Source: Thuidium tamariscinum (Eukaryota; Streptophyta; Bryopsida; Hypnales; Thuidiaceae). From it: a stretch of DNA of 64,000 nt. Below are positions 1 to 64,000 of the stretch, piece by piece. The translations under genes were made by a program, and so were the position numbers. Within the stretch, counting starts at the first letter, position 1; each line of letters starts with the position of its first letter. The notes beneath the pieces are model-generated. The model was not told where the DNA came from, did no database searches, and was given only the letters and a program-made list of their open reading frames with translations. The DNA is taken from contig OX344752.2 of assembly GCA_947034885.2 (NCBI GenBank), forward strand, positions 16,058,001 through 16,122,000. Reading direction: 5' to 3'.

Positions 1-1418
1 TATTTTTCATTTTCAAATTATTGTCAACCCAACTTTATTATAAAGGTATCAAATTTCTCTAACATATATTATAATTGATGAAATCATCTTTATATAATAC
101 ACTTCAAAACCTACAAACCTTGTCAAGAGTTGTGGAAAGTTCAAACTTAGCCAAAATAGTACTAATTGATTTGCAAAAGGATTTATTGGTGTAATAAAAA
201 TGTTTGAAGTAGGAGATCTTATATGTACCAAAGTTCAAAAGACTATATTTGTGCCAAAATTCAAAAGGCACCTTATTTATACCACAATATACCATAAAAA
301 TATACATTCAACTTTGAAATGTGCTTTCTCATATATAATAGCCAAAAAGTGAAGTAAGTACTTAGTCATATATAGTGCAAACAATGGCTTCTACCTTACT
401 TGAGGAAGTTGGATACTTTCTTTCTTTATACTTCTACAAACAAAGTTGAGAAACATTATTATTTGGATTTTTGACTCTTTCAGATATTTATCAAAGTCTT
501 TTCACTTTATTTTTATATGAATTATTTCATTGGAAAATTTTCACAAAAAAATAGAATTCTTAATTTATAGTAAAATTTACAGTCCAATAATATAATAATG
601 TAGGATTAAAACTCCAATATGATATATAAGTTAAATTGAACTAAATTGTGATTAAAATCTATGTTGCCTACATGACTAAAGAATTTGGTCTTTGAGAAAT
701 TAACCCTTATACAACATTTGATGGCTTAGTGTTGGATACCCCATGAAGGATTGAATGAAAAATCTCTGTGATGCAAAGTATGGATTTTTACTCATTATAA
801 TTTGTACAAGCAAGGCATATAAAATTGATCTGTAAATGGCCCCCTATAATGTAATGTTTGGCAAGCCTTATTGACTATTGATATGGGTTTTTAGATTCAA
901 ACATTCCAAAAGCATTATAAAATAAATATTTATAAAAGATGCACTTTTAACCAAGCCAAACAATCTTGTTTTGGTTTTCTCCTATCAAGATTAAATCCTA
1001 AATACTCAATCATCTACATTGGAGATGTTAAATGTTGTGAAAAGTCAATTGTATCAAATTATGTTTTCTTATGGAAGCTTCACAAAAAACATACTATGTA
1101 TCAATGGTAAGAAAAAAGAATGCACTACATAGAACAATCCTACAATTATAGTATACTAAATTTAATTGTTTATTTTAAAAATTCTAAAATTCTCTTATAA
1201 ACAATAGATGGAACATTTAGTGATAAAAGAAAATAACTTCTTAAATATGAAGAAGATAAAAGAACTTGGCTAGTTGATTACAACTTTTAATCAATTCCCT
1301 TATTCATTAACAAAGTGTACTTTGATAACCAATATTTTTTTCCACAAATTGTTAAATAATCTTGTATTTGACCTTGGAAATGAATAACGCTTCTCCCAAC
1401 TTGCTTAAATGATTGTAG
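1..1418. other. AT-rich left flank, no gene seen
   Basis: Non-coding sequence to the left of element A. All reading frames are short and none shows a recognisable domain or a splice-linked exon series. I see no repeat boundary or RNA gene here. It is the target DNA into which element A inserted. Confidence 0.6.
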
Positions 1419-1428
1419 ATATTGTTAA
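1419..1428. repeat. Target-site duplication of element A, left copy
   Basis: ATATTGTTAA stands directly before the left end of element A. The identical ten bases occur at 39014-39023 directly after its right end. A ten-base match flanking inverted termini is what an integrase-type DDE transposase leaves behind. Confidence 0.9.
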
Positions 1429-1506
1429 CAACGACGCTAGCGTTCGAGCGTGGAGCGGTGAGCTTGTGAGCTGTGAGCGGGAATCTTGTGAGCGGTAAGC
1501 CTGAAC
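1429..1506 (+). repeat. Left terminal inverted repeat and GTGAGC-rich subterminal region of element A
   Basis: It begins CAACGACGCTAGCG and continues with repeated GAGCG, GTGAGC and GTAAGC units. The first ~50 bases match the reverse complement of 38969-39013 with a few differences. Repeated short subterminal words at transposon ends are usually the binding sites of the transposase; that role is inferred here. Confidence 0.8.
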
Positions 1507-2723
1507 AAGACTTTAATGTTCAAAAAGTTGTTATAAAAAGAAATTGGGCCAAAATTATTCCAAATTTTTTCTGAATTTACTGTTTGTATGAAGTTCTGTG
1601 ACCTATTCCCGTGCCCCCCCCTATAACTGTGGATTGTCATGAAAAATTATATTCAGTAGCCATAGATTGTTTAGGGTTTAGGTGTAGGCTTCTAAAGTTG
1701 GGTGCAAAGTGTCAAATAAAAAATTTGATTTACAGTTAAGAACTTGCAGACTGCTTTAGGTATAATGAACTGATCATGTCACTCTTCGAATAGTCAATAG
1801 TATTTTTGGGGGGCTACATAAAATTGAAAAGCAAAATTGAGGCATCTAACTATCCTATAAAAATAGGGATTTGGGACATGTATTGGTACAAGTATACTTG
1901 TAAAGGTTTAATAAACAATTTTCAAGATTAGTATGTTGTGCTACGTGAACCATTGGGGTAGACATTTAACAATTCTTTCTAAAGAAATTTGCTTAGGGTT
2001 TTGGGTTTAGGGTATGAATGTGGCTTGAGGGTGTCATTACATAGCACATGTAAATAGTTGCTCAAATTAGTTGAAAAAGACACAAAGAACTTCATTGTAA
2101 AAGATACAAAATATATCCTATAAAGAAATAACAAAAGAAGTGATGAAAGTGAGAACTTCAATGGATGAGAGGAATGGAAAAAAAATAGGAAGTCAAATAA
2201 AAATGAAGAAATAAAACACAATTGGAAATTCAAAAGAATCCTTACGGAAGTAGAGGGAAAAAAAAGGCAAAGGTGTAGAAATGGGTTCAAAATGGAAAAA
2301 ATGGGGAGATTTTTTGTTTAATGGAGGGTAAATGGAAACAATCAAAGAAAATTGAAAAGAAAATACTCAACAAATGCATATCCAAAATTAAAACCAAATA
2401 ATGATGGTGGAGGGGGAAAAAAGACAAGAGAAAAGGAATTCCGTTTTTGGGTAAAATGGAATACAAAGGTTTAAGAAATAATTGAGGAAAAAAAATGTGT
2501 TTCATATACACATGTGCATTATCATGATGAGATATACAATTTGAACTTGTACATATTCAATTCAAAAAATTATCCCACATTTCCCTTACTTTTGGGGGTT
2601 TAGGGTCCTGCATTTAGTGGTAAATATATTTCCTTCTATTCCATTATCTTCATATGATTTCATGCAGAGAATATGTCCGCTGATACAATATGGATGAGAT
2701 ACATTGAAAATAAGAAGCTATGA
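1507..2723. other. Element A left subterminal region, no gene
   Basis: AT-rich DNA between the left terminal repeat and the 3' end of the transposase gene. It holds the 3' flank of that minus-strand gene. Telomere-like words (GGGTTTAGGG) occur near 1995-2010 and 2597-2606. I see no ORF with a recognisable product. Confidence 0.5.
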
Positions 2724-5700
2724 CTATTTCGAAACTATAATGATCCCTGCACGGACTAGGAGTACCTTCAACTCATTGAAGCTATAACTAGGTGCATGAA
2801 TGAATTTATCATCATGAATATCCATCTTGCAGAAATACCTGTACAAATAGTACAAGTGCTTGCAATTCACGTATTGTGCTCGTCCTCCAATAGCAGATAC
2901 AACCATGTTCACAAAGTCTGGGCATGTACACGTAGGGAACATACCCATTGTCACTCGATAAACGTTTTTTGTAGATTCCATCCCAGTTTCCAAAACTACT
3001 ATTGCACCAAGTCCTGGGAAAGGGAGAAGGGTCACTTCTACTATTTGTCCTCTAATATTCCCAACACTCTCCCATTTGTTTCGTTGCTCTACAGTTGGGG
3101 CATTTGCAAGTCTCCTAATAGTTCGGTTGTTTCTCACTGTTGAATGTACATCCGCATTCGGTGGAGATGGTTGGTCAAGAAGGAAAGGCGTGAAAATCTT
3201 AGACATGGTAAAGAGCTTACGTAGTGACAATATCGGCTTCTCTTGGAGACGGAAGCCTGCATGCTGCAACAACAAGGTCTCTTCTCGATTGAGGTTTGTT
3301 CCACTCAAAATAGGCCAAACCTCTGGCACCTCTGGCCAATCAATGATCCACTTCCGCTTGGTACCTTTGACACATCGTTCAATGTCATCCCAACAAAACC
3401 AGAAGTCTACCACCACCTCCCGTTTAGTACCATACTCTTCTTTTCTACCACGATACGTGGGAGTAGGGGTTCCCTTTTTTCCCTTCGAAATCCTACAAGT
3501 ACATTTGATGTTGGATGTTCGTTGCTGAGCTGAACATCTAGCATTTGATTTGTGATTGATCCTAGCAATGTGCCACTTTGATCTGTCACAGTCACTTTCA
3601 AATGCTACAGTCACAAATTGAAAGCGATTTACCTCACTTTGTGATGCATTGACCTCCAATGGCTCTTCTACTATCTTAGTTGACCTTGTTCAAACACGCG
3701 GTTGGGAGAAGTTCATCTTATCTGGTCTATGAGAATCTCCAGCATCACCAATAGGCACATCCAACTTTCGCTTAGTGCTTCCAAATATTTCTTCTCCTTC
3801 TAAATGTGGTACTCGAGTTCCTACACCATGAGCTTCTGGTAATGTGTTCAACGCTTCTGCTATTTTCTTAGGGCATCCGCTAAGTCTTGCAGCTCTCAAC
3901 TTCAATTCCCCCTTCGATGGGCCTGAACCAGATGCGTGTCCTTTGAGATATGCATGGTAGTTCATCATTTGCATCCAAGCGCGAATACTATCATCACAAG
4001 TAGCGTCAAACAAATTGTTTGCGCGTTTTCCGGACATTTGCAGCCACTTGTTATGAATTGTTTCCGATAAATTACAGAAAGGCAAGTCTGTCATCTCTTC
4101 CAAACTCAATCCCTGAAATTTTAGTGATATGAATTAGCGACACAATATTCATCAAAATAAAGATTCAAGATTGCATCCTTGCCCTCCAAATAATCTAAAT
4201 GTGGGTGTTGTACAGTTTGCAAGATAAATGAAGATTGAAAATCCCAACGAATAGACGTACAGAATTCTTTAGAAGTGATAAATATGCAAACTGGTATTAT
4301 TTTGAGGCAACCAATATAATTCCGTCGGATCCGACGGAACCACATCTGTGCCCTCAAAGCAATCCCATTTCACATACTTCAGATACTAAAAAGAATTTTA
4401 TAGGAAATTTCTACTGCTCTATACTGACCAACAAATATTGGAATACAAAGACTGAGTCCTTGTAATTGTAAGTTGAATTACATACCTTCCACATTTGATA
4501 GCAAATATAAAAACAAACTACAGACAAATCATTATTTTGCGTACCATTGTCATAAAGCCTCCCCATTGTAAATATCGAAAATGCCAGAATGCCAGCCAAT
4601 GCTCTAAGTGATGAAGAGACTCTTCGCTTGCAGCTCCAGATGACAACCACCATGACCGGATTGCAAGATAGCGTGTCTCTGCTTCATCCATGGTCTTGGA
4701 TTCTTTGTATTGCTTGCACAGCATATTGTGTTGGTGTTGGAATGCTTGCTTTATGTGTTTCTGAGTGTGCTTGATAAGAGAAGAAATCCAATGCAACAAG
4801 CATGTCCTCTCTCGATTTTGCATCACTTCATGCGGGGAACCACTGCCATAGACAATACGTACTGCATTCCAGTTAGCCATTGCATTGTCTACCATGAAGC
4901 CCTTAAAGTTTGTGTCAGGGACACCATGATTAGTCATGACAGCATTCAAACTCCTCCAGAATTGTACTTGAACTTCCGTATCTTCAGACTGCATGTCACA
5001 TACTGCAATGGTCATCACTTTCTTGTATTGTGCATCATACACGTGGCAAGCCATCGTGGTCCAGTCCTTCACGCGCTTCACGTGGTCAAACATCATCCAC
5101 GCATTGTGAAGATCACCTTGAGGTTGCATGCACTTGACGAGGTCCACTCCACTTCCAAGTCCTTCGGTCAGCATTTTGAATATGTACACTTTTTCCTTGC
5201 CTTGGCCTGGGAAAACGCTGTCGTGGATGAATTCAAACTTGGATTCTTTCTTCATAGTCATGATGTTGTCGATAACACCTCCTTGATTGTTTGTGCGGAA
5301 AGAAGAGATGACATTCCGTATACTAGGACTACTTAAAACTTGGAAGCGGTCCATGACCTCTTCCATCTCTTCTCCCTTAAGCAACTCCTTCTCTCCCTTT
5401 CCGTAGTGAAATAGATGATTTGTCAAGAAGTCTTTGCTAGCAGACAATGCAATAGCAGAGTTTGTAGCCGTTGGAGTTTTAGACACTTGTTCTTCAATGA
5501 GTTTGCTAATCTCCTTGGCGGAGTCTCTATACATGCCTTTAGCTACCGGATGAGTATGACTTCCAAAGTGAATAGCGGCTCTACTCATTTCGGGATTATC
5601 ACTGTAGCAGTAGTAAATCCTAGCGTCACACATGCCAATGCAACTAGGTATATTTTTGCAGACTTTGCAAATAAGCCTACAATCTTTAGGAGGACCTTCT

Positions 5701-6704
5701 CCTATTACAAAAGGAAAAATAGTAGACCCTATCCACTCTGTTTCATTCTTTCTAGAAGCCCTCTTCAAGTACTCACACTCAGTATTCTCACAAACAAGAT
5801 GACCAACGCAGTATGACTTACGAAACTTCAGATTGTCTGCGTTGTGGATGTTTGTTGTCACAAGCTTGCACCAAGGATGTCCGTCATAACGCTTATCCAT
5901 TCCCTCCAGGTTCTTGACAGCTGAGGAAGAAGATGAGGAGCGACAAGGTGGTAACTCAAAAATGGAGTCCCCGTTGTATGCAGGTGGTAGAAACGCTACC
6001 CGATGATGTTTCATGGTATTCAGGTCTACTGTAGACAATTCACTCCTAGAACGATGAAGAGTAGAAAGTCTGTGGAGACAATCCATAATACTGACCGACC
6101 TCACAGTATTTGATTGTGGCAAAGGACTAGGAAGATAAGACTGAGAAATAAAACTACCTTCCATTTTCCTATCAGAGTGAGGGGTGGCCTTTTCACTTGA
6201 ATCAGTTATAATCATGGAGGGTTTAGGGTTAAGAGACGAGGGTAGGAACTCTCCTTTCGAATCGCTAGATAAATCTACAATAGTATCCAACTTCTCTACC
6301 TTCACAAGAACATCATTTTCTTTTGTAGCAAACATTGGGAGATGACTGCGAGCAGGACTTGGTATAGATGCCTTAGCCGTAGATGGCATGTCCACTGTTG
6401 AGTTGGCAGAGTGGCGACTTCCTATTTCAATTGACAAAGGATGCATTGGTAGAGGGAGACCATACACTCTATAATTTCCACAACCCAAGGACCAACAATG
6501 TCCTCCTTCACATAGTGACTTCACAAGAGGACTAGATTGCAGCAATTCACCTACCTCAGACTTTCTCTCTTCCTCAATATAGACAGATGACTCAACGAAC
6601 TTGAACCTCACATGAAGATAGTGGCTGAAAACAGTAGTGTACCTTTTTTCATCAAGTGGGAAGACTAAGGGAACCTCGTGACCATCTACACGTATAGAAG
6701 CCAT
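2724..6704 (-). pseudogene. MULE-like SWIM zinc-finger transposase of element A (one in-frame stop)
   Basis: Two exons on the minus strand: 6704-4545 (720 codons, starting MASIRVDGHE) and 4112-2724. The intron at 4544-4113 has donor GTACGC and acceptor TTTCAG. Exon 1 carries a SUMO-interacting-like motif (IVDLSSDS) near residue 140, then a WRKY/GCM1-type Cys/His region with CVGHLVC. The DDE-type core follows: first Asp in MFDHVK, second Asp in GFMVDNAMANWNAV, then CLLHW and a Trp-rich stretch. Exon 2 ends in a SWIM finger, CTCPDF followed by NCKH. The family cuts and pastes DNA by binding terminal repeats in the nucleus. The start is the ATG shared with the copy in element B; exon 1 is exactly the same length in both. 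An in-frame TGA (3690-3692) interrupts exon 2 before the SWIM finger, so the product would be truncated. The core is otherwise open, so inactivation looks recent. Confidence 0.88.
4320..4339. repeat. Perfect 20-bp palindrome in the transposase intron of element A
   Basis: TTCCGTCGGATCCGACGGAA lies inside the only intron of the transposase gene. Its core TCGGATCCGA recurs six more times (one with a mismatch) in the introns of the other gene of element A. Element B has a matching site at the same place in its own transposase intron (20254-20271). Confidence 0.85.
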
Positions 6705-7458
6705 TTTTTTAGCAATAGACCAATCCAATCCAATACTACAAAAGGAGACTCCACTAAGAGTATTTAGAATTCATAAGGAAGAGTTTTTGGCAAGAAGGGG
6801 TCACGGCAGTCACCACAAATGATTTATGTGTCAAGAACAAGGGAGCTTATTACTATGACTATGAAGTTCAATGCTGGTAGGAGCTACTTTCTCATTGTTA
6901 ACGTCCGTTATTGAAGCCGCCACTTAGTGCAAATTTGAAATAGTATTGTTCTTAATTACTAATTTATGGGACATTCTATTAATGCTTTCAATTTTGAAAG
7001 AGCGACATCTTTATATAGGAATAATATTGAAATTTTAAATATTATAAAGTACTTGTATGCTTCTTGTACCTTGAAGTGTGTCACATTCAGTTCTGAAATA
7101 GTACTTAGATTAACTAATTCAAGTCTTTGGATTCTATGACAGCGAATACATGCGTAGTTGATTCATTCCCGATTTGGCGGCGCACGGAAATATCATTGTT
7201 GGACTTCATTGATGTGCAGTTTAGGCTGCCGGCATGCGAAATGACGGCAAATGAAGGACGTTGGCAAAGACGGCACATTTATGAGTATTGGATACAAATC
7301 TGGACAGAGAAACATAGTACCGCTGAATGTGTATTTAAGGGCCCCTTTCACATCTGAAGCCTATTTATCCTCCCCTGCACCAACAATGTTCATTTAAAGT
7401 TGTCTTGCTTGTTGTCTCAGAGGTTGTTTTCTTACGTAGTTCAGGACTTTGATGCTTT
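6705..7458. promoter_or_regulatory. Divergent intergenic region between the two genes of element A
   Basis: This ~750-bp gap lies between the start of the minus-strand transposase and the first exon of the plus-strand gene, so it should hold both promoters. A TATTTAAG word at about 7330-7337 is a plausible TATA box for the plus-strand gene, about 120 bases before the chosen ATG. No coding exon is convincing here. The promoter role is inferred from gene layout. Confidence 0.45.
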
Positions 7459-7770
7459 ATGCTTATGCTCTTAGAGGGCCACACTTCTATTGTTGATAAC
7501 TCACAGCCTGTTAGAAAGAGGAGAAAGCGAAGATTGTTTCATTTTTCTTCCAATAGAGAACTTCGTAGGGCTAGGATGACATGGGCTAAGAGGACTCTCT
7601 CTAAGTCGAGCGACTCAGGAGCTGTTGATACTCGGAAGACTCTTCGTTTCGAAGGCGGAGCGAGCGGTGAATCTATAATTGCTGTACACAAGGATGTGGA
7701 GGCGGGGCATGGCGATTTCAACCCCAATTTGGAGGCTCACGAATCTGGACCTACAGATGAAGTTGAGAAT

Positions 7771-8930
7771 GTAAGAAACTTGTAGTCTATTCCAACTCCT
7801 TCACCATTCATTGCCTTTCATGTTCTGGACATTTTCTTCATTTAAGGATGAAAATAGGACGCATAATAGACTAGTTAAGTCTATTCTCTACAGAATTCTT
7901 CATTGTCATTAAAATTGATAACGCTGACATGCTTTCAATTCAAAGAGTAGTATTTACAATTAAACCTTGTAGGAAACTAGGATATAGAGATCCAAAATTA
8001 CAGTGAGAAAGCTCCACAGGAAATTAGTGGGCACTTCCAAGTTCCTCTAAATTGAAGTAAAATACATAAGTAGAAGTTTTTGACTACACCACGTTCATGT
8101 AAGAGGAGCTGTCGTAGACTAATCTTCTATATGAATTTAGATGTAAGAAGGTTAGACCAAGTACTCATATAGCAAAGGAACTAGGTTATTCAATTTCAGT
8201 AGCAAATATAGGACAATACACAATACTGAAAAGAATTTTCTGGAAGTCACTTTCTCTTACAATGATTGTCTCCCTATTCATTTCCAAATCTATAAGGTCA
8301 CTTTTTCTTTAATGGAGTACATTGTAATGAAGTGTTTTGAAGATGCCACTTTTATGGGTTGCTGAAAGCACATGTTCTGTATTTTCTCCTTCAATGAGTT
8401 TTTTGGGTTTAGGGTGATGAGTCTTAAACAATGTTCATTTTAAATACCTGCAGATTGATTAGGACAATAATGATAGATTGTATTACAAAGTTTGAACATG
8501 CTACCACTTGCTTCAACATTTCTTGCCAATAGATGGGTTCCAAGGAATACAGAATTCTAAAACCTTAAGAGGATAGACACGAAGGTCAAAGTATTGTGAG
8601 TTACCATGTAACTAGTTCTATTGTTAAGAGCTTCTCCTGTAGTCTATCATTTTATGCTAAACCCTCAACGCAACAAACTTTCGCTTAGTGATTCAAGGCC
8701 TCGTGGTAGTGAATTATGCCTAATGAGTTATGCTTCCGAAGCATACAGAAATTGCTGGGTGGGAAGTACTGTGCTTGGGTTACTTGTTGGCGCTATGAGG
8801 AAGACTACAAATCAGTCAAATTTTATAGCAAGAAGACGGAGAATGCAAACTCAGTAAATCAAAATCTACTCATTCAGTATGACTCTGTCTAGTAATCAAA
8901 GTCATGAAGGAGCAAGAGTCGGTCAAAATT
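7771..8930. other. Intron 1 of the element A ParB-methyltransferase gene, left part
   Basis: AT-rich sequence following the GTAAGA donor at 7771. There is one telomere-like word (GGGTTTAGGG) near 8404. No exon is supported here by comparison with element B. Confidence 0.45.
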
Positions 8931-9660
8931 TCTCACTAGAAGAAAACAGTCTTTTTTTGGACACGTTTTGATAGACATGTTGATGTTGGATTAGACATCC
9001 TCTATGTCCACACGGATGTCCAAATACATCGCGTTAAAAAAAACATCAGCCAGACATCAAAAAAAACACGCAGACATGAACATGTCAAGGGCTAGACATC
9101 CAAAAAAACACCGGTCAACGGGGTCCTAAAAGAGTGCCATGTGGCTGGAAATTTAGCGCCACGTAGGCACGGGCAGTCAGCTAGGATTTTTTTTCATCCA
9201 TCTAGATTTTGTTGACGTGGCATCTGCCACATCAACTCATTTGGGGGTCAAACTGGGGTGACGTGGCAGATTTTTAAATGTGCGGGCGCTGTCTTTTGAG
9301 CTTTTCGGGGGGGGTTTCTATGATGTCTACAAAGACATCTTTATGTCTCAAAGACATCATTAGAGACATCTATGTGTTTCATATGATGTTCATCTCCGTG
9401 CATGTGGTATAGGCAAGGATACAAATATATTGACATATAATGTCCTGTAAGACTTCAACATTGTAGTAGCAGATATAATATTTGAGATATACACATTTAT
9501 AGAGACATCAATATGGACATTATAATATCTTGCAATGTCAACTTTGATGGCATCATGAACGTCTATTAAAATATTTAGTACAAATCAAACAAACAAAATA
9601 ATGTCACATTGGACATTTGTGTGATTAAATGCATAATTTAGAATGACACTAATATATCTA

Positions 9661-9890
9661 CTAGTCACACATATTCTACATAATGCACATGTATGTTATA
9701 ATGTCTACTACAACATATGTAACAATGCAAATATAATGTCCAACACAACATGCCATACACAGTACATTGTATACAATAAGCATACACCATATAAAATACA
9801 CCATACATTGTACACCATATAAATACATCATACATAGTATGCTATACATTGTAATCCATATATAATACACCATATATGGCAACTATGTTG
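9661..9890. repeat. Degenerate ACACCATATAAATAC-type minisatellite
   Basis: Imperfect tandem words of the form CATACA, ACCATATA and ACATTGTA fill this part of the CACTA-type element. An ORF in it is low-complexity and not a gene. Confidence 0.5.
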
Positions 9891-10127
9891 TATGGCTTGA
9901 AAAACCATTTATTATATGAATATTTTGACATGAGAAGGCAAGATATTTATACTAATGGGGTGCTAGGAGGAAAGACAAACCATATGGGATTTTCCTAGTG
10001 CAACAGGTTGTAAACCTTGTCTATTTGGACATCTCAAATGACGTTTGAATTGATATTGCAAAAAATATCTTTATGTCTTAATTGATGTTTCAATTGATAT
10101 CTCAGTTGACACCTTAAAAACAATTTT

Positions 10128-10215
10128 TTTTTTGGCACAAATGAAACGGAATTTCGTTGCAAGGAAACAAAAACAAAACTAGCCAGCCACAATTGGCCTG
10201 GCTAGGGACACAACG
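10128..10215 (-). mobile_element. Truncated LINE/SINE 3' tail, reversed
   Basis: An 88-bp insert starts with a poly-T run and is flanked by near-identical direct repeats of about 19 bp (ACACCTTAAAAACAATTTT at 10109-10127; a one-base longer form at 10216-10235). Read in reverse it has a CCAGGCC...GGCTGG hairpin, then TTTCCTTGCAACGAAATT, then poly-A. A related tail occurs at 23797-23887. Long target repeats plus poly-A indicate target-primed retroposition. Confidence 0.65.
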
Positions 10216-10842
10216 ACACCCTTAAAAACAATTTTAAAAGCCTCACATGGCAGCAAAGTGTGCTTAAATTTAGATAATTTAAAAAAATAAACTAGCATCA
10301 TTAAAATGGAATATTTCAAGTTATTTATAATGAAGGGTAGGTGATAATAGATAGCTTTACCTATTATTTTTTTTCTAAAATAGGGTTGCCAAAAGGTCTC
10401 CCAAAATTTGAAGTTTTATGAACTATAATAAATTTGGATTTAAGAAACTAAGGGGTTAGATTCTATGAGTTGGGTTGGATGTAGAGAGAAGTCAAGCTAC
10501 CAATTTTAGTGATAGTTAATGACAAGTGACAAGTAATCTATTGATTGGAAAAAAAATCTTCTTCCAAGTGAAATGGTATTGATGTGGGTAACTTTCAATA
10601 TTAATGCAAATATTTAACAATATAGTACTAATGCAATACTGAATCAATATAGAAGAAGACAAGCATAAATGAAATATTGTAGCTACCATAAATGAATATT
10701 GTCCAGTGGCTTAGTAAACAATACCACAACTTGGATAATAAAAATTATATGTTTAAGCATTGCAAAATATCTTTAATTTGATATTGAAAGTATGATTTTT
10801 ATGAATAATTGCAGTAATGCACATTCGTAAAATTGGTGTATA

Positions 10843-11568
10843 GGGTCGTTGCAAGAAACACTTACTGGTTTTGTCTCAAAATGGCTCAAAATTAGTGAGT
10901 CCTATGAGTCATGTGACTTTTGGAATAAATTTTTTTTTAATTGAAAAAAATATGGATAATTTGAAGAGCAATGAGAACATCATGTCTCTTGAAATTGAGA
11001 CCTAAGAAATTTTTTCTCTAAATGTTATAGACAATGGAAAATACAATGAAAATAGCTCTTTTTTCACTAATTTGGTAAAAATAGTAAATAACTGAAAAAA
11101 ATGAAAATGAAAAATCTATTTTTTTTCCAAGTAAAGGTCTTTCTTTTCCAACAAATTTCATCTTTGGAAAAAATAAATTTTATTCTCCACACTTGCACAA
11201 AGTCATCCACTTTGACAACATGTGGAGGTTGAATAGTATAGTATTTTCAAAAAATCTCCTTGTGGTATTGTGTAACTTTAGGTGAGGTCCTTGCATGCCA
11301 ATTTTCAGCTCAAAATTTGCATTTTTGGGTCAAAAATAGGACTAAACCCCCCAAAATGGCCAAAGTAGACACCCAATTGGGGGCAATTTAAAAATAGTAA
11401 AATAATTTTGAAAAAATTGAAAAAATTACACAAACTGTAAAACTTTTGTAAGCACCTTCATTTCAAGTTTTAAGTCAAATGAACAAAAGATGCAAAAGTT
11501 ATGAGCAAAAAACTACCTCCTAAAGGTCAAGGGGACAAAAAAAGGACAAGTGTTTCTTGCAATCACCC
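10843..11568. mobile_element. MITE with GATTGCAAGAAACACTT-type ends, nested in the CACTA element
   Basis: Left end GGGTCGTTGCAAGAAACACTT matches the reverse complement of the right end GGGTGATTGCAAGAAACACTT. TATA stands on each side as the likely target duplication. It is non-coding. Related elements are at 44100-44842, 46387-47794, 51283-52760 and 51633-52370. Confidence 0.6.
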
Positions 11569-13631
11569 TATAGAAGCAATGAATTTTTGATACTAAGACA
11601 TACAAATTTTTAAAAAATATTGTCAAACAATTATACAATTATAATACCAAAAGTGTAAAATTGTTTAATTTAGGAAATTTTCATTATTATATTGCAATTG
11701 TGTGCATTTTAGATTAAAAAAAATTGAAATGATTTTTTTTGTTGGTTCAAAGTCATTGTAGATGACGCTCATTTGACTTCATCTTCCTACACTTTAGTCT
11801 TTTCAATAGTTAGGATTTAGGATTTTGGTCTATTGTGTTGTACAATGACTTCTTATTTTGTTTGTTTTTGTGAATGTTTGTGTAATTTCTATGACAAGGG
11901 TTCAAAAAGCTACATAGTTAGTGTGAAATTGTAAATTTGAGGGTTTAGGATTTAGAGGTTCAAAAATTTTTTAGACACTTAAATACCATATTTTATTTTT
12001 TGTATATTATCCAAATTTCAAAAGTCAATGAGTGTTTTTGCAAAAGATGTGCCAAAGATATCCAAATTTTCCAACCTACTAAAAACATTTAGGGAAGCAT
12101 AACTTTGATTTGGATCCCTAGTTGGAAAAATATATATTTTCACTTAAAGACATATTCACATCTTATGTTAAAATTTTCTGAACATCTAATCAAATTCACT
12201 TCATAGAAACCTACCTGAATTTTCAGTTGTTTGTTCAATGAACAATTGACCTTTAAAAGTTGAAAACTACCACTTTGTCAATAGCACTTAAATTGAATTG
12301 ATTGTTGTTGGTTTTATGGTATAAATCTTGTACATATATGTAGTAGAAGGAAAAAAATTTCAATTTTAAATGTAACATAGCCCTATTTTAAAACCTACAA
12401 GAATGAATTTACAAAATTATAGGGTATTGAAAATACGCCCTTTGTAGCTTTTTATGTAAAAATATAGTCATCTTAAATACAAGAATTAAGGTAAATAGCC
12501 ACACATAAAATACCTTTGAAAATATTCTATAGAAACAAGCTTTCTTATTATATTACGCAATGCTTTTGAAACATCTTGTGTTATCCTACTTCATCCACTT
12601 CACTTGTTGTACATCATGTGACTTGTTTGAACCCTATATTAATGTCATTGTTGTCATAGAAAATAGAAGACTTCAAACTATGAACATCTTGATCCAATCC
12701 TTGTTGCAATGAAAGAAAATCTCCAAACTCCTGAATGCTAGATGAAATTTTAGTGTCCTTGACCATTTTAGAAAATGTTATGGCATAGGATGTTGAAGAT
12801 GAACTTAGGACATAGTCTTTTATGTTTATATATAGTAACTTTGCTTGAGCTCAATGAAGAATACATGAAACTTCAAGCAGTAGGATTTAACTTTTGCACT
12901 ATGCTAAACACCTCTGAACTCTAGAATATGTTACTTAAAACGTCCAAAAATTCTCATAAATGTCATAAGGTCCATCCTATCGTCTCATAAGAGTTAGTTG
13001 GAACGCATTGAAGTCATAATCAACGTCTATATGAACACGACACACTCTTATAAGATACCTTATGAGACTTATCAATGTCTCAGAGTACGTCTACTATGAC
13101 TTAATGAAGTCTCTTCCGACGTCTAAGAGAACATCAAATTTATGTAGTACCTGAAAGTAGTGACGTGGCATTTTGCCACGTCAGATTATAGAGTTTGCCA
13201 TGTCACAAATATTTGATGTCAGATGTGACGTCAACAGCCACGTCATCATTTTTTCCCCCCGAATTTTTCTTGTGACTGCCCATTTCCTTTTTTTTGGCTT
13301 GGGCAGCATTTTATTTTTGAACCAAAATAATTCTTACAAAATTATCCAAAGTCAATGAAGCTGACGTGGCAATGAACGTTCCTACAAACATCAATTTCAA
13401 CATCACCCAATCTTCAACCAACGATAGCAAAAAGTCGATGTCAATGGAAGCACATCTTGTTTTTCACTAGAATTTTACACGATTGTCTCCAACATACACA
13501 AAAATCTACTATAGACATTGGAATGCACAATCTGACATACATACATTTGTCTAGACATGTACATGTTCACCTCTGGACATGAGTATGTCAGGGCTAGACA
13601 TAAAAAAAAACACGGTTTTCTTCTAGTGTCT

Positions 13632-14141
13632 CGTAGCCTCGTACAAGACCTTACCAAATGAATTCAAATCAATACGCGAAGCAGTGACTGACCCGCATGT
13701 AAAGGATCAAATTTAACGCTCAACGCTTTGGTTCCCGAAATTTCTTGACCACCTACAGCGCTCTCCCTTCGAGACTGGTTCACTGACCCAAAAGTATCTT
13801 GATTTCCGTGGTGCTGAACCTCTGACAAGGCATCACCAGCCAATTTGTCCCGCATAACAAGGATCAGAAATTCAGAGCGCATCTTCCAACAGCGGAACTT
13901 GTGCATTCCGTTGTCGCTATTCGGAAATGGACACCCGGATCACTTTCTCGGCTTCGTGGACTTGGAGGCTGCATTTCCCCCCATGTCCGAGAGCAGAACC
14001 GACTTCCACGCCGTCCTCAGTTCCAGATCACTTGCAAACTAGAGTTTCTCAACTTCTATGGACGGTTGCGCGGAGCTGGTGTTGCGAGTGTCACTCTCGA
14101 ACTGTCTTCCTCTAGCTCACATCTCTTGGATTACTCTGCAG
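13632..14141. other. Intron 1 remainder, GC-richer segment upstream of exon 2
   Basis: The GC content rises sharply compared with the surrounding AT-rich DNA. Several short frames overlap here but none shows a recognised domain. It ends at the acceptor CTCTGCAG before exon 2. It could be DNA captured by the element; I cannot identify a source. Confidence 0.4.
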
Positions 14142-14726
14142 AGTCCTTCCAGAATGACACGCACCACCCGAAGCCACGCGAAACAAGGGGAGGCAAGGGG
14201 AGTCGACGCAACGGATCCTGGACAAAGGCCACCATCCAGCCTCGCTCCTGAGGTACGCACGTCCGACACCCTCTCAAATGCAATGTTAGTATCCTAGGAT
14301 GCTTTGGCATCGCAGCACCCGCAGGACAAGCGCCTCGCAACCCGAATTCGAGGCTCGCGCCCCGCACTGCTGGCCCCGCGCTGCACACCCCTAGTCTCGT
14401 TTCCTGGGTACCCCGACCCTTGCCTAAAACCTCCGTTGGATTCGACGGGTTTTTCTGGTTCGGGTCGTGGTACCCATTTTTTTGAGTACTCGGCGATCAC
14501 TACTTGTTATTTTAGCTTCCCCGAGATGATCCCATGAATTCAACATTCAGTTTCTCATTGAGAAGTTGAGCATGATGTATACATGATTTATGGCTTGAAG
14601 AAGTAGAATTCAGCTTCAGTATCTCTTTTAAACCTGCAGATGTTGTGGTACTACTGAATTGAACCAAGAGAGTCGAAAATCAGGCTCCAGGTCGGCAGAA
14701 AAAAAAATTTATTTCCAAATATTCCA

Positions 14727-14810
14727 AATTTGGGGGTAGCAGGAGCTACCCCAGAAAACACCGTCGGATCCGACGGTGTTTCTTGGGGTAGCTCCTGCTA
14801 CCCCCAAATT
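14727..14810. repeat. 84-bp near-perfect palindrome centred on TCGGATCCGA
   Basis: The arms carry GGGGGTAGCAGGAGCTACCC and its complement, and the centre is CACCGTCGGATCCGACGGTG. Only a couple of positions break the symmetry. It lies in intron 2 of the ParB-methyltransferase gene of element A and should form a strong hairpin or cruciform. Confidence 0.88.
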
Positions 14811-14993
14811 CAGAACACCGAGAAGTCACCTTCGTCTCAGATCTCATTTCCGATTCATTATTTTGATTTTCGCTTGAGTTGCAAAGTTTCGGAATGCTGG
14901 TTCAGATTCCTGTTCATCTCCACTGGTTCCTTGGGAGAGTGATCCTTACAAGTGTTGCTCAAGAGAAACTTATAGAATTCCGTTTGTGTAACC

Positions 14994-15771
14994 AATCTCT
15001 TGTGCGGGAAATACGTTTTTTTTTTCAAATTTTGATTTCACTCATGGAAATCTGAGTACCATGACGGGCAGTCCCCAATACCTTCGGATCCGACGGTAGT
15101 TCGGTGAGACTGTCAGGGTACCTTGAATTCGGTACCATCCAGGTGAACGATAAATTTTGAATACTAAAATTTTGTGATCAATCAGGTTAATCTCTGTGTG
15201 GGAAATACGTTTTTTTTTTCAAATTTTGATTTCACTCATGGAAATCTGAGTACCATGACGGGCAGTCCCCAATACCTTCGGATCCGACGGTAGTTCGGTG
15301 AGACTGTCAGGGTACCTTGAATTCGGTACCATCCAGGTGAACGATAAATTTTGAGTACTGAAATTTTGTGATCAATCAGGTTAATCTCTGTGCGGAAAAT
15401 ACGTTTTTTTTTTTCAAATTTTGATTTCACTCATGAAAATCTGAGTACCATGACGGGCAGTCCCCAATACCTTCGGATCCGACGATAGTTCGGTGAGACT
15501 GTCAAGGTACCCTGAATTCGGTACCATCCAGGTGAACGATAAATTTTGAATACTAAAATTTTGTGATCAATCATGTTAATCTCTGTGCGGGAAATACATT
15601 TTTTTTTTCAAATTTTGATTCCACTTATGGAAATCTGAGTACCATGACGGGCAGGCCCCAATGCCGTGGGATCCGACGATAGTTCGGTGAGACTGTTAGG
15701 GTACCCTGAATTCGGTACCATCTAGGTGACCGTTAATTTTTGATTACTGAAATTTTTTGATCAATCAGGTT
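14994..15771. repeat. Four-copy tandem array, ~194-bp unit, one TCGGATCCGA core per unit
   Basis: Each unit runs from a GCGGGAAATACG-like word through a poly-T tract, CTGAGTACCATGACGGGCAG, the palindromic core, and two GGTACC boxes around GAATTC. The cores start at 15084, 15278, 15473 and 15667, a period of 194-195 bp. The fourth core has one change (TGGGATCCGA). The array lies in intron 2 of the ParB-methyltransferase gene of element A. Confidence 0.88.
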
Positions 15772-16510
15772 ACCCAGGCTTCGCAGCTTTCGTTTGGCGA
15801 CTTGGTGAGGACTTCAAAGCAGGTAAGTTTTCCTCCAATAATCCTATAATTCTTATGAGAAAGTATTTCTTGAAATATTGTACATGTCAGTGCTCATATA
15901 ATTAGACTGAGGGTTTTATTAATTGTTATCATTCTGTATGATTCATCCCCTTGAGACTTGCACATTCCCCATGATTGGAATATAATTTTAAATATTTGGA
16001 ATGATTATAATAAGTCCAGAAGATTATTTTTGTGTATGAAGATGGTCATCAATTTTTTCACATGAAATCTTTAATCTAGAAAAATAACCAATCTTCTTGA
16101 ATTGTTAAAATATAGGGTACCATGAGGTAACACAGGAAGCACCGTCGGATCCGACGGTGGTTTACATGGTACCTCATGGTACCCTAGATTCTCATATCTT
16201 GGGAGGGTCAAACAATTTTTTTTTATTATTTTTTTTAGGCTTTGGGGACAATTGTTGGAAATACAACAAAAGTGAAAGAGATGATCTTGTAGAATGAAAA
16301 TGCTCTAAGTCCTAGACATCCTTTAGAGTTTTCATAAAGGAATCTCTTGATATGATTTGGATGTGTTGTTATAATATCCTTGATAGAATATAGCTAGATA
16401 AAACCTATTAACATGGTTCTTTGATATTTCATTCTTAAGCAATGCCTAATTTCGTTTGTCACTAACTACATTTGAATATTGATTTATCTCATTTTTTTAA
16501 TTTTTTGCAG
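15772..16510. other. Rest of intron 2 upstream of exon 3, element A
   Basis: AT-rich intron sequence ending in the TTTTTTGCAG acceptor at 16510. The only structured feature seen is the palindrome at 16113-16186. Confidence 0.45.
16113..16186. repeat. 74-bp interrupted palindrome centred on TCGGATCCGA
   Basis: The outer arms TAGGGTACCATGAGGTA pair exactly and the core ACCGTCGGATCCGACGGT pairs exactly, with a short imperfect segment between. It is close to exon 3 in intron 2 of element A. The design (outer unique arms, same core) repeats that of the palindrome at 14727-14810. Confidence 0.85.
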
Positions 16511-16944
16511 GATGCTCGACGAAGAGGTAAACGTTTGAAGACTTCATCTATTGAGAAGCAACCCCCTCTAGAGAAATCTTTTCCAAATCTAGACATTGGA
16601 GGACCGTCGAAGCCAAAGAAGTGGCCACAGCTTGGCGTACCACTCTCAAGTGATTCTAGTGACGAAGAACAGACTTTGGTGAGTTTTGCAGATATAATGG
16701 ATGCTGCTGAAAGAGCAGCCAATGATTTTGAAGGAGATAGATTGAGTTGGAACCGTGGTCCTGGTCCTTGGTTCTCTTCAGAGAGTTCAGAAACTGAATA
16801 TTCCTCTGCTATAGAGCTTTCCAATGCTAGTTCTAGTCCTCCGTTTGAGGAGTTTTATGAATCAAATCGGACTGGTAAATTTTACACTTACAAGGTCATC
16901 ATCCTCAGTTCTGACTCTGAGGATGATGATGTTGACATCATAAG

Positions 16945-17336
16945 CAGGGTTGACGAATTGCAACGTCCAGGGCAAAATTACGTCCAAAATCCGGACGTCC
17001 GGACGTCCAGACGTCTGGACGCAGTGGACGTAGTGGACGTAGTCCTCGGCGACCAACGGACGGCATCCGTCGGAAGTAGACGTGCGGACGGGGGGTCGGA
17101 AACTGCGGATGGGCGGTCGGAGACTGCGGTCGGACTGCGGTCGGATGGTGCCGTCCGCTGCTCCGTCCGTAGTCCGACCGACCACCCGTCCGCCTTCTGT
17201 CTTATTGAAAGGCCGTCTGCATGGCTGTCCGGTCGCCCGTCCGCTGGACGTATGTCAAAAAAAATTTCAAATGTCACAGGACGTCCAAGGGGTAGCGTCT
17301 ACGTCCCATGGACGTCCGGACGTCCCATCATCCCTG
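16945..17336. mobile_element. hAT-like non-autonomous element built of GGACGTCC repeats
   Basis: It begins CAGGGTTGACG and ends CATCCCTG (inverted CAGGG). It is flanked by 8-bp direct repeats ATCATAAG (16937-16944) and ATCATAGG (17337-17344), one base apart. CAGGG ends with an 8-bp duplication fit the hAT superfamily. The inside is GC-rich and packed with GGACGTCC, GTCCGGAC and GTCGG words, unlike the host DNA. It landed in the last bases of exon 3 of the ParB-methyltransferase gene, pushing the donor (GTAGTT) to 17345. Confidence 0.65.
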
Positions 17337-18136
17337 ATCATAGGGTAGTTTTGGTTTCCTAAGGTTCAATTTTCCTAGCGATATTTCTTTGTGTGGCCCA
17401 TCAAAAAAGCCTTCTAAAGGCTCATTTTGTCTCTATCTCACCTGAGGATTCTTACAAATGAGATCATTCTTCATATTAGTAAAGCAATTCAAATTGCAAA
17501 TTTTGTTATATGCTTACACGATTAATATATCCATTTTATGACATTGCTCTCAATCAATAATAATTTTGAACTTGTACTTCCAGATGGATGTCTCACCTGT
17601 CAAGGAAACTCAAGCAGAAACCATCTTTGAGACACCAAAAACAAGTGAGACAAGACAACCACATATTGAAGGAGGAGAGGAGGACCTTCAAATGGATATG
17701 ATTTACGATGAGGAGGAGAAGAAAATGTTGGAGGACGACTTGAGGCATATTCAAAAGGGCGATTCAGTGGACATTCTCTCCCAACTTCGCATGAAGCCCG
17801 AAGAGCTTTATCGGCTTCGCATTCCCCTTTGCAGGCTAGTAGCCATGCCCATGGTAAGGCCTACTCTAGCTTCTGATATTGTCAAGTTGGAGCAGGAATT
17901 TGCTGGGGGATATCAAGATGGGGTGGCTACTTTCTACGTGTCTACCACGAATGAGGAAGGATACAGCTCAGAGTTCACTGAGGCTGAGATGAGTGAATGG
18001 GACCCTATTTGGAGAGAAAAGAATGAGGTATTTGAGCGGTACCTGGAGTCCAAGGTCGAACTCAAGTCCCTGAAGAACTTGAAGTTCTTCATTTGCGATG
18101 GGAATCACAAAAGAATTGCCTGGATGAATCTCATAG

Positions 18137-18146
18137 ACAGGTGTTA
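18137..18146. repeat. Target-site duplication of element B, left copy
   Basis: ACAGGTGTTA precedes the left end of element B and is repeated exactly at 34623-34632. Joining the flanks through a single copy restores an open reading frame (LIDRCY then TLIPKWHY) that aligns with the same exon in element B. Confidence 0.92.
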
Positions 18147-18215
18147 CAGCGGTGCTATTTTGTGAGCTTGCGAGCGTGAGCCTGTGAGCGTAGAGCAGGG
18201 ATTCTGTGAGCAGAG
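18147..18215 (+). repeat. Left terminal inverted repeat of element B with GTGAGC runs
   Basis: CAGCGGTGCTATTTTGTGAG is followed by GAGCGTGAGCC and further GTGAGC words. It pairs with the array at 34563-34622 in inverted orientation. Likely transposase binding region (inferred). Confidence 0.85.
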
Positions 18216-18609
18216 AGCCCAATAAATAGAAAATACAATATTGAACTCAATTTTTAAGTAAAAAATCAAATATCCATACAATTTTTGCAGCTTTTTAAAT
18301 TTATTTAAATATCACATAATGTATTTCTATAGACCTATGACCGTGGACCTATGATCGTGGAAATGTATTATCTATGTTAGTGTTGATATTTTTGAAAATG
18401 TGTATAGAATAGTAAGATTACATTTTATAAAAGGTTTGAAAAAAGGTACATGATGAATAGTGACAAAAATAAGGCCATATAGAAAATTTTGTCAAACATC
18501 AGTATTTGTCTAAAAATAAAAAAATAATAGTAGACCTAATTAAATACATATAAGGTAAAGCTAAAGTATTTCATACTCAAATTCTTAGCTCCCCTAGATT
18601 CTTCGACTT
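18216..18609. other. Left subterminal region of element B
   Basis: Non-coding DNA between the terminal repeat and the transposase stop codon. It carries two copies of a CTATGA(C/T)CGTGG word (18335-18346 and 18349-18360). The same word occurs twice, inverted, in the right subterminal region of element A (38907-38918 and 38925-38936). Confidence 0.6.
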
Positions 18610-21600
18610 CTAAGTGTGATGAAGATTCGCATCTGGAATGTTGATGATACCCGCCTTAATGAGGAGGCACTTCACTTCATTGAAACTGAAACTTGGAGAA
18701 TGAATGAACTTGTCTTCCATAAGGTTCATTTTGCAGAAATAGCGAAATAAATAATAAAGATGTTTGCAGTTCACATACTGATGGCGCCCACCGATTGCAG
18801 AGACAGCCATGTCCACAAAATCAGGACATGTGCACTCCGAGTACATACCAAGTGTGATTCGGTAAACCTTTTGTCTGGGTTCTGTTCCAGACTGAAGAGA
18901 TATAATGGCTCCTAGTCCAGGAAAGGGGAGCATAGTAACTCCCAAAATAGTTCCTTTCACGTTCCCAGCACTTTCCCATTTATTGCGATGCTCTGTAGTA
19001 GGAGCGTTTGCAATACGTCTAATAGGTTTGTTTTTTCGAGTAGTTGGATAGCTATCAGCGTGTAAAGGAATGGGTTGGTCATAGAAGACCACTTCAAAAA
19101 CATTAGACATTGTAAATAAACGTCGAAGGGACATAAGTGGTCGATCTTGAAGCTGAAATCCTGCTTCTTGCAATAGAAGTGTTTCTTGGCGAGTCAAATT
19201 TGTACCGGTCAGTACAGGCCATACGTCTGGAACTTGAGGCCAATCAATTACCCAAGCACGTTTCGAGCCCTTAACACATCGATGAATATCATATGGGCAG
19301 AACCAAAAATCTGTCATGATCTCCTTGTTTCCACCATATTGCTTCTTTCTACCATGGTATGTTGGAGCTGGAGTACCTTTAGAGCCCTTTGCAATTTTGG
19401 CAACACATCGAATGTTTGATCCTCGCTGTTGAGCATGACATTTGCAGCTTGACTTGTGGGATAGTCTTGCAATATGCCATTCAGAAGTATTGCAATCACT
19501 CTCCAATGTGGTAGTCACATGTGGTAAATGCTTAGGGGAAGCCAATGTATTTGCTTCGTTGAAGGCCTCTGTTGGTGTACGTGTTGATCTGAGCATGACA
19601 CGAGGTTGAGAGAAATTGACCTTATCTGGACGATGAGAGTCGCCATCCGAACCAATGGGAAGGTCAAGCTTCCGCTTACTACTACCAAAAACCTCCTCTC
19701 CTTCCAAGTATGGAATACGAGTGGCAACATCAACTGCTCCAAGAAGGACATTCAACGCCTCTGCAATCTTTTTTGGATCACCACTACGTCTTGCACTTCT
19801 TAACTTGAGTTCTTCCTTTGATGGCCCTGACCTTGATCTAGTGCCCTTCAAAAATGCTCGATAATTTGTCATTTGCATGAAGGCTCGAATGCAGTCATCA
19901 CATGTGGCAACAAACAAATCATTACCTCGATTACCCGATTGCTGCAACCATTTGTTATGTATGGTTTCAGATAAGTTGCATGATGGCAAGTCTGCCATTT
20001 CCTCCATAGACAGTCCCTACAGGAGAAAAGTTGTATTAAGACCTATAATGCAGTATTTGGACATCTACAAATGAAAATTTTAGAGACATTGCCTAAACAC
20101 TAAAGTTTCTTTTATCTTATAACAAGCCATCAAGGCAAGCCTCGGCTCCAAACAATGGTTCAACACCTACTTAATTCAGTTCAAGAATCAGTCAATAAAT
20201 CACATACTACTAGAACTAGTGATCTGAACATGCAACTCTAGGCATCCATTTTTCCCCTCGGCTCCGAGGGGTACATTACAACATTCAGAACTTGATCTCT
20301 AAATCTATAACAAGTAAAGAGTATTTATAATTTGTACAAAACAATTTCAACTCAAATGTGCTTTTCCTAACTAACATGAAAATTAGGGATATAAATTAAG
20401 ACTCACCATTTGTGCGGCGCAATCCCATTGGGGATATCGAAAATGCCAGAACGCTAGCCACAACTCCAATTCTCGTAATGCATCTTCTGAGGCTGCACCA
20501 GATGATAGCCACCAAGATCGAATAGCTAAGTACCATGTCTCCGCTTCCTCCATTGTCTTGGACTCCCTATATTGTTGGCATAGACGAGTATGTTGGTGTT
20601 GCATATCTGGTTTAATGAGCTTCTGTGTATGTCGATGCATTGAAGTACTCCAATGCAAGAGACATGTGCGTTCACGATTTACCATCTCCGTCTTGGGATT
20701 TCCTGACCCATATACGATACGAACGGCATTCCAATTGGCTTGTGCACTGTCAGCCATAAAGCCCTTAAAGTTTGGATTTTCCACTCCATTGCGTTTCATC
20801 ACATCATTCAGTGACCTCCACATAATGCATTGTACTTCTGTGTCTTCAGATTGCATGTCACAAACTGCAATAGTCATGACCTTTCGGCATCCTATGTCAT
20901 ACACGTGGCAACCCATGGTTGTCCAATTCTGAATGCGTTTCACGTGGTCAAACATAAGCCACACGTTCTCCAAATCTCCTCCAGGTTGCATGCGCTTCAC
21001 GAGGTCCACTCCACTACTAGGTCCTTCTACCAACATCTTAAACAAAAATACTTTTTCCTTGCCTTGCCCAGGAAAAACACTATTATGAATATATTCAAAC
21101 TTTAAATTACGTTTCATATTCATAATGCTATCTATGATCCCACCACTGCTAGTGCTACGAAAAGAAGAAATAGTATTTCGGATGTTCGGGGAACTTAATT
21201 TTTGAAACTTGTCCATGACATCCTCTAGGGACTTCCCTTGTAGCATTTCTTTTGGCCCATCCCCATTATGTATCAGATGGTTCTCTAGGAACTGCTTACT
21301 AGCTGCTAGAGCGATGGCTGAGTTAGTGGCACTCGGGGTTTTAGAGACCTCGCCAACAATTAGCTCTGTGATAGTATCTAAAGACTCTCTACATATTCCA
21401 GAAGCCACAGGATGCAAGTGGTTTCCAAAATGTATGCATACCCTAGTCATGACAGTAGTGACGCTAAAAACATAATATACTCTAGCATCACAGACACTAA
21501 CGCAATGTGGTGGAACCTTACAAATATTGCAAAGTAGAGTAGAATCCTTCGGAGGGCTGGCGCCAACATTGAAAGGGATAGAAGTATAACCACACCACTC

Positions 21601-22566
21601 ACTTTCATTGCGTTTTGACGATCTCTTGAAGTAGTCACAGTTAGCGTTGTTACACACCAAATGGCCCGCGCAAGAGGATTTCCGGAACTTCAAACCATCT
21701 TCGTTGTGGATATTGGATGTCATTGTTCGACACCATGCATGACCGTCATATCGTTTGTCCATGCCATGAAGGTTTCCAGCAGCAGTTGAAGAAGATGAAG
21801 GTCGAAGAGAAGGCAACTCAAACACGACGTCCCCATCAAAGACTGGAGGAAGATATTGAACTTTCTCATGCGTAATTGAATCATAGTCTATAGTAGCAAT
21901 TTCGTTCCTAGATCCACGAACAGATGAGAGTTTACGAAGACAACCAACGATACTGACTGGCACTGAACTTCTTGGACAAATTGGCGGGCGAGAGAAAGAA
22001 GATACAGCAGGACTAGTATTTGGTGTGCTATGTGGACAAGGAGATGGATTCAAGACATTGTCTGGGACTCTATGAAGATGTGTTTCCTGTACATTCGGTT
22101 GGCTAGGGGACTCTCCTTCAGATTCACTAGATAAATCTATGATAGGAGACACAAATTCCTGCTTAACACGTATAAGTGGAACAAGTATTGTGGTAAAAAT
22201 ACTGGGGTCCTGTTCCTCTGAATTCTTAACATCCCGTCGAACAAGAGGCATGTCGACAGTAGAATAATCCAATTGGCGAGGAACAACATCATTAGAGGCA
22301 CCCATTAAAGGAGAAAGCAAGCCATAAGCTCTGTAGCATCCCACAGGAAGGTGCCAAGCGTGACCATCATCGACAACTAACTTAAGGACATGAAGAGACT
22401 CCTTCAAAATTCCAGAGTCAGACATAATCTCCTCTTCAACATAGACACTAGACTGAACAAAACCAAATCTAACGTGAAGGAGATGTGAAGATATTACGGC
22501 AAATCCCCCTTCTCCAAGAGGGATGACTAAGGGTATTTCATGGCCATCCGCTCGGATAGAAGCCAT
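18610..22566 (-). CDS. MULE-like transposase with WRKY/GCM1-type zinc region and SWIM zinc finger (element B)
   Basis: Two exons: 22566-20407 and 20016-18610, intron 20406-20017 with donor GTGAGT and acceptor CTGTAG; product 1,188 residues. Residues ~141-152 hold IIDLSSESEGE, a SUMO-interacting-like motif. Residues ~270-390 form a Cys/His-rich region (CAGHLVC, CDYF, CNIC, HFGNHLHP) resembling the WRKY-GCM1 fingers known from MULE transposases. The DDE core has Asp540 (MFDHVK), Asp606 (GFMADSAQANWNAV), then CLLHW near 640 and a Trp/Glu-rich block to ~715 that should hold the third acidic residue. Residues 1115-1139 form the SWIM finger (CTC, then NCKH). The product should bind the GTGAGC-rich ends and cut and rejoin the element in the nucleus. 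ATG at 22566 is chosen because MASIR-DGHE starts both copies. No stop interrupts it, so it is the most likely functional gene here. The third catalytic residue is not certain. Confidence 0.9.
20254..20271. repeat. 18-bp palindrome in the transposase intron of element B
   Basis: CCCCTCGGCTCCGAGGGG is symmetric except for its two central bases. It contains TCGG-CT-CCGA. It occupies the same gene position as the TCGGATCCGA palindrome of element A (4320-4339). Confidence 0.8.
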
Positions 22567-23247
22567 TGACAAACAAACTAGAAGTAAAAATCAAAGGCAG
22601 ATGAAACAAACTAGATCAACCAGGGACAACAAGAAGTAGAAAAAGGAGATAATATAAGGGCAAGAAATTATCTTGTACATCATTATGAGAAAGGTAGTAC
22701 ACAAAGTCGCCAAAATGTAGGTGGTTGTCAGGAAAAAACATAGTTAGTAACCTTATATTTAGTATATTTGAAATAACCGCCCAACTCTTTATGAGGGATT
22801 TGATTTGATTGTGAAATCAAGAGTGTTTACCAAATAACAAAGGATAATTTGAAAACCAACGACCATGTCATTTCTAAAATTGTTGTATATTGTATTAGAT
22901 TATATTTCATGTACAATCCAAATCCAATCTGCCTTTAATGAAGTCAAAATCATCTTCTAATTTCATAAATAAAGACAACGAACGATTATATTCATTATGT
23001 CCAAGATTGGCAAATTTCAAATAAGACCTAAAATAAGATTTTACAGATCTATTGGAGTGTTGGGTCTTCATTTAAATTTGAGTCCGTTAATTCTTATTGT
23101 CGTAGTGTCGTTCAGTAGGCAAGTGACTTATCTCTTATATGAACTTGTTCCACCAAGAGCATTAGTATTACCTTATAAGTCCTGTGATAGATATACTGGA
23201 ACTCTATTTCTATTACAATAGAATTGTGAAATGATAGTATTAGTCTC
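22567..23247. promoter_or_regulatory. Divergent intergenic region between the two genes of element B
   Basis: This AT-rich gap of ~680 bp separates the transposase start (minus) from the first exon of the ParB-methyltransferase gene (plus). Both promoters should lie here. I see no clear TATA box that I would single out. It corresponds in position and size to 6705-7458 in element A. Confidence 0.4.
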
Positions 23248-25009
23248 ATGCTAGCAACAAAGGAGACATGTGAGGGTAGTTCATTGATCACAGTGAAGAG
23301 GAGAAGGAAGAGGAGGAGGAAACTTTTCTTTTCTTCACAGAAAGAGTTACAGCGCTCCCAGTTGAGAGCACTCAATGCCTCAACGAATATGATTGTAGGT
23401 TTAGTAGGAAGTGCTAGCAACTTGGAGGAAGTCGAAGATATCGAAGAAAAGGAGTACATCACGGAGAATCTAGAGACATTTCACTTGCTTGAAAAGGAGA
23501 TAGTAAGTCTATACAATCCAACAGCTATCTTGTATTCTTTTGTAAGTAAATCATCTCAATTGAATCTATTTTGATTATGTTCTATCTTTATATTTGTCTC
23601 ATTCAATAGAGATTAGGGCGTAAGAAAGGGACTTCATTTTAGGATTAGGGTCTATGTTCCAATAGCAAGTGACTGATGTACTTGTAGACACTAAGAATTG
23701 TCCTTCATTACTTTAGCTATATTAAAAACTTGTGTATGGCTAATTGACATGAAGAATATAGGCCACCTCACTGGGATATCAAACTAGTTGCAATTGTATT
23801 GTGAGCTCCACCAGGCCGCTTGCGGCTGGTATGTATGATATCTTTCCTTGCAATGAAATTCAATTTCGTTTGTTTCAAGAAGAAAAAAACTAGTTTCAAT
23901 TGGATGATTTATTTGCTAGAATTACCCAACCTAAACTAAATTCAAGTTGTATATTCAAATAGTACACAAAACACAGAGTATGAATAGGTCATCCTAAATG
24001 AACTGTACATGTATATGAATATTGTAACAAACGTTTATCTTTAATTCATAAATGGTATACATTTAAAGGGTTATTATATAATAATATATAATATAGTATG
24101 CAAAATTTTTAAAAATATGGTAAATGCAATCCTTTCTAGAGCTTATCTCCACAGATAGAATCATGTTTCTTTTCCCTATTCCTAATCAAATTTAGAAACA
24201 ATAGACAAGGAAGGACGTAGGCAATTCTAAAGGCCTTTGTCATCTGAATTTCTATATTTCCAAAGTAATGTCCTAGCGCTCCCAAGAATAAAAACTATAT
24301 GGTAAAATATTAAATGCAGTGGTCTTCCGAACAATACATATTGCAGAATTGCCCATCTTGCTTCACTTCCATATAACATACTAAGAGCTCTCAATTTGTC
24401 CTATTAGAAACTTGTCAATCAAAAATCCATTGGAATGAATTTTTTACAGTACTTAAAACTTCTAACTAATTTATCAGTGTTTCATGTGATATAAGTTTAT
24501 GTAAAGAAATAATCATTCTTACCTATGCACAACCAAAACTAGAATTACGACAAGGAATGTACTTTCTCAGTAGAACAGAATAGGCATTAGGAAGCCTAGT
24601 GTAGAGATTAGAAACCCTAAAACTAATCTCCCTAGGGTTCCTACCAGCGCTTCGTTCAGGTTGTTTTCCTTCGTTTGTAATATCTTTGTTATCCTTGTTG
24701 AGAGCTCTCTTTACCACGTAGTAGACAGTCGTGGGTTGGAACTTCAACAGAAGGTATGGAGACCCTAAACCTAAGATCTTCGGGGTTTTCAAAACCAACT
24801 AGTTCATCTTGAATTAGCTCTGAGTTTTTTCTCCACGCTTGTATCAGGAGAAACTTGCGATGAAGAAGCGGCGGGTAACTCGAAGTGCAACAACTGCAGG
24901 ACAAGGTAGTGAGGGCGATGGGAGCGGGAGTGAGGAGCGTGGAGAAGGGACAGTTGAGGTTGGAAATCTAGCTACGAATACACAAACTGAAGCTGCCGCC
25001 AGTGAGCAG
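23248..25009 (+). CDS. 5' exons 1-2 of the ParB-methyltransferase-like gene of element B
   Basis: Exon 1 is 23248-23502 (85 codons, donor GTAAGT) and contains KRRRKRRRKLFFSSQKELQR, the counterpart of RKRRKRRLFHFSSNRELRR in element A. Exon 2 is 24848-25009 (54 codons, donor GTGTGT) with MKKRRVTRSATTAGQG, the counterpart of TRTTRSHAKQGE. Both exons are phase 0. The strongly basic start suggests nuclear targeting or nucleic-acid binding. I could not find an equivalent of element A exon 3 before the ParB exon at 28966, so exons 1-2 may belong to the same gene or to a separate small gene. Confidence 0.55.
23503..24847. other. Intron 1 of the element B ParB-methyltransferase gene
   Basis: An AT-rich interval between exon 1 and exon 2. 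Apart from a retroposon tail at 23797-23887 nothing is recognisable. Frames of about 70-90 codons on the minus strand near 24523-24904 have no domain and overlap the exon 2 acceptor. Confidence 0.4.
23797..23887 (+). mobile_element. Truncated LINE/SINE 3' tail
   Basis: A ~91-bp insert has a CCAGGCCGCTTGCGGCTGG hairpin, then CTTTCCTTGCAATGAAATT and an A-rich end. It is flanked by AACTAGTTGCAATTG (23782-23796) and AACTAGTTTCAATTG (23888-23902), one base apart. It is related to the reversed tail at 10128-10215. Confidence 0.65.
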
Positions 25010-25368
25010 GTGTGTTTCTTTCTGGAATCTCGTTATCTCAGATTTGAGAATGGAGACTGACTCCGTAGTTGGTCTCCATTACACCTTTGCTGTCAAGAAT
25101 GTCCACTGAATCCACAAATATCGTAACACTTGTGATGCATTAGGATACCCTAATTTCATATTAGGGTTCACTGGATTCTTCGAGCGGGCTGTCTTGAGTT
25201 TCATTGTCAGTGACTGGTGTAATTTTCTTGATTTCTAGTTTTAGGCCCCGGTTGACACAATAGATTCGGCTCCCGTGTTTCTCCATTAATCATGCTTCCA
25301 TAAAGAAGCGATATGCTTGAGCTAAAATTAAGCATCGCAATACAGATTTCTTTCTCCATCCGATCCGA

Positions 25369-25392
25369 CCGAAGGTACCTTCGGTGCCGAAG
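25369..25392. repeat. Overlapping palindromes CCGAAGGTACCTTCGG and CTTCGGTGCCGAAG
   Basis: A perfect 16-bp palindrome (25369-25384) runs into a second one holding TCGG-TG-CCGA. It is the first TCGGNNCCGA site of the long intron in element B. Confidence 0.75.
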
Positions 25393-26823
25393 GGTACTCA
25401 CGCTGGGATTTAAAAAATCTTTAGTGGAGCGGACCTCTTGCGAAAAATCGAAACTAGATGCCAAGTTTGTAATTTACAGAACCACCATTCCTTTTAGCAC
25501 CATCTCGGGTGGGTGGTCTTATAGTAGCTTCAAACTGTCTCAGGGTAGCTTCAAACTTAGGGTTGCTTCTGTTCGACTTATGCGAGATGCAAAGCCTCCT
25601 CCCCTTGGATTTTGAATCTTAGATCCCGAGCCAATAAATGGCTAGAAATACCTGCGCAGCTGTTGAAGGCCTCGCAAAAGCAGATAGGTTCGAATCTTGT
25701 ACCAGCGCCTGAAGTGCACTTGCTTGTCCACTTCGAGTACCCGCCACCCTGAGTGCGTGCTTCTCGACCTTTTGGCCTGTGACGTAAGGATTCCTTGCGG
25801 ATTTGACGTTTGTGGTGAGAACTGAGAACTGGACGTGGGCACTAATCTCGCCGTAGCAGATCCAGCTTGCCCGGCTATTTCTCTCTGTCGGAGCGCGTTT
25901 CGGAATAGGAAGGGGAAGGGGAAGATCATTAGGGTGAGCCTAAAGATTGCACTTTTTTTTTTGGTAAGTCTTTGGATGCTTGAGCTTTCCCGACTCCTCC
26001 TGAACTTCATCGCCTGCACTCGCTTCCTGGCCTGGATGCCAAGTTTGTAAATTATCGGGAAGCTCCGAAGCTAGCCTCATGATGCCCAGTGACGTCGCGG
26101 TGAAGGAGCTTGAATGTGGGGAATGATGAGTCGCAGGAGTCCTTCAGTTGCACACAAGTGGAGTGCTACTTGAATAGGAGTACATGAACAAGCGCGCGAA
26201 TTTGGTCCGGAGCAGGTAGTTAGCTAGCTGGAGATCGATGAAGAATGGTGGTTTAGTGGTTCTGTGATTATGGCTCTAGCGGCCAAGGCTTTTATTGTCG
26301 ATGTGCGGGGGATCGATGAGCTCAAGTTCTACCCGAGCGCGTTTGAATCTCCACGCCACGGGGTGGCATGAAGAAATTGAATGAAACGTCTGCATGAGAT
26401 GCAGGGCACAAGTCCGCGCGTATTACGTGTTGTGAGGAGTCATGATCAGTTGACCTGCGTTAGATTGGATCGATGTAGCATTGGATCGATGTACTGTGGT
26501 CCATCAGAATAGGATCAGTCGGCCATGTAGAGCAGCAGTACGGATCATTATGGATTTGCGGTGGGCAGCCCTCGACGCCGATTGGAGTCCTACTTCAATG
26601 TCGACGAGATCACGATCGTAGTTGGTTCAGCACGTTCCCTACATTAAAATTCGTAACTGCTTTAAATACTGGAATGCATTTGGCTTGGTGAAGATCCCGG
26701 AACTTGATAAGCCGGGCAATCGAGTTCGTGAATAACAGTAGTGTTGGTAACGGCTAAGTTGTACCAACTTCAATTCTTTAGAGGAGGTCGATTTACGTAT
26801 ATTAATTGCTCAAACCGAATTGA

Positions 26824-26891
26824 TGAAATGAAGTACCCTGGTTTCATACAATTTATTTAACCAAATTGATGAAACCAGGGTACTTCATTTC
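26824..26891. repeat. 68-bp hairpin with 23-bp perfect arms
   Basis: The arms at 26824-26846 and 26869-26891 are exact inverted copies (GAAATGAAGTACCCTGG...). The loop AT-rich segment is itself partly symmetric. It could be a small foldback element or a structured intron site. Confidence 0.75.
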
Positions 26892-27257
26892 TGGCGAGAG
26901 TTCAGTCGATGCCACCCCACCCTCGGGAGAGCGGGAGGTTTCTGCGGTGGGAGAGAACGGGTCTTCGGGGGAGGGCAAGTTTTCTATTTCGCGTGGATCA
27001 GCGTAGGGCGTGGGCAGTTCCGAAGGGATGTTGTTGCACGGCGTGGGTTTTGGCGCGTCGGAGTACAATCTGATGTCCGGTTTGGGGAAGCAGTCTAAGT
27101 CTCGCGAGTCTGTTCCGAGTATGGTCTCGTAGGGAGTGAGCCCTATGTAGTTGCAGGGCCAGGGTCCGCATCAACATCACTATCATGGGGGTGCGGGTGC
27201 GCATCTTGGTGGTCTGACTTGAAAATCTACGAGATTTCGGTGGGTTCCACCTCACCC

Positions 27258-28880
27258 TCGGCGCCGAATGCATGCGACCTGGAACGACCAGGTGAACTCG
27301 GGATTCGAGGATGCTCAGCGGCCTTGAGCTTCCAGCCTCCAACTAAATGAGCGCATTGGCCATACTTGCTTCGCCAGCTTACTAGTAACCGACGCGACCA
27401 CTTTCCAAATCTACGGGACAGCCTGAGACGCTGCCAGAACTCAAACTCATCCCGGCTTTTAATTCCTTGCCGGTTGAATTTGCTTGTCTGCCTGCCTGTC
27501 GAAAACTCTGAATGACTGAGCATTCTGGGCATTTCTGCGATTAGGTAACTTCAGGGTCTCAGTGGGTGCCATCCCAGAACTGCTCTCGGCGCCGAATGCC
27601 TGGAGCCTCTCCTGAACGGGTGATCTTCGGAATATGGTCTCTTGGAATCTGTTGATTTCTTCATCGATTCTTTTCGTTGAAATTTTAGTACATGTGCACT
27701 CTCCGCAGATCCGTTACGTTGCATGGATCAATCAGTCCTGCAGGGTCCAATCATTCTCTCGGTAGTCTCATTAGTGAAGACTTCATCGATGTCGAAATAG
27801 TCATGGAAATTCTTATCTAGAAGCAGCTTCATTAATTAGGTATGGGAGATTGATTCAAAAGTATTTCATTTAGAACCTGCCTTTGTATCGTGAATTTTTA
27901 ATATAATTTTTGATTATCGGCGTGCATATTCCTATTCTAATGCTGAAATTACAACAAATTATAAAGATAATCTACATTACAATGCTAATTTAGCTTTTCA
28001 GCCTATAATATGATGAAGCTAATCAAGTTTTGATATGTTATATCAAGATTAGAATTACCTAAAATCTACACAATCATTGCCCTCGGCGCCGAAGGTAGGC
28101 ATGAACCTTTGCAGTCTTGATAAGTTGGTTATATAATTAGTTTCAAAGAAACTTTGTTTTTCTTATTTCTACAGTTCAATTTAATTTGTTTGATCTACAA
28201 CAATGCACTGTAAACTTTCTCTCGGCGCCGAGGGTAGGCTTGGACATCTATAGTTTTGATACATTGTATGTGTTATAGGTGTCAATATGCTCTTAATTTT
28301 GTAGTTTCATAGATCAATTTGTTTCTTTTTTTCAGTGAGGATACAGTCAAAACTTCCTCTCAATGATGAATGTAGGTATGATGTGTGATATAGGAAGTTA
28401 GTGATAGTAGTATATAGAGTTTATGTTCATAAATCCAAAGGACTGATTTTTAAATTTCTAAGTTTTCAAAACTATGTTACTTATCATAGTGTGCTTGATA
28501 TTGGCAACATCTCTATTTTTGTCATACTCAACAATCAGAGTTGTAATGAAATAGGAATGTCCAACTATGATTCCATTGCTTAGGTTCATATTTCTCTTTC
28601 TAAATTAGTGACCTGGACCTTCCTCTCGGCGCCGAGACTAGAATTGAAAGACTAGGAATTGATCACAAGAATTCCTACCATTGTGAAATTTTAGCTTGTA
28701 CATTTGGAATTTCGAATACTCTCTCTCCCCTTAGCTGTTGGTTTTTTATGTTATAATACGAGAGATCACTATTCATTAGTCTTCATTTGATTAGCTTAGT
28801 ATTCATCTTCTATACCTAAATCAAAAAATTTGGCTATATTGAGCACCCATTATTAGCCAGTATCCACCAATCGGGGCCGA
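27258..28880. repeat. Dispersed TCGGCGCCGA palindromes of element B
   Basis: Exact TCGGNNCCGA cores start at 27258, 27586, 28083, 28222, 28626 and 28871. The first five have CG at the centre and the last has GG. Several sit in a longer shared word, CTCGGCGCCGAGGGTAGGC-like, and the best is the perfect 14-mer TCTCGGCGCCGAGA. A degraded copy of the surrounding word is at about 28353-28375. Confidence 0.85.
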
Positions 28881-28965
28881 GGGGTATTACCGAAGTTATG
28901 GTGTTTGATTAGTGCTTTGCAATTCAGTCATATAATTACAACATTTTGTTTTGATTCCTATGTAG

Positions 28966-31900
28966 ATACCAATTGTTGTGACAAATCCATTGGACACTCA
29001 AGAGTTGGAGAGAGCTGATGTTTCCGAGATTGAAGAAATGGAGGGGAGCTTGGCTGAAATTGCGATACCTGAAGTAAACGAAAGTATCACTGAGGATGCT
29101 CTTAGGAAATCGCAGAAAGTGAATTCTGTTTCATCCATTTCAGATTTGCGATTGAAGCCCCATTCCATTTCACGCCTGATGATTCCCTTATGTCGAATGG
29201 TCGTCATGCCAATGGTCAAGCCAGCATTGCAATGTGATCTCACAAAATTGGAGAACAGTTTTGTAAATGGTTACATGGATGGTTCAGCTGTCTTTTACGT
29301 GTCCGTTACTAATGAGCAGGGTGAAGAAGAGCAGTATACAGACGCAGAGAAACAATCCTGGGGTCCACTGTGGAATGCCAAAAATGACCTATTCAACGCT
29401 CACTTGAACAGTACTCCTGATTTGCAACATCTTCAAAACTCAAAGTTTTTTGTATGTGATGGGAACCATCGACTCCTTGCTTGGAGATCTTACATTTCAA
29501 GGCACCACAATACTGAAATGGAGTGGCATTATTCGGTGGATTCTATCATACTGGAGATCAAGGGCAAAATTGGAATTGCCATGCACGCAATGCATGATAT
29601 AAACAAGTATGTTTAATTTTAAGTCCTTTTGTTTTGTGAAAAGTTATTTGATTGTTTTCTTATATTCTTTGTATTTACTGATTATGTTTAATGTTTGATT
29701 TCAGGCAGACTGAGAACTCATTTATCAAGACGAGTTTGGTTCATACATTATACCGTGTTCGCAAATATGGAGTTTTACCAATCGAGAAGTTTTCAGAGCA
29801 CTTAAGCCGCTCTGAAATTGCTCAATGTAAGCAAAACCTCCGGAAGAGTTGGTACTCAATGTCAATTGAGGTTTTTACTTCCTTTATTTTTCAGGTAATT
29901 TTTTTTTTCATTATTTATCTTGATTAACTCTTTTGCTTATTGTTTGTACTTTCTCGTATCATTGTCTTTATGTTGTTTTCATCTTTTTTAATTCTCTGAT
30001 TTTTTTTTCTTGGCAGTATGAGATATCAGCAGCAGCTGATACTGCAGCGCGTGTTTATAAAGAGGAAACACCAGAGGAAGAACAGTCATTGGATGAGATC
30101 TGCGAAGCAATGAGGATTGGCAGTAAAGACAAGGCCTCTAAATTGATCCAGAAGATGGGAAAGCTTGTAGCTGTTGCTAATCCCAGTCTTGGTGCCGAAT
30201 GGCTACAAGAGGTATGAAGAATATATCTTTGAACTCCTAGTTCTTTTTTTTCAAGTACTTGAATAGTTCTAATTTTTTTTCTTCCTCATTACAGATTGAG
30301 CGTCATTGGAGCTCCAACATCAATCCAGAAATGACGTTGGAGAAACTTCAATTAATTGCAACATGCAATGTGAAGCCAGAGCAAAAGGTTAAGTGGCTTC
30401 GATGGTGGAATGCATCGATTCAGACTAGAGAGGCACGGAGATTCCCAGCGAAGCCAGTTGGAGAAAATGAGTTGAAGTCCTTTCTAGGAAAGGCATGTTG
30501 GTATGCTGGGGTACGTGTCAAATTATATTGTAAAAAGAATGAGTTTGGGTCAAAACAAGGTAATAGGAGCCAATCTTGACGTGCTTATGGGTCCTTTTGG
30601 AGGTCCTTTTGAAATTTTCAAGGAATGTTTTGTTCAAAAACTTCATCAATTTTATAAAAATTGATTCTAAAAATTATTCAAAGTTGTTAATATTGACAAA
30701 TTCTATTCAAAATATTATAACTTTCAATAAAAAAGTTCCTAAATCCTCTATTTTGAATTTCACCAAAGGACTAAAAAGCACTGGTTACATGAGGTTTTTT
30801 ATGCTTAATCAAAATAAAATGATGACATAATAGACAATAAAGTACTTTAACATGAGACTATAACATCTATGATTCTTAAAGTATAATTTTTTAAGAAAAA
30901 CCAATTCAAATTTGAGCTTTAAAATCAATAATTGTCCAAAAAAAACAATGGTTACGTCAAAATTGGCTCCTATTACCTCGTTTAGACCCGTTTTTGGTAT
31001 AAAGACTAGAAGTTCATTGTTTTCCTCATTGGTCTCAAAAAGAGAATTATGTACAATGTTATGATGTCCAATTGATTTTGATTCTTTTGCAGATTGAAGA
31101 GGTGGGATCTGAAATGTTTGACAACTTTGTGAAGAAGGATCACCTGATGGTCAATATGGATTCTCCACAAGAGCCTGAGTCATTTACTGAGTACATAGAG
31201 GGCTGGAGGATTCGAGTATGGGATCATGCCTTTCTGATGTATTTTCGGGGACATGATGTATTCAAGAAGTCTGATGATTTTAGGAAGCACAAGGGCTCTG
31301 ACCTTGCTGTCAAACGCGTTGTCTATCGGTGAGAATCCAATTAATTTTTGCCTTTGTTGTACTTTGGACTGAAATTGTATTTAAGCTATGTGATACTGAT
31401 TTTGGAACATGGTTGATTTCTTTTTTTATAGGTACTTCAAATTTGAGTTGTTGCCCAAAGGAGCTATTGCGAAGCGAGATCTTCCGCCTTTTCTAGAGAC
31501 TTGGTTGGATGTGAATTCCGATCATTGTATGTTCTCAGTTCCTCAACTCAAGTGGTGGACAAGTGCTCATTTGAAGTCGGGTGCATGGTACCTTGATTGT
31601 CCACCGGAATTCACACCAATGCCAGAGGAGCACCTCAAGCGGTCCATCAACTCCCGTGAGCTTGTACCTGAATTTGATGAGTTTGCAGGTTTGGATGCTG
31701 ATGCCAAAGCCATAGCCATGAAGAAGCGGAATGAGTTAGATCAGAGGATAGCTTTAAAGAACTCAGAGGCAGTAGAAAAGGCAAAGGAGAGAGTGGTTAG
31801 GAAGGGGAAGAAACAGGCTGATGCGGGGAAGGCTACTTCAGCTGCCAAATCCAATGGAAAAGCTTCCAAGGATCAACCTCCACCTCCATCTACAATAGAT

Positions 31901-33804
31901 GAGAGCTCACAGCACCAACGTTCTAGTTCTCGAGGCACTAAACGTGATGTTGAGTATATGTCTTTGGGTGAAGAGGGCATGATACATGGCCCTTCAGCAG
32001 TAGAGTTTCTTAATGACTCAGAGATTACTATCAATGAGTTGTTTATTAACTCTTCCCTTGCAGCTGTACTAGATGATCCTTTACCCCAAGTTTACCACGA
32101 TATTCTTCACTTCATTGAGCAGGTTTGTATTATACTATCACTTATATTTGATTCTTAAATTTCATTTCATTTCATTTCATCCTTTCATTCTCTTTTTGAC
32201 TAAATACATGAAATGTTTTGCAGAACAAGGGGTCTAAGGAGAGATTCTTTAAAGGAGTTAAAAGTGTCAAGCCTCGCCTGGACTTGATGGTTGCAGACAT
32301 GCCTGAGGGATTGCGAGTTCCAAACTTGTCAGTACCCCCTACTGATGTTCCTAAGTGAAATACAGACTCACCTACATGGCTTGCAGAAGTTTTTGAATAT
32401 GCAGATGGTCACATTCACGATGATGGAGCTCTTATCATCATTCACTCTTGGAATCCCAAGATTAGAGCTAACATCTTAGGGCATGCAGCATCTTATAGCT
32501 TTCAGAAGAAGAAAGATTGGTGGGGAATGAACCGCCTTCATCTTGCCTCATCTACTTCCTCTACTTCCACGGTATGCTATTATCAACTTACAATGGTTCT
32601 TTATATTATTTGATGTACATAAATGTAATGTCTTATGAGTGTAAACCGTGTATGTTATTTTTTTTATTCTTTAGAGTAAGCATTGAAAATGATTTGTTGT
32701 CAAAGTAATGTTATGAAATCTTTTTGTATTTTTATTTGATTGAAATTTAAAAGGTTTTCTGAAGTCCTTTCTAATGTCTTGGAACTTATTTGATTTTGCA
32801 GACACAAAGATTTGGAATTGTTTTGTTTGTTAGGAATTTCACCGATGTTGGACCTTCTAAGTTCCAATTCCAATCATGCCCTAAACTAAGGGAGCTAGGG
32901 GTGGATCTTGCGGTGGACGACATTCTTCAAAACTACATCAAAAAAGAAACTTTGACGATGGATAACACCGGTAGTCCTTGGAGGGGGGCTCGGGAGAAGG
33001 ACCCTCGTTTCCTTCAAATGCTAATTGAAGCCTCATCACTTCCAGGCGATATTATCATCGACTGCACAGCTGCAACTGGTTGGTTTCTAACCTTATATGT
33101 ATATAATTTTTTCAGTTGACTTGAAGAGTTTCTTCTTTCCTACCTGAAATTTCTAATAATTTTTTTTTCGTTTATCTATTTCTTAGGGGCATCTATCCAT
33201 GCTTGCCGTATCCTCAACAGACACATCATTGCCCTTGAAGAGGACAAAGCAATCTTCAATTCAGTTTTAGCTCCAATGATTCGAGTAGGGCCCCTTGCTT
33301 TACCATCATCTGCGGCAGTTCCAGTACTTGCAGATGATCCAGATGCAGAGAATGTTCCAGTTCCTCACATTGTGAAGAAATCACGTTTCAGTAAGTAAGT
33401 CTATACTTATCTTGCATATTTATTTGAGGTTGTAAAATGTCATCTAAACCATTACAATTACATACTTGTTACATCTTTGTATATCAATGCATAATACACT
33501 TTGTTCATTTCTAATTTTATGTTTTTCTATTGGCAGCATGATTTCTAAGCAAACCACTAATCGGCCATTCTTCACTTTACCGGGATTTTTTCCAAGTCCA
33601 GAGAAGTCATACATATTGCCTCCATATGCAGCGGCTTTAGCGTCAGCTTTGGCTTTAGAGGAAGATATTCCTATAAAGGAAAAGTATAGCACTTTAGACC
33701 CTAGAGTTCTACAATATGTAGATGTTACAACTGTAGAGTCAGCAACCACATCGTCGACTAACAGTAGTGACCTTTCTCAATCTATGTCTACATCATCTAC
33801 ATGA
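28966..33804 (+). pseudogene. ParB-like / beta-class amino-methyltransferase-like protein, main exons (element B; one stop)
   Basis: Ten exons with GT-AG borders: 28966-29606, 29705-29894, 30017-30211, 30295-30510, 31093-31328, 31432-32122, 32224-32571, 32802-33078, 33187-33394 and 33537-33804 (1,090 codons with stop). Residues ~50-170 fit a ParB-like domain ending FFVCDGNHRLLAW. The middle (~215-700) is unrecognised and conserved with element A; its C-terminal part has a Lys-rich low-complexity linker. The end has the beta-class order: motif IV-like VADMPEG (Asp codon 32296), a strand IIIHSW, then KDPRFLQMLIEAS, motif I-like DCTAATGAS (from 33060) and RHIIALEED. In amino-methyltransferases motif IV is (D/S)PP(Y/F) and motif I is near DPFAGSG, so catalysis is doubtful. 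A TGA at 32356-32358 replaces the Trp codon kept in element A (PEWN), giving one premature stop. It may act in the nucleus on element DNA (inferred). Confidence 0.82.
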
Positions 33805-34562
33805 TTTTTCTTCTTATATTTTATTTGTTTTTGTTTTTTTCCAGTTCAATTTGTGTTCTCTCAATCTCTATTGTATTATATACAATAATAGTTTTAATGT
33901 AGAACCATCTATATTCAATCATTTAAGAAATTCTAGAACAGATCATGAGGAATATGAAGGTATGCAAATTTTTTCCAGTTAGCAAGATAGGAGGGATGGA
34001 GATTGCGAATTTTCCATAATTTTATTTCTAAAACTGAAATTACTATGATTTTCGGAAGCCAAAAAGTGATTTGAATGGATAGACAATGTCTAGAGTCTTC
34101 TAATTTGGATTATAATCAAGACTACTTTCCTAATTGGTACTTCTCTTACAATTTATGATACTTTGAGACATGTGTCGTAATTTAGTAGTCCCAACCTTGA
34201 AAATAGAGGAATAGTACATTCCAAACTTTAATTGTAAACCTCTTCTAGCCTTGGTTGGAAATAACCACATCCTATAGGTTAGATATGGATCCTTGGTCAG
34301 AAATAGGTGGTTCTACCATATAGATCTAGAATTCTTAAGTTCTAGATTCCTTTTCTTTCTTATATTTATCAGTTGTTGATGCAATTTTTTTAAAATATAG
34401 AATATTATAAAAAGATTCCCATTTTTTGGACTTTACATCTTACTCTTCTAATTTCATGAAGTCCACAGTTATAGGTTCCCCATCAAATTCCAACCAAATT
34501 TCCCATGGCATCAAAATTATAAATTATAAAATAATTATCAAAATTTCACCAAAAAAACCCTA
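33805..34562. other. 3' flank and right subterminal region of element B
   Basis: AT-rich DNA after the stop codon of the ParB-methyltransferase gene, up to the terminal GTGAGC array. Presumably holds the 3' UTR. No gene or distinct repeat is seen. Confidence 0.5.
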
Positions 34563-34622
34563 GGCTCACAAGCTCACAAGCTCACAAGCTCACGCTCACA
34601 AGCTCACAAAATAGCAACCCTG
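34563..34622 (-). repeat. Right terminal inverted repeat of element B
   Basis: An 8-bp unit CTCACAAG is repeated about five times, followed by CTCACAAAATAGCAACCCTG at the tip. It is the inverse of the left end at 18147-18215. Confidence 0.88.
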
Positions 34623-34632
34623 ACAGGTGTTA
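34623..34632. repeat. Target-site duplication of element B, right copy
   Basis: ACAGGTGTTA, identical to 18137-18146. The coding frame of element A exon 4 resumes immediately after it. Confidence 0.92.
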
Positions 34633-37600
34633 TACTTTGATTCCAAAGTGGCACTATGTTGTGGATAGCATTCTATTGGATACTAAAGGGCGAACGGAGC
34701 TTGTTATGCAAGTGATGCATGATATCAACAAGTAAGTTCTCAAATTCAAATGTTTTCAAGATTTTAGTTGTTTACAATTTTATTTTATGTTTCTTTAGTA
34801 GAAAATAGAAGGACTTACACTGATTTCATTGTCATTGATGACCTACAGATCGGTGGAGGACTCTCATGTCAAGACTAACTTGGTACATACTTTGTACCAA
34901 GTGCAGAAGTATGGACTTCTACCAATTGAAAGGTTTGCAGATCTTCTAAGGCCCTCAGAGAAGAAGAAGTGTCTTGAAAACAAGGTTTCTCGGAAGTGGT
35001 ACAGCATACCCATGGAGGTTTTCACGTCCTTCATTTTCAGGGTAAGAATTTTTTTCCTATAGAAATTATATATTGTTCAAATTGACAAACGTTTGAACTC
35101 TGGGATTTATTAATTTCCAAAATCGTTTTTTTATGCAGCAAGAGATTTCTCAAGCTGCAGATTCTGCAGTGAGAAAGTATAATGATGTTACAGCTGAATG
35201 CGATAGGAAGGCAGAACTGGCTGCCCAAGCCATGCGGGAAGGAGCTAGGGAGAAAACCAAGGTTTTGATGGGGAAGATGGGCAAACTGCTAGCAGTGGCT
35301 AACCCTTACAATGGACCTGGCTTTCTTGAGGAGGTGAGTAATGTTTACATGTGATGCATTATTATGTGTTGGTCTTTCAATAAATGGATTTGGAACTAAA
35401 AATCTGAAGATTTCTTATATAGGTGGAGAGGCATTGGAGCACCAATGAAGTGCCCGAGATGACATTGGAGAAACTACAGCTTGTGGCCACGTGTCGTATG
35501 ACTTCAGCGCACAAGATCAAGATCTTGAGCTAGTGGAATTCTTCTATTCCATCTCGTGAAGCACGGAAGTTCCCACCAAAACCTATTTCCGAGCTTCTCC
35601 TTCCTCAATTTCTTGCCAAATGCGTTTGGTATGCAGGGGTAAGTAATGAATTGATTGTGTACATTGATTTGTAGCTTTTCATTATTTGTACTGAATATGG
35701 CATTTTAGCCTTTATATTCACTTAATGAAATATTGAAGTGTGCATTTTGGTTTGCAATATGTTTTTTAGATTGAAGATGCGGCTTTGGAATACTTTGATT
35801 CGGTTGTCAAGCAAGATAACATCATGATCAATTACAAGCTCCCAACACAACCACAGTATTTGGTAGAGTACATTGAGAAGTGGAGGGTCATTATATGGGA
35901 GCATGGCTTTATGAATTATTTCAAGGGCCAAAATTACTTTAAGAAGGGTGACTCCTTCATGGCGCACGAAGGTTCAACTGCTGCAGTTCGTAGAGTGCTT
36001 TTTCGGTATGTACTATTCTATTTTCTCATACAAATTATGGATAGTATTCAGTTATGTGTCTTTCATGACTTAGAAATTAAAGTGATTCATTTTATGTGTT
36101 TCTAAATTATTAATTTTTTATATGAGGTTCATTTGTTAAGGCTAAATTGACATGCAAGCATGTCTACATTTTGAATCGGATATCATTGAATTCTAGAAGA
36201 TGAAGACTTCAGTTATGAATTATAATGTACTGTCTTGAAGAAAGTGTATTCTACTTTTTAAACTTTTATTTGCTTCTATTATTCTCAAAATTGTTGACCT
36301 ATCCATTAATGGAATTTTCAAATATAATGTTATTCTCCTAGTTATATTGGCATGATAAAAAATGTCCCTTTAAAATGTTTATCCTTGTGTGGCAGGTATT
36401 TTAAATTTGAGCTTGAAGGAAAAGGGGCAATCGCACGCTTAGACCTCCCTCCGTTTCTGCCATCATTCCTTGATCGTGGTTCTTCAGCTTGCATGTTTAG
36501 TGCACACCAACTCCGCACTTATACTACGGCGCATCTTACTTCAGGAGGGTGGTACCTTAATTGTACACTCGAGTTCACTCCACCATCAAAGATTGAGCTC
36601 AGGAGGTCTTTGGATGGAAAAGGGGTCGTGGACTATGACATCGATGAGTTTGTTGGACTTGATCAGAATGCAAGAAGGAGGGCCATTGCAAGGAGGGATG
36701 CTGTTGACAGAAAGAAAGCAGCTCGAGTCCAACTTCACCTTGAAAACAAGGAGAAAAAAGATGCTGAGCGAGCAGCAAAGAAAGCACAGAAAGACCAAGA
36801 AGACAAGGACAAGGAAGAAAAGGGCAAAGGCAAAGGTAAGAAGAAGGAGGAAGCAGGGGCATAAGGGGTGCCATCTTCTACAGTGGATCAAGGTTCACAA
36901 ATGGAATCCAAAGTGATGAGAAAGGTCACTCTCTCCCAGCTCACCGAAGAAGTCATCACATGTGTTACACAAGGTATGGTCCTCACTGAAGATGATGCGG
37001 TGAAGAGTGAGGATTTAATCCTCAACTTCTCCATTCAAGACCTTGCAGACGACATGGAGGAAGACAAACCGACTTTGTACAAGGACGTGGTACAATTTCT
37101 AGAGAAGGTACCAATGTTTATTGTCATTTTTGAACTTCATTGTTTTAGTTCAAGTCATTTGATTCTTGTTTTATTTTTTAACTAATTTTGAGTTGTATTA
37201 CTTATTTGCAGATGTCAAATGGAAAGACTCGCATGTTTGAAGGTGTGCCAAACGTGCGAGTAGGGGTGGACGTCATTTTCATTGATTGCCCTGAGAACTT
37301 ACCCGTGCCAGGGCTTTCTTCTTCACCAAACGATGTGCCAGAGTGGAACGCAGATGTAGAGGTGGAAGCACTACAATCAGCTTGTAGCTTTGCCATGGAG
37401 CATCTACAAGACGATGGATGCATCATAGTGTTTCACTCATACAGTATGAAGTCCAGGCAAGACATTGCTGGAGTTTGTGAGGCGTATGACTTGGTGCAGA
37501 AGAAGGAGTGGATGGGGATGAACCGCATGCACCTTACCTCGGCTGCAGAGAAGACCAAGACGGTAATTTCAATTGACTTCTAGTGTCTTTCATCAAAATT

Positions 37601-38581
37601 GTATATTTCCCTACATTTTAAGCGTTCTAATGTACATTTGGCCTAAATGTGCAGACACAGAAGTTTGGAGTCACCCTGCTTGTGAAGAAGCTTGGCTCCA
37701 AGGGACCATCCAAATTTTCCTTCAAGAAAACCAATATTATGGCAAAGGCAGGTGTTGATGTTGCAGAGGATGACATGCTTATGAACTACACCCATCCATA
37801 TGACATGGCCATGAATGGGGAGTGGCCTTGGCGAGGTGGGCGCAAAAAAGATCCAAGGTTCTTTACCATCCTCCTCGAAGCTACAAGCATTGAAGGAAAT
37901 TTGATATTGGATTGCACGGCATCTACAGGTCAGTGTTTAATTCAAATGTTTTACACTATAATTGTATTTCTCCCCTTCAATCAAAGCACTAATACATTTT
38001 ATTTCATTGGCAATAGGTGCATGCATTACAGCTTGCCGTGCCACTGGACGCCACATTGTGGCTTTAGAGGGCAACAAACCCATTTATGATGTTATCCTCA
38101 AGCCGATGAAGAAGTCACTCGAGCGTGTAGTAGAAACAGTGCAGTCAACGCCGGTGGTGGAGCTTTCACAGGATTTGGAGGACATGCCAGTGGTGCCTCG
38201 CAAGTTTGTTCGCAAGGGGAAATCTAGTAAGTAAATTGGCAATATTTAAATTCTTTTTTCACATGTTTGATTCTCTTTTGTGTTCAAGAAGCCTAATACC
38301 ATGTCTTATTTTTTTGCAGAGGTCGTGGATTGATGCCAACTTCTATCATCATTCCAAAACAAAGTCTTCTCATCAGCCTCGAGAAGACTTTTGAGCTCCC
38401 TATCTATGCTGAGCAATTGGCAAGTGCCTTTGCGGAGTTTGGTTGTTCAAAACCAAAATGCCGTAAAGATACTTATGCTTTAAATGTCTTGCAGTTTGTA
38501 GATGTGTCTGCATCTGAGGGTAGAGAGTCCTCAGAGTCATCTACAGGATTAGATTCTGCAACAGAGTCTACAGCGATTTAG
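34633..38581 (+). pseudogene. ParB-methyltransferase-like gene of element A, 3' part (rest of exon 4 to exon 13)
   Basis: Exons: 34633-34731 (end of exon 4), 34849-35041, 35139-35333, 35423-35638, 35770-36005, 36396-37107, 37212-37562, 37655-37928, 38017-38230 and 38320-38581. Three internal exons are exactly as long as in element B (195, 216 and 236 bases). The methyltransferase-like part reads IFIDCPENLP (motif IV position, Asp codon 37284), CIIVFHSY, DPRFFTILLEA, LILDCTASTGAC (motif I position, from 37910) and RHIVALEGNK. The Lys/Glu-rich linker is longer and more charged than in B. Two premature stops are visible: TAG at 35531-35533, where element B has Trp, and TAA at 36862-36864 after the charged linker. 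With element B upstream in exon 4, this copy cannot make a full protein. It still shows the intact sequence at the position of the stop in B. Confidence 0.85.
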
Positions 38582-38968
38582 ATTCAGAAGATTGATAAAT
38601 CTCTTGAATCAAACTATTGTGTATTGATTTTTATTATGATTGGATTTGTGTGTTTTATGGCTACTTCTTTGATGTATTTCATTTTCTTGCATAAAAATGT
38701 TTATTGCTTCATTTATATTTATTTAAATAATATTTAATCTTTGTCTTGTAGAAAATCATATAAAGAATAATCAATTAGTTGTCTTATTGGACAAAGGTAT
38801 TCCTATAAAATCCTAAACCCTAAACTCTTACAATGAATTTAAATTGTTCTAAAACAATTTCCTAAACAATGAACAAATAAGTGACAGATAATGTATATTT
38901 TGGCAACCACGGTCATAGGACCATCCACGGTCATAGACCCTTCATCAATTTTTGTGAATTTTTTTTTC
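38582..38968. other. 3' flank and right subterminal region of element A
   Basis: Non-coding. It contains two inverted copies of the CTATGACCGTGG word (38907-38918 and 38925-38936), which element B carries near its left end. A telomere-like CCTAAACCCTAAAC stretch is at about 38812. Confidence 0.55.
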
Positions 38969-39013
38969 CCGCTCACAGGCTCACGCTCCCAGGCTCGCCT
39001 GCTAGCAACCCTG
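38969..39013 (-). repeat. Right terminal inverted repeat of element A
   Basis: CCGCTCACAGGCTCACGCTC and onward to GCTAGCAACCCTG at the tip. It is the inverse of 1429-1480 with several differences. Confidence 0.82.
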
Positions 39014-39023
39014 ATATTGTTAA
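39014..39023. repeat. Target-site duplication of element A, right copy
   Basis: ATATTGTTAA, identical to 1419-1428. Confidence 0.9.
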
Positions 39024-40159
39024 CTTTATTTATTGGCTACTTCTCAAAATTAAGAAGTTAAAAAAACGAATAAAATAAGATGTCATCTTAGTGTATTTTC
39101 ATAGCTTATTCCTCTTGCTCTAAATTTGAATTGTAGACAAAAGAACATCATGGAGCAAGTCAATTCACTATATCATTCTAAAATTAAAGAATAGCATTCC
39201 ATAGTTTTTTATTCAAATTTCAAATTGTAACAAAGTATATAATGGTCTTAGGAACTTTTCAAAATTTCAAATTAAAGTTAAAACTAGATTTGATATCATT
39301 TAATTGGAGGGGCTAAAATTTTTTTAAACCAAATATATCACAAGGAGGAAAAATGTAAGGAGGAAGTGTCCTCTAGATCTAGGGACTGAGAACTACAACT
39401 ATGTTAAGAGGGTGTTTCAATTTTTTCAAGCATTTGAAAAATGAACTTCAATATCCTTTTATTTTATATGTTTTGGTCATGTGACAACATATTCTTGAAA
39501 AAGAATTGTCAATTTTTTAGAGATTAAATAACATATCTTCTCTTATAAAAAAAATTTGATTTTTTGAGAAATTTTGAAGCTAATGTGATTTTTGAAAGAA
39601 AAAAATAGAAGAAAAAATCCATATGAAATAAGAAAGTGACTCCAAAAAAATTAAAATATAAACTAATACTATGTAAATATCCTCTTAGAAGATAAATGCC
39701 ATGTACAAGATAACTACAACTAAAATCATCATCTTCCTAAATTGACATCTATAGATTCATGTTCAAACTTCAAAGATGAAGGTACAATAGTTGATACAAT
39801 ATTTTTATTTTCATTCATTTTTTCTACATTATAAGGTGAAGACACATTTTTTCTTCTCATGCATTTTTTTGAACCTTGAATGAATAAACTATAAATATAG
39901 AATCCTAAACCCTAAACCTTCAAAGTATTGAAAAGAGGTATTTACAATTTAGACCCTAGACTCTAATATATAGAGGTAGTACATTTTAGTCAAGAATTTG
40001 TCAAGGTGTCATAAAAGTTTTATATGCAATATGATAAGTTCTTAAGGAATACAAAGAATTACAAAATGTGCCACTATTTTACTATATGTATTGACAAATC
40101 TTCAACATATTTTTTTATATATATTTAAAGATATACAATGCAAATATAGATTTTGATAG
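39024..40159. other. AT-rich right flank of element A, no gene
   Basis: No ORF, domain, or repeat boundary recognised. A telomere-like CCTAAACCCTAAACC run lies near 39903. Confidence 0.5.
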
Positions 40160-40169
40160 AATCAAACAC

Positions 40170-40407
40170 CATGGTTGCTAGTATGTGAGCATAGAAATGT
40201 GAGCTTATGAGCCTCAAAGACGATGCACCTATAGTATAGGTGCTTATACTATAGAAATCTTCTATGATAAAAGTATATGTATACTATAGGTACCTATATT
40301 ATAGGTATTTTTACTATAAACACCTTCAAAGGTGGTAGTATATCTACTTATAGACATATTAGAAGCTTACATGCTTGCACGTTCATGCTCACACACTAGC
40401 ATCGTTG
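40170..40407. mobile_element. 238-bp MITE with the same ends as elements A and B
   Basis: The left end CATGGTTGCTAGTATGTGAG and the reverse complement of the right end CAACGATGCTAGTGTGTGAG follow the CA-NNGNTGCTA-GTGAGC pattern of the giant elements. It is flanked by the exact 10-bp direct repeat AATCAAACAC (40160-40169 and 40408-40417). The inside is non-coding and partly palindromic (ACCTATAGTATAGGT). It probably moves with a transposase of this family. Confidence 0.85.
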
Positions 40408-40417
40408 AATCAAACAC

Positions 40418-41880
40418 ATAATAGGGCTATTAAAGTTTTAAGATAAACATAATTTTCACCAATTTTGATCCATAAAAGACAATAAGTTCTGGCAAAGCTT
40501 TATTAAGATTTGATTGGGTCCATACTACATTACTTTTGAATAGATGGAAATGAAATTTTTTACTTAAGATGCACATATGTATTTTTTTCTGTAAAAATAT
40601 AATTTTTACTTACCAAATATCCAAATCTAGTGTAAATTATGAGATTTATTTTTCTATTTCTTAAACTTGATTATTAATTAGAAAGATTTGTATTTATTGT
40701 TGGAATTTTGATTTTTTCAAAAAAGTGATTTTGTCAAAGACAATTGAAATCTTGCTCATAAAGTTGCTTTTTTTAGGACATTTTTTCAATGCAAGATGAT
40801 TTAGGGTATATTAGACACCTCCATTGTCTTTAAAAGTTGGCATGCAAGTAACTAATATATTCATACTCAATGTGCTTAACTTCCAAAATTGGATAATCAC
40901 AACTTCTTTATAAATTTGAGCCAAACTATGTTGACCTTGTTAGATAGGGTCCAAAATTTGTTGTTTCAAAACTTCAAACACTGTAATCTTGCAATCTATG
41001 TTGTATAATGTGTTGGAATATTTTCCACACATTTGTAGAGAAGCCGACCACAAAATTTTATAGTTGAAAGTTTGTTTGTTTTTTATATATTTCGATTATG
41101 CTCAATGGACTAGAAAGTGGTAACTTGGGATACCTTTTGTGAAAAACACCCTTGCTCTTTTAGGGATTATAAAAAATCACAATTTAAGTGGAAATACCTT
41201 AGATCATTATGTATACAAATCAATAGCATCATATTTTCCAATAACAAAATTCATGTATTGTATAAGATATTAGAGTAATTACACCTAAATGCTTATGAAT
41301 AAACAATTTGGTATGGTCCCTCTTTTATACTAAAGCAATTTTTGTGGGGGCTTGTTGGTAGTCAAAAGTGGATTCAACATTCTTCTACCTTCCATTTTTG
41401 GAACTTCGTATGAATAAACTATTAATTTACAAAGTATTGAATATAGGTTTATCCAAATGCAATCCTAGACTCTCATGAATAGAGTATAAATTTTTGGCAA
41501 AAATTTGTAGGGATGAAGTTTAGAAAGAAGTCACAATTAGTTCTTATTTAAAGTTTTTAGTGACATGGGATTTATCATAATCCAAACGACAACAATAAAA
41601 TGAAGTGTATCCAAAATTGACTTGAGATCTTTAATTTTTGTATGCAAACAATACAAGAAGTAATGGACAAGCATAGAATTTGAATGAGTCAAGGAAGATC
41701 ACTAGTTTCTCACTAAAAATAATTGGCTAGACTTGCAGTTATAGCCATTAAGGTAAGTGCGCACATAATTGATTCTTATAGTTTGTGAGCAAACCTGTTA
41801 TTATAAAATATAAATTCTATTGTAGAATTTTATTCACATATGAAAGAAGATCCCAATCCAAATTAGTATGTAATATTACA
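40418..41880. other. AT-rich intergenic DNA
   Basis: No gene or defined repeat is visible. Only short frames without domains occur. Confidence 0.45.
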
Positions 41881-41883
41881 CTA

Positions 41884-42046
41884 CATTAGAAGAAATTTGC
41901 ATTTGCCTCAACAAAATCCACTTGATGTATTTGTTGAGGCAAACACAAAAACTACGTTGAAGAATGTAAAAAACGCAGATTTTGCGTTTGCCTCAACAAA
42001 TACGTCAAGTAGATTTGATTCAAGCAAACGCACTTTTCTTCTAGTG
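41884..42046. mobile_element. Short CACTA-like MITE, 163 bp
   Basis: Ends CATTAGAAGAAAT and (inverted) CACTAGAAGAAAAG; flanking trinucleotides CTA and TTA differ by one base. Inside are repeats of TTTGCCTCAACAAA facing each other. The ends resemble those of the 4.7-kb CACTA-type element at 8934-13628. Confidence 0.55.
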
Positions 42047-42236
42047 TTAAGACACTTGATAAAAATAAATTATAAGCTTTTAATTTATTTTTTGGACATG
42101 TGCTAAAAATAAAAACCAAGATCTCATCTTTTAGTTTCATGCATCTTGTGCCATCAATTTTTATGTTTTAGAGTAGCTATTGTGTGTTGTATTTTGGGTA
42201 GTAATGATTATAGACGCACATGCCTTACAAGTTTAA

Positions 42237-42809
42237 CCCTTTAGTGACCATGGTTGATTTTGGGGTAGGCGCAATTTCTATATACAATTCTTGAAAAGTC
42301 CCATTTTGTGACCATTCTATGATATAATTCTAAATCAAATTATATGAATTGGTTCTACAGAGCAAATCCTTGAACCAAACAAAAAATCAAAGTGATTCAA
42401 CAATTCACATCCTTGTAATTAATCTTCAAAGATTGATGTGTGGAAACAACCTCTGGCATTAGTGCTCAAGATGGTTTGCTACAATTGGGCATAAATTTCA
42501 CTAAATGCTCTAGAAATTGATATTGAAGCTTCCAACTAGTTCTTTCACACATGTAATTAGTCATCTTTTACATTCATTACATATTTTTTTGCAATATTTC
42601 ATATGTGAAGGGTTGGGCAATTGAAGTTTGGACAAGCGTAGCTAATACATTTTTGCATGCATTTTGTTGAAGTTGGCTTTGTTAGGAGCATACAAAGACA
42701 CTCTAATTGCAATGTTCTCTAGGTTTTTTGAAATGAGATGTCCTATAAACAATAACAGACAAAACGTTCAAAAATTAACCAAACACTTGGTCAATTGGTC
42801 ACTAAAGGG
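42237..42809. mobile_element. TTAA-flanked non-autonomous element (573 bp), copy 1
   Basis: The left end CCCTTTAGTGACCA pairs with the right end TGGTCACTAAAGGG apart from one base near the inner edge. TTAA stands on both sides (42233-42236 and 42810-42813). CCC ends plus a TTAA target is the piggyBac signature. It is homologous over its length to 46410-46983. Confidence 0.65.
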
Positions 42810-42813
42810 TTAA

Positions 42814-44099
42814 AGAAAGATTAGTGTGTGCACAAAGGACACGTTGCTTGATGTACAGAGTGACAAATGCTCACTGTTTGTTTCCAAACCAAATCCTCTA
42901 CAATTGTAAAACTCTGAGTAGTAGTTTCCAGTAGAGATTTTTTTTTAAATCTTATTTCTCTTAATCGCTTCTATTTCTGAAGCATAAATCCTGAACTCTA
43001 ATACCCCTAATTTCATCAAATTTGATATAACTGTGGAAGCAGAGAGGTAGAAGAAGGGAAAAGAGTCACTAGCAGAGGCAGAGAAGCTGTGAAGCAAGTA
43101 GAACTGAAAGTATCAGGCGGCTGTCTCTCATGGTACAAGTTCTCATTAACTGTTTTCTTCATTTTTTGCAGCAATTGAGAGTGGTATTTGAATCCACTTT
43201 CGCATCAAATTTGTGGGAGTGAACACTCCAACAAGTCAGCATTGAGTCCAGAATTCAGTAATTTAAGACAACCTCCAGATGGCCCAGCAACTGACTGAAT
43301 TCTCAACTCCTACGGTCCGCCTTTCATGAGAAGAAAATTGTGTGGATTTGGGTCCCTAATTTCCATTCAGTTCCAAAGTAAATCACCATCTCTGAGTCAA
43401 AAAAGCTGCATACACTTATCAAGATTCTTCCAATTAAATTATAATTTGTCACATACTCATAGTCCATTTGTTATCAAGCCAAATATCAAAATTCTCCAGA
43501 GTGAGATAGTGAATCCAGTAACTGCCCAAGAGTCCTGTGGACCGCATGGTACAAGACTAACTAATAGTCCAAATCGCGCCACTCTCACCCACTCAGAATG
43601 AAATGAAGATCCGCACTACCGTCGTCCCCGACTTTCAAAAGGCTGCTGCACCTGCAATCCATGTCATCACCCAGAAATGCTCACTCAGAACAATTGAGGT
43701 AAGAACCGCAAATTAAACCGAACCGTTTCTTAATTATGAGTCGAGTCAGTGGCAACTCTGAAGCTCTCCATGAATTTTGCATTTCGAAGGAGTTGCATGA
43801 GCTCCGATCAGCTGTGCTGAAACCAACTTTTGATGAGGTAGCTGGGTCTTCTGTCGGAGGCATTACCCTAATATGAGACTCTTCATTCATGTTAATCTTC
43901 AGACCAAAGCTATTGTTCTGTTCTCAGTCACGAAATAATTCTAGCAGAGAGTCGATTGTCAAAGAAAAAGAATTGGGTAGGAAAATTTCCATGCTTGTGA
44001 GAGTTGCACATTGTTTGCTAAGGTAGACACTCTATTGCCAGCAAATTCTGGTTCTCCACACAGTGCACTCTCGACACCAACTACACAAATCATGCAAAG
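42814..44099. other. Unassigned region with weak exon candidates
   Basis: A higher-GC stretch, 43020-43900, could hold exons. The frame 43603-43698 reads MKIRTTVVPDFQKAAAPAIH and ends at a GTAAGA donor. A second frame from the ATG at 43736 has 47 codons (MSRVSGNSEALHEFCISKEL...). Neither matches a family I know, and I cannot link them into a gene. Confidence 0.25.
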
Positions 44100-44842
44100 G
44101 GTGAATGCAAGAAAGACTTGTACTATTTGGCGTCACACTTTGAGTGACGGAGTTGTCATGAGCTATAACTTTTGAAGCATTAACTCTTTGAATTTGCAAT
44201 TTTTATTGAAGATGACTGACTTGATAGTTATCAAAACCCTTATTTTTCAGAAATTTTCAAAAATCATTTTATATTTAAATTCTAATTTCTCTAATTTGTC
44301 ACACTTTGCGGTTTAGGGGTTTTTAGTACTGGGGAGTACTTTAAATTAATAATTTAGAGCTCAGATTTCTAGGGTCTATTCCTACACTAAGTAGGCATGT
44401 TTCCACTGAAGGAAATGTAAAAAATCATTATTCTCTTTCCTCTACATGTGTGCTAACAGGCCTCCCTTGCGCGCACATTTTTGAACAATCAAGATAGTTT
44501 CCGGATCATTATTTTGGTGAAATACCTTTACCATAAAGTCTTCCCAAATGGACAATTTTTAGTTTTAAGAAAAATTACTTTCCCTATTTTTTACAAATTA
44601 AAATGTGAAAATATAGTGAAAGTTACAATTTTCATGAAATTTAGCACTTTTCTAGTTCTCCTACTTAGAGAATTTTTCTATGTTTTTCCTTCCTAGGGTA
44701 TCTTCTTCTTAAAGGTATATACATCAAACATATTTTTCACTTTTTTTTAAAATTGATTTACTATTTATATAGTACTCCCAAAGAAAAAAGTGAGTACTAT
44801 GCAAAACGCTACGCTTTGCCGCAGGTCTTTCTTGCAATGACC
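44100..44842. mobile_element. MITE-like element with GGTGAATGCAAGAAAGAC ends
   Basis: The ends are inverted copies of each other (left GGTGAATGCAAGAAAGAC, right GTCTTTCTTGCAATGACC). The whole unit is found again in inverted orientation at 51633-52370. Non-coding. Confidence 0.6.
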
Positions 44843-46386
44843 CCAAAGCATCTCTTGTTAGAAGGGTTTAGGGTTTAGGGTCTTTGTGTGCTGTGGGAGC
44901 CCATGCATTGGTTTTTCTGCACAGGTTTCTGAAAGTCCATCATTCTCAGAGTCATGGGCCACAAGGTAAATACTTGCTGACATCCTTTTCATATCAAAGA
45001 TTCAAGACTTGATTTTCAATCAGTGTAGGAAGTTTCAAATGATGCAGCAATGGTTTTGAATTGGGTACACCACACTGTAGTTATAATGTGCCATGAACAA
45101 AAAATCAACTATTAGTAGTTTTCATTTTTGGTTTACTGATGACATTTGAAGATACTCAACACTTTGCAAGATGTGTAATCTGAACCTCAGATCCATACCT
45201 GTCCTAGGTTTAACCCCTTTTTTCTCTGATGCCTCAATTCTAGGCAATGAGCAAAAAGAGAGGGTCTACGGACTTTTTTGGACTACAGAACTTCTCATTC
45301 CTCCAAACCAATGCTTCAAGAACTACACAAAAAAATGCAAAAAGTTGAGAAAGGATTCAAGCATTGAAGGGTTAAGCATTTGAATATCACAAATTTGACA
45401 CTTTGACCACTATGACAGTCATTACAACCATTTTCTATATCTGGCTAGAAAGAACTCATGTAGGTTCACTAAGAGATTTTGGGTAAGAATTTGCATTCAC
45501 AATTTGAGATTGATCTACAATTTTGAAAAATGAACTCCAAACTGTCATTTTAACGCAGGCTATGGCACCATTCATAATCAACACTTACGATCTTGTAACA
45601 AAGAAAACAAAGAACTTGAGTGCACCCAAAGCCACCATGGAAAGGCCCACAAGTAACAAATGAGGCAAAAACACAGATGAATAGATACAAGGCAGCAAAG
45701 ACACCCATTTTGTTTATAAAAATCTCATTGATACTCAATAAGTGACTGCTTACTTCTACTTTGAAATTGGATGGAATGCAAACTCATGTTTAAGCCAAAG
45801 CAACATTACATTGTAACAAAAGAGCTTAAGCTTGAAAATTAGGGTTTAGAACTTGGAGGATCCTCACTTCCTCATTACCACAAATGTTCTTCTTGTCATG
45901 AGAGTAGCATATTCCTAAAGCTCCTCCACGGTTTGACACTTCTTCTTGTTTTGAATTCATTCCAGATATTTGGAAAGAAAGGAATAGAATTCAAGAATTG
46001 AAGCACTTTGGAAGATTTTGACTTATACATCAGCACAGAATATAACTCATTGGCCACAGGCTTCCATGAATGAAGAGTCAGTTCTCTCAGGCAGTTCTAC
46101 TAACTAGTGACCCAACAACTCCGTCGGTAACAAAGAAGTGCTTTGAACAATCTGAAGATTTTGATGAAAGATTTTGATTGTTATAAAATGTACCAATAGA
46201 AAAGAAAAAAAGTACAATTTTTTGCTTAGGGATCAACAGGAATGAAGAGTCTCAACATTCAAAAACATTTGGCCATTTTGACCATTTTTCCTTGCCTTTC
46301 TTTACTTCATGATGGGGAAGTCAGTGATCACTTATTGTAATTAAATCTTGTCTTGAGGATTTTCTTGACCCTCTAATACTCTAGAT
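44843..46386. other. Intergenic DNA, no gene supported
   Basis: Contains a short telomere-like tandem (GGGTTTAGGGTTTAGGG) at about 44866-44881. Frames of 60-70 codons have no recognised domain. Confidence 0.45.
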
Positions 46387-47794
46387 GGGTGATTGCAAAA
46401 AACACTTAACCCTTTAAGGACCATGGTTGATTTAGGAGGTGGGTGCAGTTTCTTCACACAATTCTTGAAAAGTCCCATTTTATGGCCATTCTATGGATGT
46501 AATTCTAAATCGAATTATATGAATTGGTTCTATAGGACAAATCCTTGAATCAAACAAAAAATCAAAGTGATCTAACGGTTCACATCCTTGTAATTAATTT
46601 TCAAAGATTAATGTGTTGCAAATAGCCTCCGGTAGTGGTGCTAAATAGGGTTTGCCACAATTGGGCATAAATTTCACTAAATGCTCCAAAAATCAATCCT
46701 AAACCTTCCAATTAATTCTTTCACACATATAAGTAGTCATCTTTTACATTCATTATATATATATTTGCAATATTTCACATATGAAGGGCCAAACAATTCA
46801 AGTTCGGACAAGCGTAGCTAATGCATTTTTGTACGCATTTCTTTGAAATTGGCTTTGTTAGAGCATATAAAGACACTCTAATTGTGTTGTTCTTTAAGTT
46901 TTTTGAAATGAGATGTTTTATAATTAATAACAAACAAAAAGTGCAAAAATCAACCAAAAAGTGGTCGATTGGTCCTTAAAGGATTAAAGCCTTTTGTCAC
47001 ATCCTAGTTTAGATTTTTTTTGCCATAACTTTTGTGTTCTAGCTCCAAACAACTCAAAATTTACAGGGAAGCTATTCATAGCTATTATGTATGTATTATG
47101 ATTTTTGGAGATTTTTTGAAAATAATTTATTATTTTTAAATAATAAAATTTTCACAATATTTGATTTAGGGGTTTTTATCATCATTTATCTCCAAAAAAA
47201 TGAATTTTGACCTAAAATTTGAAGAGAATGGTCTCTTATTAAACTTATAGATACTATCCAAAGTAATTCTAAAAATATTTATTTTTATGTGTTGTAGAAG
47301 TCCACAAAATGGAAAGCTTCATTCTTCATTTTTTTCCAAAGGTATAAAACATTATTTTGGTGAGTTTTTTGGTCAAATCTCATCATCAATTTTTTTTCAA
47401 ATGTTATATTTTTATGTATTTTAAAAAAAAAATCCTATTTTTTACAAATTAAAATGTCACAAACTGTATTTTCTTCACCAAAATTCTATAAGAATTCTAT
47501 GTCCAAAGTTTCGGTGTAGAAAATACAACTTGTGACATTTTTATTTGTAAGAAATAAATCGTGCAAAAAATCCCAAAATCACGTATTATGAGAAATTTTG
47601 GGGGCTATTTAAAAATAATAGATTATTTTTGAAAAATCTCTAAAATTCTTTATAATTACATAATAGCTATAAGTAGCTTCCCTAAAAAATTCGAATCATT
47701 TGGAGCTAAAACACAAAAGTTATGGCTAAAAAAAAATCAAAAACTAGGGTGTGACAAATGCAACAAATAGTACAAGTGTTTCCTGCAATCACCC
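46387..47794. mobile_element. Foldback-type element with GGGTGATTGCAAAAAACACTT ends, carrying a nested element
   Basis: The left tip and the inverted right tip (AAGTGTTTCCTGCAATCACCC) match. Long inner inverted segments at ~47010-47165 and ~47590-47755 also pair, with TAATTACATAATAGC-like and CAAAAGTTATGGC words. The TTAA-flanked element 46410-46983 is inserted just inside the left end. Confidence 0.55.
46410..46983. mobile_element. TTAA-flanked non-autonomous element (574 bp), copy 2
   Basis: CCCTTTAAGGACCA at the left and GGTCCTTAAAGGA at the right, with TTAA on each side (46406-46409 and 46984-46987). It aligns end to end with 42237-42809. It lies within another element. Confidence 0.65.
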
Positions 47795-47871
47795 AAATAC
47801 TAAAAATTACTATGTTGATTGTATATAAAGAGACATCATTTGCGACATATGCATTAATCAAGTAGATGGGG

Positions 47872-48170
47872 AATTTCGTTAAAATGGCGGTATTCCACAT
47901 GCCATTTTCACACCTTGACATCTAGGACAAGTATACATTGCTAATATCTAGGACACTTTTAGATTTCTGAAATCTATGACAAGCATAGATATTAGACCAA
48001 ACAATCTAAAAAATCTAGGATTGGTATAGATTTCAGAAATCTAGGAGAGTTGTAGATTTCCAAAATCTAGTACAGGTGTAGATCCTAGGATAGAAAAAAC
48101 GGTTCAGACCGCGCAGTCTAAACTGCTCAAAAGCGCCAATTTAATGAAATGGCGCCATTTTAACGAAATT
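47872..48170. mobile_element. MITE with TTTCGTTAAAATGGCG ends, copy 1
   Basis: AATTTCGTTAAAATGGCG at the left and its inverse at the right. Inside are repeats of TAGATTTC.AAAATCTAG-like words. Shares ends with 49531-49704. The target duplication is not clear. Confidence 0.6.
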
Positions 48171-49530
48171 TTCCATGTAGGCTTGAAATAGAAGGTTGTT
48201 TCATTTTCAAAATAAAAGTAAATGTTCTACAATCTACACCATAAACAAGAGGTTTAATTGCTTGTTTCAAATTATAATTGTTATGTGCACCAAGCTAAAT
48301 AACCTTGAAGTAAAAAATAAAAGTCTGAAAGCAATTTTAACTCCCAAGTGTACAAAAAACAATCACACAAAAAGTCACAAAGGTGTTCCACTGAAAGAAG
48401 TCAAAGAGGTGTTAGCTGATGATGATGGATAGAGTTGCCCTTGTTATTCTTGAGAGCCTTAAAACAATTGAAGGATGTCATAATTAATCACTTATTTGTT
48501 TTGAACACTATGAATGAGTTTAATAAATTTGTAAATACTTTCTAGCTCATTTGACTTATGCATATTTCCCAACTGATATCTCCTTATCTATAGTTAATCA
48601 ATACTGTATTTCTTAGTATCCATCATGGAGGAGGGTCAAGAGAGTCCACAATCTTGACAGGATAATCAAAGGTTTTAAGGGTTTTAAGGGTTTTTAGGGT
48701 TTTTAAGGGTTTTAAGGGTTTTATGTGAGGAAGCAACCAAAGTTTTGCTCTGCATGCTGAGTTCTTTGAAATCGTGGTAAAACCTGCATGTAGGAGGATG
48801 TAAAACTTTCATGCATTGAAGTGCAGTCGGTTGTCCACTCTATAAGGATCACACATGGTGTCGACCGATCAGGGCCATGAACCGTCAGAGCTAATTCGAC
48901 TACCGGGTAGACTGCAAATCAGAGACGTACTACAGATATCGATACCACATACTGTATGTAAGTTAATTCCACATTGAAGCAGGCATGCAGGCACGCAGGC
49001 ACCCACCGGCCTCGTTGCCAATTCCAGTCGGAGCACGTAGTTGGAGCATAGATAATGGAGAATCGCGGACAGACGATGGAGAGTGATCTGGAATTCTTCC
49101 TTTCAGAGCCAGTTCCGATGTTACACACTTGAATTTCCTGCCACAACAACGCGAACACTCCACTTACTATAGATTGAACTGTAAATCATATAATTTCTCG
49201 TTCAGATCGATTCTCTCTAACTTGTAGCTAGTTTGTTAACAAAAAATGATTGATCGGAGCTCATGCTTGAGACACTGACTCCACTTTCATACAGTCATAT
49301 GCAAGCTAGAGACTAATCAAAACATGATCGAAGTACCATCAGTTTATTTTGTAAGCTTAGGTACAGTATCATGCACGTACATGAGATCGATTCAAGATTT
49401 CGAATCTTCCTGACATAAGTTACACCAGTAAGCCCAAACTAAGCATGCATTCTCTGATCTGTTGTGCACTCTCCGGAATGAGAACAGCAGAGCAACACGT
49501 ACTTTCTTTCGCAATGATATACAGTAAACA
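48171..49530. other. Intergenic DNA between two related MITEs
   Basis: Includes a GGGTTTTAA-type tandem at about 48668-48724, a degenerate telomere-like minisatellite. A GC-richer stretch 48830-49150 has only short frames without domains. Confidence 0.45.
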
Positions 49531-49704
49531 GATATTTCGTTAAAATGGCGGTATTCCTACGCCATTTTTCCATTCAATTTCTAGGATTTGTATAGATTTC
49601 AGACTTCAAGGTCTAGAAATCTAGGAGAGGTATACAGTTTAGACCACATGGTCTAAACCTGAAAATGCCAAGTTTGTGGCATACCGCCATTTTAACGAAA
49701 TATC
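49531..49704. mobile_element. MITE with TTTCGTTAAAATGGCG ends, copy 2 (174 bp)
   Basis: The outer 24 bases at each side (49531-49554 and 49681-49704) are perfect inverted copies beginning GATATTTCG. Same family as 47872-48170. Confidence 0.7.
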
Positions 49705-49816
49705 CATTAGTATTTTCTACGTACGTCCAATCAACTCAAAATGCATGATCGAGCTAGGTAGTGAAGAACCTAACCGAGGTAGTACGTACGTTGGTGGATT
49801 AACGTACATGGGGGAG

Positions 49817-50792
49817 CACAAGGAGATTATTTCACTTTCCCACATTATAACGTAGTAAAATCATGCAAAACACCATTAATCAAAACATCAGTATGTGGAA
49901 ATTTGGAAAAGCAATGTGGATTCTCTATATAATATGGTAAATTGTACCATTTTACTACTATCTCACACATTCAATGTGGAAAATTGTTTTCCCACATTAT
50001 CAATGTAGTAAAATCATGGAAAACACTACATTGATATTTTCAAACATCCTCTCTGATTTTTGTCTATAACTTTTGAATGCAAGTTCAAAATCACAAATTT
50101 TTTTCTTGAGGTGAAAGTTAGTTTGATTTGACAACTTTTCTTAGTTCAAAGTTTTTGAAAAAAAGTCATTCTACTATGCCAAAATGTCCACCAAAGTCTG
50201 CTGAGTTTATAATACCAAAGTAAAAATAGCTAAGTAAGAAAAAAATTCAATATCATGACATTGAAGCTAAAGGTTGGTGTATTGGTAAGGTCTTTGGGGT
50301 TGCTAGACATGAAGTCTTGGGTTCAAACCTGGTTGATTGTCAAGTGTACATTGCAGTGTTTTTTGTTGATTAAAACAACGGATTTTTTTTACTACATTTG
50401 AAATGTAGTGAAATTCATTGAGTGTTTTTTGTTGATTAAAACAACGGATTTTTTTTACTACATTTGAAATGTAGTGAAATGTTTTTTGTTGATTAAAACA
50501 ACGGATTTTTTTAACTACATTTGAAATGTAGTGAAATTCATTGAGTGTTTTTTGTTGATTAAAACAACGGATTTTTTTTACTACATTTGAAATGTAGTGA
50601 AATTCATTGATTAAAACAACGGATTTTTTTTACTACATTTGAAATGTAGTGAAATTCACTAGTTTCAGAATGTAGAGATGGTAGTGTGTTCTCTACATTG
50701 TGTCATTTGCTACTTTAGTGTTAACTTGATAGTAAAAGAGATAGTAAATTGCCTTACTTTACTACATAGTAAAACCAAATAATCTCCTTGTG
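49817..50792. mobile_element. Non-autonomous element with CACAAGGAGATTATTT ends (976 bp)
   Basis: Sixteen-base exact terminal inverted repeats with a 3-bp flanking duplication GAG (49814-49816 and 50793-50795). The CA tip and 3-bp duplication resemble CACTA-type elements, though the tip is CACAA. No coding capacity. Confidence 0.65.
50357..50660. repeat. Tandem array, ~66-bp unit with palindrome ACTACATTTGAAATGTAGT
   Basis: About five copies, some shortened, of TTTTTGTTGATTAAAACAAC, GGATTTTTT and the palindrome ACTACATTTGAAATGTAGT. The array is internal to the element 49817-50792. Confidence 0.85.
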
Positions 50793-50795
50793 GAG

Positions 50796-51282
50796 GGAAG
50801 GACTTACTGTAGTTAGTTCGCTCTCAGTTTGTGGGGATAGTGATCGAGAGTGAAGGACGATGGCGGAGTTTAGAGCTCCAGCGTTAGCTAGACTGAGGTG
50901 ACTACATGAGGTGTTGGCATTCCATGTCCGTCAGGGACGACCCTGTTCAATATGTGCTTTGAACTTGCCTAAGGCTAGGCCTAGTCTGCTCTTGAAGCGA
51001 CCATGTAAGAATTGATTGCTTTTGGGGAAACTATACTCCTTGAAACAATTTTCAGTATATTTCTATAGGAAGGAAAATGGAATTGGCATCATTCACACCC
51101 AAGTCATTTCATATTTTTTGAACTTTTGTGGAATTAGTCACGAATTTGTGAAGTTGAAATGCAATGGTCATTGAAAGTGACCACCTCCTTAAATGTACAT
51201 TAATGGTGCACTAAAGAAAACAAAATGCATCTTTTGTGTCATAATTGCTTTTGGAGCATGGGCACTTAGAACTCATTTTGTA
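50796..51282. other. Intergenic DNA, no gene
   Basis: No recognisable feature. The word TAGGAAGGAAAATGGAATTGGCATC-type sequence near 51065 recurs inverted near 56690 as part of a dispersed repeat. Confidence 0.4.
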
Positions 51283-52760
51283 GGTGATTGCAAGAAACTT
51301 CTGTCCTTTTTTTTTCCCCTTGACCTTCAACAAGTAGTTTTTTGCTCATAACTTTTGCATCTTTTGTCCATTTATCTTGAAATTTAGAACAAAGGTACAC
51401 ATAAAAGTTTTAGATGTTAAGTGTAATTTTTTCATATTTTTAAAAATTAGTTTACTATATTGAACTTGCCTTTGATTGGATGTTTATCTTGGCCACTTGG
51501 GGGGATTTTAATACTATTTTTGACCCTAAAATCCAAATTTGAAGTCACAAATTGGACAAGTTGGAGGTCTAGTACCATTACAAGGATTGACAGTGAGTTT
51601 TTATGAAAATAGAAACATGTTTGTTGCGCACAGGTCATTGCAAGAAAGACCTGCCCAAAAACATAGTGTTTTCCATAGTACTCATTTTTTCTTTAGGAGT
51701 ACTATATAATTAGTAAATCAATTTTTTTCTTAAATGAAAAATATGTTTGATGCATATATCTTTATAAAGAAGGTACTTTAGGAATTAAAATCATAAAAAA
51801 ATTTCTAAGTAGGAGAACTAAAAAAGTGCAGAATTTCATGAAAATTGTAACTTTCACTATAGTTTCACATTTCAATTTGTAAAAAATAGGGAAAGTAATT
51901 TTTTTTTAAACTAAAAATTGAATGTCCATTTAGGAAGACTTGATGGTAAAGATATTTCACCAAAATGATGATTTGAGAACCATCTTGATTGTTCAAAAAT
52001 GTGCGCACAAAAGAGTCCTGTTAGCACACATGTAGAGGAAAGAGAATAATGATTTTTAAAATTTCCTTCAATAGAGACATGCCTATCTAGTGTAGAAATA
52101 GACCCTAGAAATCTTAGGGTTTAATTTCAAGTACTCACCAATACTTCAAAATCCTAAACTTCAAAGTGTGACAAATTAGCTAAATTTAAATTAAAATATA
52201 AAATGATTTTTGAATTTTTTTGAAAAATAAGGGTTCTCATTACTATCAAATTAGCCATCTCCAATAAAAATTTCAAGTTCAAAGAGTTAATGCTTCAAAA
52301 GTTATAGTACATGACAACTCCATCATTCAAAGTGTGATGCCAAATAGTACAAGTCTTTCTTGCATTCACCTGCATATGGGATCAAAGTGACCTTCCTTTG
52401 TGCAAAAGCTACAAAGAAGGAAAAAAATGCTTAAAGGAATTTTTTATTGCAATGTGAGCACAATGTTGTTTTAAAAAATAAATTTTTGAATTTTTTTTGA
52501 ATTACTAAAAATGAAAAAGTCCAAAAATCCTTTTTTTGCTATATTTTGTTACCAATGGCCTCTGTAGTACTTTGCAGCAATCTATAATACTACATATTAA
52601 TCACTAATAGTCCAAATCTGCAAGCACCTTGAATCAATGGTTAAGATTTGTAAGTGCACTACTAATGCATAGTAGGGCCAATACTGCACAATATCACTAG
52701 TCCTATGGCCAAAAACTGCATTTTTGACTCAAAAAACGTGAAGTGCTTCTTGCAATCACC
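51283..52760. mobile_element. Element with GGTGATTGCAAGAAACTT ends, hosting a second copy
   Basis: Left GGTGATTGCAAGAAACTT pairs with right AAGTGCTTCTTGCAATCACC. Its outer parts resemble the MITE at 10843-11568. A related element (51633-52370) is nested inside. Confidence 0.55.
51633..52370. mobile_element. Nested MITE-like element, inverted homologue of 44100-44842
   Basis: GGTCATTGCAAGAAAGACC at the left and TCTTTCTTGCATTCACC at the right. Its body matches 44100-44842 in reverse orientation over most of its length. Confidence 0.6.
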
Positions 52761-55021
52761 TTTGTAATTAGTTCCACTCTTTTACTTTGTAATGCAATAA
52801 GAAGTTCTAAGTAAAATTGAGAATTAATACTCTTAGTTTGCACCCAAATTGCTTCTTAAATTTTTGCATATTTTTTCTTATTTCTTTTTTTTAACAAATT
52901 ATTTACTTTAGTTTCATCAAATTCATCATACCACAAAATGTGATTTTTTGAAATTCAAACATTGGTTTGGAAGAATGAAAAAAGAATATGGTAAGAAAAG
53001 TCCATGGAACTTCAAGCTCTATTAATTCTAAAGCGCTCTAACGTCCATATTTTGGACAATGAATAGAGGGTTTCAAGGCACTATTTCATCCATTTAACTT
53101 CTCATTTATCAAATTTAACACTTGAATCTAGAAAAGAAAACCTTCCTTAATGACCAAATTCATTAAAATTTTGTAAATGATATATCTATACAAAGCTATA
53201 AGTGAAAATGTGTAAAAATTCAAAAACAGATTGAAACGTTTCAGAGTTAATCATACACATTTGGGACATTGAAGCACTTATTGGTTTAAAATTTGACGTA
53301 TTTATTTATAATAAGGATTTGATCATGCTGATTCTTCATGCAACATACTATCTCAATTTATTTTTTAACAAATGGCAAACGTCACTGCATTAACCCCTCA
53401 TCGTCGTAGGGGACAAAAAGTGTCTTCACATCCTGGTAGTCTAATTCAAATTGCTATAACTTTTGCATCCAATGTCCAAATTCAATTAAAAAAAAATTGT
53501 TATAAAAGTTGCACATACTAGTCTAGTTTGTGTGGTAAAATTTTCAAATCCAAGATATAAAAATGATTTGGGAGCCAATCAAAGTTTACAAATTCAATTT
53601 GAATTCACCACTGTAGTTGATGGCTGCAACTTTGAAGGCTTGTATCTCCTTCATAAAATGATTATTTTCAATCAAATTTGTTGGGTTACATTTCTCTACA
53701 AGTCTAGTTATTGTGGTCAAATTTTCAAGGCAATCCAAATTGTTTTGAATGCTTGGAAGCAATTCAAAGTTTGAAAACCTAACATTTTTGGATTACAGGG
53801 AACTTTGGCAGCTTGTTTCTTCCTCTTACAGTGTTAGTTTCTAATAAAAGTTTTTGGAAAAGTTTCGTATTCTAATCTTGTTTGTATGGCTGAAATTTCA
53901 TATCAATTCAAGAAGGTATGAGTGGTTGAGAAGCATTTTAGTAGAAGGAAGTTCAATCACAAATGTGTTTTTTGCACACTTTTTTGTTATTTTTTTTACA
54001 TTTCAAAGTCATTTTGCAAACACAATGAGTCAATTCAATGAAATTTTTTCACCAATGTGTTTATATGTACATTTTGAAGCATTCTCTAGTTCAAATTTTT
54101 TACATTTGAGTAGGTTTAGAAATCAAATTTGACCTCCAAATGTGTTTTCAAAGAAATTTCAGCATATTTTTTCAACACTAAAACATTATAATCTCTCAAT
54201 CTATGCAATCAAATGACTTCAAATTTTAACCATGTAATCTACAACATGCACTCTACAAGATTGTATAGTTAAGATCTTCATAGCTTAGTCGAATATAGAC
54301 TTATGCAGCTTGAAAAGTAAGTAGTTTTTTTAGTACAGTTGGACTTCCGGCGATGATGGATTAATCATCCAGAATTGGGACATCAAGGTGCTCACTGGTT
54401 TAAAATTAGATGCATTAATTATAGTAAGGATTTGATCATGCGGATTCCACATGCAATATACTATCCTCTCAAAAGATGCAGCCACCTTGGTTTGCATTTG
54501 TGTCCCTGCCCCTCCCCCTTTCCAAAAATTTGCAAGCCGTTGATATTTAAAAAAAATAAATGGTGACCTTCAGAATCACCGTTGATTTCTCAAAAAAATC
54601 ACAATCCGTTAATCTCATAAGATTTAATCTCAATTGTCCAAACATGGATATGGATATAGTACTAAATACATATATAGTACACGTTCAAATACGTATATAG
54701 TACTAAATACATAGACAATACTGAATATGTATACTGAATACATATATTGAATATGTGTACTGAACACGTGTACTAAACACATGTATTGAATATGTATATG
54801 GAATACATATACAGATAAAATTCCATATTGATTGTCCATCCTATAACCTTTTGAAATTTATAAGAGGTGTGGGGGGATGCAAATTTTATAATTTATAATT
54901 TATAATTAATTTTTAAAAAAATTAGTTTGTTTGGGAGGGGGTTGGGTTGAGTCAATAATAATAATAATAAAATTTAATTTAAAATTCTCACTATCCACTT
55001 AAAAGATAGGTTACATAATCT
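52761..55021. other. Mosaic of diverged repeats, no gene
   Basis: Segment 53280-53365 and segment 54388-54470 are direct diverged copies (TGGTTTAAAATT...GGATTTGATCATGC). Segment 53035-53200 is a copy of sequence around 61490-61605 and 62213-62290. None is coding. Confidence 0.5.
54655..54825. repeat. Short tandem repeat of ATACTGAATATGTAT-type units
   Basis: Imperfect units of about 18-24 bases alternating TACTGAATA, CGTGTA and ATGTATA. Confidence 0.65.
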
Positions 55022-55440
55022 TCATACTAAGGGAGAAACACCCATTCCCGTCCCTGTACCTTGCAGTGGAGTGTAGAGTCACTCAAATATGTCCCTAGAG
55101 TGTAGTTAATGTGTTTGACACATGTGTGAAAATAATTTGTTGACACAGGTGAAAGACACTTAAGAAAATCTGGTTGGCTCAGGGCTGATTTTCGCAGGGT
55201 TCAGTTTTGGGTGCACCTACTGGACACTTTCAGTGGTCTAGGCACCCATCACTTCAAAAAAACATAGAAATTACATACAATGCCCCAAAATTTTATTTCT
55301 TTTTTTGAATATTCATAATTTTCACTCGCTAATACTAGAAAAATATCAGTTTTAGGAAAATCTCCCTCTAACTATGCTGAATTCCTTAAATGGACGGTTT
55401 TGGGTGTTTCCACTGTACTATCTCAATTTTTTCACATTAA
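55022..55440 (-). repeat. Diverged inverted copy of the 61606-62005 repeat
   Basis: Matches the reverse complement of about 61610-62005 over ~400 bases (for example GTAGGTGC/GCACCTAC, CAGGGTTCAGTTT, GCTGAATTCCTTA). Confidence 0.6.
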
Positions 55441-56495
55441 TGAAAGTCTATATTTTCAAATGCATTTGGCAGAATGACATGACAACTCCCAAATATCCAA
55501 AAAGACCCAAATTGGGTCTGGTGTGTTGATTTGAGCTTATTAGAAAAAGATCAAGTTCAAACAAGTTGAAAAAACTCAGAGTGTTGAATTTGGAGTTGAG
55601 ACCAAACACACTCAGTATTATTTGGCTATTCTAATGAGAAGTGATTTTACAAAGTCAATTTATTTGAGCATGATGGTACAATTTTTTTTATCAAGATTAA
55701 GTTAATTGATGTTGAGATATTTGTTTTATTAAATTTTCATCATATGACACTCCACTAAATAAATTTCTATACAAAGAATTGTGACATGTTTTTGGAGATG
55801 TTTACACAAAGGAAGACATGCATTTGGATGTTCCCTTCATATCTAGATGCAATCCAATTAAAAAATCAACACCAATTGTTTTAAATAAAATATTATATAA
55901 ATTAAATCTTAAAATTAAGTTTAAAAACTTATCAAAAATAAAATTTTGGTTTATTGGAATTAAAATTTGGTATGCTTGATAGGGAATTGAATGTTCATTA
56001 TGCAAGATGAAAAGTTCTAGTTCTTTATTAATTGATGGTATACAAAAATCTTTGAATGGTTCAATTCAACTAGTTGTAAGATTATTGTATCCACCTTCTA
56101 CAAATATTGTTTGGAATACAAGGAGGAATGCCTTCATAGAAAAGGTTGGTCTACAAGTGTAACTTGGACTATGAGGAGAAAATAATGCCTTTATACTTGT
56201 AGTCATTTTTACCAAATTGAAGGGATTCTTTGAACTTTGATTTGATACTCCGTCTATTTTTTAAAAACGACTTGTATTTCATTTGTAAAATACAAAGGAA
56301 ACAAAGGTCTTGTTTAAAAACATAGAGAATGTATATTTTTTTTTTGTCTTTGATGGAATAGTATACCCTATATGAAGGTCAAATTTGACATGAATTAGGT
56401 CATTTTTGTAATAAAGTGCCACATATCATCTTGTGAATGGTGTGAGATCACATGGACCCTTGATAAATATTTTGAGTGCTACATCAGACCTTCAT
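55441..56495. other. Intergenic DNA
   Basis: No gene. A small Stowaway-like MITE is at 56248-56331. Confidence 0.45.
56248..56331. mobile_element. Stowaway-like MITE, 84 bp
   Basis: Starts CTCCGTCTATTTTTTAAA and ends with a loose inverted copy; TA dinucleotides on both sides. This matches the CTCCGT ends and TA target of Tc1/mariner-type Stowaway MITEs of plants. Confidence 0.5.
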
Positions 56496-56812
56496 GTAAG
56501 GTAGTATGCTCTAAAAGTGAGCACTATCCTAAAAGCGATCATGACACAATCACACAAGGGTACATTTTGGTTTCCACAATGTACTAGTGGTGTATATTTC
56601 AATAGGTGGTCACTTTTAGTGACCATTGTGTTTGAACTTTAAAAGTTCTTAATTAATTCTACATTGGCCCCCCAAAGATGAAACAATTTAGATTAGATGC
56701 CAATTCCATTTTCCTTCCTATGAAAATTTACTGAAAATTGATACAAGGAATTTAGCTTCCCCGAAAAGGCAATAAGCTCTTAAGTGGTTGCTTTTAGAGC
56801 ATACTACCTTAC
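56496..56812. mobile_element. MITE-like element with GTAAGGTAGTATGCTCTAAA ends, 317 bp
   Basis: Terminal inverted repeats of ~22 bases, GTAAGGTAGTATGCTCTAAA at the left and its inverse at the right. The target duplication could not be fixed. Confidence 0.6.
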
Positions 56813-58620
56813 GGTAAGGTAGCCATTGTTTATCCCTTGAAAACATTTATTAAGCAATCATTTGTTCCTTGTTAAAACTGAGCACTCATAACTTATCATA
56901 AACATTGTATTCATTCAAACACAATGTTTGCAATTGTTTTGTTTTGTTTTTAAACCCAGGGTTCAGTTTATTCCAAGTAACTTTTAAAGTACCAAGAACA
57001 AGAACGGTGTGACCATGAAGCTCTGTCTTAGGTGAACAACAATATTAGTTTTATTGCTAGAAAATACTGAAAGACTAAATAGAGGGGAAATTATTAAAAT
57101 GAAATAAAGAGTGAACTCAACGAAGTTTGCCTAGGCAACCCTCCTTAGTTGGCCAAGGGTCCTCCTAGGTCCTAGGCAGCCTCCACCCCTTGACCAATCA
57201 GGGTCCACCTAGGCGACGCCTCGGATAAAAGTGTTATCTGTGCAGTGTGAATAGGATTATAGATAAGATTTGGAAATAGAGATCGAAAACCCACCAAGTG
57301 GATGCCATGGACTCTGTCCATAAGGACAGAGCCAACAAATGGTGGCAATGTTTGCAGTTTGACTTGCGGGGAATGAAAAGTTGGATTTCTTTCAAGCTTG
57401 CCTGGGGGCATTATGAGCATTTATTTCCATCATACACTACTCTGCCTCAGCTGGCACTCAATAAGGTGAAAGAATAGACCACAAGGAAACTGTTGGCCCC
57501 CTGTCACCACTTCATCATTCGTAAAGTTGATTGGACCAATCAGCGGTGCCAATAAGGGTGGGATTACACCAAAGATCGGAGCAAAAAGGTCCACCCAAAA
57601 TTTTAAAAGCTGTGATTGGTAGAGAAGTAGGTTGTGCTCCAAGTTTGCTGGAGGTGGGTAGAGTCCCTACATGGGAGAAGTTGCTAGTAGAAACAGCTGA
57701 AGTGCAAATGAAAAAAAGGAGCAATGAACAATAAGATGGGCACCACAATTTCTCAGGTAGTTTTTCTGTGCAAAATCTATTCATCAAGGTTACTACACGA
57801 AGTTGCAGCTGGTTTCTAAAATTGACCCCCGGGAGTTTTTACCTAAAATCTATAGCCTCTATTCATGAGACCTAAAAATCAGTTTTAGATATACCTACTT
57901 TTGATCAATTCAAAAACTCTTAATTTCTTCATGGAATATCTAAAGACTACATACTAAAGAAGCATGAAATCTCCTTTTGACTTTTGACTTCCTACAAGAC
58001 CCAATGAAATCATAGATAGTTCAATAATAAAAATCTTGCTAAAATGTTTACTATAATTTGTGAAGTAAGATTGGAGACTGAGTAACTTAATTAAGGTGGG
58101 TACACCTAAAATTACACCTCACCTAAAAGTGCCATCTATAGTTGTTGTATATTTCTGAATTCCAGTATGTGCCTATTTGGCTGAAGCGCTTTTAGAAACA
58201 GACTTTAAACCTTAATAACTTTTGCATATTATATCCAAATGCTGCGTTTTTTGGTGCATTGGAATGTGCTTTCACTTGCCAAGAAGACTGTATGAAAATT
58301 TGATCAGACCAGTAATAGTTACTAGGGACAGTGCCAAAAAGTGGCACTTTTATTGTAGCCACCTTATCTTGAGAAGGACTTTGATTGTAGCCATCAAGAA
58401 ACTTGAGAGTAAAGTATAGGGCGATTGGGTTGCTCTCAGAACATTGAAACCCTCCCAGAGCATCCTCTGAAAACAAGAACTTGGTCAAATTTTCTTAGTG
58501 GATAAAATCTGGGGTGATATTTCTCATTATTTGTGATGAATGTAGATGATTGAGTTCTCATCCATATTTAACCCATGATGGATGTAAGTTATTCCTGCAC
58601 CAGCTTGTAGCCTTGGCTGC
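56813..58620. other. Intergenic DNA, no gene supported
   Basis: Frames at 57172-57787 (minus) are somewhat less AT-rich and up to 90 codons, but show no domain, no shared frame and no splice-linked partner. Sequence 58180-58330 is a diverged copy of ~60270-60400. Confidence 0.4.
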
Positions 58621-58624
58621 TTAA

Positions 58625-58845
58625 CCTTTGAAGGACCGACCGGTGGCCGTGGAAACCATGCATTTTGATACCATGTGACATCACCTACTTTGAAAAAGCC
58701 AAATATATGCATTGGAAGTTAAAAAACTATAGAAAATCTTCCCTTTCCATCCCCAATACCGAGGATGAAAAGTTGCATTTCTGTCCTGGAAGGAAAGATT
58801 CTTTGTCATTCAGCGGATGCCAAACATCTGCGGTGCGTTCAAGGG
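58625..58845. mobile_element. TTAA-flanked MITE, 221 bp
   Basis: Begins CCTTTGAAGG and ends GCGTTCAAGGG, with TTAA at 58621-58624 and 58846-58849. Its inner part (58700-58790) matches ~62070-62160 in the larger TTAA-flanked element. Confidence 0.55.
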
Positions 58846-58849
58846 TTAA

Positions 58850-61601
58850 AATAAATGAAATATATGTCCCTGGTTAGAACACTCTCGTTCAAGTGGGTTC
58901 ACAAAAGTTGTTGCTGCTCCCAAAAACTTCTTTCTCATGAAACATTTTAATCTCATGGTTGGGTTGTGAGCTTCTTATACTCATGTAAGTTACTCCCAAT
59001 TTGTCAATTCACAAGTGCCATGAGGTGCATAGCAGTAAGCTTACAGGCTCACATAACCTAACAGACACTGATTTCAATTGCATCAATCATAAATTATCTG
59101 GGGATAACTTAAGCTTACACTTGATGGGCAATTGAGACAAAGTCTCAGTCTGTTTTGAATTGTAAAAGGAACTGAGTGGCTGCACAATTGACACCCAATA
59201 GGGGTTGTCACAGCACTTCTGAAGCCCTTTACATTCCCTGAAGATCACATGCCATGCGATGGTGCACCAGGTGCAAAAGGCCGACGTGAAATTCTCAGAG
59301 AAATCAGAGTGCCGTTTCTTCTCCTCTGCGGGTGAAGAAACAGCGTTTTTGAAAAATTTCTCATGGAATTTCTTGAAGTGTTTGGCCTGGCAGGAGTATC
59401 GGAGCTCCCACACAGCTTTGCGAGTTAGAAATTCCTAGAGAATCGCTGCGAACGGCAAAGAGGGTGTCACAGGTCCTTCACGTGGAACACCTCATGGTTG
59501 GCTCCACTTTTGTCTTGCTGATTTCTCTGGCTTCACAAAAATCTGGTTCTTGTAAGAGCTGTGACTACCCCTAATGCTCTATTAGTCACACTAATTAAAG
59601 CCTTGGTACAAGTTCTACATCCTAGACTCATAACATTGTTTACTTATCATAATAAAGTAAAGCTCCATCTTAGAATGGGGTTTTCATCCTCATAACATTG
59701 TTTACCAAGGAGGGAGGGGTCCCTTTTGCATCCTTGAAAAAGAGAAATCATATAATTAATGAACAAATTTTTTTATATGGGTTCCCAGCCAACCTCAATC
59801 CTAAAATTAACTTAAAAACCCATCTTAAGATTCTAACAAAGCATAATGCCTTCCCAACATGGGAAGGTCATTGCCTAATTATACAATGTTGTTGTATACC
59901 ATAGTGGAATGAGGTCCCCATCACCTTCTATAGACTCTATAATGCTTGGAATTGAGGGTTGGAGAGGCTTTGAGAGTAATCATGTATAACTAAATATCCG
60001 AAGTTTGATAAAGGTATGTATATTCCAAATCACCCTTACTCAATTGCAATCTTTAATTACTTTTGGGTTCCATTGTATTTTCTTGCATTCTAATGTAGTC
60101 AAAATTGTAATGGATTAGCATTAGACAACTTCAAATGGCCAAAATTGTTGGATATGATACCTATGAGTTATAGTAGACCATACATCCCAAATTACATCTT
60201 GCCTAATATTGCCACCATCACCTTATTTACATCCCCAAAATCAATATGTGTGTATATTTGAAGAAACAATTTTAGAACATCTACCAAAAACAACTTTGAC
60301 CCTTTATAACTTTTGCATACGAAATCAAAATGTTGCATTCCTCAGTGCATTGAAACCTCCTTCCACTTGCCAAGAAGAAAATATGAAACTCTAACCATTT
60401 TAATATTAGTATATACCTTAAGATAAGTTGTTTGTTTGTTTTGTTTGTTATGTTGAAATCTCTTGGACTCTGCGTCCCCAATCACATTTTTAATACTATT
60501 AGAAATTCCCTCAATGAGGAGGGGTGCACAGGCTTTGTTTTGTGGTGTTTGGACCTATGATGAGAAAGTTATGAATTTTGAATTATTTTTGTTTCTAACA
60601 AATTTTTAAAAAAAAGTACTTGTGTTGTAGCAATGGCATAAGGCATACTAGCAATTGCTAAAATCAGAGTAAAGAAGGAGGCTCAAAACTACTCAGGCTC
60701 TAAAACCACCCACCTTCTCAATTGTACATTATTTGTACTGTATGTTCCTTTTTCATCTTGATAGGAATGTACAAACAATATACATTTGAGAGGGTGGTCG
60801 GTTTTAAACCCTATGCCATTTTGACTTCAAAAAATCATAACTAACTCCACACAACTCCCAAAGATATGAAACGACTTGGGTCAGATGCCAATTCTACTCG
60901 TCTTTCAAGAGAAATTCCTTGAAAAATAATTCAAGAAGCTTGACCTCCTCAAAAATCAGTTTCAGCTCTTAGATCAGTTGGATGGCGCTTTCTGGACCTC
61001 CTCCCTTAGCACAAACAGAGTGGCAGTTTTGTGGGTTCCACTCACCTTCCGCACTTATTATACTCCTCATTAGTTTGCCCTCCCCGGCTTGTCCTGGAAG
61101 TCAACTGAAGTTGACCAATACCGGTAAGTTTGTTTGGAGTCCAGCAACTGAAGATTGTAGTGCCTGTACCCCTTGATGCATGAGAGCCAGCCAGAGCCTT
61201 GGCTGAAGATCGGATGGCTTTTGCAGCAACCAGAGCACTGAGGATCACACAACCAAACCATCATGTCCTTTGCGGCCGGACCACACTCCTCCGTTGCACT
61301 TTAGAGAATGGAAGTGCAGCAGAGAGTGCCACGTAAACAAAAATCGCACTATTTAGGATATGTGGTTTCAAAGTATCTGCGGTCTTGGGGCCTTTTCTTT
61401 TCTGTTGTATTCCCATGGATAACATACCTTAGATGGAGCTGGGAGCACCACAGAGTAACTTATCTCTCACCCCCCTCCCTTGTGTCCTCCATATGCATAT
61501 TCTGGATGATGAATGAAGGGCTTCAAGACAGAGTACTACACAGTTCAACTAACTTCTCATCCATTCAATGTAATATTTGAATCTCAAAAAGACAACCTGT
61601 C
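58850..61601. other. Intergenic DNA, no gene supported
   Basis: A frame at 60982-61176 has an N-terminal hydrophobic stretch (ALIILLISLPSPA) but no known domain. Segments near 60850-60975 recur near 56640-56775. Confidence 0.4.
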
Positions 61602-61605
61602 TTAA

Positions 61606-62212
61606 CCCTTACAGTGGAAACACCCAAAACCATCCAAATAAGGAATTCAGCATAGTTGGAGTCAACTTTTTTTTAAATGATATTTTTCTAGTATAAGTGA
61701 GTGAAAATCATGAATATTAAAAAAAAATAGATTTTTCGGATATAGTATGTAATTTCTACATATTTTCAAAGTGTTGGCTCCCTAGACCTGTGGAACCGTC
61801 CTGTAGGTGCCCCCCAAACTGAACCCTGTGAAAATCAACACTCAACCAACCAAATTTCCCTATATGTCCTTTAGTTGTGTCAACAAATTACAATCATACA
61901 TATGGCGAACACATTAAGGAAAGTCTAGTGACGCATTTGGGTGAATCTACAATCCATTGCAAGGAACAGGTGTAGGAATGGATGTTTTATCCTTAAACAA
62001 TGTGGGGTTCATCCAGGAAATCATCTTTTCTGAAATTGTGGGAATCATTGGTATTAAAAAAAATCCAAAAGTTTGCATTTGAAGTCAAAGAACTATAGAA
62101 GATCTTCCTTTTTCACCCCTAATTCTAGGGGTAAATGCTTGTAGTTCTGTCCTATACTGCAAAACACTCTCTTGCTCATCAATTATAAAACGGCTTCAAA
62201 GTCATGTAGGGG
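61606..62212. mobile_element. TTAA-flanked non-autonomous element, 607 bp
   Basis: TTAA at 61602-61605 and 62213-62216, tips CCCTTACA and (inverted) CCCCTACA. The homologous locus at ~53135-53145 lacks the insert and carries a single TTAA, so it acts as an empty site. PiggyBac-like by target and CCC tips. Confidence 0.65.
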
Positions 62213-62216
62213 TTAA

Positions 62217-64000
62217 TGACCAAATTGATGAAAATTTGGTAAATGATATTTCTATACAAAGCTATTATAAAAAATGTATTAAATTTATTAAAAAAAATTG
62301 AGACACTTAGGGTTTACCTCATAAAGACAATGTGGTCTAGGATGTTTTGGTGAATGATGGAAAATTCTTGCATGTAAAATAGAAATGGAATTGTTTGTTC
62401 TTGAATTTTTGTGCAAAAAATGGAAGGTTATGAATATTAGTAAGGTCTTCAATGAATAATTTTGAATTTTTTTTAAAGTAGATGATTTGCACTAGCTATT
62501 TCTAAAAGGATGATTTTCATGGAGATTAGCTTGTCCAAATAGGGTTAACTTTGGAAGCATGTGAACCACCATCAGAAGGTTTACCTTAGAGCATCTCCTG
62601 CACCCCTCTAATTATCTTAGCCCCTTCAATTAAGATCTATTCAATTTAGAAGGGATGGCTACTTGTATCCCCAATAGTACAACTCACTAAAATATACTTC
62701 CAACCAATCACAAGTCAAAGAACTTGCAAAAGCAAAAAATGCCCTATCATTTATTATGGTGACCAGTGAATCCCAAGAGAATATGTAAAATGAAGAAAGG
62801 TTAGTGACCCCTTCAAATATGGTTTATTTAAGGGAAGAAAGTGAAGGTCAAGCTTGACATACATTAGAATTAATTGTTTATCATCCGAAAATTAAAAGAT
62901 AAGGGTTACTTAAAGGGTTGTAGGAAATTTTCTTTAGAGACATTACATATTTGTACTTCAAAAACTTACTAATAAGTGAAAATGAAAAAGTTACCACAAC
63001 ATATTATTTAATAAATCACTTGACAATAGTAGATATTATATATCAATAAGATTCATTTAAAAATTTGTTGTATTTAATTGGATAAATCCATGTGATGGAA
63101 GATGTACCTACCACATAGTTGAAATGGGTCCAAAATGAATGAAAAATCTTTTAAAGATGTTCAAGTAAGAATCATGTTGTTTTAAACCCTAAAGGTTTTT
63201 GACTATGTTTTCACCAAAACTATTCCAAAACTCTCATTTCTAAGACAACTACCAAATTTTTGAAAAAAAAACATTTTTGGAATCATGTGACCATAGGATC
63301 TTTTAGTGCACTAGTTTGACAACATGTAGAAAAAAATTCAGAAAGTTTTGCCATGTAGATTGCAGGATAATAGTGTTTGAAGTTACAAAAATCATTTTTT
63401 TACCACTGTGGAAATTTAGGCAGCTACACTTCAAAAGGTCACATATATATGAAAAAATGTCCAAAATTATTGTAACTCCTTAAATTCATTCTTCAATTTA
63501 AGTTGGCTACATGCTTAAAAAATTCAAATCATTTGGAATTGTACAACATTTCCCAAAAAAATAGTAAGTAAAAAGAAATAGAGAATGATTCAAAATACTA
63601 AATCATTAACAACTTATTCATTGAATTGAAAAATGCCAATCCCAATAGTAGAAATCTTGTAATAAACAATTTACACCCAATGTTTTTATTTTTTTTCAAA
63701 GATACTAAAATTTGAATTAAATAAAGGACTTCAAAGTTTATTTTAGACTAGATATTCTATAACTTCCTACAAACTACCCACAAACTAAAACTCCTCATAA
63801 CTTTCACCTCATTAATCCAAATGGCATGAATCAAAGCTTCCCATGTCTATGTAAATCTAGAGAACCACTTTCAAATTTTGATTTTCAAAAAAAGTGATTT
63901 TTGAAGAAGTTTTTTAAGTTGTTTGGGCTGCCCGCCGAACAAAGAAAATCACATATCATGCAATAACTTTTTAACCATGTAGTCAAAAGTTATGAAAATT
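62217..64000. other. AT-rich right end of the window, no gene
   Basis: No ORF with a domain, no clear repeat boundary. The first ~80 bases continue the dispersed repeat also present at 53140-53220. Confidence 0.45.

Follow-up and report, generated by a model that had tools for sequence, protein, structure and literature searches.

A methyltransferase-like accessory gene and subfamily-specific palindrome arrays in a family of two-gene DNA transposons from a moss

Introduction

Evasion of silencing by DNA methylation in plant transposons is known mainly from VANDAL elements. In VANDAL21, the transposon-encoded protein VANC reads motif arrays located in the introns of its own element, and both its binding and a loss of methylation have been shown by experiment (PMC5735166). 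Fungal DNA transposons have recurrently acquired TET/JBP genes, which are thought to counter silencing (PMC12730594), and dinoflagellate and charophyte retrotransposons carry cytosine methyltransferases (PMC5890265). ParB-methyltransferase accessory genes, finally, have been reported from transposons of brown, red, and green algae; for the Ectocarpus gene, the authors suggest that its product attaches to the transposon encoding it and modifies it chemically (PMC12477816). Here and below, statements with a PMC number refer to excerpts of the respective paper.

Here, we describe a transposon family from a 64,000-nucleotide stretch of moss DNA, henceforth termed the window. An earlier note on this DNA had presented the pairing of its two genes as not known to be described from a plant-type DNA transposon, a claim of novelty that falls with the algal reports (PMC12477816). 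New here are subfamily-specific, GC-rich palindromes ahead of a ParB-like exon of the accessory gene. By analogy with VANC, the accessory protein might bind these palindromes and protect or mark its own element, a mechanism that we infer and rate somewhat short of an even prospect.

Results

The window contains an outer transposon, element A (positions 1429..39013, plus strand), and an inner one, element B (18147..34622, plus strand). The termini of A (left CAACGACGCTAGC, right GCTAGCAACCCTG, with subterminal GTGAGC/GCTCAC repeats) are common to other copies in the genome, and a 10-bp target-site duplication (TSD) of sequence ATATTGTTAA can be read directly at 1419..1428 and 39014..39023. Element B is likewise bounded by a 10-bp TSD (ACAGGTGTTA; 18137..18146 and 34623..34632). 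Both TSDs lie within the 8-11 bp range of MULEs (PMC6446971). The terminal inverted repeats of B comprise 43 nt with 91% complementarity, and those of A are imperfect. Since B is inserted in the ParB-like exon of A, the two elements are nested, a relation not stated in the earlier note, which had correctly described two bounded elements with the same two divergent genes, i.e., a transposase and an accessory gene with matching exon structures. Its description of both as full-length copies holds for the defined ends, but A is interrupted by B and neither copy is intact, with in-frame stops in both accessory genes and one in transposase A.

The genome, 363 Mb in size, is rich in elements of the A/B family. 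Among nine further copies with checked ends, six are flanked at both ends, without a gap, by a perfect 10-bp TSD and two (L088 and L090) by a 9-bp TSD, so that the proposed ends recur with a TSD of 9-10 bp in eight of the nine; for the remaining copy (L086), the left end was not found in the stretch examined. Two short derivatives were read: L094, at 1,483 bp too short for either gene, has a perfect 10-bp TSD, and L095 has both ends and palindromes without a matching TSD. The copies make up a high-copy family of two-gene DNA transposons whose inverted ends are imperfect and whose TSDs measure 9-10 bp.

The transposase gene consists of two exons in both elements and lies on the minus strand. 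Exon 1 (4545..6704 in A; 20407..22563 in B) contains, in A, a DDE-like region and a CxxH motif, and exon 2 encodes a weak SWIM-like finger in A (2724..4112, one in-frame stop) and a C-terminal SWIM-like finger in B (18610..20016). SWIM zinc fingers often occur in MULEs. The C-x-C...C-x-H pattern is visible in both transposases; the SWIM model PF04434 matched transposase A only, below its cut-off (E 0.23; 11.5 versus 19.6 bits). MULE/Mutator transposase profiles gave no match among the window proteins, and on window exon 1 together with 47 relatives (of 57, those included in the alignment), only PF00872 matched (2 of 48 sequences, best E 0.034). The relatives likewise gave no sensible match to the PDB (best E 0.15). 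With a median dN/dS of 0.14 for exon 1 (262 pairs), the transposase is under purifying selection. Of the earlier designation as a MULE-like SWIM/DDE transposase, the TSDs and inverted ends sustain the likeness to MULEs, but no MULE model matches and the SWIM score is below cut-off. Judged by its sequence features, the transposase thus appears MULE-like with a SWIM-like finger, and strict MULE membership is without profile support.

The accessory gene, on the plus strand, begins with a probable first exon encoding a basic stretch (A, 7459..7782, NLS-like RKRRKRR; B, 23248..23517, KRRRKRRRK). Of 30 transposase loci (B's own included), 28 have a homologous stretch upstream of the transposase gene, and we infer that this exon is joined to the remainder of the accessory gene. 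In element A, an acidic, Ser-rich stretch that is probably an exon (16511..16939) has a homologue in a third subfamily (L096). The 5' part of the ParB-like exon (17585..18146) is cut by element B, and its remainder lies at 34633-34731, followed by exons at 34849-35041, 35139-35333, 35423-35638 (in-frame stop), 35770-36005, and 36396-37107 (in-frame stop), methyltransferase-like exons at 37212-37562, 37655-37928, and 38017-38230, and the last exon at 38320..38581. The corresponding parts of B are the ParB-like exon (28966..29606), middle exons at 29705-29894, 30017-30211, 30295-30510, 31093-31328, and 31432-32122, methyltransferase-like exons at 32224-32571 (one in-frame stop), 32802-33078, and 33187-33394, and the last exon at 33537..33804. 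Ten exons with equivalent splice sites match between A and B, with 44% identity, and the protein measures at least 1,089 aa. Among 5.8 billion proteins searched, the only named relatives were two proteins from the moss Ceratodon.

A DGNHR-type motif in the ParB-like exon (CDGNHR in B) is the basis of the ParB label. The ParB-like domain named in the earlier note found no HMM support: ParB_N (PF02195) had 0 matches in the genome versus positive results in 10 of 14 control genomes, and further HMM tests of the region gave no support for ParB. Of 16 members, two matched DUF1015 over the DGNHR stretch (best E 0.077). A tblastn search of plasmids with the ParB-like region returned only two matches, both unannotated (E 5), and the AlphaFold model of the exon is poor (pLDDT 41).

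Sequence comparison identifies the C-terminus of the accessory protein as a beta-class amino-methyltransferase-like fold, in agreement with the original assignment. PF01555 was matched by nine of nine sequences (best E 6e-6; first member 26.0 bits, gathering threshold 26.7), and an exon-by-exon search of the genome with this model gave no match at E<=0.001. A profile search of the PDB retrieved DpnA (E 5.6e-7) as well as CcrM (E 1.2e-4), and the alignment to CcrM runs collinearly through motifs IV and I, in this order (profile positions 18-235). All 16 Foldseek matches at E<=0.001 to the P0001 model were amino-methyltransferases or complexes thereof, a result from a low-confidence model (AlphaFold pLDDT 38.6) that is used only beside the sequence evidence. 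A search of IMG/VR for a viral origin of this part yielded 47 pattern matches, among which tblastn identified no relative. PHROGs contributed nothing of use, and phage tblastn matched 76 records, all of them weakly (best E shown 0.02); of the 20 listed, 12 carry annotations as DNA methylases or methyltransferases, five as DNA ligase, and three have no annotation or none that is telling.

Amino-methyltransferases carry the canonical catalytic signature (D/N/S)PP(Y/F/W). In this family, 17 of 18 sequences have D-x-[P/Q]-E in place of the DPPY of motif IV and one has D-C-P-K, a departure that had gone unnoticed and makes catalysis doubtful. The SAM-side motif D-x-x-A-x-T-G-A is conserved and followed by an acidic residue. 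An accessory protein with N6A or N4C DNA methyltransferase activity, attaching to its own transposon and marking it chemically, would accord with this motif, the fold and PF01555 match, the purifying selection documented below, and the Ectocarpus precedent (PMC12477816); with D-x-[P/Q]-E at the catalytic position, its D and E invariant in nine aligned sequences, we nevertheless consider such an enzyme unlikely.

The VANC-like reading preferred here centers on the palindromes, which are GC-rich, share the core TCGGNNCCGA, differ between subfamilies, and are arrayed in the non-coding DNA of the elements. Array A (14435..16155) has the core TCGGATCCGA at 14761, 15081, 15275, 15470, and 16142 and near-matches at 14435 and 15666, and contains four 195-bp tandem repeats (15016-15898) as well as 70-bp palindromes at 14734 and 16115. 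Outside the array, element A has one more palindromic site, at 4322 in the transposase intron. Array B (25378..28883) consists of seven sites with the core TCGGCGCCGA and close variants, and the transposase B intron contains the site CCCTCGGCTCCGAGGG (20255..20270). The same palindrome core is present in the third subfamily. The earlier note had missed the arrays.

In 30 copies (B included), 173 core sites fall within 1.5 kb upstream of the ParB-like exon, versus a mean of 0.46 and a maximum of 3 in 50 shuffled controls; since the copies are relatives of one another (identity of L051-L060 to their first member, 95-100%), their palindromes are not independent. Sites are present in 28 of the copies and missing from two loci; the ParB-like exon and the 1.5 kb downstream of it contain none in any of the 30. 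Genome-wide, exact A-type sites (GTCGGATCCGAC) number 655 versus 1 in the reversed control, and exact B-type sites (CTCGGCGCCGAG) 204 versus 2. Of the 655 A-type sites, the 50 listed are all on contig C1; 46 of these have a listed element gene at a distance of no more than 12 kb, a space that makes up 1.7% of the contig, and four lie near none. For the B-type, placement was assessed on contigs C1 and C2 with 41 of the 204 sites and 100 of 441 termini: 20 sites are located no more than 1 kb inward of a right terminus, a further 12 have a listed gene within 12 kb, and nine lie near neither a listed element gene nor a listed terminus.

These placements also bear on the idea that palindromes and accessory protein serve transposition itself, through end synapsis, excision, or target choice, and have no part in silencing. 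Nineteen of the 20 B-type sites near a right terminus sit 370-524 nt from it, and one of these copies, the 1,483-bp L094, has lost both genes and kept its palindrome, as expected of a cis site for mobility. However, most sites in full copies occupy non-coding DNA many kilobases from the ends, and the GTGAGC repeats at the ends are better placed as transposase sites, which renders this role rather unlikely.

Association of the accessory gene with the element is evident from its genomic distribution. Among the matches listed, 154 of 188 transposase matches have a divergent second-gene match and 34 have no listed second gene; a consistent absence of the gene from other copies, which the earlier note had named as counterevidence, was thus not observed. 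The reciprocal analysis used 150 ParB-like and 131 methyltransferase rows, the latter after removal of exon-9-only and the weakest rows, and 188 merged transposase matches. Again among the matches listed, a divergent transposase lies within 40 kb of 66 of the 150 ParB-like-exon matches and 89 of the 131 methyltransferase-exon matches, versus 2.7 and 2.5 for random placement; five matches of each kind have a nearby transposase in a different arrangement, and for 79 and 37, respectively, none is listed in the vicinity. Chance pairing of the two genes is ruled out by these counts. Median dN/dS amounts to 0.23 for the ParB-like exon (170 pairs) and to 0.14 (64 pairs) and 0.17 (55 pairs) for methyltransferase-like exons 7 and 8, i.e., the accessory gene is under purifying selection. 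Together with the common splice pattern, pairing and selection support the view that the second gene is part of the element. MULEs often capture extra genes, and a functionless passenger, captured once, would fit the many genomic copies with in-frame stops and the 34 transposase matches without a listed partner, but purifying selection, the pairing, and the equal splice sites in A and B make this very improbable, and we reject it.

Discussion

We favor a mechanism in which the basic N-terminus would bring the accessory protein into the nucleus and the ParB-like N-terminal region would recognize the palindromes in the manner of ParB at parS, restricting the loading of the protein to its own element and derivatives. 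There, the methyltransferase-like domain, either an enzyme of unusual chemistry or a pseudo-enzyme that binds SAM, would mark or shield the element against host silencing and would in turn allow expression of the transposase. The palindromes may accordingly represent address labels of the accessory protein, and the transposon family may be a self-marking or anti-silencing kit. In its most specific form, sequence-addressed self-recognition, a ParB-like region and a D-x-[P/Q]-E domain would act on a coevolving, parS-like TCGGNNCCGA in introns and gene-less derivatives, protecting or marking only their own kin against plant silencing; this version is tentative, and we place it clearly below even. 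If true, it would constitute a parS/ParB-type system at work in a eukaryotic transposon. Because a methyltransferase-derived domain is accompanied by a matching, subfamily-specific DNA address, the recognition is testable by binding and modification assays. With these data, the range of ParB-methyltransferase-type accessory genes, previously reported from algae, is extended to a moss-like genome and a further transposase group, which suggests capture by unrelated transposons.

Compared with known systems, the accessory protein has the same motif order and fold class as the bacterial enzymes DpnA/M1.HpyAVI and CcrM, and differs in the catalytic motif and in overall sequence, with 11-19% identity in the best 16 Foldseek matches. 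VANC has, to our knowledge, no methyltransferase-like domain. The moss elements resemble VANDAL/VANC, an Arabidopsis MULE system, in combining an accessory gene with tandemly arrayed short non-coding or intronic motifs that differ between families; unlike the palindromes, the VANC motif YAGTATTAY is not palindromic, and VANC is backed by experiments whereas the moss system is known from its sequence (PMC5735166). Fungal TET/JBP transposons share the principle of a DNA-modification enzyme as cargo, which there is a dioxygenase associated with other transposase lineages (PMC12730594). The dinoflagellate and charophyte case also concerns a transposon-borne DNA methyltransferase, but one with C5 specificity and shown activity in a retrotransposon (PMC5890265). 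With the algal systems, compared by description only, the family shares a divergent gene and a methyltransferase-like domain within a TSD-bounded transposon, and its ParB part found no HMM support; the excerpts of that report mention no palindrome arrays for algal transposons, and the EnSpm giants of red algae appear in them with no stated connection to the ParB-methyltransferase gene (PMC12477816). Sola1-1_Ec32 from Ectocarpus uses a Sola1 transposase in another host lineage (PMC12477816), whereas the elements described here combine a MULE-like transposase with 9-10-bp TSDs, high copy number, and a non-canonical motif IV.

Results

The window corresponds to 16.06-16.12 Mb of contig C4 in the 363-Mb, 19-contig genome of Thuidium tamariscinum and contains two nested transposons. 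The outer one, element A (1429-39013), is bounded by the target site duplication (TSD) ATATTGTTAA, and the inner one, element B (18147-34622), by the TSD ACAGGTGTTA. Element B interrupts the ParB-like exon of element A; removal of B together with one TSD copy renders this exon continuous, and it then aligns with the ParB-like exon of B. Defined ends, which the earlier note had given for the two copies, recur in the genome: the right-end pattern CTCRCNNNNTAGCAACCCTG occurs 441 times (233 + 208), compared with 0 + 0 for the reversed control. Among nine further copies for which both ends were fetched, six are flanked by a perfect 10-bp TSD that directly abuts either end and two (loci L088 and L090) a 9-bp TSD, giving TSDs of 9-10 bp in eight of nine; for the remaining copy, L086, the left end was not found within the stretch fetched.

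Each element encodes a transposase of two exons on the minus strand (about 1,180-1,190 codons) and, diverging from it, an accessory gene. Its ten downstream exons follow the same order in A and B and use matching splice sites. In B these ten exons encode 1,089 aa, and the A and B proteins are 44% identical. Just upstream of the transposase start, both elements contain a basic stretch (KRRRKRRRK or RKRRKRR) in divergent orientation, which is present in 28 of 30 fetched transposase loci (B's own included). It probably forms the accessory gene's first exon, in which case that gene contains a long intron. A further stretch of element A, acidic in composition (16511-16939), is homologous to one in a third subfamily (locus L096). 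Between two accessory exons of A lies a GC-rich stretch (16980-17330) full of GGACGTCC-type repeats, and an intron of accessory gene B holds a 55-nt inverted repeat with a 333-nt spacer (30547-30989), likely a small nested insertion. With B left out, transposase exon 1 and methyltransferase-like exon 8 of A are separated by some 5 kb more than the 11.5-kb median of the other copies, an excess that makes a further insertion within 7800-14400 likely; this region, searched against the window, gave no match. Since both accessory genes and transposase A contain in-frame stops, the window copies are not intact. What had been described as two full-length copies are thus two bounded elements with the same gene pair, but neither is intact and A is interrupted by B. 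Many other genomic copies have open exons. Two protein searches with the accessory protein (among 6125 and among 7825 candidates) both returned, as the sole relatives, the same pair of hypothetical proteins, from the moss Ceratodon purpureus, at 26-32% identity.

The second gene belongs to the element. In genome searches, the 1466 candidates for exon 1 of transposase B included at least 53 scored places. At least 150 were scored in each of the other searches, among 819 candidates for transposase A, 627 for the ParB-like exon, and 1026 and 618 for two methyltransferase-like exons. A divergent transposase is located within 40 kb of 66 of the 150 listed ParB-like matches and of 89 of the 131 listed methyltransferase-exon matches, compared with 2.7 and 2.5 for random placement. 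Non-divergent arrangements account for five matches of either kind among those listed, and 79 ParB-like and 37 methyltransferase-exon matches have no listed transposase nearby. Conversely, a divergent second-gene match accompanies 154 of 188 merged transposase matches among those listed; the other 34 may either lack the second gene or have a partner from a subfamily outside the matches listed. Within the set dS range, 262 pairs of transposase exon 1 gave a median dN/dS of 0.14 and 170 pairs of the ParB-like exon one of 0.23, and the medians for two methyltransferase-like exons were 0.14 (64 pairs) and 0.17 (55 pairs). The highest value of a single pair was 0.67, and since the same copies recur in different pairs, these are not independent. 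Judged by these ratios, both genes look to be maintained by selection. The divergent pairing, the matching splice sites of A and B and the low dN/dS in both genes all bear out the earlier proposal that the second gene is integral to the element.

The assignment of its C-terminal part to a beta-class amino-methyltransferase-like domain stands for the fold and motif order, but not for the catalytic motif. A nine-sequence profile matched DpnA/M1.HpyAVI (E 5.6e-7) and CcrM (E 1.2e-4) in the PDB, the CcrM alignment spanning the whole domain, and motif IV precedes motif I, i.e., the beta-class order. PF01555 was matched by all nine profile members (best E 6e-6; the first member scored 26.0 bits against a cut-off of 26.7); in contrast, exon by exon over the genome it gave no match at E<=0.001. 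The AlphaFold model of P0001, used for this domain, is poor (pLDDT 38.6), but all 16 Foldseek matches of this model at E<=0.001 are amino-methyltransferase structures or their complexes. Motif I reads D-x-x-A-x-T-G-A, and the catalytic DPPY of motif IV is replaced by D-x-[P/Q]-E in 17 of 18 sequences and by D-C-P-K in the other (L068). Purifying selection on the domain despite this altered motif points either to another active site or to a SAM-binding or DNA-binding pseudo-enzyme.

The ParB-like domain named in the earlier note found no such backing. A CDGNH stretch, followed by R, K or Q, is invariant in 16 aligned exon sequences, with single changes in a few further copies, and we take its DGxHR pattern to recall ParB/sulfiredoxin folds. 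PDB profile searches with the exon and Pfam searches of the 16 members gave no support for ParB, and PF02195 had no match on the genome, with 10 of 14 control genomes positive. DUF1015 matched over the CDGNH stretch in two of 16 members (best E 0.077), which is suggestive at most. "ParB-like" is used here as a label only, with the caveat that the profile tests gave no ParB match. For the transposase, none of 57 relatives bears a telling name, and neither a Pfam transposase model nor a PDB chain matched convincingly; its conserved D, D and C-x-x-H positions together with the 9-10-bp TSDs fit a MULE. The proposed class is thus retained as "MULE-like" and no further.

Both elements contain arrays of short palindromes. 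Among k-mers of the window, GTCGGATCCGAC (A-type) is enriched in element A and CTCGGCGCCGAG (B-type) in element B. With up to two mismatches, there are eight A-type sites in A and one in B, and eight B-type sites in B and none in A; the 26-kb flank lacks both types. Their common core TCGGNNCCGA occurs exactly six times in A, eight times in B and nowhere else in the window. One core site per element resides in the transposase intron; the others precede the ParB-like exon, in non-coding DNA. In A, each of the four 195-bp tandem repeats carries a site, in one repeat with an altered base in the core, and 70-bp palindromes enclose another two. Across 30 copies, B included, the 1.5 kb upstream of the ParB-like exon holds 173 core sites (mean 0.46 and maximum 3 in 50 shuffles), with at least two in 28 of the 30 loci; no core site occurs in the exon or in the 1.5 kb that follow it. 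These 28 loci are not independent events because copies are related, the exons of L051-L060 being 95-100% identical to that of L051. In the third subfamily (L096), two core sites occupy the same position, and a 32-bp perfect palindrome contains one of them.

Genome-wide, GTCGGATCCGAC occurs 655 times and CTCGGCGCCGAG 204 times, versus 1 and 2 for the reversed controls. All 50 listed A-type sites are on contig C1, and 46 of them are no farther than 12 kb from a listed element gene; sequence this close to a listed gene amounts to 1.7% of C1. Among 41 listed B-type sites on contigs C1 and C2, 20 are found inside a right terminus at no more than 1 kb from it, a position with a chance probability of about 0.1% per site (some termini hold two). 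Another 12 have a listed element gene no more than 12 kb away, and nine are near neither. Four A-type palindromes at C1:22598890-22611711 are near no listed gene match, and a family right terminus is found at C1:22592548; this is probably an element whose genes fall outside the matches listed. Two right termini with a nearby B-type site were examined. L094 spans 1,483 bp, with family ends, the perfect TSD GGTTCTAGAA, one core site and a longest stop-to-stop frame of 100 aa; ends and palindrome thus persist in a copy that has lost both genes. L095 has 1,455 bp between like ends and two core sites, and its flanks do not match.

Contig C11 (17.5 Mb, 4.8% of the genome) carries 47 of the 188 merged transposase matches among those listed, an enrichment that might, by analogy, recall sex chromosomes. 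At C6:24.96-25.64 Mb, one group of transposase and methyltransferase-like matches, in both orientations, occurs four times at intervals of about 0.19-0.23 Mb, which suggests segmental duplication of a stretch with two elements. Beyond element A, the window contains a pair of long inverted repeats (44100-44842 and 51633-52370) separated by some 6.8 kb, with arms of about 740 nt that are 83-93% complementary; the pair probably marks a further DNA transposon bearing long terminal repeats. The window also holds a second such pair (55028-55417 and 61610-61995; 77-90% complementary, about 6.2 kb apart), a direct repeat of about 520 nt (42264-42783 and 46438-46958; 83-89% identical) and a tandem array (50349-50658; periods 66, 52 and 123 bp) containing AAAACAACGG.

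Discussion

The layout of these elements matches that of VANDAL21, with motif arrays in their own non-coding DNA, introns included. According to PMC5735166, the VANC protein binds short motifs spread by tandem repetition in the non-coding DNA of VANDAL21, including introns, and its binding causes loss of methylation there. By analogy, the accessory protein could recognize the palindromes as its address and might act on silencing via its methyltransferase-derived domain. A related idea appears in PMC12477816, whose authors propose that the product of a ParB-methyltransferase gene in Ectocarpus binds its own transposon and modifies it epigenetically. The same work describes ParB and methyltransferase accessory genes on the DNA transposon Sola1-1_Ec32 and cites green and red algal cases (Iyer 2011; Petroll), so a pairing of this kind, which the earlier note did not know to be described on a plant-type DNA transposon, is already published. 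Searches of an open-access library, with few subscription papers, yielded no report of such an accessory gene for a moss or land plant or on a MULE-like element, and none of such palindrome arrays. Relative to the algal cases, and within that library, the new features are the moss and land-plant host, the MULE-like element and the palindrome arrays.
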